Shown here: positions 1 to 64,000 of the stretch, in pieces | Layout of the letters: each line of letters begins with the position of its first letter | How positions within the stretch are numbered: the stretch's first letter is position 1 | Assembly: GCF_963678975.1 (NCBI RefSeq) | Contig: NC_089278.1 | Location: 15,171,959-15,235,958, forward strand | Length of the DNA: 64,000 nucleotides | Reading direction: 5' to 3' | Source of the DNA: Dysidea avara | Taxonomy: Eukaryota; Porifera; Demospongiae; Dictyoceratida; Dysideidae | Program-made: the position numbers and the translations under genes | Notes under the pieces: model-generated | What the model saw: only the letters and a program-made list of their open reading frames with translations | Told to the model about the DNA's origin: nothing | The model's database searches: none

Positions 1-529
1 AACAGGTTAAATATATAAACTATACTTCATAAATCTAAAAGCATATTTTTATGGCCTCAGATGCCATTTTGCAGCTGTTGAAATTCAAAATTTTCTGGGT
101 GGGGGATGCCTCTGCTTTCAGCAGCATATACATTGTCCTAGCTGAGGCCCTAGCTGTGCCCTACCAATAGGGAAAGTCTAGATATGCCACTGCACAGACT
201 GTTTACGAATAAACAAGACACTCTAATAGAACAGTCAAGCACTCCAATAGAACAGCCATTACTTGTTGGATTAGTACCCATAACCACTGTGTCCCTCCCC
301 TTGTTCTGGATGCTGATATGCCCCTATTCATAATCATGCATGTAACTGCAAGTTCTTTAAATGTAAAGTCTAATAGCTGCTAGCTATACATATATAGCTA
401 GTTGCTGCTACCATGTTTTGTTTTAAAGAAGGAACTTGTCTATGCTGATTCACTCTATTTTTTACTGAATGTACATGTGATGAAGTTTAGGTGGGACTTG
501 TTGTCTCTGGGTGAGTTCTGTGTTGGTTT

Positions 530-587
530 CATAAGCAAGAAACTTTACTCCAATTGCTCTAGCCACCCAGCTGTAATATCTGGACAG
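530..587 (+). repeat. SINE central-domain relic
   Basis: The stretch reading aagcaagaaactttactc, then ttgctctagccacccagctg, matches the central domain of the full SINE at 60410-60795 (which is on the minus strand). Paralogous copies sit at 12490-12555 and 42130-42190, so the relic predates the unit duplications. No tRNA-like head is recognisable here. Confidence 0.5.
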
Positions 588-927
588 TCCATAGGCGGCG
601 GAAAGGGGGGGGCTAGGGGGCTAAAGCCCCCCCTCAGAATGATATCAAACCGAAATTATCTTTCTTGGAGTGGGGCTGAAAACCGTGATAAAGATCGAGA
701 TACTCTAATAGAGCAGTCACTCTAATAAAGTAGTCAGTGTGTAGCGAGCTATGAAAGGATTTTTATGTAGTTTATCAGCTAGAAATGGTAGCTGGTGAGG
801 TGAAAAGCTCTTGTCAGTTGGTTGCGACCTTTTTTTTTTTTTTTTTTTGGTCTCACCTTACCAAACTATAGAAATAAGTCTGGGTTAGCCCAGCCCCCCC
901 TCATATCAACTACTTCCTCCGCCGCTG
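588..927. mobile_element. Short inverted-repeat element with 8-bp target duplication
   Basis: A G/C-rich block whose ends carry ggcggcgga (left) and tccgccgctg (right, the inverse). It is flanked by CTGGACAG at 580-587 and CTGGACAC at 928-935, a 7/8 match. Paralogous units 2 and 4 read straight through this position near 12551 and 42186, so the element inserted after duplication. The interior carries two copies of the ctctaatagagcagtca motif (703-735) and a poly-T run. The 8-bp duplication suggests hAT, but the class is inferred. Confidence 0.6.
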
Positions 928-1842
928 CTGGACACATAACTATTGTCTATTGTATACAGGGCACAGCTGAAGAGCAACCTACTCTTGCTTGACTGATACT
1001 GACATCACAAAATTTTACCTTTAAGAAATTTTCAATAAGTGATGATTCATATCTACCAATGATATCAAATGGCTAAGAAAACGAATGGCTTATTGGTGTA
1101 TCAGTTAACCCATGGACCATACTACACAACTGCAAATGGTATTCAATAAAGATGAAGCAAGAATCCCCTTTTGAAAGAGAATATTATACCTTAAAAGAGA
1201 TCTTCAACTATAATAATGATGATTCACAACTATACCAATGATACCAAATAGCTAGGAAAATGCATGGATTGTCAGTACATCACAAAAAATTATTGACAAT
1301 ACTACACAACCATGATTCAATAAAGACAAAATACCAAAAATCCCTTTAAGTCAGGCAAACAACCATGCATTATTTTGAAATATATGGTAACTTCCAACAA
1401 GTCAGATGGGATAGCTAATGCACAATAATAACAATACAGAACTAGAACTAGTTATCACAAAATTAATTGTTAGTGACCTGATGTATTTGAGATATCAAAT
1501 GACATACAACTACCATATATGGTCATGCTGGCCACATCCTGTATAAGTGCAGCCATGACAATGGATATATTAAGTTCATATTTGTCTACCCATACAAGTA
1601 GTAGTGTCTGGTTCACAGCAGTCATGTAAACAACATATCCACATGAGGTAATACAGCTATTAAGAATCTGATGGTACACCTCCATGTTACCACTGATTAA
1701 CCTCTCTTTGATAGTGACAAATTTTATCGTGAATCAATGTTTGACCATTGCAAAACTTCTGTGTTACTTTCCTGTGCCAGTTAGCAGTAATAAACTATAA
1801 TGCATATGTAGTAGGCCTCCCTGTGTGTTGCGCAAGTGGTTA

Positions 1843-2129
1843 TGTACCTATCAATATTATCACCCACTTCCCCCCTACTGGGCAACGGTGGGGAAAGTGT
1901 GGGTTTAAAAATTCCCCAACTATGAGGACACGACGACTGGTCAAATTCCCACTACTCTTGTATGAGATGCTTAAACCGCGGCCTGGCATAACTTATAAAG
2001 ACAAGCAAGCACTAAAATACTTACGTAGTCAAACATCCAACCCCCACTGCATGGTGGGGTGATTTTAAAGGTCAAATTGGAGCAAATTCCCTAATGTATG
2101 CCTAGGAGGGGGGTAATTTGATAGGTGCA
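1843..2129. mobile_element. MITE with TGCACCTATCAAT-type ends
   Basis: The left end tgtacctatcaatatta and the right end taatttgataggtgca are inverted repeats. The same ends occur at 13421 in unit 2, at 43212 in unit 4 (left end only) and in the better-preserved element at 41731-42033. This copy was present before the unit duplications. No coding capacity is seen. Confidence 0.55.
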
Positions 2130-3830
2130 GCATGTTTCGAGGTAAGGTGCTAGCTATACTGCCAGAATATTTGATTTGTACAACATTTTAATAACGATAT
2201 TTACAACTGCACTGTGTCAGTTTCCCACAAGCCAACGCAAACTGAAGTAAAACCATCTTAATTATATTCCTGCTCGTTCATTATATTTTAATTGAGTGTA
2301 AGCCACATGAATTTGTTTTTGTTTTTGACTGAAGGGAGCCATAAATGGATCAGCACTAGTGTGAATGCATCTTATTTATCCTTGCAGACAATTTTTATTA
2401 TACTCAGGCTATTACATTCACTCTACTAACATATGTGATTCTAAATTTATTCAAAATGGCTTGCAAAAATGCTTTTGCAATGTGATTTATTTGCAATGTG
2501 CATGTCACCCTGAGCATGTATGTTGACATGTGTAAGTTTACAATGTTACTGATAATGATAGCAGTGATGGAAATTGTATAGTGACGTTTCAGCGTTGACT
2601 ACACCAAATAAACCAATAGCTGGCAGGTGCAGTCCTCAAAGTTAATGTAGCCCATCCACTTGGGCAGGTAACTGCTAAGTAAAGCAATTAGTCTTCTACA
2701 AATGTGTCACAAAATACACTTTACTTTCATTTGAAAAGTGACGGCCTTTTATATTGGATCAATTTCCCCACAATATAGATACATGCAGTAACAATATGTA
2801 ATACATAATCTCTTAGACTGTATATGTGGTAGAGTATGGGGGGCATATATATTTGGGGAGGGTTTCGGAAACCCCTTTTTTGAAATTTTAATTTGTATAG
2901 GCTTGTCACGGCAGGAACATTGAACTATCTTAGTTTGGCAGTACAAAGAAAGAATAAATGGGAACAGAGCAGGATAGCATAGCTACAGTGTAATAGGAAC
3001 TTACATTGATTCTTAGAAGTGAGATACTCATTCCGCATATCCTCATATGTAATCTAATAAAGCAATCAAAGTACTCTAATAAAACTACATAATGGGTGTT
3101 GTTAATATAAGACTAATGGTTTAGTAGCTAATTGGATTTTGAGTTTTTCATTGTAATTGAATCCCTGTATGACCAGTGCCATAAACCATAACTGACATTT
3201 AGATCTAAGCATGACAGTATTAAACATAGTCGATGCTGTTCATGAAATTATGAATCTAGTAGCTAAATTTTGCCTTGTTTTAATTTTCAAAATTTATCAG
3301 CAGCTGGGGCTGCCCCCAGAGCCCTGTACCTATAACATACTGACAAAACTGGAAACCACCTTGGAAAAATCCTGGATAGCTACACCTCTGGACAGCAACA
3401 TGTTGTCAACTGTATGCAGTGGGACAGAAACAGAGGAGACAATGTTATGTGTATTTTATAGTATGAGACTTTAGTCCAGTGTAGGTTTTAATTCTCCCGG
3501 ATTGTGTCATACTGACAAATCCACCAAAATACCTGGGGAACAAGCCCCAAGAGGTGTATCAGTTATATCAGACAGTGCATACTAATGACACAGCTTCTTT
3601 CCTAAACCGGTCCTCCATTATCTTCTAAGAAAATTGATTAACACATGCACACCAGAAAAGTTATTGCATATAACTACATACATCGTTTTGCACAAATGTA
3701 TGAATGAGGTCTGTGATGAGAAAATAAGTATAAAGCAAAAGTTCAACATCACAATATGGAATTAGTAGAGATCAGTGCATAGTATTCAAATAAAAAAAAG
3801 TAGTTATCTGCCTATTATATTTCTACATAA

Positions 3831-4076
3831 TATGTGACCAGATTTGCACCTTTTCCACACATTTTACATACCAGCAAACAAAATGTCATAGCTGTTGACT
3901 TCTTACACTGATTAAGTTGCAATTTGCATCAAAATGCAGCCAGATACTGTAGCTACACTCATAGAAAATTGCAGATGACTTTATACAATGGTCAAAACGT
4001 TATGAAGTCGTAAAATCCACAAATGGGTCAAATTTTGTGTGTGAAAAGGGTACCTTTTCACAAATCCGGTCACATA
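3831..4076. mobile_element. TA-flanked MITE with TGTGACC ends
   Basis: The ends are TATGTGACCAGATTTG and, inverted, CAAATCCGGTCACATA. The inner arms are complementary for several tens of bases. Unit 4 shows the empty site near 45218 (ctacatatgttatctgc), which fits insertion at a TA dinucleotide as in Tc1/mariner-type MITEs. A relative lies at 18065-18322, and similar ends appear at 22246 and 22570 inside the CACTA-like element. Confidence 0.65.
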
Positions 4077-4408
4077 TGTTATCTGCAATCAAATCATTAC
4101 CTGCACTATATGCTAATTTTCTAGAGTAAAATAGCAATGTTGGTGTTGTGCCACAAGTGTCACCAGTTCACATGGATGATATAACAATTATTGCACAAGA
4201 ACAGAACAATAATCATAAATGTATAGATACTGTAGTAGCCCAATTCACAGGATAACTATTTGATAACACAAATAAATATAACACAATGGTGTACATGTGC
4301 ACTTGGTAATAAGATAGCACACACAATGGCAGTACTGTCAATGAGTTTGAGGTAAACAGTTACTAAGAGTACTAATAACATTGTTCATAGTGATCACTGT
4401 AAAGGAGA

Positions 4409-7400
4409 TCACTTGCACTTTTTGCGTGGTATATCCATCCACCTTGGCGCACGGATCGGGAAGTTATTCCCAACAATCATATGAGCAACATCACTTAGCT
4501 CTCCATTAGTGGCATTAACTACCCTCTTGGCAAACTTACAATCTCTGGTACGGTAGAGGTAATCCACAGCACAGCTCTCAATGTTGTTCATCATTGGCTA
4601 GAAGGGACAACATGAAACAGTGACCTTGTGTCTCTATACGCATGCGCACTTGCTCAAGTGCTGGAAAATCAGACTTGATGATCATTGCTTCAACTGTAAA
4701 CAGGTTAGTGATGTTTATTATAAACAGTTCTAGCCTGTAAAGTAGTGAAATTTCACGTTTGGTTTCACTTAGGCCGATTTTTGCACTTTAAAGTTATATA
4801 ATGGCTTTGCGGTTGCTCTTGTGTAAACAGCAACTTGATATAATTGACTTCTTTGTTCTATAGCGAGTAAATTGCAGGGCGGATCCAGCAGTTGGCAAGG
4901 GAAGGGGCACAAACAGGCTAAGTTGTAGTAGTATTTCAGTGTTGATTTTGGCTTTTGCAGATGGTTGTGAAGTCTTAAAAACTGTTTAAAAGGCTATTAA
5001 TGTCTTTAAAAGCAGCAACACAATATTTATTTTTAGAGGTGCTCAATACGCACAAAGGTGTTGAGTGACAATTTTACGGTTAGTTTGACTGATTCACTTT
5101 GATTTTAGGTGAATTTGTAACAATAAAAATTAATGCTAGTAAAATGTACATATTTTCATGAGTTATAAATTGATCTTGGCCTGAATTTATATATAGTTTT
5201 ATAGAATTATATGGTATGGTGTGTAAGTTATAGCAGTTTAGAAGTGGTAGATTGGAGGCCTCTACAAATCGGCATGTTAATTAAGACTATCCAGTGTATA
5301 TTACTAATGAGGTTTCATTATGATATGTTGTGATGGCAGGCAGTTCTACATGTACATGCTAAATTTGCAACAGCTACATTTTCTGCTGCGTGAGTTTTTT
5401 TTTGAGATTTTCACTGACTAAAAAAATTTAAGTTCATCACAAGTGGTCTGCACACATCAAACTAGTGTGAATCATTCAATGTCTTAGTACAGAGAATGGA
5501 CTAGTCATAGTAAATTTGTAACCTTGCTGCTAAAGCCACTCTTATTACAAAACATTGGACTCAACGTTGAGGTGGCCTTCATGAAGTACAATTTAAGACC
5601 TTAAATCAAGTTAATGTGGGTAGGGCTGCAGTTAAACAGTAGCGTTGAGTGAGTCAGTGTTGCTAATTGCAATTACATCATGTTCACACATGTGTGCACT
5701 TGTCATGTGATAAGTAGCACCACATGTCATAGCAGTGGCCTGGAGTGAAGACAGCTTGTAATCTGCCCACCCACCTCTCATTTCACCAGATCGAGGTAGC
5801 TTTACACTCTGTACTCTGAAATGTTTTATCAAAATAGTATTTAACAGCATGCAGCACATATGAATTATGCCAAATATACAGGGTATATAGATACAGTGGG
5901 ACCTTGATCATTCGAATGTTATGTGAACCCAAGATTATCCTAACAATATACGTAAATAATGAAGGTGGGTACGCATACATTTTGTTTTAGTACATGTGCG
6001 TACAGGTATGATCAGTGTAAACGCATTAACCACAGTGATAACATGTATATTTTCCTGGTAAGACCTTTAAAGTTGACCACACATTCCCTTGTGGAATGTG
6101 ACAGTACAGGATCCCAATAGGGTCTTACTGTAGCAATCCTCCAAGCCAGGTAAATGAAACCAGTGTGGTACTTGGGTTTACAGTATTATACCAGTAGAAA
6201 GGCCTTTGTGAATACTGGAAGTGCTGCAGTGGGACTCTGGGAACCTGTACATTTACCAAACCCCACCACCATCCTAGGATGGAGGTTGTATCCAAGGACC
6301 ATTAGTCCTACTACCAGCATTAATGAGCCTACTTGACAAGATCACTTTAAGGTTGAGCAGTCATTGATAAGGCTCAGCAATAAACCAAATACATGTACCA
6401 CTGTGATCTGCACTGTATGCTGTACAATCTCATGTACTGGTTATGGGTATTTATATACACAATCATTGCACATAACAGACACAATGCATTACATATAAGG
6501 TTACACATACCATTCTGCTGGACATCACTTCCATTCCATCACACATGTCCATGGTCTGTTCAAACCCAGTCATCATGTAGTCATGATAGTTGACCAGACT
6601 TATGATGGTGCTATCATCAGGACAGTCACTACCAGGTTGTGACATACGCATCGTGTACTCGTACTGACATCCCATACGACCCATTTCAGTTGACATCTCA
6701 TCCATTCTCTCCTCCATGTCTTCACAAGTTTCGGGTGCCTGGAGCACACTATGGAGTTGCTATTCATTTCAACACAGTACTAACCTGTCTTTTCTTCTTA
6801 CTGTTTCCATCGTCAAATGGGGTTAATGTAGGAATCTCAGTAACTTCATTTTCTTTATGACGGTATGCCATTACTAGAATTCCCCTTGAATTAACAGCAT
6901 TGTCTGAGCAGAACTTGACTTGTAGTCCATCAGACGACATCTGGTTACTTATGTCAGGCCTTTTACTACCACATAGTGTCATTTCATTTCCTCCCATTGT
7001 AATCTTCATATGGTCAGGGCACTTACAAACCTCATCCTCACAGTCAGTAGTATTCTGCAGCATCTGGTCAACTACACGATAAGTGACCAGACCTTCATTG
7101 GCAATGTTCCACACACAAAAAATGTTGTTGGGATATTGTCTGTATCCAAAGTAGTTTGGGGAATTGATCTGATAAATAGTACCAAACTGTTCTGTACGCT
7201 GGATAATCTCTTTATCTGGGGTGCGTGATACTAGTTTACAGTCTGAAATCGAAACATTTGCCTTTCGAGTGGTACATTTCTCCCTAAACCAAACATACAG
7301 TACAAACTATAACTACAATTCACACTTAAGATGTGTATCTAGCTGAAAAGTTTCTGAATGCCCTTTTCTCAACTGAAGAAAGTGTTAATACAAAAACCCA

Positions 7401-8821
7401 GGTATCAAACAGTATAATCATACTGTTTAGTAGGGTAGTGACTAGTTCTGCTAAAAAAAGCTGCATCTAAAAACCATTATGGAAATATCATATGCAATGA
7501 AATCACCTTTGTGAAATAGTCTTACACCATTCAGCATCAATTACAGCAAAAACACTTACAGGTGTCCGGATATTGAATTTTTAAAAAAAGCCATATCTTG
7601 AAATTTTGCCTGCCAGCCTACCTGCCTACCTGCCATTGTCTGTCTGCCTGTCTGCCTCAGTTTGAAGGCTAGAGGCCAAGCGAAGGAATGCACAGCCACC
7701 ATTTTATATCACAGCAATAAACTCAATGGTGGGATGTGCCTTTTGTAGTTCAGATGAATGTCTGCCTTCTGCGATTTGCCATTCCTTTTATCTTCAAGTG
7801 AATGATCGTTCTTCTTCATGGAAACCAAACCAAGGCATTACTTTTCTGTATTGACACTTTCCTTGAAGGAGTGTATTTTGACACCACAAAACTATTTGAG
7901 GCACTTAATGGACTGCAATATCAGGAGCAGCTAAGCTGCACTTTTTTCTCTGCCCCAGCACTAAAGAAAAGAGAAGCAGTCTGTAACAGTCACACACATG
8001 TATTTCATTGCTATGCTCTAACAAAAAATTAACACAAACTAGTATTACTTTAAAAATGAAGTAGGGTTCCAGTGATAAAAATTGATGTAACCAGAGATGA
8101 TGGTATAGCAATGAGGGAAATACTTGGCATTGCAGGAATGTGGGAAAATCCCTACTTGGTATTGTAGGAGTAATGCCAAAGCAGGTATTACTACATGGCC
8201 AAGTAGCTAGGGATTCTTCTCTCATAGCTACTGTACCATTATCTCTCTTTTTATCCCTGGAACCCAACATCATTTAATTTTTATTGCACTAGTTGCCATT
8301 ACAGAGTTTGAGTATCTTTCATCTCTGTCACTGAAGGGCATGTAAGGTTATTGTGCAGTGCCACACTAGCAACCGACAGCTATTATCACTGTTGCTTTTT
8401 CACTTTGTTCCTCATTAGAAACCTGATCATACAAAACATGATGGTTTAAGACCACTATGCCAATATTACAATCCAAACTTGTGTTTCATCTGATAATTAG
8501 TTTTCTCATTAACTATGGAACTTACACATAAGAACACTGACTCGGATTTAAATCATCTTTTTCACAAATAGCCTTGCACTCCCTGATTTTTCTTTGTATT
8601 ATCTTGTTGGTTCTTTTCACTGTAAAACATGCCATCCTCCTACAGCAAACAAATTCACAACATTATTACTTACTCAACATGGTTTACCCTTCATCAGGAA
8701 ACTGATCTTTAGGAACATGACAGTATCTGCACGGGATGTAATTTTCACCACCAATGTTGTTCTCATCACCAGCCAAGCAAGTGGCAAAGAAAATGCTCAA
8801 CACTACCGACCTCAGCATCAT
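4409..8821 (-). CDS. Secreted CUB-domain precursor, copy A (five exons, intact)
   Basis: Exons on the minus strand are 8688-8821, 8526-8639, 6785-7283, 6511-6738 and 4409-4597. All junctions are GT-AG and phases agree, giving 387 residues. Exon 1 encodes a signal peptide (SVVLSIFFATCLA core) followed by IPCRYC. Exon 2 is cysteine-rich. Exon 3 holds a CUB domain (INSPNYF, FCVWNI, LCGSKRP, VKFCSDNA, LVMAYRHK) and ends in the basic run SKKKRQ. Exon 4 is Met-rich with cysteines (MEERMDEMSTEMGRMGC). Exon 5 starts PMMNNIESC and ends KKCK. CUB domains mediate extracellular binding, but the partner here is unknown. A furin-type cut after KKKR is inferred. The start is placed at the first of two Met codons. 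Intron 4 (4598-6510) and intron 2 (7284-8525) contain transposon remnants. I do not recognise the full-length family. Confidence 0.8.
4875..5190 (+). mobile_element. GGCGGATCCAG element, partial copy
   Basis: Starts with cagggcggatccag and follows the same sequence as the complete element at 40124-40603 (internal landmarks: gatggttgtgaagtc, the aggtgctcaatacgcac region, gatcttggcctga). The right end is missing. It lies in intron 4 of copy A. Other copies are at 29413-29903 and 37455-37914, in the opposite orientation. Confidence 0.6.
7497..7895 (+). repeat. Dispersed repeat shared with 54625-54998
   Basis: The two stretches share an acacttacaggtg block, a gctagaggccaa block, gccaccattttacg/tat, gtgggatgtgccttttg and ttcatcc/aaccaaaccaaggcgtt-like sequence in the same order. 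The copies are at non-equivalent places, in intron 2 of copy A and intron 4 of copy E, so this is a mobile or dispersed sequence, not part of the unit. A short tetranucleotide-like tract (tgcctgcc...) lies at 7605-7660. An open frame exists in the second copy, but I cannot assign a product. Confidence 0.45.
8054..8277. mobile_element. Imperfect foldback MITE in intron 2 of copy A
   Basis: The left arm starts aatgaagtagggttccag and continues through gatgatggtatagcaatgag. The right arm, inverted, reads aaatgatgttgggttccag and then a matching gataatggtacagtagc block. The terminal sequence resembles the inner arms of the foldback at 55249-55670, so both probably belong to one family. No coding capacity is seen. 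Confidence 0.45.
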
Positions 8822-11788
8822 TGCTCACAACTTCCTTTATAAACAATACACATAAACATATTAATTAATGTTTGTACAGTAATAATGTGGAAATATAAAG
8901 TTTCAAGGTGAGAACTCATGATTACAGTATTTACTGGGGGCGTTAGTTACCACTTTTAACTAACTATAGTATGTACAAGTTGAGCTGGATCCTGAAAAAC
9001 AGCTAAAAATTAAAAGTTGATTTTTTCTCAAGAGAATAAATATTTCAGCCAACCAGATGATTAATAGTGATAGCAAAGGTGTCAACAACAGACATGTACA
9101 GTTTAACTTCATTACAAGTTCGGGAAAGGGCTGTAATAGACACTGTATTGTATGGCTTCCCCATAGGAAATGTATGGTGAAAATTTTGATTGGCTGTAAA
9201 TAGTATGTCAGACATTTAAACAAAAAGATTTTGAAATATATTTAGCTCATCAAGTAGTGGGAATGACCATTTCAGTTGGAAGAGACATATACAAGGTGAG
9301 TAATGTAGATAGTTTTTCTGTTGCTAAAATGCTCATCAAGCTTGTTATTGTATCTTACACGTGCACTTCAAACTGGTAAGAAACTGCCTCAGAGTCAGAG
9401 TAAAATGGATGTGGACGGACACAAATACATGCAAGGACAACACACACACACACAAACATGCACATATACACACAGCTGGACATGAAAATTCAGGAAACTT
9501 GGTGTACACCTACAGCACCTGATTAACAAAAAAAAAACACTACACTACGTTGCTACTAGGCACAATGACAGATGGACAGATGTCAGTAGTGATGTCAGTT
9601 GTTGTAATAACTATGGAAATATTAATCTAGTTACTAATTCTTTAACTGTTATACTATAATTCCATTCTAATGAAATTATAATAATGATTTGCTTGTACTG
9701 TTGCAATTAAACCAGCCAAACATAATCTTTCCCAGATGCTTCAAACACCTTGTGAGTAGCTGCATGACATCATCTTATGACCTGATAACATCATAGTCAT
9801 TTTCTTATCCATGATTAAGAAAGTACAAATTTCAACTGTTATTCTATGATTTTGTACCGTACCTCAATAATTTCTAGCCATATGGTACATGTATGAGATA
9901 TACTTTGTCAACTTTAATAATACTGTTTATGAACAGACATGCAAATCCAGTGGTCGTATATTATACACTATTAAAAAAGTGATTCTTTCATTATGAGCTA
10001 TATACTAGGAGCAGTACAAACTATGTCTTCACAACAGAGCCCAGTCATATTTGCAAACATGCATGTGATAATGACGATTATGACACATTGTCTATGGGAG
10101 ATTAATTGGTGCCAATCATTTGTGTACACATCAAACCCTATTGATGCTGTTCAATTGAACATGTTTCCAATGTCATCAAGTGGTTATATGACTAATGTAC
10201 ACACCAGACATAACTTCTCTTAATGAATACAGTCAAACTGGCACTAGAGTGAAACTACCATAGCCACTGTGTCTCACCAATATCAAATGTGTCACAAACC
10301 AGATATATACCTCACATTATTGAGGTATTCTCTAGTCCTCTCCAGTGACAATTGTGTTAGTAAATATTACAGGGGTTATTTTTTATTCAAAATGACTGAG
10401 TTGATTGTATATACACTGTCACATAGAGATCCTTGTGTACAGATATGTCACAATACAACACAATAACAACACACACATATGCACATAGCTACTAGCTAAA
10501 TAAATATTCATTTACATTTCACTGAAATAGATATACTTTGAGATCTTAATTTAACTTTTGTATGTAAAAAAAGCTTGCAAATCTATTAGCCACGTATAGG
10601 CATGGAATGTGACTCCTAGAGCAACATGTTATATTCATTGTTACTACACATCGCCATCATGAATGCATACAACAAATATCTTCATTACCATCAATTGCTC
10701 AGAAATCCCAACTATGGTATACAGTTTATTATATTTTAACTTGCAGAGGAACAATATTATTATTGTTATTATTACTGTACCCAGGAGTTCATACTATATA
10801 TAGAGGGAGCCTCCCTCTATATATTATGGACACTTGCTGTACCCTTGAAGTTAATCACATAATTACAGGTAATAGTTCACCACAGCTGAACTGGGCACCA
10901 CGAATATCAAATTTCATTGCAGCTGTTTGTAAACGGCTCATTGTGCTCGCTCAATTTGTCTCATGCATGTTAACAATTATCAAACTATCCCAATACGTGT
11001 AAGAAAGCTAAAGTGTGCAAATGTGAGGAGTTAGCAATTTAACTATTCAGACCAAGAGTGCCAGCCAGGCAAGTACTTAAGTAGTCATTCAACAATCCAT
11101 CTTTTGACATCATTCAATTCATTCCATTTTCATTCAGCATTTTGCATTCCATTTCCATTCACCATTTTGCCAGTAAATAATTGCAGTGCATTTCATTGAT
11201 GGGCTGGGTAATAGCGGTTATACAGGAAGGCTACCGAAAGCCTGTGTACCAGAAATTCAGAAATGTATCGTAATAGCAACCTTTCATTTTTGTTTCCACT
11301 CTTGTACAAAGCTACCAAATTTCTATATACCCTGAGATCAAAGCACAGCCAGTGAGCCAATTTTAATGCATTATAGACCTATACATCATTTGGACATGTT
11401 GTACATCACACTACTGCATTTAGTGAGTCCACACAGTATCACTGTTACATTTAAGAAACGGATAAAATATATGCAGCTAGCTATAATTGTTAAAGTATTT
11501 TACAAAGTGTGGCTAGCTATGATTACAATTAATCAGTAAGGGGACACACACAGCCACATGCATATCGGGTAGCGTGCTATAGCTATGACTGCAAACATGG
11601 GTGTGGCAAAGACTTAAATTATATAATAGCTAGCGGGTAGATTTTTTTTGCTACATTCAGTCAAGATTAATTTTCAGAAGTTGCTGTGTCCTCGTAGCTG
11701 AGTTAGTTAGTTAGCTAAGTTGGACACGTACACAAATGCAAACACAGAAACATCGGGAACTTCCCAGCTATACCTTAAATCTACTTAC
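8822..11788. other. Probable 5' intron and upstream spacer of copy A
   Basis: No gene is seen. The stretch 9540-9780 is paralogous to 58780-59010 in unit 5 (shared acagatggacag, ttcccagatg, gagctgcatgaca/tatta). The stretch 10850-11060 is paralogous to 38360-38850 in unit 3. Short CA-rich microsatellite tracts occur near 9430-9475. If the block at 11789 is a 5' untranslated exon, most of this is intron. Confidence 0.4.
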
Positions 11789-12030
11789 CGCGAATATTTT
11801 CTCTTGTACAAGCTCCAAATCAGCTTCTGCAACTACTCTACAGTGACTTTGCTGATGCTGCTGCTGTCGTCTTGCTGCAGTAGATCCTGACCAGCTCGTT
11901 TCAAGCTTCAGTTACACTACACTGATGCTGCGAAAATTGCCGAATTTATAGTGGACATGAGTGGGAGTCTAAACATAAGAGACCACAAAATGCGCCAGTT
12001 AATGACGTAACTGGGATGGCGCAAAAACGA
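11789..12030 (-). promoter_or_regulatory. Conserved upstream exon-like block and candidate promoter, unit 1
   Basis: On the minus strand a conserved stretch of about 110 bases ends in ATATTCGCG followed by the donor GTAAGT (exon edge 11789). The same block with a donor occurs upstream of copies B, C and E (28534, 41133, 62041). No long frame is shared, so I read it as a 5' untranslated exon. A CRE-like TGACGTAA lies at 12003-12010 and a gggatggcg box follows. Upstream of the Met codons, the copies share an acceptor-like GTAG/GAAG before TTGTG. Role in transcription is inferred. Confidence 0.45.
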
Positions 12031-12489
12031 CAATCACGAGCGGATCCGTATTAGGAATAGTTTGTCACCTGTCAGCCTTATCACTAGGACGAGGTACCGG
12101 CGGACAACTTGAATCTAGTAGCCTGATTGACATGTACTGTTTTTTGCCAATAAGATGCTCTAATAGAGCAGTCAACTGAGTCAAGTACTCCAATAGAACA
12201 GTCATTACTTGTTGCATCAGTACCCATTACTACTGTGCCCCTCCCCTTGTTCTGGCTCTTAGATCTACCACTATTCTCATATAATCATGCATGTACCATA
12301 TACAACTCTGGCAGCTGTTAAATAGTCAAGCTGCTACTACACTATTAAAAAAGTAACCTACCTATGCTGCTTAACTCTGTTCATCTGCAATAGCTAGTGT
12401 AAGGGGGAGATACAGTCCATTTCTTACTGAATGTGTATACATGTGATGAGGCTTAGACGGGATGTGCTGACTCTGGGCGAGTTATATGT

Positions 12490-12555
12490 TGGTTTCACAA
12501 GCAAGAAACTTTACTCCAATTGCTCCAGCCACCCCACTGTAACATCAGGACACAT
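12490..12555 (+). repeat. SINE central-domain relic, unit 2 copy
   Basis: Paralogue of the relic at 530-587. It contains aagcaagaaactttactc followed by ttgctccagcc. This copy lacks the element that inserted into the unit 1 relic at 588, so it shows the empty site. Confidence 0.45.
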
Positions 12556-13420
12556 AGCTATTGTCTATTGTATATGCAGGGAACAGCTGAAGAGCAGCCT
12601 ACTTGGCTGATGCTGACATCCCTGAAAAAAGAGAAAATTTTACCTTAAAAGAAATTTCAACAAGTGATGATTCACACCAGTTATACCAAATAGCTAAGAA
12701 AATGCATGGTTCTTCAGTATATTAGTTCACCCATGAACAATACTACATAACCACGATTCAATAAAATTGAAATGTAAAAATTCCTTTTTGAAAAGTGAGG
12801 TCAAGTTTGGAGACATCCGTTGCGACGGTTGCATTATTTTGCAATATATGGTAACTTCCAACAAGTCAGATGGGATAGCTAATGCACAATAATAACAATA
12901 CAGAACTAGAACTAGTTATCACAAATTTAATTGTTAGTGACCCGATGCATTTGAGATATCAAATGACATACAACTACCATATATGATCATGCTCCCCACA
13001 TCCTGTATAAGTGCAGCCATACCAACTTAACAGTTGGTCAAGTAATCTTATATGTTACAAGTTAGTGGAATTTCCTGCATTAATACACTGGCACGGATAT
13101 AGTGCCAATGGACATGTTGGAAGTTCATATTTGTCTACCCATACATGTAGTGTCTGGTCCACAGCAATCATGTAAACAACACATCCACATAAGGTATAGT
13201 TATTTAATGGTACAGGTACCTCCATGTTACTACTGATTCACCTTTCTATGATAGTGACAAATTCATCATGGATCAATGTTTGACCTAGCTTGTCATTGCA
13301 AGGCTTCTGTTTTACTCTCTCGTGCCAGTTAGCAGTAAAGATAATCCATTAATTTGGGTGTACAAATGCAAGTACTTCTACGTAGTGCATGGGCCCCCCT
13401 GTGTGTTGTGCGAGTGGCTG

Positions 13421-13765
13421 TGCACCTATCAATATTACACTCCACTTCCCCCCTCCTGGGAAAGGGTGGGGGAAAATGTGGGCTTGACTTTTTCAAAAAC
13501 TCCCTACCTGTGAGGACATGATTACTAGTCAAATCCCAGTCCCCACACTGTAACTACTTTCAGAAAAGGTTATTCCTGCAGGAGGTGCATAACTCTCGGC
13601 ATAACCTATAAAGACCAGCAAGCACTCAAATAATTAAGTAGTCAATTGCCCAGCCCCCACGCATTGCATAGTGGGGTGATTTTTAAGGTCAAATTAGAGC
13701 AAATCCCCCACTATTCCCCTATGCATGTTGCCTGGGAGGAGGGTAATATTGCATTAATCTCATGC
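13421..13765. mobile_element. MITE relic with TGCACCTATCAAT left end, unit 2 copy
   Basis: Left end tgcacctatcaatatta is clear. The right end is diverged compared with the unit 1 copy at 1843-2129. It is duplicated together with the unit, so it is an old insertion. Confidence 0.45.
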
Positions 13766-15909
13766 ATTGCTTCAAGGTAAGATACTAGCTATATTGCCAG
13801 AATATTTGATTTGCACAACAAGTTAATAATGATATTCACAACTACACCGTGTCAGTTTCCCACAAACCAAAGTAAAACCAACTTAATTATATTCCTGCTG
13901 AGTTCATCAAAGTGTAGGCCACACGAATTTGTTTTCAGACTGAAGGGAGCCATAAATAGATCAACACTAATGTGAAATTGTGAATACATTAGTTGTGTGT
14001 ACAAAACTTATCCTTTGTACTTGACATATAATTATTGCAGATGAGTTTTATTATACTATTACATTCACTCTACTAACATATGTGATTATAAATTTCTTCA
14101 AAATGGCTTGCAAAAATGCTTATGCAATGTAACTCTCTGGCCAGGTGCATGTCACCCTCAACATGTATGTAGACATGTGTAAGTTTACAATGTTACTGAT
14201 GATGATGGTGTCAATCAATAATGAAGAAATTGTATACTTTAGTGTTGACTATATCAAATAATCAATAGCTGACAGGTGCGGTACTCAAAGTTAATGTAGC
14301 CCATCCACTTGGGTAGGTAACTGCAAAATGAAGCAAATGTTTGACTTAGTCTTCTACAAGTGCACTACAAAAATTAATGTACTTTACTTTCATTTGAAAA
14401 GTGACAGCCTTTTATGTTGGACCATGCATGCAATTTCCCCACAATATACAGTAACAATATGTAATCTCAGACTGTATATGTGATAGAGTACAAAGGCATA
14501 TTAGGAGGGTTCCTGAAACCCCTTTCTGAAATTTTAACTTGTATGCAGCAGGAACACCTAACTATCTTAGTTTGGCAGCACAAAGAAAGAATAAATGGGA
14601 ACAGAGCAGGATAGCATAGCTACAGTGTAATAGGAAACTTACATTGATTCCTCAAGGTGAACAATGATATGCATTACAAAGATCGAGATACTCTTCATAT
14701 GTACTCTAATAGAGCATTTTCTAAGGTACTCTAATTGAATAAAATACAATTAAAATACTAATTGTAAGACTGACTTGAAATTTAAAGAATAATTTAGTAG
14801 TTAAATCTTCATTTCAATTGGAGCATTTTGATTGTATTTGAACCACCGCAATACCTGATCATGACCAGCCATAAGACATTTAGGACTTAAAGAGAACCAA
14901 GCATGTGTTGATGCTATCCATGAAATTCCGAATCTAGTAAATTTTAAAACATTTTATAACATTTTAAAACTCAGAGTCTTCGGCTGTGACCCCAGATCCC
15001 TGCATGCACCTATTATGTACTGGAAAATCTGGAAACCACCTTGGAAAAATCAGCTACATCTCTGGAGTGCTATGCAGTGACATGTCAATTGATTACAGTG
15101 GGACAGACTAATAGAGGAGACAATGTATTCAAATATGTGTGTAAAAGGCTTGGCCCAGTGTAGATTTGCATCCTATATACCAGAGTGTGTCTATTGACAA
15201 ATCCATTTATAATTATTATACCTGGAGAATAACAACTTCTGAGAGGTGTATCAGTTACATCAGACAGTGCACAGTAACAATGCAGCTTCTTTCCTAAATT
15301 AGTTCCCTCAGTTGATTATCTTCAAAGCAAATTGATTAATACACCCACACCAGAGAGGTTATTGTATCTGTAATCATTGTGATTTGCACATGTCTGTGGA
15401 TATGGTAAATGATAAAGCAAGAGTTCATTCATATAATATCGAAGTATGAAATAATTTATTATTAGCAGATCAGTGCTCAGCATTCAAATGGTCAAGGAAA
15501 AAGTAGTTCTTTGCCTATTATATTTCTACACGTTATAGCAGTAGCTACCCATACAGTGCTTTGACTGTTCCCCTACGCATTTAAAAATATGTTGTGATGA
15601 AAAACAAGGGTTTTGGTGCTAACTATAAATATAAGACTCCCTGCTACACAGACTTTAAGTAGTCTACTTGGAATCCCTAAACTTCAATTATCTGCAATCA
15701 AATATTACACTGTAACACCTGGATTACATGCATAGGCCTAAATTACTTGTCAGTTCAGTTTACAATATAAGGTCACAACTGGACACGTATACTTTGTACT
15801 TCAGTGATATACAATACTATAATATCATGTTGATTGTGATAAAATGGTACCATCTTTAAACTTTGATGTATATACCTACAAGCAGAAAATATGTTTACAT
15901 CATTATAGC

Positions 15910-16397
15910 CAGTGCAGTGTTGGGACAGTTACTTTTTAAAGTAACTAGTTACATATTACTTGCAACTGAACTATTTAGTTACAGTTACATAATACCCATA
16001 AAATAAAGTGACTATAATAATATTACATATTATATTACTTTGTGTCCACAGCCTTAAGCTGTCATGTGTGAAACTACGTGACATGATTGCATTGTTGGAC
16101 AATGTGCAAATCTTGGTTATAAGCAAGAAGCTGGTGAATAAGCTTCATTCAGTAGGCTTCGTTATTTCGTAGTGGCTAGGCGTTACTCAGTGGATTACTA
16201 ACAAGATTAGTAACTTTGTTGCTTAAAGTAATAATATTACATAATATTAGACTCGTTACAGTAACTTCATTACTTAGGTAACGCGCTTCATTTGCAAGTA
16301 AAGTAACTTGAGTTATATTATCTATTTTTACAGCATATTTCGTTATATTACTTCGTTACCACAAAAGTAGTTATGTAAAGCATTACCTCCATCACTG
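15910..16397. mobile_element. Nonautonomous hAT-like element, 488 bp
   Basis: The ends are CAGTG...CACTG, with the subterminal sequence gttacttttt(aaa)gtaac and many gtaac/gttac repeats. Flanks are ATTATAGC (15902-15909) and ATCATAGC (16398-16405), a 7/8-bp target duplication as expected for hAT elements. Paralogous unit 1 lacks it. No transposase is encoded. Confidence 0.7.
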
Positions 16398-18064
16398 ATC
16401 ATAGCTATACACCAGTAAAATAGGACTGTGTTGTGCTGTGCCACAAGTGTCACCAGTTTACATGGATGATACAATAATTATCTATCATGCATGATAGGAA
16501 TTTATATAGCAGCCTATAGCTAATTCACAGGAAAAACTATTTGATTAACATAAATAATACAACAATGGTGTACATGTGCACTTGGCAATAAGACAATAGC
16601 AATACTGTCAATGAGTTAGCTGCTAAGAGTACTAATAATATTGTCCTTTAAAGGAGATCACTTGCACTTGGTACGTGTACCATTCATTCAGATTGAATAG
16701 CTATTCCCAATAATCATACGAGTAACATCACACAGCTCACCATTAGTGGCATTAACCACCCTCTTGGCAAACTCACAATATCTGGTACGGTAGAGATAAG
16801 CCACAGCACAGCTCTCAATGTTGTTCATCATCGGCTACATTGAAAGAACACATTAGTCTTGTACTACTAACAATGATCGATCACTGACTGGTATAGCAAT
16901 GTACTCAGCACAAATGTCTGGTGCAGTGTGTTGTATTATATGTACTCAGTTGCAACTTATAAGACATGGATACGTAACTTAGGAGCTCCTATATTTATGA
17001 CACCATTGGTCAGAAAGATAGAGTTCCACAGGCAGAATCGTACATTCCTGCCAAAATTTGAATGAATTAGCTAGTGAATTCATTTAATTGGTATGAAAAT
17101 CTTTACCATGAAACTTTGAACAATGCCAGTAATAATATTTTTCCTGAAATAAGCTGTCCAACTGCAAACATAACTCAAACTTCACCAGAGACCACAATCA
17201 GTGGTGTTATATACAAAGAAAAAAGGGAGGCAAGATGTATTGTAGTCTGGCCACATGAAACCACACCAATACAACAAGATTATATATCACTTCCATTCCA
17301 TCACACATGTCCATGGTCTGTTCAAACCCAGTCATCATGTAGTCATGATAGTTGACCAGACTCATGATGGTGCTATCATCACTACCAGGTTGTGACATAC
17401 GCATCATGCATTCATACTGACATCCCATACGACCCATTTCAGTTGACATCTCATTCATTCTCTCCTTCACAAGTTTCAGGTGCATGGAACACACAATGGA
17501 GTTACTATTGATTTCAATATAGTACTAACCTGTCTTTTCTTCCTACTGTCTCCATCACTGATTAAGTTGAGCAAGGGATCCTCAGTAATTTCACTTCCTT
17601 TTTTATGACGATGTATATGCCATTACTAGAATTCCCCTTGAAGTAATAGCATTATCTGAGCAGAACTTGACATGCAGTCCACCACATGATATCTAGTTTG
17701 TAGTGGCAGGCCTTTTACTGCCACACAGCTTCAATTTATTTCCTCCAATCACAATCTTCATAAAATCAGGACACTTACAATCTTTATCATCCTCATCACA
17801 GTCAGTTGTAGCATTCTGCAGCATCAAATCAACTACACGATAAGTGACCACACCTTCATTGGCGATGTTCCACACACAATATGTTTTGCTTGGATAGTGC
17901 CGGTGTATAAAGTAGTTTGGGGAATTGATCTGATAAATAGTACCAAACTCTTCTGCACGCTGGCTAATGGTTTTAGGAGGGAGTGGTCTCAGTTCACAAC
18001 CTGAAATTGCAACATTTGCTCTTTTCTTGGTGCATGCATCCCTAAAAAGAAACACAACACACAG

Positions 18065-18322
18065 TACTCCATATATGTGAGTGGATTTGCAAAAAAGTAC
18101 CCTTTTCACACACAAAATTTGACCCATTTTTTTAACTTGTAAAATTCTTAACTTTCTAATAGGTGCATGTAGCTGTCTGAAACTTTCCATGAGTGAAGCT
18201 ACATTATCTGGCTATATTTTGATACAAAAGTAGCTTTATCAGTATAAGGAGTCAACTGTTGTAACATTTCATTTGCTTATATGTAAAATGTGTGGAAGAG
18301 GCACCTTTTCGCAAATCCGGTC
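18065..18322. mobile_element. MITE remnant with TGTGACC-type end
   Basis: Related to 3831-4076. It contains aagtacccttttcacacac, acaaaatttgaccc and, at the right, cttttcgcaaatccggtcac. It lies in intron 2 of pseudogene B, and its right end abuts the ACGC microsatellite. Confidence 0.45.
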
Positions 18323-18324
18323 AC

Positions 18325-18460
<136 letters not shown>

Positions 18461-19099
18461 ATATATAGCTATTGTATGAATTGTCATTAATATTAGTGAT
18501 TAATATGTTACTGCTTGCAAAACAATTCATAAATTGTGCAATTCTTTACTTAATAGAAAGTAGAAAATTGATCACTGCAATAACAACAGCACCTGCTTTG
18601 TGGCTGTATTATAGTTTAAATAAAATTGAAATCAGCATGGCTAATGTTAAAACTATCCACACTACATCTACAGTAGTCAATTAAGTAGATTAATCTCAGA
18701 AAAGAGCTGTCATCACATTCAGTCCAGCCAAAAGATTTTGGCAACAAGAATGGTCCCTCAGACCAAATTTGGCTACATGACTACTCCAAAAATAATCTGC
18801 TTTGCAAATTTTGATCTGCAAGGAATGAAATTCAATTGGTCACTGCTAAAATTGGTCACTGTTGACTGTCTAATTGTGCAATTTACAGCTGGCCCCACTA
18901 GGTCAGCAGATTGTATGTATGTATGCCTGTATCCATACAAATTATCCACCTTGTAAAATTTTTTTGTTGAAGTCCTCTCCCACTTCTGCTCCACCGCCCC
19001 AAGCTCTCTACATGTATGTGCACTTCGCTAAATTAAGCTAGTAGGTTGATGGTACATAAAATAATTTTAGTTCAGTCTGGTCAAGTTCATACCAAACAG

Positions 19100-19900
19100 T
19101 CTACACACAAGGAATCAAAAATGGAGTTTTTGTCTTTCTCATGCCAATTGCAGCAAAATGTAGGGTCAGTATAGGTATAGATACAATAACAAAACTTTCA
19201 ATAATATCCCCAGCCTAGAGCCACATAGTTATTTTCCTTTTTATACATTAAATACTGTACTAAGTACAATATTTAATTGGGTACAGTATATATTTTATGT
19301 GTTGAAAAAGAAAAAAAAAAAAGTGTACTTTTAGTTTACAGTAATTCACAAAAACGATAAGGTATACTTTGGTTCCAGTGCCATGCACTTTTGTCAGTTA
19401 TGGTAAAACAATAATATTACTGTTTGTGGTAACTTGCAATTTTGAAAAATTAATGGTTTATGGTATTATCTTTACCTTGCAAATTGCAAGACAATAAAGT
19501 GATTTGTAGCTGCTGCTTTTTGTCTTTGTGCTACAGAATCTATAAACCAGAAATCTAACTGAACAAACTATAGTGAGAGACTGTGAAATGGACTTTGTAG
19601 GCATGACTTTTTCTGAAGTTGACACTACAAGGAGTTTTAATTACATTGAGGAAGTTTGGCACGAAGAAAAGTAGTCAGCTAGGACTATACCCCAAGCAGA
19701 GACTGGCACAATTGCAAAATTTACATTCAAGCATGCAGTGATTGCTCAATTGGAATATTAATTTTGACAGTTCTATTGAAGTATCTCAATCTTGCATACA
19801 AACACCACTATATAGTAGGGCAGCAGTTTTTTGGTACACTCAGGCCCTACTATAGGCTGTGGCCTACCTACCTGTAGCTGATGATACACCACTGCATATT
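19100..19900 (+). repeat. Dispersed repeat, partly inverted relative to 33170-34400
   Basis: Parts of this stretch reappear in unit 3. The aatctataaaccagaaatctaac segment (19538) recurs in the same orientation near 34010. The 19100-19510 part recurs inverted at 34060-34400. The segment with ggtgtttg and gcagcagtttttt (19750-19870) recurs inverted at 33170-33290. One of the two copies has therefore been rearranged. No function is assigned. Confidence 0.45.
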
Positions 19901-19904
19901 GCTT

Positions 19905-20350
19905 TATTTATTGTTTTTTTTTTTCATTTAGTACTTTAAAGGACAGTATACACAGATCAAGGAATATATAATTAGCATGCAGTAAACACATAATTACAGT
20001 CCTGAAGGTCTACCAGTGTCTTGAACTGGTAGCCATAATTAATTACTCACTAATTACATTTACTATACAACTATTTACAAGGGGATATATAAAGGATACA
20101 AGTTATAGAATAGAATAGTTTGTAGGAGCAGGAATCTTCATACATTTGGAGCAAGGGTAGTGGTAGAGAAAAGTACATAAATTATTACTATCAAAATTAT
20201 TGATAAAATCATTCCAATAGTAATCCTTGAGTTTAAATTTTAATGGTTTGAAGGGAGTAAGATAGATCGATTATCGGTAAGCTGTTCCACAATCTGATAT
20301 ACAATAAAAGTACAAGTGTTTGTAGATGATGTCTTATGCCTGAGTTTAGC
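19905..20350 (-). mobile_element. LINE 3' end (non-LTR retrotransposon ORF2 C-terminus)
   Basis: The minus-strand translation of about 20110-20345 contains RLWNSLP, then a KFKLKDYYWNDFINNF-type stretch and a CPCSKC-like C-terminus. This is the usual end of CR1/L2-type reverse transcriptase ORFs. A 3' UTR follows and ends in an A-rich tail (aaaaaaacaataaataaag) near 19905. It is 5'-truncated and interrupted by frameshifts. It lies in intron 2 of pseudogene B. Confidence 0.65.
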
Positions 20351-20897
20351 AAGCTGCATTGTAGCTATAATGTCAAAAGTTAAATAGCTGTGTAACTATA
20401 TGCATATTCCCAAATTTTCTACTAGCTAAAGAGTAAAAGCATCTCAATATCCAATTCTGTGATAGCTATTTTTCAACAAGGTTCTCTTTTACAAGTGCAC
20501 TCCACTATTCAATTAAAATTGTCTTACAATCCAGGTTAAAGTGCCTAATATCATTTCATAATATTTTCCTGTGGCTAATGAATATATCCATTTTACCTGA
20601 CCCCTCCCTTTCTTCAAGCTAAAGGCTTTACAGATCAATATTTTATTCACTAGGGAAGACAGTAGTTTAGTAATCCATTCTGCATGCCGTCAGCTGTATG
20701 GTCACACACAGAATTCCACTAACCGTAGCTATACATGCAGTAAACTTACTTATACGTATTCACAACCTCCAAAGCCATCATCTTTGCAAATTGACTTGCA
20801 CTTTATGATTTCCCTTCCTTCTACTGTCTTGGTAGTTTTCCTCACTTTGAAACATGTCATTTTCCTGCAAATAGCAAGTGAACAATAAAACTAGCTA

Positions 20898-21120
20898 CAC
20901 AGCAAAAAAAGGACTTGTCAAATTAACATAAAAAATATGTCATATTGATGCATTTCATATAACATGTAGCTCTTGTAACATTAGCACATTGTACTTGTTA
21001 GAATAACAATTTGCACAATGTAACTTCAACAATTATTATGTAAAAGCTACATAAAGAATTTAGTTGTTTTAACATTGAAACTGTAAAAGTAGCACACCAA
21101 ATTTGAATAACAACAAGGTT
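20898..21120. repeat. Left subterminal region of the CACTA-like element
   Basis: Contains repeated TTAACA, TAACAT and related words in both orientations. In CACTA elements such arrays are transposase binding sites. That role here is inferred. Confidence 0.45.
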
Positions 21121-21472
21121 CCACACATTGGTACATTTGATGTCAGTTATTATGACAATCACTGTTGTTTTTCAACACAGAAGTTTAACAAGCACTAAAG
21201 GTTAGTTTAACACTTCAATAATCACACATATGTTTTGATTTAGCAATACAGATGTCACTACAGCTACTTCAACATGTCATTCTAGCATAGACTTATGTGA
21301 AATCTACATCAATGCTGCTGCAGTATTGACATGATATATTATGTTGATTCCACTTTCATTTTAGCAATTGATATGCATTCATACTATTGACTCAATCTGT
21401 GATACTTTTTTCCACATATTTCAATGATAACAAATCACATACTGTAAAACGTCAGTGTAGTATAGTCATTGT

Positions 21473-23340
21473 TCAGTCCTTGCTGGCTACTGAAATTGCA
21501 ACCATAAAGTTGGAAAGAGTAAGAGATATCCTTTTCTGATCACCAGGAATTTCAAAAATTCTTTCTTGTAGAAATGTAAACAAATCATTTAATTTTGGGT
21601 GATAGGAAATATTGAAAATATAATGGAGTGAAAACACCACGTACAGGGCACTGATAAAGTCTGGACATTTGATGATATCTTCCTCTTCAACGTAGATACT
21701 ATAAGTAGCAGCAATGCTGTTGTCTGCATCAAACTTCCTCACAATGGAAGGATAAGTGCTAGCACTATCAACACACTCCCTTTCTGGTGTTAAATTCTGT
21801 AGGAGTATAAACACAATAAAAGACTTTCACTGGAAGCACATGTGCACAAATTACAGATAGGTTTTAATTAATAACACAAGTACTGTGACGCATGATCACC
21901 TTAGTGTGCCGTTATAACACCAGAACATACCCATTTAAACCATGACATGCATACACCTGTCAGCATCTGTGGATGTGATTTAAACAAAATGTCTAGTATA
22001 TTTTCCCACTATCTTGCTTTCAATCAAAATAATAAGCACAATTAAAGCTTACTGTTGTGGTTGGTAACTCTAATTGGCCATACAAGAAAGGCTCAAAGCA
22101 GCTGCATAGTCAGCATTGAATTGAAACAATGCATAAATGATATGAACTATAACTAAACATTTTAAATAAAGAAAATCATTGTACCACTAGCCAACATGTA
22201 AAAAAAAGTAGTCTCTAAATAGGAATACACCCCTATAGATATTGTGACACCTTGCCTGGGCTTTTAAAAAATTGTGGTATGTTACACGTGTCACAGCAGG
22301 AGTCCAGAAGCATTACAAAATGAGACTGGGGCTGCAAAAATAGGGAATGTGGGTACAAACAACACCATCACACAACAGGTCATATCTTGATACTAAAATA
22401 AAATATTTGCATTCTATAACTTGTATAATAAAGCCAATTAAATGATAAATATGCTCTGAACATTGCATGGTCCACAGCACAATGGAACAAAATGTTATGG
22501 ATGATGAAAGTCTTAAAAGCAAGCAATTTTTATGTGCCCACATCCTCTATTTTCACAGGCCCGGTCACAAATGCATTGTAACCGTGGCACCTGCATGATC
22601 ACAGTAAACAAAACTTACAGGGACATCAATTAGAAGAAAGGGTATAACACTGTGATGATCTTTCTTCTCCTGTTTCTTTCTTTTTGGCACTAAAAATGAT
22701 GCCACACACTTCAGAGCTGCTATATGTTCAACTTCAGTGAGATTATCTGTGGAGACTGTTGAAAAACATAATTATGTGAATGCACACACACATGCTATCA
22801 AACTTACCATCATAATCATCACCTAACTCCTCCAGAATTTGCTTTAGTTCCTTAGTTTGAAATGGTATTGTTTTGCTGTACGACAAAATAACTCCAACAA
22901 ATTTTCTCCAGTTTTCTTCAAACTGTTCCAACATATCTTCAGACTGACAAATCATGTCCATCTCATGTGCAACCTGTCCAAGAAGCACATAAAATAAATA
23001 AGTGCAATACAAAAGAGGGAACATACAAATATAAGTCTGCTCAAACATCGATACTCCTTCACAATTTCCAAGACTGGCCGCTCTGAATGGCGTATCCATT
23101 CTCTTCGGTGTATAAAAAGTCCTGGACATCAACTCCTTTACACCATCAGCCGAAGCCCTTTTGTCCTTAGAGAACTTTGCCCACTCTGTTTCCAACAGCT
23201 CCTTGTTTCATTTGTGGGTTTCCTCATCTTTAGGTTCACCAATGAGTGTAGAATAATGATGATTGTCAGACGTCTTTTTCTTTTTTGGCTTTGGCTCATT
23301 TGTGTTGGGTAGTTTTCTGTTACAATTTGACACCTAACGT
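21473..23340 (-). pseudogene. Accessory gene of the CACTA-like element (decayed, multi-exon)
   Basis: Minus-strand exons, by frame continuity and GT-AG edges, are about 23030-23330, 22807-22975, 22619-22766 and 21473-21796. Visible traits, in order, are: a basic KPKKKKT run near 23280 (possible nuclear signal); an acidic/charged N-terminal part; a stretch with VKELMSRTFYTPKRMDTPF; a block with EENWRKFVGVILSYSKT; a block with HIAALKCVASFLVPKRKK; and a C-terminus with KCPDFISALYVVFSLHYIF. An in-frame TGA interrupts the first exon near 23210. The C-terminal pattern resembles unnamed proteins that accompany TNP2-like transposon genes in animals; this is from memory. It is divergent from the plus-strand gene, with start regions adjacent near 23340. 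Its function is unknown. Confidence 0.55.
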
Positions 23341-23342
23341 AT

Positions 23343-26300
23343 ATGAATTGTGCCCAGGAATTCTGCGTGGATAAAGCAAATAAACCAGGAGTAACAGTAA
23401 CATTATCAACTAACATATTCTTTCAAGAAAGGGAATTTCTGCACAAACCACATTTTGCTACATTGTTTTTATTTAATGCTAAAGAGCATTATCAGCTAAC
23501 ACAATCTTCTCTTAATTTTATTACTCAGCAAATACAACAAATGATTTCTTTTACTATTGATGAAATTGCTGAGGTTGCTCATAAATGTTTTAGTGAGCAG
23601 ATGCAGGGGGCAAGTGAAATTCCATTCACAGTACAATTGGAGTCTTTCCGAAACCCTTTTCTGCATGTACAAACAGAATATATGCAAAACAAGTATTATC
23701 ATGAACATTTCAACTTAGTGGTAAGTATACTCCTATTTCTTAACCCATTAACTTTGCCAGTACTTTTATAATAGGAACCTGTTACAGTTATTCTTGGAGA
23801 CCCAATATCAGGGGATGACAACTTTCAGTATGTGCCAAGGACTACAACGACTTCTTGAGCATCCAGAAGTGTTTGACGAAGTATATATGTGATATTGTGC
23901 ATAGATGGTGCAACTTGGCCATTATTTGTTAATGTAGGTGCTACGGGATAATAGAAGATGTGATGACTTTTGGTGACTACTGCGATGGCCATTTGATTAC
24001 TGGTAATTCTTACTTTCAAGAGGTACCCAATGCCTTGCAGCTGGTAATGTACTAGCTATGACGAAGTTGAAACTTGCGATGTTTTGGCCAGTCACAGGGG
24101 TGTTCACAAGTAGGTAATACATTTTTACATGCAGTCTCTGCACCAGTACCAATTGCATGTACTTTTAGGTGTGTTTTACTATACCATCGCTAATCTTCGT
24201 CCTGCATTGCGATCCACCCATCACTGCATCCAGCTTATAGCGGTTGTTACACACCCATTGCTGAAAAAGTATGGATTTACAAAGATTTTAAATCAGTTTG
24301 TAAATGATGTCAACACGCTATATGAGGTACAGTGCATATGTAGACTATTCCTTGTTAATTTGGTATTGTAGAATGACATCGTTGTGATGAATAATGGACA
24401 TGAGCATCATTTTTATGGCACTGTTATCGCCTTTTTGGCAGACACAATTGCTGCCCATGAAATTGGTGGGTTTAAGATTGGTGCAAGTTTTGCATTTTGC
24501 AAATGCAGAGTATGCATGGCTACTGACACCATGATACAAACAAAGGTATATTTGTGCATGTTATATAGTGCTTATCACAATAGTAGCTCTATTTTAGTTC
24601 AATGAATCTGAATTTACTTTAAGAAACCCTCGGAGCCATAAGTACTACTGTTCTTTGCTACAATGAATTTTTGCAGAATATGATTCTACTACCTATGGTG
24701 TTAATTATGACAGTGTCCTGAATGAGATTCCTGATTTTAATGTGGCAAATGGACAAATGCCGCAGGACGCAATACATATTTTGCTTGAAGGAGTTATTCC
24801 ATTTGAATTGAAACTAATGCTGAAAGCATTTGTTTCAGAGAAGAACTATTTTGATTTGGATGATCTGAATGAATGACTAAATAGTTTTGTGTTTGGAAGA
24901 ATTGAGTCCAGAACTAATCCTCCAAAAGTATTTGAGCGAAAACATATTGTGGGTGATGCCGTCTTGGGGTTGTCTGGTTAGTAATATAGCTAGTGTATTA
25001 ATGTACTCATTATTCGTTTACATTTTAAGCATCACAAGCTTGGACCTTTGCTACCATTTTACCATTATTGATTGGTCACAAAATTCCTGAAGATGATCTA
25101 AATTGGGAATTCTATTTATTGTTATTGCAAATACTGCAGATCTCAACAGCAAAAGTTTCATCAGAGCCATCATTTCTTTATTTAGCAGCTCTAATTGATC
25201 AGCACTATCAATTGTTTGTTCGTTGCTATCCAGGTGTTAAACTTATCCCAAAGGCACATTACTTGATACATTTCCCAAAACAAATTTGCAGGTATATTAT
25301 TTATGTGCTTATATACATTATGTATTATGTGACAGGCAGATTGGGGCCGCTTGTAACTTCCTGGTGTATGCGGATGGAGGCCAAAAATTCGTATTTCAAG
25401 AAAGCAGGAAGGATTGCACATTTTTAAAACATTGCATTCTCGGTAGTCTCCCGTCATCTAAAATTGATTTGTGGTTATTTGCAATCTAGCAAGTTTTTTG
25501 GATGTGATGAATTGCAGTGTGACCCTTGTAAGTGATAATAATGCTGTGAATGTGTAATGCTAATTATGTATTTTGTAGGTCAAGGATCCCTGTCAGTTTC
25601 TGCACATCCAAAAAAAGACAAGATACTAAGCTTCCTCTGGGATTTGCACCCAGACACTGTAATTTGTGACAGTAAGTTGTGCAATAAATTTTTGTATGAT
25701 ATTAGTGTCGTCAGAGTTCTGATACACCGTTATTGAGCTAAAATTGCTGAAGCTGCTTTTATTATGAGTCATGAAGGTTGCGCGTGCACTAATTATGAAA
25801 CAGGTGTATTAATATATGTACTGGTTATAGCGCTGAGTTGATTCCCTTGTTGCTCATGTCCATAGCTCCAGAGAATAGGCTAGTGACATATGACCAGAAA
25901 GTAATTTAATACATAGCTATGCATGTAACTAGCTACAGTAGCAGACAAAACTGTTTCCGTTCCATTTGTTTTAAACAGAATGGAATGATGCCTTTGAAAA
26001 GAAATAAAATGCTCGTTTGTTTTGAATGGAACAGAATCACTGAAGGAAAGGGAACATTTTTTGTCTGCTACTGTAGTCTCATGCTGCATGCTTAATACCG
26101 AAGTATGTTTATCTTCAAATGTTAAATGGCTAAACCTTATAAGAATAGCTATGTATTACCACATAGAATTATATAGCCCAACTAAAACCACAACATGACA
26201 TTTTTGCAAATATTCTAACAAACTATAGTGCATGTGTGTCTTTTGAAACTTGTAAGGAAGAGCAGCTTCAGCATTTGTAGATCGATATTGGTGTCTCCAG

Positions 26301-27113
26301 CATTGCGAAAGCCAGATAATGTCTGGATTATCATTAAGAAGCTGCTTCTGGCCTGGTCACTGCAAGTCCAGTTCATGCTTATAGGGAAGGAACTTAACTT
26401 TTCATATTGAATGTAATTAGTAGAGGCCAAGGGATCTATCACTAGCCAAAATTTTGTATGAGATTCTGAATCCCATTATGGATTCCGGATTCTTTCATCA
26501 AAGATTCCAGTATTTTTATCATAAATGCATCTGTAAATTTGAATGTAACAAAAATATGCAGAAATATTTGGAATATTTTAATGTTTAAAATTTCAGCCAA
26601 GATTCCAGATTCAACCAGATTCCATGTGGGGATTCCAAGCGAGGTGTATGGGATTCCAGCTAGTGTCAGACCCCTCGGTAGAAGTTCTATATTTACACAT
26701 TCTTGTACATTGGCCTCTTATCATAATGAACATGGATGTATGTGTGTATGCATGCATTTTCAGTACTTTTGGCGTTATAACTTCTGCAGTTCCAATTGGA
26801 TTAAGATCCATGGAGAAGAATATCATCATGGTGATTATATCCTAATTGGGAAGCAAACTGACGATCTTCCAGTTTTTGCCAAAATCACTGACCTGATGGC
26901 TATTGTTGACTACCCAGTAGCTGAAGTTAATGTCTGCAGAACTGTTGGACTCATAAATCATTTGATGAGTTACTTTCACTGCACTTTTGTTGTGTGTCAT
27001 TAATAAGCCTTGTGGAATGTCATCCATATTCTGCACACACGTTTGATGATGGCAATCTATACATCACCCTCCGGTCTAGAGTTGAAGCAGAACTGTTAAG
27101 GAAAATAGAATAA
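23343..27113 (+). pseudogene. TNP2-like transposon protein gene (decayed, multi-exon)
   Basis: Homologous blocks in order are: N-terminal helical part to about 23720; 23775-23879; 23938-24112; 24169-24327; 24372-24545; 24597-24977; 25030-25290; 25336-25530; about 25580-25672; and a C-terminal part at 26770-27113. Recognisable stretches include FGDYCDGHL, GVFYYTIANLRPALRST, FLADTIAAHEIGGFK, CRVCMAT, HILLEGVIPFELK, IPKAHYLIHFPK and LGPLVTSWCMRMEAKNSYF. This pattern fits a widespread animal transposon-derived family that I place near CACTA TNP2 transposases, an assignment made from memory. Damage includes stops near 24663 and 24873, and frameshifts near 23839, 24053, 25426 and 26970. It is therefore inactive. 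Confidence 0.65.
25936..26073. mobile_element. Tc1/mariner-type MITE nested in the CACTA-like element
   Basis: The ends CAGTAGCAGACAAAA and TTTTGTCTGCTACTG are perfect inverted repeats flanked by TA on both sides (25934-25935 and 26074-26075). It is 138 bp with no coding capacity. It lies between the central and C-terminal blocks of the decayed transposase gene, perhaps in an intron. Confidence 0.7.
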
Positions 27114-27119
27114 AATATG

Positions 27120-27896
27120 TACATTGTCTGCAAAGTGTAATGTATGGTGACTGTATTCTACAGTGTCATTGTTGATGCGGTATGGTTATTGTTTTAGTGT
27201 TTATATAGTCTCTTGTTGATTGGTTCAACTATAAATAACCAATGTGAAAACGTTACAAATACCAGCACAGCTTAACCCTTATTTACATAGCATTCTATAA
27301 TGTATTGTCCAAACATTGCAGTGCACTAGACATTTAATACAAGATTACTAACTATAACAATTAACATGCTGTATTGAGAGTTTATGTGTTAAACGATAAC
27401 TAAATTAGTTAAAATAAATGAAATGTGTAGATATTGCAGCTACATATTTACTGCAACATTCCAAAGTCACTTTAATGTGCCCCATGTTGAAATAGCAAGG
27501 TAGTGCTGAATTAACATATTGCCATATTAACTTAACAGATGGTCATTACTGCTAACATGTGGTATGTTATAGCAAGGGCTTACCTGCTGAATAGCGAGAA
27601 AATTGTTAAAACAACATGCTGACTGAAATATAACCGAGTGTTTGTAGATTGGACAAGTACATGCTTATTTCAACATTAGTGTGTTATATTGAAAGGGATT
27701 ATGTTAAAGTAACAAACTAGTGCTAATTTTACATACTGTCAAAATAACATTTTCTGTTAAAATGACAATGGATGATTGCATATAACAAACTGTATGTTGT
27801 GTTGATATTTTATGTGTCAAAATGACAATAATTGTTTATACAACATATTGTCAATTTAACATTTTGTGTTAATTTAACAAGTTTGTTTTTGCTGTG
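27120..27896. repeat. Right subterminal region of the CACTA-like element
   Basis: About 700 bases with no coding frame but many words of the form TTAACA, TAACAT and TGTTAA, in both orientations and roughly periodic. It ends in the terminal inverted repeat. Confidence 0.5.
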
Positions 27897-28533
27897 TAGT
27901 AACCCAGTGTGGTTTACCCTTCAGCAGGAAATTGTTCTTTAGTTGGTTGACATAATTCAAAGGTGATGTAATCCTTACCACCAAATGTTGTCATCATCTC
28001 TAGCAAAGCGCATGGTAAAGAAAATGCCCAAAACTACCAATCTCAGCATCATTTCTCACAACTACCTTGATAAAAAATAAAAATGCACACTGTGATGTCA
28101 TACTCACTAGAATGTGAGAATGATATACTGTAGCCTAATGCTTTGATTTCTGTAGATTTTTAAAAGGGATGTTTTTCTGAAAGTATAATTTTTTCACTAG
28201 CTAACTAGCTATACTGAATGTATAGAAAGTGATGCAAAGCTAGCAGGGATCCAGAGGGATGTTTGACAGTTCATTAGCTATACAGTTTTATTTTAGGCTA
28301 CTTTTTAGTGTACTGTTGCAAGCAAATTCAATGCTTTACAATTAAGAAAAGATGTGCAGGTGACAAATATACCCATTACTATGGATCTTATCGAAGAGAT
28401 TTACACTGTTGTATGTTCATTCAGCTTTACTGCATGTGTGAATATAGCTATCTATTGTGCAGCTATGAGGCCCCCTTGGGGCTCCTTCCAGAAAGTCAAA
28501 ATGTGATGCTACCTTTTCCCAGCATGCACTTAC

Positions 28534-28760
28534 CGCGAATATTGTTTCTGCTTCTGCAACTACTCTACAGTGGCTTTGCTGATGCTGCTGCTGTAGTCTC
28601 ACTGCTGCAGTAGATCCTGACGAGCTTGTTTCAAGCTTCAGTTTAATACACTACACCAATGCTGCAAAATCATCGAATTTAGAGTCGACATGAGTTGGAG
28701 TCTGAACCACCATTTCGGTTAAAGACGGGCTAATGATGTAACTCAGGGGATGGCGTTTTG
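28534..28760 (-). promoter_or_regulatory. Conserved upstream exon-like block and candidate promoter, unit 2
   Basis: The minus-strand block ends in ATATTCGCG|GTAAGT with the exon edge at 28534. It is only about 0.5 kb upstream of exon 1 of pseudogene B. The CRE-like box is degraded here (tgatgtaa near 28734), unlike units 1 and 3. The role is inferred from conservation. Confidence 0.4.
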
Positions 28761-28800
28761 TGGACCGACTGTGTTTTCCGTATTAGGAATGGCCGGTTTG

Positions 28801-28854
28801 ACCATAGATATACTAACCCCAGGTACGTATACCTGGGGTTAGTATATCTATGGT
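28801..28854. repeat. Perfect 25-bp-arm palindrome inserted in the upstream region
   Basis: The arms 28801-28825 and 28830-28854 are exact reverse complements, separated by CGTA. The equivalent places in units 1 and 3 (ggaatagtttgtcacctg near 12054, ggaatggtttgccacctg near 41381) lack it. The flanks show a short duplicated TTTG or TTG. It is very small for an autonomous mobile unit, so it may be an extreme MITE. Confidence 0.85.
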
Positions 28855-29412
28855 TTGACATCTGTCACCCTGATCACTGGGACAAGGTTCTGCGGACAAC
28901 TTGAATCAACTTGAAGTGACCTGAATCTAGAAGATTGACACATACTGTTTTGGCAATAGTAAACAAGATGATCTAATAGAGCAGTCAAGCCGAGTACTCC
29001 CCATTACTTGTTACATTATAGTACCCATTGTTCTGGATGTTAGATCTGCCCCTATTCCTAATGATCATGCATGTAACTAACCATTCATGAAAATGTAAAG
29101 TCTAGCTGCTAGACTGTCAAACATTAATAATGATGAACAAATCCCCACACCCATTTTCAGAAACAACTGCAGGTAATTTTTGGAGGTCAAGAAAGAATTA
29201 AAAATGTTTGAATGGTGAAGTGCCCCACTGGTGGGGTGATTTAAATGTCAAATTGGAACAAATCTCCCACTATTCCCCTCTGTATGCCTGGGAGGGGGTA
29301 GTTTGGGTTTAATATTGAAGTGCATTGTCTACAAACATGTGATTCTGAATTCCTTTAAAACTTGTAATGGACAAACAAATGCATGCAATGTAGCTAGCCA
29401 CCCTCAACCCAA

Positions 29413-29903
29413 TGGCGGATCCAGGATGGGGCATTTGGGGCAAATGCCCCCCCTCTCCACCTTGTGGAGGAGCCAGCCATGCTTCTGATTAAAATAGCTA
29501 GTAAATTTTGTCAGGCCAACCGAGATCAGTTTAAAACTCATGAAAATATGCACATTTTACTAGCATTTATTACAAATTCACCTGAAACCAAAGCAAACTG
29601 AAGTCAAACTAATTGTAAAATAGTCACTCAGCACCTTCGTGCGTATTAAGCGCCTCTAAAAATAATTATCGTGTTGCTGTTATTTAAGACATTTAGAGCC
29701 TTTTAAACAGTTTAAGACTTCACAACCATCTGAAAAGGCCAAAATGGCAAAAATTAACAGTGAGACACCACTAAGAGGTGATTATTTGCTGCTTCAAAAA
29801 AGCAGCACTGAGCTATAGAGAATATGGCTCTCCCCATACATGCAACCACCTACAACTTACCCTGTTTGTGCCCCTCCCCTAGCCAGCTCCTGGATCCGCC
29901 CCT
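29413..29903 (-). mobile_element. GGCGGATCCAG element, full copy
   Basis: The ends ggcggatccagga and tcctggatccgcc are inverted repeats. The sequence is collinear with 37455-37914 and is the inverse of 40124-40603 and 4875-5190. Short G- and C-runs lie near one end (catttggggcaaatgcccc, itself a hairpin). No coding capacity is seen. It is a nonautonomous DNA element of uncertain superfamily. Confidence 0.65.
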
Positions 29904-29969
29904 GCAACCTATATGTTGGCATTTGAAAGTTTGTAACTGATGATGATAATGGCTTTAAGGAAATTTATC

Positions 29970-30684
29970 CACACAAAAACAGCAAAAACTGCCAAGCTGT
30001 GAATGAAGGGTGAGGCCTTCAATAATAGCCTGGGTGGAAAAGTTGTGAAATCAAAGGTGGTGGCCATGAAATAGGCCTGAGTCAAATATGCTCAAAATTT
30101 AGCCCTAAATACTTTCAGGAATTTCTCAAATTTTTCACCTTTTATACTCTTCAGTGTTCCCATTATGCTTGCATTATGTGACTAAGTTAGCAACATTTCT
30201 TTTGATTATCTTGGGGCAATTTAACCATTTCTATTATTAGAGTATTTCACTATAAAGTTGCTGTCCTATTAGAGAGTATCAATCCAAGAAGCTATGTACA
30301 ATGCATTTGAGAGCTTTACTCAGCTCTACTGCAGTTTCCACTGACTGCTCTATTAGGGAGTATCAATCTGTTTTCATGCAATTAAATTCCATAGCTTAAA
30401 ATATCCACCTAACATGGCTGGCATATGCCAACCAGAATTGCATGAAAACAGATTGATATAGCACTAGCACTCCAACCTATTATGCTTTTATTATGCTAGC
30501 ATATTTGATGCAGGGTTACCAAGAAATGGCTGTACTGATGTTAATGCTAACAATGCACACCATTTAAAATTTATTAGGATTAAAATCAGTTTTTGGCCAC
30601 CATCTTTGATTTTTCACAACCTTTTTTTCCTAGGCTATTGAAGGCCGCACATTTTTTTCACAGTTTGGCTGTTTTTGTGCACAA
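29970..30684. mobile_element. Foldback element with nested hairpin
   Basis: The arms at about 29970-30075 and 30590-30684 are inverted. Landmarks are acaaaaacagc, gccttcaataatagcctggg and gtggtggcca, with their inverses at the right. Inside lies a second, perfect 23-bp inverted pair at 30361-30383 and 30436-30458, and copies of the ctctattagggagtatc motif. No protein is encoded. Confidence 0.55.
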
Positions 30685-31004
30685 TTTCATTTCTTTTGTA
30701 CAATATGGCCCCAGAGCCAGCCAAAGGTTTTAGAATTTATTTTTACCCACATTTCTTCTTATTTACAGACACAATAATGATTACTGAAGTTATAAGGAAA
30801 CATCCTGACCGTTTGGCAGACTCCTGTAAGCATTTGAACATTACTCAGATGGCTGCAGGTTCAAGGCTGACCAGGTTCAGTCATCTCCTTTCTGCACTTT
30901 CCAAACTTACTTTATATAACAACTTTAAACAAGCTGTAGGACCAAGTGTCCTACAGAACTTCAGCATTTGTGCTGTTAAAGTCTTAATAAATAAATAAAT
31001 AAAT
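30685..31004 (+). mobile_element. LINE 3' end with (AATA)n tail
   Basis: A short open stretch ends just before gctgttaaagtcttaataaataaataaataaa (30970-31004 region). That is the style of 3' end seen in CR1/L2-type LINEs. The upstream open frame is not clearly reverse transcriptase, so only the tail is a firm clue. Confidence 0.4.
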
Positions 31005-31483
31005 TGTATGACTTTTTGGTAACATTATTGTAATACTCTAATAGATCTTTTTATTATTTCCTTGAAGGAATTCTAATAGAACACACACAGAATACTCTAG
31101 AACAGTCATTGGTAGATCTATGAAATTGTAATAGAACAATAATCATGCATGATAGGTGTAGTATCTGGACACGTGCACGCACTATGATGTAATACATTAT
31201 GCTGTAATTGTATGCGTGCATGTACATATGTAGTTGTAGAACCTCTGTGTGTGCTTTAGTTGTTATAACCTTAGTTGTTATTGTAGTTGCTAGATTGTAG
31301 TTGTGTGTTGTAGTGCTATTATTATTCTAATGCCGACACTACAATAGGAAATTTGATTGATAGGAAATTTACATAGTAGCCCAATACACAGGAAAACTAT
31401 TTGATTAACATGAATAAGAATGGTGCACATGTGCACTTGGTAATAAGATATGTAGTGCACACAAAGAACATTGTCCTTGGTGA

Positions 31484-34400
31484 TCACTGTAAAGGATCTC
31501 CATCAATGGTTAAATCACATGAGAGACTCCCACTGCCAATATTATATACACTTCCTTTATGGTGATACGCCATTACTAGAAATCCCCTTGATCTAATAGC
31601 ATTATCTGAGCAGAACTTGATATGCAGTCCATCAGATGACATCTGGCTTGTTACGACAGGCCTTTTACTGCCACACAACTTCAGTTCGTTTCCTCCCATC
31701 ACAATCTTCATAAAATCAGGACACTTACAATCTTCATAATTCTCATCACAGCCAGTAGTAGCATTCTGCAGCATTTGGTCAATTATACAATATGTGACCA
31801 GAGCTTCATTGGCAACATTCCACACACAATATATGTTGTTTGGATAGTTGCGGTATCTAAAGTAGTTTGGGGAATTGATCTGATAAAGAGTACCAAACTC
31901 TTCTGTACGCTGGCTAATGTTTTTATGACGGAGTGGTCTCAATTCACAATATGGAATTGTAACATTTACCCTTGTCTCGCATATGTCCCTAAAAAGAAAT
32001 ACAACACACAGTACTCCATTCAAACTAGCTAGCTATTGTATGAATTGTTCATTAATTTTGTTACCCCTTTGCAAATCAATTCATTTATAAGTTGTGCAAT
32101 TCGTATAGGTAATTACACACATTTGAGTGCAATTATTGCATAATTGCACGAAAATACGTGTGATTGCCTACTAATCACATAGTGACCACCATTCATGGTT
32201 TGTAGTACACATCTATCCAGTTCTATGTGGCCATTAACTTCTACCAGGTGATTGCATCATCCTTCTTTGTATTACATCATGTGTTGTTGCACTTTAAAGG
32301 CTTCACGTGTCAGCCATTCTGATTGGCTACTCAAAACGTCTACATATGTTGCACTTAAAAGGCTTCTATTGTCAGCTTCTTTGATTGGCTATTCATTATA
32401 TCACTTTCTTGTTGCACTTAAAAGGCTTCTGTTATTCTGCTATTTTATTGGCTACTTTATAGTGCAATTACAGAAACAAGGCCATGCGATTTGGGATTAA
32501 TTGCACTCCTACTATTGAGACTAATGTATGGCAAATTAAATCACTATGTGATTATTTACAAAATAGTAATTAGAAAATAAGGAATTTTATAACTAAACTA
32601 CTGAAACAACAGCACCTAGCTGCTTTGTGGCACTACTATAGTTCAAATAAAATTAAACCAGCATAACTAATATTAAAACTGTCAATAGTTTCACCACACT
32701 ACACCTCCAGATCCAGTAGCCAAAGTTGTAGGAAATAGTTGACAGTAGATATAATAACAGTAGTATGTAGTTAATTAGATTATGTGATCTAGGCCATTAT
32801 GTATAAATGTTGTAGTACATGTTTCAATTATATCACGCTATGTTAATTAATTATTACTAGACCAGTTATCACAAAAGTTAGGAAATTATTCCCAGGCAAA
32901 GGGCTGTCACTTTAAATCTGATCCCCTTTAGTAAGAGTGGTCCAGGATGACCAATTATGAGGTCACATTTGGTCGACCCAACCAATTTTGGCAGCAAGAA
33001 TGGTCCGTCAGACCAAATTTAGCAGTGCTATCCCACATAACTAGCCTGCTTTGCAAATTTTGATCTGCAAGAAACAAGATTGAAAACCAGTCAGGGAGGA
33101 TAAATTGTGGCTGATCCTGCCTTTGCCATGAACTATCTAATTCATAATGTAATACTTTATATGTAGTAGTGTATCATCAGTTACAGGTATGGCCTGAGTG
33201 AACAAAAAAACTGCTGCCCTACTGGAGGTGTTTGTATGCAAGATTGAGATAATAGCCTTCAACAGAACTGTCAAAATTTATATAACAGTTAAACATTGAA
33301 ACACGGGGTTCTACAGAATTTAATGCCCTGCTACTACAGGGTCTGAGGGTTTCTAAATTTTGTAGAACCCTGTGTTTTGATGTCTAACTTATTTTGACCA
33401 CAGCTTCTTGTTGTACCTTCACAGCTGCTTGTGACATAAGAAATGTAGCACTGAGTAGTGTTAACAAGCCCATACATCTCCCCATAATTAGTACGACACT
33501 TGCTATCCAGTTAAGCGCCCATGCGTTGCCAATGTTATAGCCGTGTTTTGTATTGCCTCAGAGACAGGGAAACAATTTAAGGTATCTACAGGATTTGGAT
33601 AGCTGTAAGTAGCCAATGAAATTAGAGTATTTCATCTAGCTGCAGTCTAAATAATAATTGTTAGACATTGAAACAGACGGTTCTACAAAATTTAGTAACC
33701 CAAAAGGCTCTCTGTTGACTTGTGGTGCGTAATTGCCATGTCTTGTATTGCCCCTGTGGTCTAAATTTCAATAGAGCAATTACTGCTTGTATGTGATTTT
33801 GGGATCCGTCTACAGTCTCTGCAAGGGGTATAGCTGACTACATTTCTTCGTACCGAATTTCCTCAATGTGATTAAAACTCCATGTAGTTTCAAGAAAATC
33901 TTCTGGAGACATGCAGTGAATTACATAATTTTAAAGAATGAGTGTAAAAGCTGTGGTAATTTTACATGTGATGTACACTGCTGCAAACCTTGTTGCTTTT
34001 GTGCCATAGAATCTAGAAACCAAAATCTAACTGACCGAGATCATGAAATGTACTATGTAGGTGGCGGCGGCAGCAGCAGCTCCTAATCACTTCATTGTCT
34101 TACAACTTGCAAAGTAAAGATACGACTTTAAAATTGCAAATTACCACAAATATAGTAATAGCTATTGTTTTACCATATACTGATAAAAGTGCATGGTACT
34201 GGAATTATTGTATACCATATCCCTTTGGTGGATTATAGAAGTACACTTACTTTCCTTTTTAACATTTATTCATTTTTATTAAAAAGGAAAACAATTAGGC
34301 TGGGGATATCAAAAGCTTTTCAAAAGTCTTGCTATTATATCTATACCTACTGACTGTATGGTTTGCTGTGATTGGCATGAGAAAAGAAAAAAATGATCAA

Positions 34401-36985
34401 ATTCACTTTTGATTTCTTGCTTCAAATTGACCAGATTGCACAAAACAAAAATTACTTTATGCTCCCTCAACCTGCTAGATAAATAGTTTAAGTGTGCATG
34501 CATGCAGGGAGATAGGGAGAGAGGACTTTAACAATGAAAATTACACAGTGGAGTTTGCATACATAAATACATGGTGCTGCCCACAGAAAATTAAATTAAA
34601 GTCTAAAATAGTATTTCAGACTGTGTTGTTACACTTAAAATATGAGTTGCGACTGTTCTATTAGAGTGATTTACTACTCTATTACAGTATCTTTGTTGTT
34701 ATAAGTATTGACCAATAAAAATGGGGTGGGGGAGGCTGCTTTCTACTGCTTATCCATGAGGAGTGTTACTATGCCTTTACAGCATACAAACAAAGTCAGA
34801 TTAAATTTTCAAAAAGATAGTTCTTTTTTGCAGCATACTTGGTCAAGGAGGATCAGATTTGGCAAAGAATGAATTTTTTTATTACAAGGCAGTGTAATGG
34901 ACAGCACATAGTAAGCAATGTAACTAATTTGCTGGTCAGTAAGTAGTCATTGTGCGATAAAATAACTTTATATAGTGAGCAATAGTTAAATGTATCTGGC
35001 ACATGAATATTAATAAAAGTTTGCTTATGTTAAATTATGTCACAAACAGTCAACAAGCAAGTGTAAGAATCACGAAGGAAACTGATAGCAATTAAAGTGT
35101 TGTAATCATCACCTGATCTGCACATTTAATCTCCTTACTTTATTCTTTTGTAATTGATAACACACAAAGATATCAACATGACTGCATGTTGTAGGGGATC
35201 AATTCACCACTGGGTCTGGGATTATTTCTGCATTCTTCAACATTTCAACTCATATTTCTGACTCCCTGTGTTCACAGGCTTTAGCCTTCTCACAGGTCCC
35301 TAGTAGGATGGCATTTAATAGCTGCAAATTGATGATGGGACTAGTTGTAAAAATCAGTAAAATGTGGAATATGGGAGGAATAATGGAATAAGTAAAACTT
35401 ATCTTTTGCTCAAAAAGTTTGAGACTGACATAGCAAGTTCACTGTGGCTATAATGCCAAAAGTTAAGTAGCCATAGTCTGTTCACATTCACCTGAGCCCT
35501 TGCTTCTTGTTAATAACTCTTGTTACATGAGCCAGCTGCCCAAACACTTAGTACTACTGTGAAGCCCTTTAAATTCCAAAACTGTTTATCAAAAAGCACT
35601 TTGAAACAGGCGTAAGTTGAACAAGTGAGTTATGAGGCTTTAAAAATATCCCATACATTGAGTATGGACACATGCTCACCTCTTCGATATGCAGTTTTTG
35701 GCAGGGGCTCAGGTGAATGTGAACACCCTTAACTATAGTTATGTAGCTACGCATATTCAGAAATTCTCTACTAAAGAGTAAAAGTGCCTCAATACATGAT
35801 CCAATCTTGTGATAGCAACGACAGGTGTAGTCCATTATTTTGATTAAATTGCTTTGCAATCCACAATTTTTGGTGAAGTGCTAATCTAATGATAATAACT
35901 ACACATTTCTAAGGCTAGCAAATATACCGTATTTCTATAATTATAAACCGTTAAAAATATTTCGTCGAAGGTAACATCTGACGAAAATTAATTACACGAA
36001 AATTTTTTACCAACGTAATATTCGAGAAGTTGAACGAATTCGGTAAACTACTTTCTGGCCACCTGGATCGAGACTTGGCCATTGGCGTGTCAAACATATG
36101 CCTGCTGCAGTCTTTTAAAAACAAAGTTCTCCCTGAGAGGGGTTCGTCTCGCTTCGTCTATTTCGCTGCACGTTGGTAATGATGCCATTCCGTGATAGAC
36201 AGCTACTACAGGACACATTAAATAAAGTATATATGTACAAATATGCAAGTTGCATGGAATGAGCTTCTACCACTCCAGTCCATTGCTTGATTTGTGACGG
36301 ACAACTTCTAAATCTGAGGCACAGCCTCCATGGAACGGAGATGCCACACTTCAGTTTCGCTGCTTGTCGTTCTGCTTCTCAAAAAATGGCTGTATAGAAT
36401 TAATAAAGTTATGTAATTCATTGTTAAAAATTTTTCGTCGCTTGAGGACACTGGTGAAAATTTTTTAACACGAAAATTTGTCTCGTGAAAATTTCTCGCA
36501 GCTTATATTTATAGAAATACGGTATATCCTTTTTTCCCTGTCTTCCTTCTTTTCTTAAAGCTAAAGACTTTATACAATTTAAAACTAATATTTTAGTCAC
36601 TATAGGGAAAACAATGTTTTAGTAATCCTTCTGTCTAATACTGCCATCAGGTATATAGTCACACATGAAATCCCATTAACTACATACAGCAAACTTACTT
36701 GTAATTACAACCTCCAAAGCCATCATCTTTGCAAACTGGCTTGCACTCTGTAATTTCTGGTACTATCTTGGCAGTTTTCTTCACTTTGAAACATGCCATT
36801 TCCCTGCAAATAACAAGTGAACAATAGAACTAGTAACCCAGTGTGGTTTACCCTTCAGCAGGAAATTGTTCTTTAGTTGGTCGACATAATTCACAGGGAA
36901 TGTAATCCTTGCCACCGATGTTGTCATCATCACCAGCCAAGCACATGGTAAAGAAAATGCCCAACACTACCAGTCTCAACATCAT
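31484..36985 (-). CDS. Secreted CUB-domain protein, copy C (truncated, open)
   Basis: Exons on the minus strand are 36852-36985, 36699-36803 and 31484-31988, giving 247 residues with consistent phases. Exon 1 has a signal peptide (LVVLGIFFTMCLA) and IPCELC. Exon 2 is cysteine-rich and ends NYK across the junction. Exon 3 holds the CUB domain (YQINSPNYF, YCVWNVANEALVTY, KLCGSKRP, IKFCSDNA, LVMAYHHK). After the CUB domain the frame runs into new sequence ending GDPLQ, then TGA. The bases around that stop (ttgatggagatcc, then tttacagtgatcac) match the region just after the stop codon of exon 5 in copies A and E. A deletion has therefore joined exon 3 to former 3' UTR and removed exons 4-5 and the KKKRQ site. 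Intron 2 is 4.7 kb and filled with repeats. No inactivating change is seen, but expression is unknown. Confidence 0.65.
33170..34400. repeat. Dispersed repeat related to 19100-19900, with internal inverted repeats
   Basis: Shares segments with 19100-19900, partly inverted. It also contains an imperfect inverted pair at about 33291-33321 and 33352-33384 (aacacggggttctacagaa and its inverse). A third relative of the same sequence is at 33663-33700 (gacggttctacaaaattta). It lies in intron 2 of copy C. A small Cys-rich open frame at 33868-34086 ends in a CAGCAG tract and is not supported as a gene. Confidence 0.4.
35923..36527. mobile_element. MITE with TATACCGTATTTCTATAA ends, about 600 bp
   Basis: The left end is TATACCGTATTTCTATAA. 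The right end is its inverse (ttatagaaatacggtata with one base offset). The subterminal parts are rich in ttcgtc / gacgaaaattt and cacgaaaattttt words on both sides, also inverted. Flanking TA dinucleotides fit Tc1/mariner-like insertion. The centre has no recognisable protein. Confidence 0.65.
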
Positions 36986-37454
36986 TCCTCACAACTACCT
37001 TGATAAACAGGATGCACATGTAATGTCTTATTTATGTACACACATGTAAAAATTGTCAGACCATTCAGATTGGTGACTATTAGAATAAGAGAATGATATG
37101 CTGTAGGCAAAAGCTTTAAGTCTACAGTTCAGATTAAAAGGGAATTGGTTACTATACTGAATGTTTAGAATGTGATGCAAAGCTAGCAGGGATCTGGAGG
37201 CATGTCACCTGGAAATGTGACAATTTATTAGGAGTATACTGTTGCAAGCAAATTCATTGCCTTAGAAGGAAGATATGCTGGAATTAATTTGAAATACTAT
37301 ACTTAAGTCAAATATCCCTAGCAATGCATTAAATTATGAGCATAAATCAAACAGACTATTCTCTGTAACATTGTTTGTTCTATTAGAGTATAGTTGCCTG
37401 TTTAATTAGAAAAAAAATTTTGAGATAGTAAATAACAAGTGGTTACATCTCAAT

Positions 37455-37914
37455 TGTGGATCCAGGATGGGGAATTTGAGGCAAATGCCCCCCCCCCCCT
37501 CATCTTGTGGAGGAGCCATACTTCTGATTAAAATACTAAACTATATGCCAGGCCAAGATCAGCTTATAAAACTCACGAAAATATGCACATTTCACTAGCA
37601 TTTATTACGAATTCATGCACCTGAAACCAAAGTCAAACTAGCTATGAAATTGTCACCCAGCACCTTAATGTGTACTAAGTGCGTAATAAGTGCCTCTAAA
37701 ATAATTATCAAGTTGCTAAGCCTTTTAAACAGCTTTAAAGACTGCACAGCCATCTGCAAAGGCCAAAATGGTAAAATCCAACAGTGAAATACTACTAAGA
37801 AGTGTATTATTTGCTGCTTCAAAAAGCAGCAACTAACAAGAGGATCTGGCCCTTCCTCAAAGTATAACCACCTATGAACTTGCCTCTTTGTGCCCCTCCC
37901 CCTGGATCTGTCCC
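37455..37914 (-). mobile_element. GGCGGATCCAG element, second copy in unit 3
   Basis: Starts gtggatccaggatgggg and ends near cccctggatctgtccctg. It is collinear with 29413-29903 but diverged and slightly shorter. A run of ten or more C lies near 37490. The end bases have drifted from the consensus. Confidence 0.6.
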
Positions 37915-38393
37915 TGCACCTAAAACTAAGGTGCCCATGCAGTACCATAACATGCATACAAATTAAGAGTTAACAAAGAGAGTATCCTACTCCAATGTAC
38001 TCATGTGGATTTAATGCTGAGTAAATTGTGCAATCACCATTACAATGATTGTCAAAAGTTAAGTTTTATACTGTTAAACTGAGGTTTTATATCTTGTAAT
38101 CACTCTTTTCTTGTATCAAGATATACACTAACTTTATGTATCAACTATGTTTTTACCTATATTTCATGTACTGCTATGTCAAATGCAGTGCACTACATCA
38201 AAAAAAGAAGCCTGGTCACCTGGTCAATATTGGAGAGTTGGTAGCTAGGACTAGAAACATATAGTTAACTTTGCACAGCCTCAGCTATGTTGTTAGTGAA
38301 GTGGCTAAAACTTCCTGACAATCTTGCATAAATAATGGTTAGGACTTATGACCCCTTGTGATTAATCACATAATTACAAGTAATAGTTCACCT

Positions 38394-38684
38394 CAGGGGT
38401 GGTGGAGCAGGCCAAAGAGTGAGGGGGCCAGGCCAACTGTAAGTGAAGACCAAACAAAAACAACAAAAAAAGATGACTACCTGCTGACAATAGCTTCCCT
38501 CCACCAACTATATCTCCTATTTATAATTACACATACGTAGCTAAGTAGCGTGCTACACTGCTTCTCTGAATACTGTGACTGCTCTATTAGAGTATCTAGA
38601 TCCTGACTGTTCTATTAGGGTATCTCGATCTTTTCTTGCAAACATTGTCCCATAAAGTGGGCCCCCCCATCTTCACCCCCTATG
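38394..38684. mobile_element. MITE with perfect 8-bp target duplication
   Basis: GTTCACCT occurs at 38386-38393 and again at 38685-38692. Unit 1 is uninterrupted at this place (gtaatagttcaccacagc near 10870). The ends are CAGGGGTGG and, inverted, CATAGGGGGTG. Inside are two tandem copies of the gactgctctattagagtatc motif (38577-38640). The 8-bp duplication fits hAT. Confidence 0.7.
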
Positions 38685-39033
38685 GTTCACCTTATAGTTA
38701 AACTGGGCTCAATGAATATCAAATTTCATTACAGCTGTTTCCAAATGGTAGTCATTGTGCTCATCGGCTCGATTTGTCTCATGTGTGTTAGCAATTATCA
38801 CACTATCCCAATACGCACAAGAAAGCTAAAGTTTGTAAATGTGAGGAGTTGGTAATTTAATATCTAAATACTACCAGATCAAGAGTGCTACAGGCAAGTA
38901 CTTAAGTCTGGCAAAATGTTGAATAGAAGCTTGTCAAAATAGCTAAATGGAATGAATCAAATGATATTGAAAGATGGATTGATTCTGGAATCTGGATGAC
39001 AAGATGGTCTATCATCCAAAAAATGTATATATA

Positions 39034-39373
39034 CAGGGGCAGATCCAGACTTTTTAAAATGGGGTTCCACTCTAGAATTGCAACTTCACCCTAGCTGTAA
39101 GTCAAAGACCAAAAAAAAAAAAAGAAAAGGTCATCAGCTGCTGACAATAGCTTCCCATCACCATAGATGCCCTCACCAACTATATTTCCTTATTGATAAC
39201 TACATTCATAGCTTGCTACACTATATACTCTTCTTAAGAATACTATCACTGCTCTATTAGAGTATTTCGATCTTGACTGCTCTATTAGAGTATCTCGAGT
39301 AAGAGAGGCTCTTTCAAAAGGAGGGTTCCATGGAACCCTTTGAACCCCCCCTTCCCCCCTGGATCCGCCCCTG
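39034..39373. mobile_element. MITE with CAGGGGC ends
   Basis: The left end is caggggcagatccag, and the right end ctggatccgcccctg is the inverse. An inner ggggttcca / tggaacccc pair is also present. It carries two tandem copies of the tgctctattagagtat motif (39247-39300). It is flanked by TA-rich sequence, so the target duplication is ambiguous; a (TA)n tract follows at 39373-39394. Confidence 0.65.
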
Positions 39374-39637
39374 ATATATATATATATATATATAGACCTA
39401 TACATCATTTGGATATGTTGTGCATCACATGCAGTGACACTACTACATTTAGTGAGTCTGCATAGTAGCTAAATTTAAAAGTCTGCACATTTAGCTTAAT
39501 AGCTAATTGCACTGTAAATTTTAAATAATTATATAATAGCTAGCTAGGTAGATTCTTTTTGCATTTAAAATTTTTTGTTACATTTCAAGATTGTATGATT
39601 TTCAGAAGTCGCTATGCTCTCGTAGTTAGTTAGTTAG

Positions 39638-41059
39638 CAGCGGCGTAGCTACCATTGAGGCAACCGAGGCAGCTGCCTTGAATGCTCAACAACAGGCTGA
39701 GCAGGCCTGAGTTTTGACACCCCGGATTTTAGCTACTCAAACATTACTGGACAGCATTACTGTACCACACATAATAGAATCTATGGCTGTAGTAGTAAGC
39801 AGGGCCGGAACCCACGGTGGCGATGCTGGACCACTTTTCAGCTAAAAGATCGAGATACTCTAATAGAGCAGTCATTGTAATATACTCTAATAGAGCATTC
39901 AGTAAAGATTATAGCAACTGTTCTCATTACATTGGTTGGTTTAAATCATTTACATTTATGTTAATTGTCTTTAAAAATTACTTTGCAAAAGTTCCAATGA
40001 GTCAACTATATGGCATTGATCATGCATATCATGCATTAGCAGTTACAATCAAACGAATAGCCTCCACATGCCATTTCAAGCATATATTTTCAAAGTTTTT
40101 CTTAAGGGAGAATTCCCCAAGACTCAGGGGCGGATCCAGGAGCTGGCAAGGGGAGGGGCACAACCAAGCTAGTGGTTGGGGAGAGCCAGATAATCTTATT
40201 TTAAAAACAGCCGTTGCTGCATTTTTGAAGCAGCAAATAATCACTTCTTAGTAGTGTCTCACTGTTGATTTTGCCATTATGGCCTTGGCAGATGGTTGTG
40301 AAGTCTTAAAAACTTTTTACAAGGCTCAGAATGTCTTAAACAACAGCAACACGGTAATTATTTTAGAGGCGCTTAGTACGCACGGAGGTGTTGGGGTGAC
40401 AATTTCACAGCTAGTTTAATGCTTTAATTTCAGGTGAATTTGTAATAAATGGTAGTAAAATGTGCATATTGTCATGAGTTTTATAAACTGATCTTGGCCT
40501 GACAAAGTTTAGTATTTTAATCAGAAGTATGGCTGCATGGCTCCTCCAGAAGGGGTGGGAGGGGGGACATTTGCCCCAAATGCCCCATCCTGGATCCACC
40601 ATTGAGACTCCCTAGCTTGACATGCTTAGCACATGCAGTTGAGCATCACATGAAAAAGATAATCTTTGACTTAAACATCACATCAGAACAATAAAGAGTA
40701 GTGTGCATAACTATGACCTCTGTTGCAGTCCTTGCAATGGCTTGATCATGACCACTCAAAACATCTCCGGAATAAATCAAGTTTTTCAGTTTCGTGTTGA
40801 ATGCAATTAAACTAGTCTAATAAATTAAGCATGGTATAGTGGGGCAGTAACTAAGCTGGAGCATTACTTAAGTTATGACATGTAGAAAAGTGTCATGCGT
40901 CTTCTGAAATAGTTTCTTCCATCCAACCAGAGCCAATGTGCAAATGCTGTACCACCCATGCTTTGTGAATCAGTTGAGTCAGAAGCAGACCCTCTCAATT
41001 AGGTCAATGCTGGTATAAAACTTTGCCTCGGTAAAAATTTTTTCCTGGCTACGCCACTA
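39638..41059. mobile_element. hAT-like nonautonomous element, about 1.4 kb
   Basis: The ends are CAGCGGCGTAGCTACC and, inverted, tggctacgccacta. AGTTAG flanks both sides (39632-39637 and 41060-41065). The empty paralogous site is in unit 1 near 11705-11725 (gttagttagctaagttgg). It contains a nested GGCGGATCCAG element (40124-40603). The rest shows no transposase that I can recognise. Confidence 0.6.
40124..40603 (+). mobile_element. GGCGGATCCAG element, nested copy
   Basis: Best-preserved ends of the family: caggggcggatccaggag at the left and, inverted, gtggatccaggatggggc at the right. Orientation is opposite to 29413-29903 and 37455-37914. It sits inside the hAT-like element 39638-41059 and so is the younger insertion. 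Confidence 0.65.
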
Positions 41060-41132
41060 AGTTAGTACTATGTTGCACACGTACACAAAGGCAAACACAG
41101 AAACAGCTACCTTGTATTAAAAATCTACTTAC

Positions 41133-41330
41133 CACGAATATTAGGCTTGTAGCTAGGCCAAATCAGCTTCTGAATTTGCAGTGGCTTTACTGATACTGCT
41201 GCTGAGATCCTGGTTTAAGCTTTAGTTACACTCAGTGCTAAATTGCCAAATTTATAGACGACATGAGTAGGGGTTTGAACAAAAAGAGACCACAAAAATG
41301 CACCAGGTAATGACGTAACTGGGATACGAT
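41133..41330 (-). promoter_or_regulatory. Conserved upstream exon-like block and candidate promoter, unit 3
   Basis: The minus-strand block ends ATATTCGTG|GTAAGT (exon edge 41133). A CRE-like TGACGTAA is intact at 41311-41318, followed by a gatggcg box. It lies about 4.1 kb upstream of exon 1 of copy C, with transposon insertions between. Confidence 0.4.
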
Positions 41331-41730
41331 GGCGCTAGCGAGAAGTCCACGGGCGGATCCGACTGTGCTTCCGTATTAGGAATGGTTTGCCACCTGTCTG
41401 GGATGAGGTACTGCGGACAACTTGAATATAAATAAATGATCGATGCATACTGTTTTGCCAATAAACAAGATGCTCTAATAGAGCAGTCAAGCACTCCAAT
41501 AAAAGAGCTAGTACCCATTATCACTGTGCCCCTCTGGCTCTTAGATCTGCCCCGGCCTGTTCAAGTTTGTCTGGCCTAATATCATGCATGTACCGTATAC
41601 AATTCTGTGACAGTCAATAAAATATAAAGTATAGCTGCTAAGCTAGCTAGCTGCTGCTACTACTGTTTTCTTTTAACCAAGGAACCTGCTTAGGCTGCTT
41701 AACTCTGTTCATCTGTAGTAGTTAGTGTAA

Positions 41731-42033
41731 TGCACCTATCAATGTATTGCCAGTTGCCCCACCCCCCCCTCGGGCGTAAGTGGGACTTTACAGGGGGAAT
41801 TGACACGAAACTGCTGCTCCACTGTGGGGCATTTGACGATCGTTCAGTAAGCACCCAAATATTTTTTGTTGTAACTTCCTTCGCTATGTCAAATCCCGAG
41901 TAAATCCCGCGTTGCAACTGGGGCCAACGGTGGGGATTTGACATTCGGCTGTGTCAAATCCCCACTATAGCCCCATATATGCCCGAGGGGGGGGGGGGGG
42001 GGGGGGTAGTGGGGCAATACATTGATAGGTGCA
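41731..42033. mobile_element. MITE with TGCACCTATCAATGTATTGCC ends and TAA duplication
   Basis: The left end tgcacctatcaatgtattg and the right end caatacattgataggtgca are exact inverted repeats, extended by C-rich/G-rich inner arms. It is flanked by TAA on both sides. Unit 2 has the empty site gctagtgtaagggggag near 12390. A run of about 20 G lies at 41987-42006. The TAA duplication suggests PIF/Harbinger, as an inference. Confidence 0.7.
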
Positions 42034-43369
42034 TAAGGGGGAGATATTCATGGTCCATTTTTTACTGAATGTATATACATGTGATGTGGGACTTGCTGAC
42101 TCTGCATGAGTTCTTATGACCTCCACTGCTTCCTAAGCAAGAAACTTTACTCCAATTGCTCCAGCCACCCAGCTGTAATATCGGGACACATAGCTATTGT
42201 CTATTTTATGCAGGACACAGCTGAAGAGCAGCCTACTTGGCTGATACTGACATCCCTTTAATTTTACTGTAAAAGAGATTTTCAACAATTGATTATTCAC
42301 ACTGATCTACCAATTAGCTAAGAAAACGAATGGCTCTTCAGTACATCAGTTAACTCGTGGACAATGCTACACAGCTGCAAATTGTATTCAATAAAGATAA
42401 AGCAAAAATGCTATTTTACAAGTCAACTAGGCCATGCAGGTGTTGAGAAATTTATACCTAAAAAGAGATTTTCAACAATATTATCGAAGATCCACTTATG
42501 ATTTTGTACTACAGTAATTCCACCATAGAAACATCTATGGTTCCATTGTTCAAAGGCAGCAGTAACAAGAGTAATGGGTGGAGCTATAGATATACATTAT
42601 GGCCGGGCAATGGTAAAAATATGAAGAAATATGTCATTAAACAAAGTAGCGATAGATAGATTCACAACTACCAATGATACCAAATAGCTAAGAAAATGCA
42701 TGGCTTTTCAGTACATTAGTTCACCCATGAACAATACTAGACACTCATGATTCAATAAAGACAAAATACAAAAATCTCCTTTAAGTCAGGTCAGGTTTGG
42801 AGACAACCATACATTATTTTGCAATATATGGTAACTTCCAACAAGTCGGATGGGATAGCTAATGCACAATAATAACAATACAGAACTAGAACTAGTTATC
42901 ACAAAATTAATTGTTAGTGACTTGATGCATTTGAAATATACAACAACCATATATGACCATGCTGGCCACATCCTGCATAAGTGCAGCCATACCAACTTAA
43001 CAGTTTGGTATGTCACAAGTCAGTGAATTCCACATAAGGTAATAATATATGTGATGGCACAGGTTCTTCGATAGTGACAAATAAATTCATTATGGGACTG
43101 AGCTTGTCATTGCAAAGCTTCTGTTTTACTCTCCTGTGCCAGTTAGCAGTAACAAGAAATCCATTAGATGGGGTCTACAACAGTTTGTAATGTAAGTGCC
43201 TCTATGTATAGTGGGTAGTTAAGCACCTATCAGTATTATTCCCCACCTCCCCCCTCCTGGACAAGGATGGGGGGATGGTGGAATTTGACTTTAAATTCCC
43301 TACACTTGGGGACATGACGACTGGTCAAATCCCCACACACTGTACTTTCTAATTCTTGCAGGAGGTGCA

Positions 43370-43697
43370 TAACCTCCCACTATTTCCCTATCGGAATGCT
43401 ATTGTTAATCCCAAGGATACCATTCTATGTAGCTGCAGCACGTTGATCCTCTTAGGAAGTGCCTTACATCAAATCATGCAGAAAAGGAGACGAGTGGCAT
43501 GGTCCCAAGTTACTCCCATCACTTTGCTTTTTGGAAAAGGGCGCCTCTGCAAAATATGGAGGCATCGCTTTTGCTTTGCTTGCACAACTGGCACAAAATA
43601 GCATCCGATTAATGGGTGATCCAAGTGATTATGGACTACAGATTAGAGCTGATGTCAACTCCATCACAGAAGTCTCTACCAAGGTCCCTGAGAATTA
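43370..43697 (+). other. Unit-4-specific insert with coding-like sequence
   Basis: Homology to units 1 and 2 stops at ggaggtgcataacc and resumes at accatcttaattatattcc. Between them are two overlapping open frames that look like one frame-shifted coding sequence. Visible stretches are YRNAIVNPKDTIL, then CRKGDEWHGPKLLPSLCF, then KGASAKYGGIAFALLAQLA and NSIRLMGDPSDYGLQIRAD. I do not recognise the protein. It could be a processed gene fragment or part of a retroelement. No tail or target duplication is seen. Confidence 0.4.
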
Positions 43698-44077
43698 AAC
43701 CATCTTAATTATATTCCTGTTAGCTCATCAAATTTTAATTGAGTACAGGCCACATGGATTGTTTTTTAGACTGAAGGGAGCCATAAATGGATCAACACTA
43801 ATGTGAATTCATCAAAACTTATCCTTTATATTGCAATTTATTGCAGACAATTTTTATTATGCTATCACTTTCACTCTACCTACATATGTGATTCTGAATT
43901 CCTTCAAAATGGCTTGCATATTTTGTAATGGGCAAACAAATAGCTTATGCAATGTAACCCATTGGCCATGTGCATGTCACCTTCAACATGCATGTTGACA
44001 TGTGTAAGTTTACAATGTTACTGATGATGATGGTGTCAATCCTTTGGGCAGGTAACTGCAAAATGAAGCAAATGTTT

Positions 44078-44148
44078 TACTTGGCCTATCACAAAATGCA
44101 CTTGGCCTATCACAAAATGCACTTGGCCTATCACAAAATGCACTTACT
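44078..44148 (+). repeat. 21-bp tandem triplicate
   Basis: The unit acttggcctatcacaaaatg plus c is repeated three times in a row. Units 1 and 2 have only diverged single-copy sequence here. This is a recent local expansion. Confidence 0.85.
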
Positions 44149-44857
44149 TTCATTTGAAAAATGATGGCTTTTTATGTTGGACCAATTTCCCCACAATATA
44201 CAGTAGCAATATGTAATCTCAGACTGTATATGTGGGGCACATTTAGGGAGGGCTCCAGAAATCCCATTCTGAAACTTAACTTGTATAGGCTTGCCATAGC
44301 AGGAACACCAGACTTAGTTTGGCAGCACAAATATACAGGGAACAGAGCAGGGTAGTGTAGCTACAGTGTAATATGAACTTACATTGATTTCTCAAAAGTG
44401 TAGTAATGGAGAACAAGGATATGATTGAGGTACTCTTCATATGTATTCCAATAGAGCAGTCAAAAGTACTCTAATAGAACAATCATAATGGTAAGACTAA
44501 CTTGAAAGAATAATTTAGTAGCTAACTGGATCTTGAGTTTTGTATGACCAGCACCATAAACCATAGTTGACATTTAGATTTAGGGAACCAATCATGATAA
44601 TATTAAACATAGCTGTCCATGAAATTATGAATCTTGACATATTTAAATTTTTAAATCTATCAGCAACTGGGGCTGGGGCCCCAGACCCCTGCACATTGAC
44701 AAATTTGGAAACCAGGACACCTTGGATAGTTACACCTCTCAAGTAACATGTTGTCACAGAGAGACAGACTAAACAGAGAAGACAATGTTATTCAAAAATG
44801 TAGGAGAACTTGAGGTTTTAATTCTCTCAGTTGTATCATACTGACAAATCCAAAGAT

Positions 44858-44920
44858 ATTATTATTATTTTATTATTAACACTTTCAGTGACCAGCACTG
44901 AAGGTCTACAACAACATGTG
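44858..44920 (-). mobile_element. LINE 3' end remnant
   Basis: On the minus strand it reads gtagaccttcagtgctggtc, then cactgaaagtg and (TAATAA)n. This matches the 3' end seen on the plus strand at 48930-48985. No coding part remains. Confidence 0.5.
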
Positions 44921-45564
44921 CTGTACCTGGGGAACAAGTCCCGAGAGGTGCATCAGTTACATCAGACAGTGCACACTAATGAAACAGTTTCTTTCCTAAA
45001 CCAGCTCTCCAGTTGATTATCTTTTAAGAAAAATCAACACATGCACACCAGAATAGTTATTACATAAACTACATACAAAATCATTGTGTTTTATAAATGA
45101 GGTCTGTGATGGGGAAATAAGTATAGTATAAAGCAAAAGTTCAATATCACAACATGGAATTAGTAGAGATCAGTGCATAGTATTCTAATGGCCAAGATCT
45201 GCTTATTATATATATTCTACATATGTTATCTGCATGCAATCAAATCATTACCTACACTGTATGCTAATTTTCTAGAGTAAAATAGCAACGTTGGTGTTGT
45301 GCCACAAGTGTCACCAGTTCATATGAATGATATGTATCATAATAATTATTGCACAAGAACAGAACAATAATCATAAATGTACATACTGTAGTAGCCCAAT
45401 TCACAGGATAACTATTTGATAATACAAATAAATATAACACAATGGTGTATATGTGCACTTGGTAATAAGATAGCACACACAATAGCAATACTGTCAATGA
45501 GTTTGGGGTAAACAGCTGCTAAGAGTACTAATAACATTGTTCTTGGTGATCACTGTAAAGGAGA

Positions 45565-46718
45565 TCACTTGCACTTTTACATGGTATATTCATCCACTTT
45601 GGTGCATGGATCGGGAAGTTATTCCCAACACTCATACGAGCAACATCACTCAGCTCTCCGTTAGTGGCATTAACCACCTTCTTGGCAAACTCACAATCTC
45701 TGGTACGGTTCTAATGATGATATGTTGTGATGCATGGCAAGCAGCTCTACACGCGTTCATGCTAAATTTACAATAGTTACATTTTCTGCTGCATGCGTTT
45801 TTGAGATTTTCAGTGACTAAAAATTTGAGTTCATCACAAGTGGTCTACACGCATCAAACTAGTGTGAATCATTCAATGTCTTAGTACAGTAAGTACAAAG
45901 AATGGACTAGTGATAGTAAGGTTGTAACCTTGCTACTAGAGCCACCCTTATTACAAAACATTGGACTCAGCGTTGAGGTGGCCTTCATGAAGAACAATTT
46001 ATGAACCTACTTGACAAGATCACTATAATGAGGTCACCCCTAAGTAAAGTTTCACAAAAATTATTACATGAGGAAACAAAGCACAGGAATGCAATGATAG
46101 TTTATTATTTATTATTACTGTGTCAACTTCGGAAGTAAAGACTTTACACAGAGGGAGACATTTATGCAAATACAATTGATTAATTTGGTCCAAGGTTGAA
46201 CAGTCATTGATAAGGCTCAGCAATAAACCAAATACATGCAAGTACCACCCACTGTGATCTGCACTGTATGCTGTACAATTTCATGTACTGGTCATGTATA
46301 CACAATCATTGCACATCAGTAACAGACACAATGCATTACATGCAAAAGCAACACATACCATTCTGTTGGACATCACTTCCATTCCATCACACATGTCCAT
46401 GGTCTGTTTGAACCCAGTCATCTTGTAGTCATGATAATTGACCAGACTAATGGTGCTATCATCAGGACAGTTACTACCAGGTTGTGACATATGCATCGTG
46501 TACTCATCCATATGACCTATTTCAGTATCCATTCTCTCCTCCATGTCTTCACAAGATTCAGGTGCCTAGTAGAACAAACTATGGTGTTACTGTTTGGTTC
46601 ATTGTAGTACTAACCTGTATCTTCTTACCCCTGTACATATCATCATTACTGATTTGCTGTAGTGGAGGACGTGGAGTAGCTTCACTTGCTTTGTGACGGT
46701 AAACCATCGCTAGAATTC
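45565..46718 (-). pseudogene. CUB-domain precursor, copy D (fragment)
   Basis: Remaining minus-strand pieces are: the 3' end of the CUB exon at 46615-46718 (from the RIL...MVYRHK segment to KKIQ); exon 4 at 46359-46565, in frame but 7 residues shorter; and part of exon 5 at 45565-45711. The basic site is altered (GKKIQ in place of GKKKRQ). Exon 5 lacks its first part and has a one-base deletion near its end. Exons 1-2 and most of the CUB domain are absent; homology ends exactly at the gaattc where the Gypsy pol fragment begins. It is not functional. Confidence 0.8.
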
Positions 46719-48900
46719 TGTAAGAAAAAGTACAGATGGTGGAGCAAATCACCAAAACAGCTGAAACACAGGCTGATCAGTTGTCAGTAGCTGAGAGTGA
46801 GGTGCTGGTGATTGATGCAGTCAAAAAACAAGGGTCCACAGAGATTGTGTCAGACCAGTGCTACTCAACTCTAGAAGTTCAGGGCACACAGATGAAATTC
46901 AAGATTGACACAGGATCACAAGCAAATACAATTCCAGTTAAAATGTTCAACACTTTGCCTCAACAGCCAGTGATCAAGAGATGTGCAACAAGACTAACTA
47001 GCTATACTGGTGAGGATATGTGTGTCAAGGGCCAGTGTGTACTTAGCTGCCATGGACAGGACCTACCCTTCTTTGTGGTGGACACCAACCAAGATCTGGT
47101 TTTGGGTCTTAAAGCCTCACAAGATTTGAACATCATCAAAATAGTCCACAATGTAATCCAATTCCTGGAGTACTACCTAACAAAATATCCAATTGTGTTC
47201 AATGGATTAGGATGTCTGAGCAAAGCCATATTACATTAAAGTTGACCCCACGGTACAGCTGGTTATCACCCCAGTCAGAAACCATCCTCAGATTGTTTGA
47301 AGGTAACACTGGATGAAATGGAGAGAATGAATGTGATAAGAAAAATTGAACCAACAGAATGGGTAAACAGACTAGTAGTGGTGGAAAAGCCAAGCTTAGA
47401 ATTTGCTTAGACCCTAGGCCACTAAACCTGGCGATTCAGAGAGAGCATTTTAAAATTCCTAAACTGGATGACATAGCAACAAGATTAAGTGGTGCAACAG
47501 TTTTTTCAAAGCTTGATGCGAATCATGGTTACTGGCAAGAGCCCTTATATAGTCAACACCAGTCAACTACTTACAACATTCAACAGTCCATTTGGACGCT
47601 ATTGCTTTATGAGAATGCCTTTTGGCATCAAATCAGCACAAGAAGTGTGCATCAGCCAGATGTTTGGTGACCTTCTGGGTGTCGAGACAGATATTGATGA
47701 CATCTTAGTCTGGGGAGCCAACACCGAAGAACACGAGCAACATCTTAATGATATTTTGAAAAGATGCGAAGACATTCATCTTACCTTGAATAAGAAGTGT
47801 CAGTTTGGTTTATTTGAAGTGACTTACATTGGTCACAGTTAACTCCTCAAGGAATTCACCCAGATCCAGAAAAGGTGAAAGCAATTTGAGATATACCGCC
47901 GCCAACAGATAAGAAAGGTGTTGAGTACCTGCTGGGAGCTATCAACTACCTTGCTAAGTTCATTCCAAACATGTCCACCATGACACAACCAATACGAGAT
48001 TTGTTGAAGAAAGAAAATTTGTTTGAATGGCAGTCATCTTAAAGGCTCACCTTTGTTAAGATCAAGAATATCCTGTCAGCAGCACCTGTTCTAGCTTTTT
48101 ATGATGTTTCAAAGCCTGTGATCATTACCTGTGATGCCTCCAAGTCAGGCCTGGGAGCACTATTGTTGCAAGAAGGCAAGCCAGTGACATATGCATCGAG
48201 GGCACTATCAGATGCGGAAATGCGGTATGCTCAGATAGAAAAAAAGCTACTAGCAGTGGTGTTCGCTTCCACTAAGTTTCACCAATATGTGTATGGTAAA
48301 GATGTAGTTGTTGAGTCAGATCACAAGCCACTGGAGATGATAGCCAAAAAGGCATTAGTAGCAGCACTACATATACCACATTTGTAGCATATGTTACGTA
48401 GTATGACTGCAATAACACTCCTTCCACCTGCAGTTCAAGCCAGCTATAAGGACATGGTTCTAGCAGATACTCTGTCCCATGCATACATATCTGATGAAGG
48501 AGATAATGAGGTAGAAAAAGAGTTGAAATGTGCTGTACACTTAGTGGTTAGTACAGTACTGCTCCAGTAACAAATACAAAACTGAGTCAACATAAGGCAA
48601 GAACTGACTAAAGATGACTCCATGACCATTTTATGCTCAACAACATGCAATGACTGGCCCCACAAAATATCACAGGTTCCCAAAGAAATTAGAGAATTCT
48701 GGATTTTTTGTGATGAACTCACTGAAGCTGATGGCCTGATTCTGAAAGGGGGAAGACTAGTGATACCAGCAACGATGAGAAAAGAAATTCTAATCAAATC
48801 ATTTAGGCATTGTGAAGTGTAAGCAAAGAGCATGAGATGTTGTGTTTTGGCCTGGCATGAAGAAATGATTTCCAAGTGTGGCACCTGCCAGCCATCAAGT
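46719..48900 (+). mobile_element. Ty3/Gypsy retrotransposon pol remnant
   Basis: Plus-strand blocks in order are: aspartic protease around 46890-46950 (IDTGSQAN motif); reverse transcriptase at about 47240-47840 (MPFGIKSAQ and DIDDILVWG); RNase H at about 48118-48370 (CDASKSGLGALL); and the zinc-binding start of integrase at about 48720-48890, ending in SKCGTC. Stops and frameshifts separate the blocks, so it is dead. No LTRs, gag or integrase core are seen. It abuts the truncated CUB exon of copy D. Confidence 0.85.
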
Positions 48901-48929
48901 CTCCAATCTTAAAGAGCCTAGCTATGTTG

Positions 48930-48985
48930 CTGTCAGACCTTCAGTGCTAGTCACTGTAAAGCATTAATAATAATTATACAACCAA
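48930..48985 (+). mobile_element. LINE 3' end remnant
   Basis: Reads tgctgtcagaccttcagtgc, then gtcactgtaaagcattaat and TAATAATTA repeats. A related copy is at 52945-53020 inside the hAT-like element. Confidence 0.45.
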
Positions 48986-50044
48986 GTTATACAACCAAGT
49001 AGATAATAAGAAATGCGGTCAAAATTAGCTATGTCATATATCTTAATTGTTATAAATGAGTTGATTAATTGTTTCTCATCCTTGCCCACATCCTTTTTAC
49101 CCCACTACCTCTAATTTCATTTTTGCTGTTATTTATTACGTGCACACTTATTTTAATGCTAAGAAGGCGGTTATCATTTTACAGCACAGCAAATGTCACT
49201 TGCACCCCAGAAATGGTGGTGAAATGTAGCTAAGTACTCTAGTTCTTAAAAGGCTTTAGCTAACCTTTATAGTAACAGACAGTTTGATTTGGAGTATTTT
49301 CTTTACTAATGAAAAATGACCTCCCACCCACATGGAACTCCAAATTGTTGTGGATGAGAAACAAGTAACCAAGTTTGCCTGCATGGCCTAAGGCCAATGA
49401 AACTTGATTACCAGTTTCTCGCTCAGATTTTTGAAAATTTGGTGCGGGCTGGGCAGTTATTACTTATTATTCATTATTTTCCAAAAGCACAACACACATC
49501 CCAAACATGAAGATTTCTGCCAAGAAACAGTGAGATCTACATTGATTACTTTTGCATTAAGTAGCTAAATTCAGGTACGTTACTAGAATATTCAGCTATT
49601 TCTGTAACTCCTAAACAAGTGATTTTTCCATTAGAATATAGCTGATTGCTCTAGTAGAATAAGAGTGACTGCTCTATTAGAATATTTCGATGTGAAATAC
49701 CAATAATGAAATTCCATGCGGGTGTAGATCAAAAGCATGCGGGCGATGACGCGAAACACTACTGAATCAAGTATCATTGGTCTAATGACTGATGAATTAA
49801 TTAATGAATTAATGCGGTGCGTGAAACTACAAGGCGTACAGACATGCACTAACCCATTGAACGAAGGCACAAACGTATAAAGCTTGCTCATTTTCGGGCT
49901 GGTGACTAAAAAGCCGTGTTATTCCATACAACGCACACTACACTGAACAGTTAATTAAGCCGGGCGGCCACGCCCGACACAATACGAAGGAAGTTAACCA
50001 TGCCAGCTGCACAAGACAAAAGAGGAAGAAGATTAATAGCAGTG
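48986..50044. other. Spacer without recognisable gene
   Basis: Contains gatgagaaacaag-type words near 49080 and 49350, as in the MITE at 61374-61711, and two ctctattagaat motif copies at 49645-49690. Otherwise I see nothing. Confidence 0.4.
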
Positions 50045-50590
50045 CGTTTGTTTGTTTGTTTGTATTGTATTTTATATTATCCTTCCACCTGGCTGGCTAG
50101 CTAGGCTCTGGTTGCATGGCTTCAGTAATTAGCTAGCTTAATTGGCCACTATTCAGTGTAAACAGCGTGCAGGGTATGTACAAGTGTTTGCTTGTATTGC
50201 ACATTTTGCTTTACCTGGCTTACTAGGCTCTGGCTGGCTTGGCTGTCTTTCTTTTATTTATCTGGCTCACCTGGCTTGGATGCTCTTAGCTAACTAATTA
50301 TTTCAGTGTAATGCACAGAACTCAGTCAAACATGGGTGTATATGTGTGCATATATAAATTGGACAAATTGTTTGTAAATTCATGTAAACTAGAAGAAATA
50401 ACTACTTCTCTTGGTAGAGAGTTCCATTCATGTATAGAGGCTGGCAGAAATGAGTGATGATATGAGTTTATCCTTTGCCTAAACCTTAGCTGATGATCAC
50501 GAGTTATTAATCCAGTTGGGTGCAGATAGGAGTTAAAGTTAACTTCCACTATCTTATGAATAATTTTATAGAACATAATAAGTCTTGACT
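50045..50590 (-). mobile_element. LINE 3' part (ORF2 C-terminus plus tail)
   Basis: The minus-strand frame 50322-50576 contains HQLRFRQRINSY, HHSFLPASIHEWNSLP and a short C-terminal helix. This is the standard end of CR1/L2-like or related reverse transcriptase ORFs. The 3' UTR runs to a tail of ACAA repeats (minus strand) at 50045-50063. It is heavily 5'-truncated. Confidence 0.7.
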
Positions 50591-50605
50591 GAGTCCTAAC
50601 TACTA

Positions 50606-50915
50606 CAGGGGCATATGCAGGTATTTTGAAAAGGGGTTTCCACTACAGCTAAGTGACTGTTATATTAGAGTAGTTTATATTGCCTGACTGCATTATTAGA
50701 GTATCTCGATCTTTCACCAAAGTCATAATTCAGAATAATGCTATAAGCGTTGCTATCAGGTGAGAAACTATTATTTTACTAAGATAAAAGTTTTAAAATG
50801 TGTTCTGTTCCATGATAGATTTCAGATTCTGGAAACCTGAAGTTTCAATTTCTTAATGTTTCAAGTGGTGTGTAATCCAAAGGGGTTTCCTGAAACCCCC
50901 CTCGGTACGCCCCTG
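50606..50915. mobile_element. MITE with CAGGGGC ends and ACTACTA duplication
   Basis: The left end is caggggcatatgcagg, and the right end ggtacgcccctg is inverted. Inner aaggggtttcc and ggaaacccc-type words are also inverted. ACTACTA flanks it at 50599-50605 and 50916-50922. It carries two copies of the tgactg...attagagt motif (50652-50705). Same family as 39034-39373. Confidence 0.7.
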
Positions 50916-50922
50916 ACTACTA

Positions 50923-52390
50923 GCTACAGTATTGTGTATCACCTACAAGTTGTGTATACATATAGTGTGCACCCATCACTCCACACTACTGATGAACCCC
51001 ATTTAGTTACCAGTGACCTCTAGTTGATATTGTGCTGTATATTGGCTACATAGTTGAATAATTTCCATCTTTGGTGATGTTGCCAATAATGTATTGCTGC
51101 ATACAATACTACAATAATGTATAGCTCTCTCCTCTATGTTTTGTATGCATATACTGTGTGCACATCACAATGCCATTACTACATCAATGATGTACCGTCA
51201 CTTAGCTACTGGTGGCCTAGCCTCTAATTGAACAGTCACTCTGCAGTGCAATTATCTAATAGAGCATTCACTGTTCAAATCATTACTGCGTATGATTATT
51301 TACAAACGTTGTTAGCTTTAAGAGCATCCAAAAATTCCTACTATATTCTGTAGCATTTTATGCAAAATTCTCAGCTTATTGGACTGAAGCTTATTCCTTG
51401 CTTGATTGTTGTATTAGAGTATGTTGAGATAAATACCAGGGATAAACATACTAGATGGTGTTTATGATGATGATAAATACAATATTCTTTGAAAAACTGT
51501 TTCCTAGATGTACTGCATACTACTGTAAGTAATACAGTATGCCCCACTTAATGCACTAATTAGTCAACTTTTCTATATATCATATTTAGGCCAACAATTG
51601 TAAATTGCTTGTTTCCCATCCTAGTCAGGCAAAAAATACCATGTGGGCGGGCGGTTATTATTTATTATATTGTTAAAATCTATTATTTACTATTAAAGGG
51701 AGCCCATTAACTCCTAATTGCCTTTTCTCTCAGATTTAGCAGAGGTGTAAGACTTGTTGTGATTTCACTAGGATTCATCAAGATTCAAATCGCATAGAAG
51801 GTTAGATTGGAAGTGTTGCAGACCCCTCATATTCTCTGAGCATGCAACCGCCAAATCTTAAAGGCTTTTATAGAGTTTGCTGGCTGGGTGTATCATGCTT
51901 GTGGTCATAACACTAATTTAGCCATCAACTGCAACAGTACAAATTTTCCATATGTTCCACACACATTATAACAGATTGTCAGATGAGTGGGACTCCTGTT
52001 CATTAGTGTATCTCGTGCAAACAAACAAAAAGTGTATCTCATTCACCAATGGCTACTTGAAGAGATCTGCTGCAGCCTAAGGTTGGAATGGATTCAAACT
52101 ATGTAGTTATCCATGCTTTTTGGCACTAAACAACATCAGAAACTCGCTACCTATCCAATAGCTAATTGTAAAACTTAAGTGTTGACAGGACACCAAAATG
52201 TCCCGATACGGCACCAATGGTGATAATGGTGTCCGGGGGACACTTCAGTTTTTACAGTGCATGTGCTCACATAGTACTTATAAACAAAAATAATTAGATC
52301 ATGTGACTATCAAATGCAATAATAAATTTGCACGCAGCTCTAAAATTACCATGCGGGCGGGTGACAGGAAACAAGGAATCTAGTATATGC
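50923..52390. other. Spacer without recognisable gene
   Basis: Scattered repeat words are present: ctctaattgaacagtcactc near 51230, tgttgtattagagtatg near 51405, and gggcgggcggttatt near 51645. No open frame, RNA gene or complete element is supported. Confidence 0.4.
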
Positions 52391-53147
52391 TAGGGTTGGG
52401 CGGTACTGGTAATTTCTACTTGCGGTTATTGCGACAAGGTGACTGTGTGATAATAGACGATATGCATACTTTATTACTCGAACGAAAAATGATCAATTAA
52501 GCGTAGACGGCGCAAAACTTGACGATAACTTAAAAGCGGAAGTTTCATACAAAAGTATGGGGAGCAAATGCGGCTCAAACTATAACTCACCAGTCGAGCT
52601 AAGGACAGGCCATCTTGCTTGCCATACACTTCTTTTGCATGGAAAGAAGTGTATGGCAAGCGAGATGGCCTGTCCTTAGATCGACTGGTGAGTTATTGCT
52701 CGAGCCGCATTTGCTCCCCATACTTTTGTATGGAACTTCCGCTTTTAAGTTACCATCGAGTTTTGCACCGTCTACGCTTAATTGATCATTTTTCATTCGA
52801 GTAATAAAGTGTGCATATCGTCTATTGCAATTATTGCCATGTCTGGTAAGAGAATATGTTATCAATCAAGATTATTTATTTAGTGCATTATTATGGGCCT
52901 ACAATATCCAAATAAGATACTGAAATGTAATTGTAGCACAAGGTGCTGTCAGACCTTCAGGTCCAGTTCTCTAGTCTGTACTCAGTCCTGTAGTCACCAT
53001 AAAGTACTAATAAGTTAGCAATTATGCAGAAAATGTAATAATATTGCACAAACGGTATTGCAGTATTTTCAAAATAGCTGCGGTACTCAGTATTGCACAC
53101 CGTAATATTACATTCAGGCGATAATATTGAAATATTGCCTAACCCTA
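52391..53147. mobile_element. hAT-like nonautonomous element, 757 bp
   Basis: The ends are TAGGGTTGGGCGGTA and, inverted, TAGGGTTAGGCAATA. GTATATGC (52383-52390) and CTATATGC (53148-53155) flank it, a 7/8-bp duplication. The interior holds a foldback (52452-52826) and a LINE 3' end remnant (52945-53020). Many hAT families have a (C/T)AGGGTTGGGC-like end. Confidence 0.7.
52452..52826. mobile_element. Long foldback nested in the hAT-like element
   Basis: The two arms of about 184 bases (52452-52635 and 52643-52826) are near-perfect reverse complements around a 7-base loop. Open frames through both arms give near-identical peptides, which is an artefact of the palindrome. If transcribed, it would form a long hairpin RNA. 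It lies asymmetrically within the hAT-like element, so it is probably a separate later insertion. Confidence 0.85.
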
Positions 53148-54222
53148 CTATATGCATGTCCTACAGTATTGTAAGCAACTATTTGAAACCATTTTTGTAT
53201 ATGTTCATTATAATCAAAACTAGAGACACTTGGGGAGCAAGCTTAAGTTGGTGAGACTGAACTATGAAAGTTGACGTGTATGATAACTAACACAGTACAG
53301 TGAAATCTCGTTAATAGGGCCACCTTTTGGACCCACAATAAGTGGCCCTATTAGTGAGTTGGCCTTATTAATGACAACCTCATTAATCTGGCCATAAACA
53401 AAGTGGCTTATTATAAAGGTTTTCAACAAATCCTTTCCATGAAATTATGAATCTAAAAACATTCAAAATCTGTCAGTGGCTGGGGCTATGTCCCCAGACC
53501 CCTATACCTTTAACTCAATGACAAATTAGCTGGTGGATAGCTACACCTCTGGTGTTGTCACCCAGATTGTATGATATATGGGGAATAACAAGTACTGAGA
53601 GGTGTATCAGTTACATCAGACAGAGCACATGCACAGCTTCTTTCCTAAATTAGTCCCTCAGTTGATTATCTTCAAAGCAAATCAATTAACCAGAAAAGTT
53701 ATTGTATACACAACCATAGTGTTCTGCACATATAAATGAGGTCTGTGAGGAAAACGGTAAATGACAAAGCATAAGTTCATTCAGTGTGGAATAAATTAAC
53801 AGTATATAGTATTCAAATGGCCATAGAAAAGGTAGTCCTATATGTTGACTCCCTGCCACACAGGCTTTAATATTAATGGTGGTATTATCTGCAACCAAAT
53901 GTTACACTGTGACACCTGTATTACAATGCTATATATGCTAATTTTCTAGGGTAAAAATAGGACTATGTTGGTGCTGTGCCACAAGTGTCACCAGTTCACA
54001 CTGATGATAATCATGTGACAACAGAACAACAGATAGGAAATGTACACAGTAGCCCAATTCACAGGATAACTATTTGATAATACAAATAAATATAACACAA
54101 TGGTGTACATGTGCACTTGGTAATAAGATAGCACATACAATAGCAATACTGTCAATGAGTTTGGGGTAAACAGCTGCTAAGAGTACTAATAACACTGTCC
54201 TTTGTGATCACTGTGAAGGAGA

Positions 54223-57200
54223 TCACTGGCACTTGGTACGTGTAACATTCATCCACTTTGGTGCACGGATCGGGAAGTTATTCCCAACAATCATACGAGC
54301 AACATCACTCAGCTCTCCATTAGTGGCATTAACCACCCTCTTGGCAAACTCACAATCTCTGGTACGGTAGAGATAATCCACAGCACAGCTCTCAATGTTG
54401 TTCATCATAGGCTATAAGGGAAAAGATCTATTTTTTCACAAGGAAGGGAGAGTGTTTAAGGCTATGCTGTATACATCACTAGCAAGGCTGCATACACACA
54501 GCTTTTCAATCACTAGCCTATTTTCTGTACTTATCAAATGGTACGGTAGTACCGCTTAAGTAGGGATCGCAGTGAAAATTTCGTGCGCCACTCAAAATTC
54601 TGCCTTTAAAAATTATCCTAACAACATGAAAATCACCTTTATGGAATAGTACTAGTCCATATAATACATAAAACAACATTTAATACAATAAAACACTTAC
54701 AGGTGGCCGATATAAAATTTTAAAGAATTTCCGAAAACTCAAATTTTAGTCTCACTGACCAGTCACAAGGCTAGAGGCCAAATGAAATAGCACACGGCCA
54801 CCATTTTACGCCACAATAATAAACTCACCAGTGGGATGTGCCTTTTGGGGTTCCAACAAGTGTAGGCTCCCTGCGCCTTGTCTTTTCCTTAATCTTCAAT
54901 CAGGCTGTTTGTCTTCTTCATCCAACAAAACCATATCGAGGCGTTAATTTTCCGTATCAACACTTTCTTTTAGCAGCATATTTAGACACCACAAAATTAT
55001 TTCAGAGTTGGATTTCAGACAGTCCCAGTGCTATTATAAGAGGTACACTTGCTAGATATCTGCAAGTTCACGATTGGGATCCCGTTCGCGATAGGTTTGT
55101 GACTACACCCATCAAATAAAAATCTAGGTGGACTAATAGTGATAGAGTATGGAGACCATACCTCTTAACCAATCTAGCTGTTTACTTGACAGTAAACAAG
55201 ATGACCTCACCCCTTATTGGTCTAGCTAGCTGCACATCTCTTGGCTGACTTGAGATATACTCTAATACAACAGTCACTCTAACACAACAGTCACTCTAAC
55301 ACAACAGTCACTCTAACACAACAGTCACAAGTTACATTGTAGCTAGCTGTGCTACAACTAGTATTTTTTTTAAATGTTGATTTAAAATGAAGTAGGGATC
55401 TATGCAATAAAAAGTAGTGAAACAGGAGATGAATGAGCATAGCTCATCATCTGTAACAATTATTTTGCTCAATGCCAAAGTAGGGACTTACCCACTGAGC
55501 TATGCTGTAATACCATCATTCATCTCTTGTTTCACTACTTTTGTTGCATAGATCCCTACTTCATTTTAAATCAACTATTTTTAAAAATACTAGTTGTAGC
55601 ACAGCTAGCTACAATGTAACTTGTGATTGTTGTGTTAGAGTGTGACTGTTGTATTAGAGTATATCTTGAGAAAAACAATTTTTTTTAAAATACTAGTACT
55701 AATGGTTCACATTAATTTAACATGTGCAGAGCACTTGTAAAAAAATTGAGGCCAGTGAAAATCTCAAAAACTCATGTAGCAGAAAGTGTAGCTATTCTAA
55801 ATTTAAATTTAGCATGAACGTGTATCTACCACCACAACATCTCACAACATCTCACAACATAACGTCATCATTACTAGAGCTACCCTTATAACAAAAATTG
55901 GCCTCAACATTGAGGTGGCCTTCATGAAGTACAATTTGAGACCTACTTGACAAGGTCAATATAATGAGGTGATCTTATTAATGATGTCACCACTAAGTAG
56001 AGGTTTCACTGTATTACATGAGGGAACAAAGCTCAATATACTAATACATATAAAATACTACACAGTCATTGATAAGGCTCAGCAATAAACCAAATATGGG
56101 TACAACAGTGATCTGCACTGTATGTTGTACTGCATCTCAGGCACTAGTAGGTAACTGATCACAGCACATAACAAAGATATGCAAACTGTTATACCATCCT
56201 GCTGGACATCACTTCCATTCCATCACACATGTCCATGGTCTGTTCAAACCCAGTCATCATATAGTCATGATAGTTTACCAGACTCATGATGGTGCTATCA
56301 TCAGGACAGTCACTACCAGGTTGTGACATACGCATCGTGTACTCGTACTGACATCCCATGCGACTCATTTCAGTTGACATCTCATCCATTCTCTCCTCCA
56401 TGTCTTCACAAGATTCAGGTGCCTAGTTGAACAAACTATGGAGTTACTATTTGGTTCATTATAGTACTAACCTGTCTCTTTTTCTTACCCCTGTACATGT
56501 CATCATTACTGATTTGCTGTAGTGGAGGACGTGGAGTAGCTTCTCCTTTGTGACGGTAAGCCATCACTAGAATTCCCCTTGAATTGACAGCATTGTCTGA
56601 ACAGAACTTAACATGTAACCCATCAGATGACATCTGGTTACTGATGTCAGGCCTTCTACTACCACATAGTGTCATTTCATTTCCTCCCATGGAAATCTTC
56701 ATATGGTCAGGACACTGACAGGCCTCGTCCTCACAATCAGTAGCATTCTGCAGCATCTGGTCAACTACACGATAAGTAACCAGACCTTCATTGGCAATAT
56801 TCCACACACAAAACATGTTGTTGGGATATTCTCTGTATCCAAAATAGTTTGGGGAATTAATTTGATAAATAGTACCAAACTCTTCTGCACGCTGGCTAAT
56901 CTCTTTATCTGGGGTGCGTGATACTAGTTTACAGTCTGGAATTGAAACATTTGCCTTTCGAGTGATACATTTCTCCCTACAGAAAAAATCAAAACATTCA
57001 ATCAGTGCAAACTATAACTACAGTTCACACACAAGTTTCACTCTAGTTGTAAAGTTTTTGAATAATGTATGAAAACCGGTATCACTGATAGAGAAGTTTA
57101 AGTGCCCTTCATTTTTTTTTAGAAATGGAACACAGTTTTACTTTACTTTGTTCATATTTATGTGTCATTAGAAACCTGATCATGCAAAACATGAGACCCA

Positions 57201-57755
57201 CTAGTGTTGCATCTAATAGTGTCTGTCATGCTCGTAGTCTAGTTTTGCAACCTACAAACTGTTGCTCGTACTTTGAAGCTATCAAAGTATTCAGCTTATA
57301 GAGAAGAAAATTCAGTTTTCTATTCCTTTAGGTAAATATTTTCATTACTAAAATGACAGAATTTGCTAATATACAGACATCATTAAACTATCTCTCTTTA
57401 ATATTGCTACTATAATAGTGACACAAGGAGCCTCTTTTTTTGCTATCCCATCAACTACAGAACTTACACATAATTACAGCCTCCAAAGCCATCGTCTTTG
57501 CAAATACTCTTGCATTCCCTGACTTCTCTTCCTGGCACTATCTTGTTGATTCTTTTCACTCTAAAACATGCCATTCTCCTACAACAAACAAGATCAAAAC
57601 ATGATTAATTTAAACTTGGTTTACCCTTCATCAGGAAACAGATCTTTAGAAACACGACAGTATCTGCATGGGATGTAATTTTCACCACCAATGTTGATCT
57701 TGTCACTAGCCAAGCAAATGGCAAAGAAAATGCTCAACACTACCAATCTCAGCAT
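54223..57755 (-). CDS. Secreted CUB-domain precursor, copy E (five exons, intact)
   Basis: Exons on the minus strand are 57625-57755, 57468-57578, 56472-56976, 56195-56422 and 54223-54411, with GT-AG edges, matching phases and 387 residues. Exon 1 is a signal peptide (LVVLSIFFAICLA) then IPCRYC. Exon 2 has MACFRVKR and several cysteines. Exon 3 is the CUB domain (YQINSPNYF, CVWNIANEGLVTYRVVD, CQCPDHMK, LCGSRRP, VKFCSDNA, LVMAYRHK) and ends RGKKKRQ. Exon 4 is Met-rich (MEERMDEMSTEMSRMGC). Exon 5 begins PMMNNIESCAVDYLYRTRDC and ends TRTKCQ. NAT sequons occur in exons 3 and 5. Start: this copy has GTG where copy A has its first Met, so the second Met is used. The exon 4 donor is GTATAA, weaker than the GTATGT of copy A. 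It is the best candidate for an active gene with copy A. Molecular function is unknown beyond probable extracellular binding. Confidence 0.82.
54625..54998 (+). repeat. Dispersed repeat shared with 7497-7895
   Basis: See 7497-7895 for the shared blocks. This copy has an open frame at 54838-55119 (with CLLHPTKPYRGVNFPYQHFL) whose homologous stretch in the other copy is frame-shifted. It could be a fragment of a mobile-element gene. No product is assigned. Confidence 0.45.
55249..55670. mobile_element. Foldback element with about 190-bp arms
   Basis: The arms start CTTGAGATATACTCTAATA and end with its inverse at 55670. They share acaacagtcac repeats, then acaagttacattgtagc, tgctacaactagtattt and aaaatgaagtagggatc. 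The left arm has four 18-bp repeats of the form actctaacacaacagtc and the right arm about two. Inner arms resemble the MITE at 8054-8277. The spacer is about 60-70 bases. No protein is encoded. Confidence 0.75.
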
Positions 57756-59591
57756 CACTGCGCACAACTACCTTTGTAAAAAACAACACACAAAAATATA
57801 ATGTTAGTTGTACACATTGTAAACGTGGAATATAAATCAAAACTTATGACTCAGTCTGACTATTTTAATCACTGATTACATCTCTCTGATCTAGTTACTT
57901 ATTGGTGACTGTTTATTAGAGTGAGGGGTGTAGATTAAAAGGCATCTTGGGAAAGTTGCAGTAGTACGGTTGACTTATGTAAAATATCTTTTGCCATATA
58001 ATGACTATTACATGATCATGGCTTGAAGATTCTATACACACTACAACTCATACAAATTATTTCTAGCCACCTTCAATTTTAACAAACTGGTATTACAAAA
58101 TTTTCAGAATTCAAATAAAACAGCATGTAATGTATTTTAAAGCGTAGATGAAAATAGCTATAAACTTTTGCAACTTGTTTTCAAGTGATTTTAACCTGCC
58201 TTGCAAGCAATAGGCAGCAAATGTCTGAATAATTAAAGAAATGCTCCATCAGCATATTGTTTACATCATGACGCTTGATTAAGCTGTTTAAGTCTATTAC
58301 TCATTTAAAGACGTGAAAATTAATATATATTGGTGGACCATTTCTAAAACCTGCTGTAATATTGTGCTCCTGAAGGATAGTGAGATACAGCTGCACATAA
58401 TAAACACTATGTAGTAACTTGAGTCTGTGTATCAAAACCAGGTGATTGATCAGAGTGTAACCATCATGGTTATCAAAGCACTATGCAGCTATTGCCAAGA
58501 GGCACATGTCTAATCGTCTGCCACACTGTTGTGCTGCTGGGAAGAGTCTGACACATTAGGCTGTATTTTAGGTGCCTATATGTATTAGCTCAAATCCTGC
58601 TGTTTCCTATAAAAGTGTGTATAATTATGGTTATGTAATGAGATGTGAAATAACGTATGGTTGAATGGCTTCAATACTAACAGGATGCCCCTTTAAGTAA
58701 GCAAAGCAACTGATGTGATACTTGTAAGTTTTCTTACTGCCTATACTGATGACTGTGCAGTATATATAGTTCAAACCATTAAGTTATTAGACACAATAAC
58801 AGATGGACAGGTAACATTTAAGATGTTATTGGAATAACTACAATATTCTGGGAAATTTTTAAGTATATACTTAACTCTCCATTCCAATAACATTATACCA
58901 ATGTAATTACACTGGTTGTACCGCTGCAATTAATCAACAAACCAAATACAAGTCTTCCCAGATGTTTCATACATTGCCAAGGAGCTGCATGATATTACCT
59001 TGCTGTTTGACATGATGATAATAGTCCATGATCAATCCAACTACATATTTCAAGGAATTAATTTTTGATGTTTTTGCTATTTTACACTAAACCCTTAAAA
59101 ATTCATCTTTATTAACAGTAGGGTTATCATCAAGTATAGCGAGTATCTATAGCAGGGCAATAGTTTTAGTGTTCATGGTCATTTGCTAAAATTTTACTTA
59201 TGAGGATTTTGAAGCCATGATAAAAAATTTTATTACAGGTTACATGGTGCTGAAAGTTCATCACCAAGTACTCAGAGAAGACATATGATAAAATGGTATG
59301 TGATTCGAAGCTAGGGCACATTTAGCTGCATGTTTATCAAACTATGGAATATGAAGTTTAGCTAGCAAGTTGCCAGCAGAGGGTCTAGTAAAGTTCTGGC
59401 AGGTGATACAAAAGGCAACCAACACAAATAATGCAACAGCAGCAGCACCACCACATACCCACTGAATTGAAACATACTTTCATTCTACCTTAAAAGAACT
59501 GATTTGTACTTCTATTGCAATATTGGCTACATTGCACCTGTGTACATGCTATCATTCAAAGTGAGATTTACAATAGCTTCCTGAAATACAG

Positions 59592-59850
59592 TATAGACCC
59601 TTTGCAGGTGAGCTGCTGCCATAGCAACATCCACCATCTTGGAGTACATCCCATTTTGCAATCCTGATAGCATTACTTTCTATAAGAGTAAAACAATATC
59701 CAGGAAGTAGAGCTTCTTCTTCTGCATTCCACAGCAAAGGTTGACCAGGTTAAAAGTACGCTCTCCCCTACGCTATCAGAGTTGAAAAATGGGTTGTACT
59801 CCAAAGGGTGGATGTTGCTATGGCAGCAGCTCACCTGCAAAGGGTCTATA
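59592..59850. mobile_element. TA-flanked MITE with about 65-bp inverted repeats
   Basis: The left arm starts TATAGACCCTTTGCAGGTG. The right arm ends with its exact inverse, and the match continues through the gagctgctgccatagcaac and atccacc blocks. The flanking TATA allows a TA duplication, typical of Tc1/mariner-derived MITEs. The central 120 bases are unique. Confidence 0.8.
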
Positions 59851-60409
59851 GCATACTTTTACCTTAGGCACCCTCAAGAATCATGCATATACGTCAGTCT
59901 TTGAGTCTCTGATTGCTTATTTTGTGTTACTACCTTGCATGAAATTATAGATGCTATAACAACCCACTATAGGTAAAACGTGATTGTATATTCATCTCCT
60001 AAAATATTTTTTTGCTAAAAGTTTGAAAACTTTGTTCTCAATTCTGTTTATGACATTATATGACAATGCTCTATCAACGAAATTTCTAAAACTATCAAAA
60101 CTGTCATGCTTTTCAAATGTATGACTATCATTGAGCTATATAAGTCATTGCATAGTTTGTCACAAACGTGTAAAACCATGCAGGTATATGCAGGCCTGCA
60201 AATTCAGTCAGTGCCAGTACTGTTGCCGCAAAATTTGATCACTTTCCAGTAGGAGCCATATAGTATGAACCACTCTGACATATGTACATGCACACATACA
60301 TACATGCACACATACGTACATGCACACGCACGTACGTACAAAGCAAAAAAGCAAAAGCAAAGCCTCCGGCAGCCATGCGAAACATAGCTATTGCCGCCCA
60401 TTGAACCAG

Positions 60410-60795
60410 CACTGGGATGCCTATGCACCACTCAGGCACTTGAGCCTTGTGCAAGCAAATCCTCCTGGGGCAGGGCTAGTAACCTGCAGGAGGACTGTCC
60501 AGGTCTCATGGAGAGGTCGCGGAACCTAAAGTTCCACAACAACCCCAACACCACTAAGTGAGACAAGGACAGTTGGGAATTTGCTTCCCCAGGTACCCAT
60601 TGATGTTATAGCTGGATGGGCTGCTTCCCCAGTTGACACCAGCCACAATTTAAACAGCTGAGTAGACTGGAGCAGTGTGAGTAAAGTTTCTTGCTCAGGG
60701 AAACAACAACAACACCAAAGTGGCTTAACCGGGAATCGAACCTGGGACCTTTCGATTACCACACTGATGCCCTAACTACTTGGCTATGCTGTCTC
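60410..60795 (-). mobile_element. tRNA-derived SINE with conserved central domain
   Basis: On the minus strand the head (about 60720-60790) has an A-box-like TAGCCAAGTAGTTAGGGC and a B box GGTTCGATTCC, as in polymerase III promoters. The central domain reads gagcaagaaactttactc, then ctgctccagtc and cagctg; it matches relics at 530, 12490 and 42130. A 3' part runs to about 60410. The tRNA-like head has no complete cloverleaf that I can defend, so this is a SINE and not a tRNA gene. Confidence 0.75.
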
Positions 60796-60797
60796 GC

Positions 60798-60932
60798 ATG
60801 TATGTATGTATGTACGTATGTATGTATGTATGTATGTATGTATGTATGTATGTATGTATGTATGTATGTATGTATGTATGTATGTATGTATGTATGTATG
60901 TATGTATGTATGTATGTATGCATGTATGTATA
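60798..60932. repeat. (GTAT)n microsatellite
   Basis: About 130 bases of nearly pure TATG repeat directly at the 5' end of the minus-strand SINE. Long Cys-Met-Tyr-Val and His-Thr-Tyr-Ile frames here are repeat artefacts. Confidence 0.95.
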
Positions 60933-61373
60933 TGCACATACATACATGCACATGCATGTTTTCACGTGGCTGTTTACAAAAATTAATGTGGCAACTGAGT
61001 ATAATGAGATAATGGCCATTGGTGCCAATGGTTTGTGTAAACATCAAACCCTATTGATAGTGTTGTATTGTACGCCTGTTACAAATACCATCAAGTGATA
61101 TATACAACTAACTTGATTTGTACACAGCAGACATAACATTTCTTAATGAATATAGTCAAATTGGCACCAGAAAGAAACTACCATAGCCATTGTGTCTGAC
61201 CAACATTAATAATATGTGTACCCACCTAGCCTATATCAGCTATGTGTACTTCACACCATCTGAGTATGATAACTAGCTAACTGCATAGCTTTGTTTCTAG
61301 TAGCTTCAATTTGATCGCACAGATAGCTACAAGCCATTAATGATCACATTGTCACAAATACACATGTACATAA

Positions 61374-61711
61374 GGCCAGGCAAAGTAGATTCCTTGTTTC
61401 TCATCAGCCTCCCGCTTTTACCAAAACACTGCCGCCTCAACTTTCACTACATTCTAGTATGACATGCCCCCTGTTTCGCACGTGATCTTAACACACGTGA
61501 TGCACCTTGTGTTAACAATGACGTTTGTTTGTCTCACTGCTGCCGTAGATGGGCAGCTGTGTAAAAATGTTTATATGATTTTTCAATGACATGCTTCTTG
61601 TGACATATGGTATTAAAAAAAATGGAATTAACATGATGCCATAATGAATGCCCGCCCGCATTAAATCGAGGAAGTGGCTGATGAGAAACAAGGAATCTAC
61701 TTTACCTGGCC
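61374..61711. mobile_element. PIF/Harbinger-like MITE with TAA duplication
   Basis: The ends GGCCAGGCAAAGTAGATTCC and, inverted, GGCCAGGTAAAGTAGATTCC continue complementary for about 38 bases (to catcagcc). They are flanked by TAA at 61371-61373 and 61712-61714. The 3-bp TAA duplication is characteristic of PIF/Harbinger. It is nonautonomous. Confidence 0.75.
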
Positions 61712-62040
61712 TAAGGTTAGGAGACTCATGTGTCACGTAGTCAGATTTAGCTTAAGTATCTAGCTAACGTGCTAGAATGTTGTAACACCTAATGTGAACT
61801 AATCTCATTATGACTGCAGATAACTTGTTGTAATTGTGCTGACGCCCTTAACCACTCGGGAAATCCCAACGATTAATAAATATTTTAACACGCAATTAAG
61901 CGAAAAATCAGTACAGCGCCTCTCCATCAGTATCAGCTGTTATGTTAGTTATATTGCACATGTACACAAACACAAACACATAAACACAGAAAAAACGCAA
62001 ACGGAAACGCCCTGAAAAGCGTTCTTGCCACGTGACGTAC

Positions 62041-62345
62041 CACGAATGTCGAGAGGAATGTAACTGTTCTCTTCTAGATAGCTAGCTACGAGCTCCAAAC
62101 CAGTTCTGCAAGTACTCTACAGTGGTTTTGCTGCTACTCTTGTTCAATCCTGCTGCTGCTGCTGCTGCTGCAGTAGATCCTGACCAGTTCTTCAGTCGAT
62201 AACACTACACCGATGTGGAAAAAAACTTCGACATTTATCCTAAGCGGCACGAGTGGGAGTCTAAACAAAAGAAACCACAAAAATCCGCCAGTTTCTTGGT
62301 TGTGGCGTGTAAAATTATTATAACATTGTGGTCGACGGTGTGACA
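62041..62345 (-). promoter_or_regulatory. Conserved upstream exon-like block, unit 5
   Basis: The minus-strand block ends ATTCGTG|GTACGT (exon edge 62041), with a weaker donor than in units 1-3. A (CTG)n tract (62149-62173) is expanded compared with the other copies. The CRE-like TGACGTAA seen in units 1 and 3 is not conserved here. It lies 4.3 kb upstream of copy E exon 1. Confidence 0.4.
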
Positions 62346-62497
62346 TCATATGCCGAGCTACCAGTCATGTTACATGGCACAACGATTGCTGTTGTATCCT
62401 CAGCAGGAAACTGTATTACATAGCCAGCTAGCTACATTGCTCCATTCTCTACCCAGCTGCAAATTCCATGTCACACTTTATAATTTGCAGCTGGCAG

Positions 62498-62767
62498 TTA
62501 GCACTGAATTTTTTTGAGCACATAAAAAAGTAAGCTAAATAAACACAAAACAAACAACAGCATTATAAGAAAAGGAAAGTCTTTGCCTTGCTCAAACAGT
62601 AGGCAGACTGCCCAATCCTGTGATGATGGAATTGTTCTCATTACAGATGCAGCATTACCACGCTGAACATCAATAACAATCTTCTGAGTCAAAAATTGAG
62701 TGGCTCTATTATCTCCAGGCTGCTCCATTACCTGGAACCTATCCACTGCACCAATGAACATGCACAT
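62498..62767 (-). CDS. Possible terminal exon of an unrelated membrane protein
   Basis: The minus-strand frame holds VMEQPGDNRATQFLTQK and VQRGNAASVMRTIPSSQDW, then a hydrophobic stretch (FPFLIMLLFVLCLFSLLFYV) and the tail LKKIQC before the stop. The sequence looks coding. The last 26 residues would form one C-terminal membrane segment with a short basic cytoplasmic tail. Possible acceptors lie near 62756 (GGTGCAG) or 62743 (TTCCAG). It has no counterpart in the other units. I do not recognise the family. Confidence 0.4.
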   Translation of the reverse strand: MCMFIGAVDRFQVMEQPGDNRATQFLTQKIVIDVQRGNAASVMRTIPSSQDWAVCLLFEQGKDFPFLIMLLFVLCLFSLLFYVLKKIQC

Positions 62768-62989
62768 GATTTAGATCAGCATAAAAATTATAGGAATTTA
62801 GGTATTCTATGAGGAACAGATCAGCACATCCATTTTAAACATTTTCCTGCACGTAGCTACGTAGCTAGCTGCCGGCCAAGTGTCCAGAGTACCTGCCACC
62901 AAATTCTTGTTGTGTTCACATGTATATGTCACAATTTTCTGCACTGGTGTAGTAAAGCAACAATGAATAAGTACTATACGGGTTAGCTG

Positions 62990-63120
62990 TTGTTAGCTGA
63001 TAAACGGTGTCGTGTCATATTATAGTCATAGCTCATTTCTGGTACCAGCAGTGCATAGATGGTATCCCTGGCAGACAGACTTGTTACGTGTGTAAGCTGA
63101 TTCAATCTTTCCTTAGTTAG
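62990..63120 (-). CDS. Possible exon upstream of the membrane-protein exon
   Basis: The minus-strand frame encodes QLTKERLNQLTHVTSLSARD, then TIYALLVPEMSYDYNMT, which looks like real protein. Candidate acceptor TTATGCAG lies near 63123; the donor is not clear. It may belong to the same gene as 62498-62767, entering from beyond the window. The link is a guess. Confidence 0.3.
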
Positions 63121-63429
63121 CTGCATAACCAAACGTTAATGATGGTATCTATCACCATTGAGCCTTAAGTACCAATAAAGGAATTCCTCTTGATGAGCCG
63201 CCAACATTACTGTTTGAAAATGATACGCTAGCTAGTAAAATATAAGTACTAGCTATAGGAGTAATACTATTCCAGCCATGGAACCTAGCTGTGGCAGAGA
63301 ATACAGACAAATTTGTATTAGATTCCACAAATTTCTTTTTGCAAGTAAACTTAGCAACCACAAAAGTGTTCCATGAAATTTGATGTGAGCACAACCTGCA
63401 AAATTCCCCTTGAATGTTAGGTGATATAA

Positions 63430-63620
63430 GGTAACTTCCAACAAATTGGATGGGATAGCTAATAATACAGAATTAGAACTAATTTCCCAACATTAATTAT
63501 TATACTGACCTGATCTACATAGATATCAAATGACAGTTACCTTATATGGTCATTTAGCCTACTAAGTGCAACCATATTAGTTACAATTTGGTTAAGTAAC
63601 ACAAGTTTGTACATTCCCTG
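63430..63620. repeat. Start of duplication unit 6
   Basis: ggtaacttccaacaaattgg followed by atgggatagctaat, and then a tatcaaatgacag block, matches 1386-1560, 12850-13010 and 42830-43010 in the same orientation. This suggests that the array continues beyond the window. Confidence 0.6.
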
Positions 63621-63909
63621 GGTTCATACACTTTCTGTATAGATTGAACCATTGTATTTATTAAGTTATAGTTAGCTGATAGCTTATGTATGTACGAAGC
63701 CCAAATTTATTTTATTAAATACATCTTCAAAAATCATATATTTGTCAGTTGTTAATATGAAAACACCATATTGACAAGTCATGACATAACTACCCAATTG
63801 AATGTATGGGTCACTTATGTTATGGATGATCCAGTACATTAGCTGTTGTGTATATGTACTTGCATCACAGAACTGCTAACACATAATTGTACATGTGTTT
63901 GTGTATAAT

Positions 63910-64000
63910 GCACATGAACATACACACACCACACCTATGTACACACACACACACACATACACACACTCACACACGCACACACACACACACACACACACAC
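63910..64000. repeat. (AC)n microsatellite at window end
   Basis: CA-rich tract becoming nearly pure (AC)n up to the last base. The preceding 63620-63910 holds nothing recognisable. Confidence 0.9.

Follow-up and report, generated by a model that had tools for sequence, protein, structure and literature searches.

Spermadhesins are small secreted proteins built around one bare CUB domain and constitute a multi-gene family, and PDGF-C and PDGF-D have a layout of signal peptide, CUB domain, basic cleavage-like site and cysteine-bearing C-terminal part. The window analyzed here, which is the whole stretch of 64,000 nucleotides, contains five copies (A to E) of a gene that resembles the spermadhesins in coding for small, apparently secreted proteins with one CUB domain and in belonging to a multi-gene family. 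In contrast to the bare CUB domain of spermadhesins, the CUB domain is flanked by a further module on either side in the proteins of copies A and E, and copy C keeps the N-terminal cysteine module. A and E share the module order of PDGF-C and PDGF-D but differ from these by the lack of a PDGF/VEGF match (copy A), by an exon 4 with only four cysteines, and by an extra N-terminal cysteine module. The nearest solved relatives by sequence are the CUB domains of MASP-1 and C1r, from which the array protein is distinguished by extra cysteines in the CUB region, a single CUB domain, and the lack of a detectable serine protease domain. Such a family was not described in the titles and abstract openings covered by a literature search. 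The most likely explanation of the locus is a lineage-specific family of secreted CUB proteins that turns over by unequal exchange.

Based on exon-by-exon blastn and tblastn searches with the exons of copy A, homologues were found at four further places in the window, every one on the minus strand, so that the five copies of the gene are arranged head-to-tail. Matches between the copies ranged from 74.3 to 626 bits (only those above 60 bits were counted), whereas 20 simulated windows with the same first-order composition as the real one yielded a total of four matches at E < 0.01, the best of which reached 34.6 bits. The copies and the shared flanking blocks are located as follows.

6374..8818, minus strand: copy A, exons 1–4 open, 324 codons (exon 1, 8688–8818; exon 2, 8526–8639; exon 3 with the CUB domain, 6785–7283; exon 4, 6511–6738; candidate exon 5, 6374–6412)
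17285..28049, minus strand: copy B, pseudogene (exon 1, 27918–28049; exon 2, 20754–20864; exon 3, 17530–18040; exon 4, 17285–17483)
31484..36982, minus strand: copy C, open but truncated (exon 1, 36852–36982; exon 2, 36699–36803; exon 3, 31484–31988)
46359..46718, minus strand: copy D, fragment (3' end of exon 3, 46615–46718; exon 4, 46359–46565)
56079..57755, minus strand: copy E, exons 1–4 open, 325 codons (exon 1, 57625–57755; exon 2, 57468–57578; exon 3 with the CUB domain, 56472–56976; exon 4, 56195–56422; candidate exon 5, 56079–56117)
62087..63553, no strand assigned: flank of a sixth unit, with no gene copy inside the window (self-alignment)
4072..4613 (at copy A), no strand assigned: downstream block, non-coding or of unknown nature (self-alignment and comparison of the copies)

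The copies are embedded in homologous units of roughly 9–17 kb each. Self-alignment revealed corresponding unit starts at 11709–12000 (B), 28547–28707 (C), 41060–41325 (D), and 62087–62293 (sixth unit), while the unit of copy A begins beyond the left edge of the window, with flank homology from position 193 on, and the flank homology of copy E starts only at about 53433. The sixth unit is represented by 62087–62293, which matches 11807–12000, and by 63424–63553, which matches both 12844–12990 and 1380–1526. The downstream block of copy A recurs at B (16414–16837), D (45219–45709), and E (53932–54427), and a remnant lies near C at 31358–31450. The original prediction, which had been made from the sequence alone and had described five copies in the same orientation within units that share flanks, and a sixth unit at the right edge, is borne out in each of these respects. 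It had also assigned the copies to the same states as listed above, namely A and E as open, C as truncated but open, B as a pseudogene, and D as a fragment.

Head-to-tail duplication of entire units was followed by unequal decay: A and E remain under purifying selection, whereas C is truncated, B has become a pseudogene, and only a fragment is left of D. The damage in copy B comprises a frameshift in exon 1 (an exon given to B by its position), an in-frame stop codon followed further on by a frameshift in exon 3, and a damaged exon 4. Exon 3 of copy C ends at its own stop codon, and this copy possesses neither the basic site that precedes exon 4 in A and E nor exon 4 itself. Copy D, in which the basic site is gone as well, adjoins pieces of a Ty3-type retroelement. 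The five-exon structure that had been proposed is clear for exons 1–4, but exon 5 is represented only by a best candidate of 12 codons plus a stop codon. This candidate shares acceptor, frame, and stop between A and E, with three codon differences that are all replacements (3/3). A different candidate for exon 5 of copy A at 5632–5815, which within the window DNA matches nothing but itself weakly in reverse, was rejected because it is unshared, whereas 6374–6412 is common to A and E.

The dN/dS ratio, which had been suggested earlier as a check for function, was 0.32 between A and E (bootstrap 0.20–0.50; Fisher p = 1.7e-7), indicating purifying selection, and decreased to 0.15 (bootstrap 0.07–0.29) over 140 codons of exon 3. 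In exon 4, A and E differ by three nonsynonymous changes in 76 codons. The ratio between B and C was 0.65 (bootstrap 0.37–1.23; p = 0.14) and indistinguishable from neutral. A and E thus look to be under purifying selection, and B looks dead. Equal divergence of exons and introns between A and E had been named as an outcome that would refute the original prediction. Such equality was mostly not observed, as 82 of 955 aligned exon sites differ compared to 54 of 369 sites in the alignable introns and adjacent flanks. The exception is the downstream non-coding block, where 40 of 485 sites differ, which is no more than in the exons and counts against our preferred explanation. This block, together with the broken or truncated state of three of the five copies and the weak donor (GTATAA) of exon 4 in copy E, would be in line with the whole array being a relic, in which A and E are defunct too and their open frames are leftovers. 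However, A and E retain 324 and 325 open codons over four exons with a dN/dS clearly below 1, and we regard a relic as improbable.

Nonsynonymous changes between A and E are unevenly distributed, with 35.5 changes at 133.5 sites in exon 2 plus the linker versus 19.7 at 538.5 sites in the core, which consists of the N-terminal part of exon 3, the CUB domain, and exon 4. The rate in exon 2 plus the linker is hence about nine times that of the core, for regions that were picked post hoc with the data already seen. A family for recognition or defence, whose secreted CUB proteins would have ligands from microbes or from allorecognition and whose duplication and fast change of the cysteine module and linker are driven by selection for diversity, could account for this high rate, for an array with copies in differing states, and for the CUB domains of complement proteases as nearest solved relatives. 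Yet the ratio for exon 2 plus the linker, based on two sequences only and on the regions chosen with the data in view, is 0.58 and below 1, so that relaxed constraint suffices. Furthermore, the CUB domain itself is strongly conserved, and likeness to complement CUB domains is common to CUB domains generally. A role in recognition or defence is conceivable but doubtful.

The proteins of A and E consist of a hydrophobic N-terminus, a small cysteine module, the CUB domain, a linker ending in KKKRQ, and a methionine-rich four-cysteine module of 76 residues. Copies A, C, and E have hydrophobic N-termini, and judging from these their products are apparently secreted. They match the Pfam CUB family (PF00431) with 30.9 (A), 29.9 (E), and 28.4 bits (C), all above the gathering cut-off of 21.4 bits, while the interrupted open reading frame of B remained below it with 16.7 bits. 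In a profile search with exons 1–4 of copy A up to E 10, only CUB models were retrieved, without PDGF/VEGF or any other ligand domain. Single-sequence queries matched the solved CUB domains of MASP-1 and C1r, although a solved-structure profile search with the three-sequence alignment gave nothing at E 0.01. When exon 3 of copy E is aligned to MASP-1, the match spans the greater part of the CUB domain, with Glu, Asp, and Asp-Asn at MASP-1 positions which we take to be calcium ligands. Eight cysteines of exon 3 are invariant across A, C, and E (C3, C15, C56, C81, C86, C88, C104, and C125), exceeding the four of a canonical CUB domain. The structure model of exon 3 failed (mean pLDDT 31.7), and that of exon 4 was weak (mean pLDDT 57.6). 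The many cysteines, the basic KKKR cluster, and the conservation of the CUB domain and exon 4 would suit a matrix or structural protein, in which cross-linking of the CUB and cysteine modules would build the protein into the extracellular matrix, acidic glycans would be bound by the basic linker, and the number of copies would affect dosage only. We consider this role possible at best, as repeats or known matrix domains are lacking apart from the CUB domain and the open copy C has no basic cluster.

The basic site reads KKKRQ in A and E and RKKRQ in B and is lost in C and D, and an exon border follows immediately after KKKRQ. A canonical furin consensus contains an arginine at P4, which is present in the R-K-K-R of B but not in the KKKR of A and E, and this counts against processing at KKKR. 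The exon border, the order of CUB domain, basic site, and cysteine-bearing C-terminal module, and the few nonsynonymous changes in exon 4 may point to a latent ligand laid out like PDGF-C and PDGF-D, from which cleavage at KKKR would free a signal formed by the exon 4 module. Such a ligand is unlikely given the non-canonical furin site and the absence of ligand domains from the profile search with copy A. With the 76-residue module, the array holds a conserved methionine- and cysteine-rich C-terminal part for which Pfam gave no match. Copy C lacks precisely the basic site and the exon 4 peptide. A previously undescribed latent extracellular signal that arose independently of PDGF-C and PDGF-D, in which a CUB pro-part is cut at KKKR to free a conserved, methionine-rich, disulphide-bonded peptide and C is a stand-alone pro-part and possibly a decoy, appears very improbable.

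Our preferred reading is a tandem array of small secreted CUB proteins that has been duplicated and has decayed, with A and E constrained and processed at the basic site, and we consider this combination reasonably probable. According to this reading, the protein would be secreted via a signal peptide, and its CUB domain may bind a partner, either a protein or a glycan, perhaps with the involvement of calcium. Cleavage after K-K-K-R by a subtilisin-like convertase would separate the CUB portion from the C-terminal module, which the following exon encodes. The quickly changing exon 2 and linker would represent adaptable or merely tolerant parts, and the constrained core would be formed by the CUB and exon 4 modules. 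In line with the original prediction, an expanding and decaying family of apparently secreted, cysteine-rich CUB proteins is supported by the Pfam matches, the hydrophobic N-termini, the purifying selection between A and E, and the degenerate copies B and D.

Searches against bacterial and archaeal genome contigs gave 41 pattern matches for exon 3 and 46 for exon 4, and searches against viral contigs gave 57 and 18, respectively, none of which was confirmed. Exon 3 had no tblastn match in phages, and an exact match to a dispersed 21-mer of the window was absent from the viral contigs. Since these collections are, by their description, bacterial, archaeal, and viral, the results have no bearing on the spread of the family among animals. 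Neither an Rfam family at gathering score nor, in a bacterial-code scan, a tRNA was detected in the window. Should the host be an early-branching animal, the family could inform on the diversification of secreted CUB proteins.

The array seems to be a gene family of the usual kind, which expands by duplication and decays. It offers a readable case of birth-and-death evolution, since intact, truncated, pseudogene, and fragment copies adjoin each other and at least one exchange tract is likely. Judged by block-wise similarity, copy D is likely a mosaic of E and A. Its linker and intron 3 blocks are nearer to E (0.90 and 0.96) than to A (0.56 and 0.84), whereas past exon 4 it is nearer to A (0.90, 0.94, and 0.85) than to E (0.74, 0.71, and 0.80). 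In the downstream non-coding block, however, D lies at an equal distance from A (0.060) and E (0.061), which is inconsistent with a simple A-like tract. A corresponding mosaic of C and A was not upheld for copy B. Over columns 80 to 559, four of the six blocks of 80 columns place B nearer to C than to A, but the exon 4 of B is about equally close to E and A, and exon 4 is missing from C.

Self-alignment of the window together with exon homology bore out the proposed head-to-tail array of a CUB gene, with five copies (A to E) and the edge of a sixth unit. Exon homologues occurred at three places beyond A and E, namely B, C and D, and the minus strand carries every copy. Between-copy matches above 60 bits scored between 74.3 and 626 bits; as a chance control, 20 simulated windows yielded a total of four matches at E<0.01, the top one reaching 34.6 bits. 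The flanks repeat along with the genes and keep their order. The unit start of A falls beyond the left window edge, and the flank homology of E starts only at ~53433. The corresponding unit starts in the self-alignment were:

11709–12000, unit start
28547–28707, unit start
41060–41325, unit start
62087–62293, start of the sixth unit, with a second match at 63424–63553; the flank alone is visible

The G+C content was 33–43% per 2-kb step across the 64-kb window, which contains introns and many repeats. PMC4773876 describes small introns and tight gene packing in the sponge Amphimedon queenslandica, with a median gene count of 9 per 50 kb, beside which the window seems gene-poor; some of the window repeats may resemble sponge DNA.

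Exons 1–4 form joined open frames of 324 codons in A (8818 to 6511, minus strand) and 325 codons in E (57755 to 56195, minus strand), confirming that both copies are open; according to the exon models, introns 1 and 3 measure 46–49 bp in both. B was rightly called a pseudogene, as an in-frame stop is followed by a frameshift in its exon 3 and its exon 4 is damaged; exon 1, assigned to B by position, is frameshifted too and separated from exon 2 by ~7 kb. The descriptions of C as truncated yet open and of D as a fragment also held. C is open through exon 3, has its own stop near the position of the basic site of the other copies, and lacks both this site and exon 4, while D retains the exon 3 end and exon 4, nothing else, and its homology breaks off at 46718. 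A 9-base deletion takes out C39 in exon 4 of B (17285–17483) and C24 in exon 4 of D (46359–46565); these cysteines might be disulphide partners, so that loss of either would be equivalent.

Five exons had been predicted. The joined frames support the first four, whereas a short fifth exon in A and E is a plausible candidate:

6374–6412, minus strand, candidate exon 5 of A
56079–56117, minus strand, candidate exon 5 of E

Acceptor, frame and stop are common to both copies, and 9 of the 12 encoded residues are identical; in D, the matching stretch lies out of this frame. Against a fifth exon, all three codon differences between A and E are replacements, their DNA identity continues beyond the stop, and the donor in E is GTATAA.

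The N-terminus is hydrophobic and signal-peptide-like in A, C and E. It is followed by a small Cys module encoded by exons 1–2, a CUB domain (Pfam; 30.9 bits in A, 29.9 in E and 28.4 in C, cut-off 21.4), a variable linker with KKKRQ at its end, and a Met-rich C-terminal module of 76 residues with four cysteines. Neither the Cys module (copy E’s part of exons 1–2) nor the 76-residue module had a match in Pfam. The nearest solved structures by sequence are the CUB domains of MASP-1 and C1r; in this alignment, the window protein has Glu, Asp and Asp-Asn at candidate calcium-ligand positions. For exon 4, AlphaFold gave a weak, mainly helical model from a three-sequence alignment (mean pLDDT 57.6); the exon 3 model, made in the same way, was unusable (mean pLDDT 31.7).

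The dN/dS ratio between A and E was 0.32 (321 codons; bootstrap 0.20–0.50; Fisher p = 1.7e-7), with 33, 24 and 48 differences at codon positions 1, 2 and 3, respectively, and fell to 0.15 (0.07–0.29) when 140 codons of exon 3 were compared. For B and C it was 0.65 (0.37–1.23, p = 0.14), and the remaining four copy pairs ranged from 0.27 to 0.44. From these ratios, A and E look constrained and B, possibly also C, looks relaxed. Nonsynonymous changes between A and E were concentrated in exon 2 and the linker (35.5/133.5 sites versus 19.7/538.5 in the N-terminal part of exon 3, the CUB domain and exon 4; p = 2.5e-14, in a grouping that was chosen after the per-region values were known and excludes exon 1). 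Since the synonymous rate was also higher there (p = 0.058) and dN/dS was 0.58 (0.64 with exon 1 added), relaxed constraint would be enough to explain this fast change. Exon 4 differed by three nonsynonymous changes in 76 codons.

Equal divergence of exons and introns between A and E, which would have spoken against the original prediction, was for the most part not found. The alignable introns and adjacent flanks are more diverged (54/369 sites; 8/46, 9/46, 12/75, 9/73 and 16/129) than the exons (82/955). Intron 2, 1242 bp long in A and 491 bp in E, is mostly unalignable, and the exclusion of that part lowers the non-coding figure. In contrast, a downstream block shared by A, B, D and E (4072–4613 in A, 53932–54427 in E) differed at 40/485 sites, the same level as the exons, and may be conserved for reasons of its own or have been exchanged recently.

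The linker and intron 3 blocks of D resemble E (0.90 and 0.96) more than A (0.56 and 0.84), and intron 3 alone agrees, with 4/49 sites differing from E and 12/46 from A. Over much of exon 4, D is about equally close to both, and the blocks after exon 4 are closer to A (0.90, 0.94 and 0.85) than to E (0.74, 0.71 and 0.80). Such an E-like, then A-like pattern is what would be expected from unequal crossing-over or gene conversion. Unlike the A-like blocks after exon 4, the downstream block of D is equidistant from A (0.060) and E (0.061). We do not claim B as a mosaic.

CUB domains generally function in extracellular binding, which supports such a role for the array protein by analogy. The position of the basic site, where exons 3 and 4 meet, suggests that processing separates the CUB part from a C-terminal module, a layout that resembles PDGF-C and PDGF-D. 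The family is nevertheless different, because the Pfam search of copy A returned no PDGF/VEGF domain match. The role of the array protein may be microbe recognition, matrix building or signalling. The most likely explanation is an ordinary birth-and-death array encoding secreted CUB proteins; the predicted expanding and decaying family is a reasonable reading, although unspecific.

Further elements in the window were:

46724–48387, plus strand, pieces of a Ty3-type retroelement (separate ORFs, Pfam)
52452–52826, long palindrome, 92.6% identical to its own reverse complement
55293–55660, long palindrome, 83.0% identical to its own reverse complement
18324–18458, CACG microsatellite, 33.8 copies
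60798–60931, ATGT microsatellite, 33.5 copies
29410–29904, 37451–37901, 40125–40604 and, partial, 4945–5184, dispersed repeat of ~450–500 bp in both orientations (self-alignment)

The plus-strand ORF from 46724, with an aspartic protease match below cut-off, adjoins the broken end of D; beyond it, reverse transcriptase and RNase H matches were above cut-off. The palindromes are possibly foldback or MITE-type elements. ORFs on both strands (21473–25427) that look similar to transposon-type proteins lie in the 7-kb gap between exons 1 and 2 of B; the three searched (21473–21826, 22743–23207 and 25029–25427) had no significant Pfam match. A weak match to a hydroxyacylglutathione hydrolase C-terminus at 23331–23771 on the plus strand (18.7 bits, cut-off 25, E = 0.0023) may be due to chance. 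The 21-mer GACTGCTCTATTAGAGTATCT occurred at 13 sites within 216–50706 with ≤2 mismatches (mean 0 in 100 shuffles), several pairs being spaced 27–28 bp.
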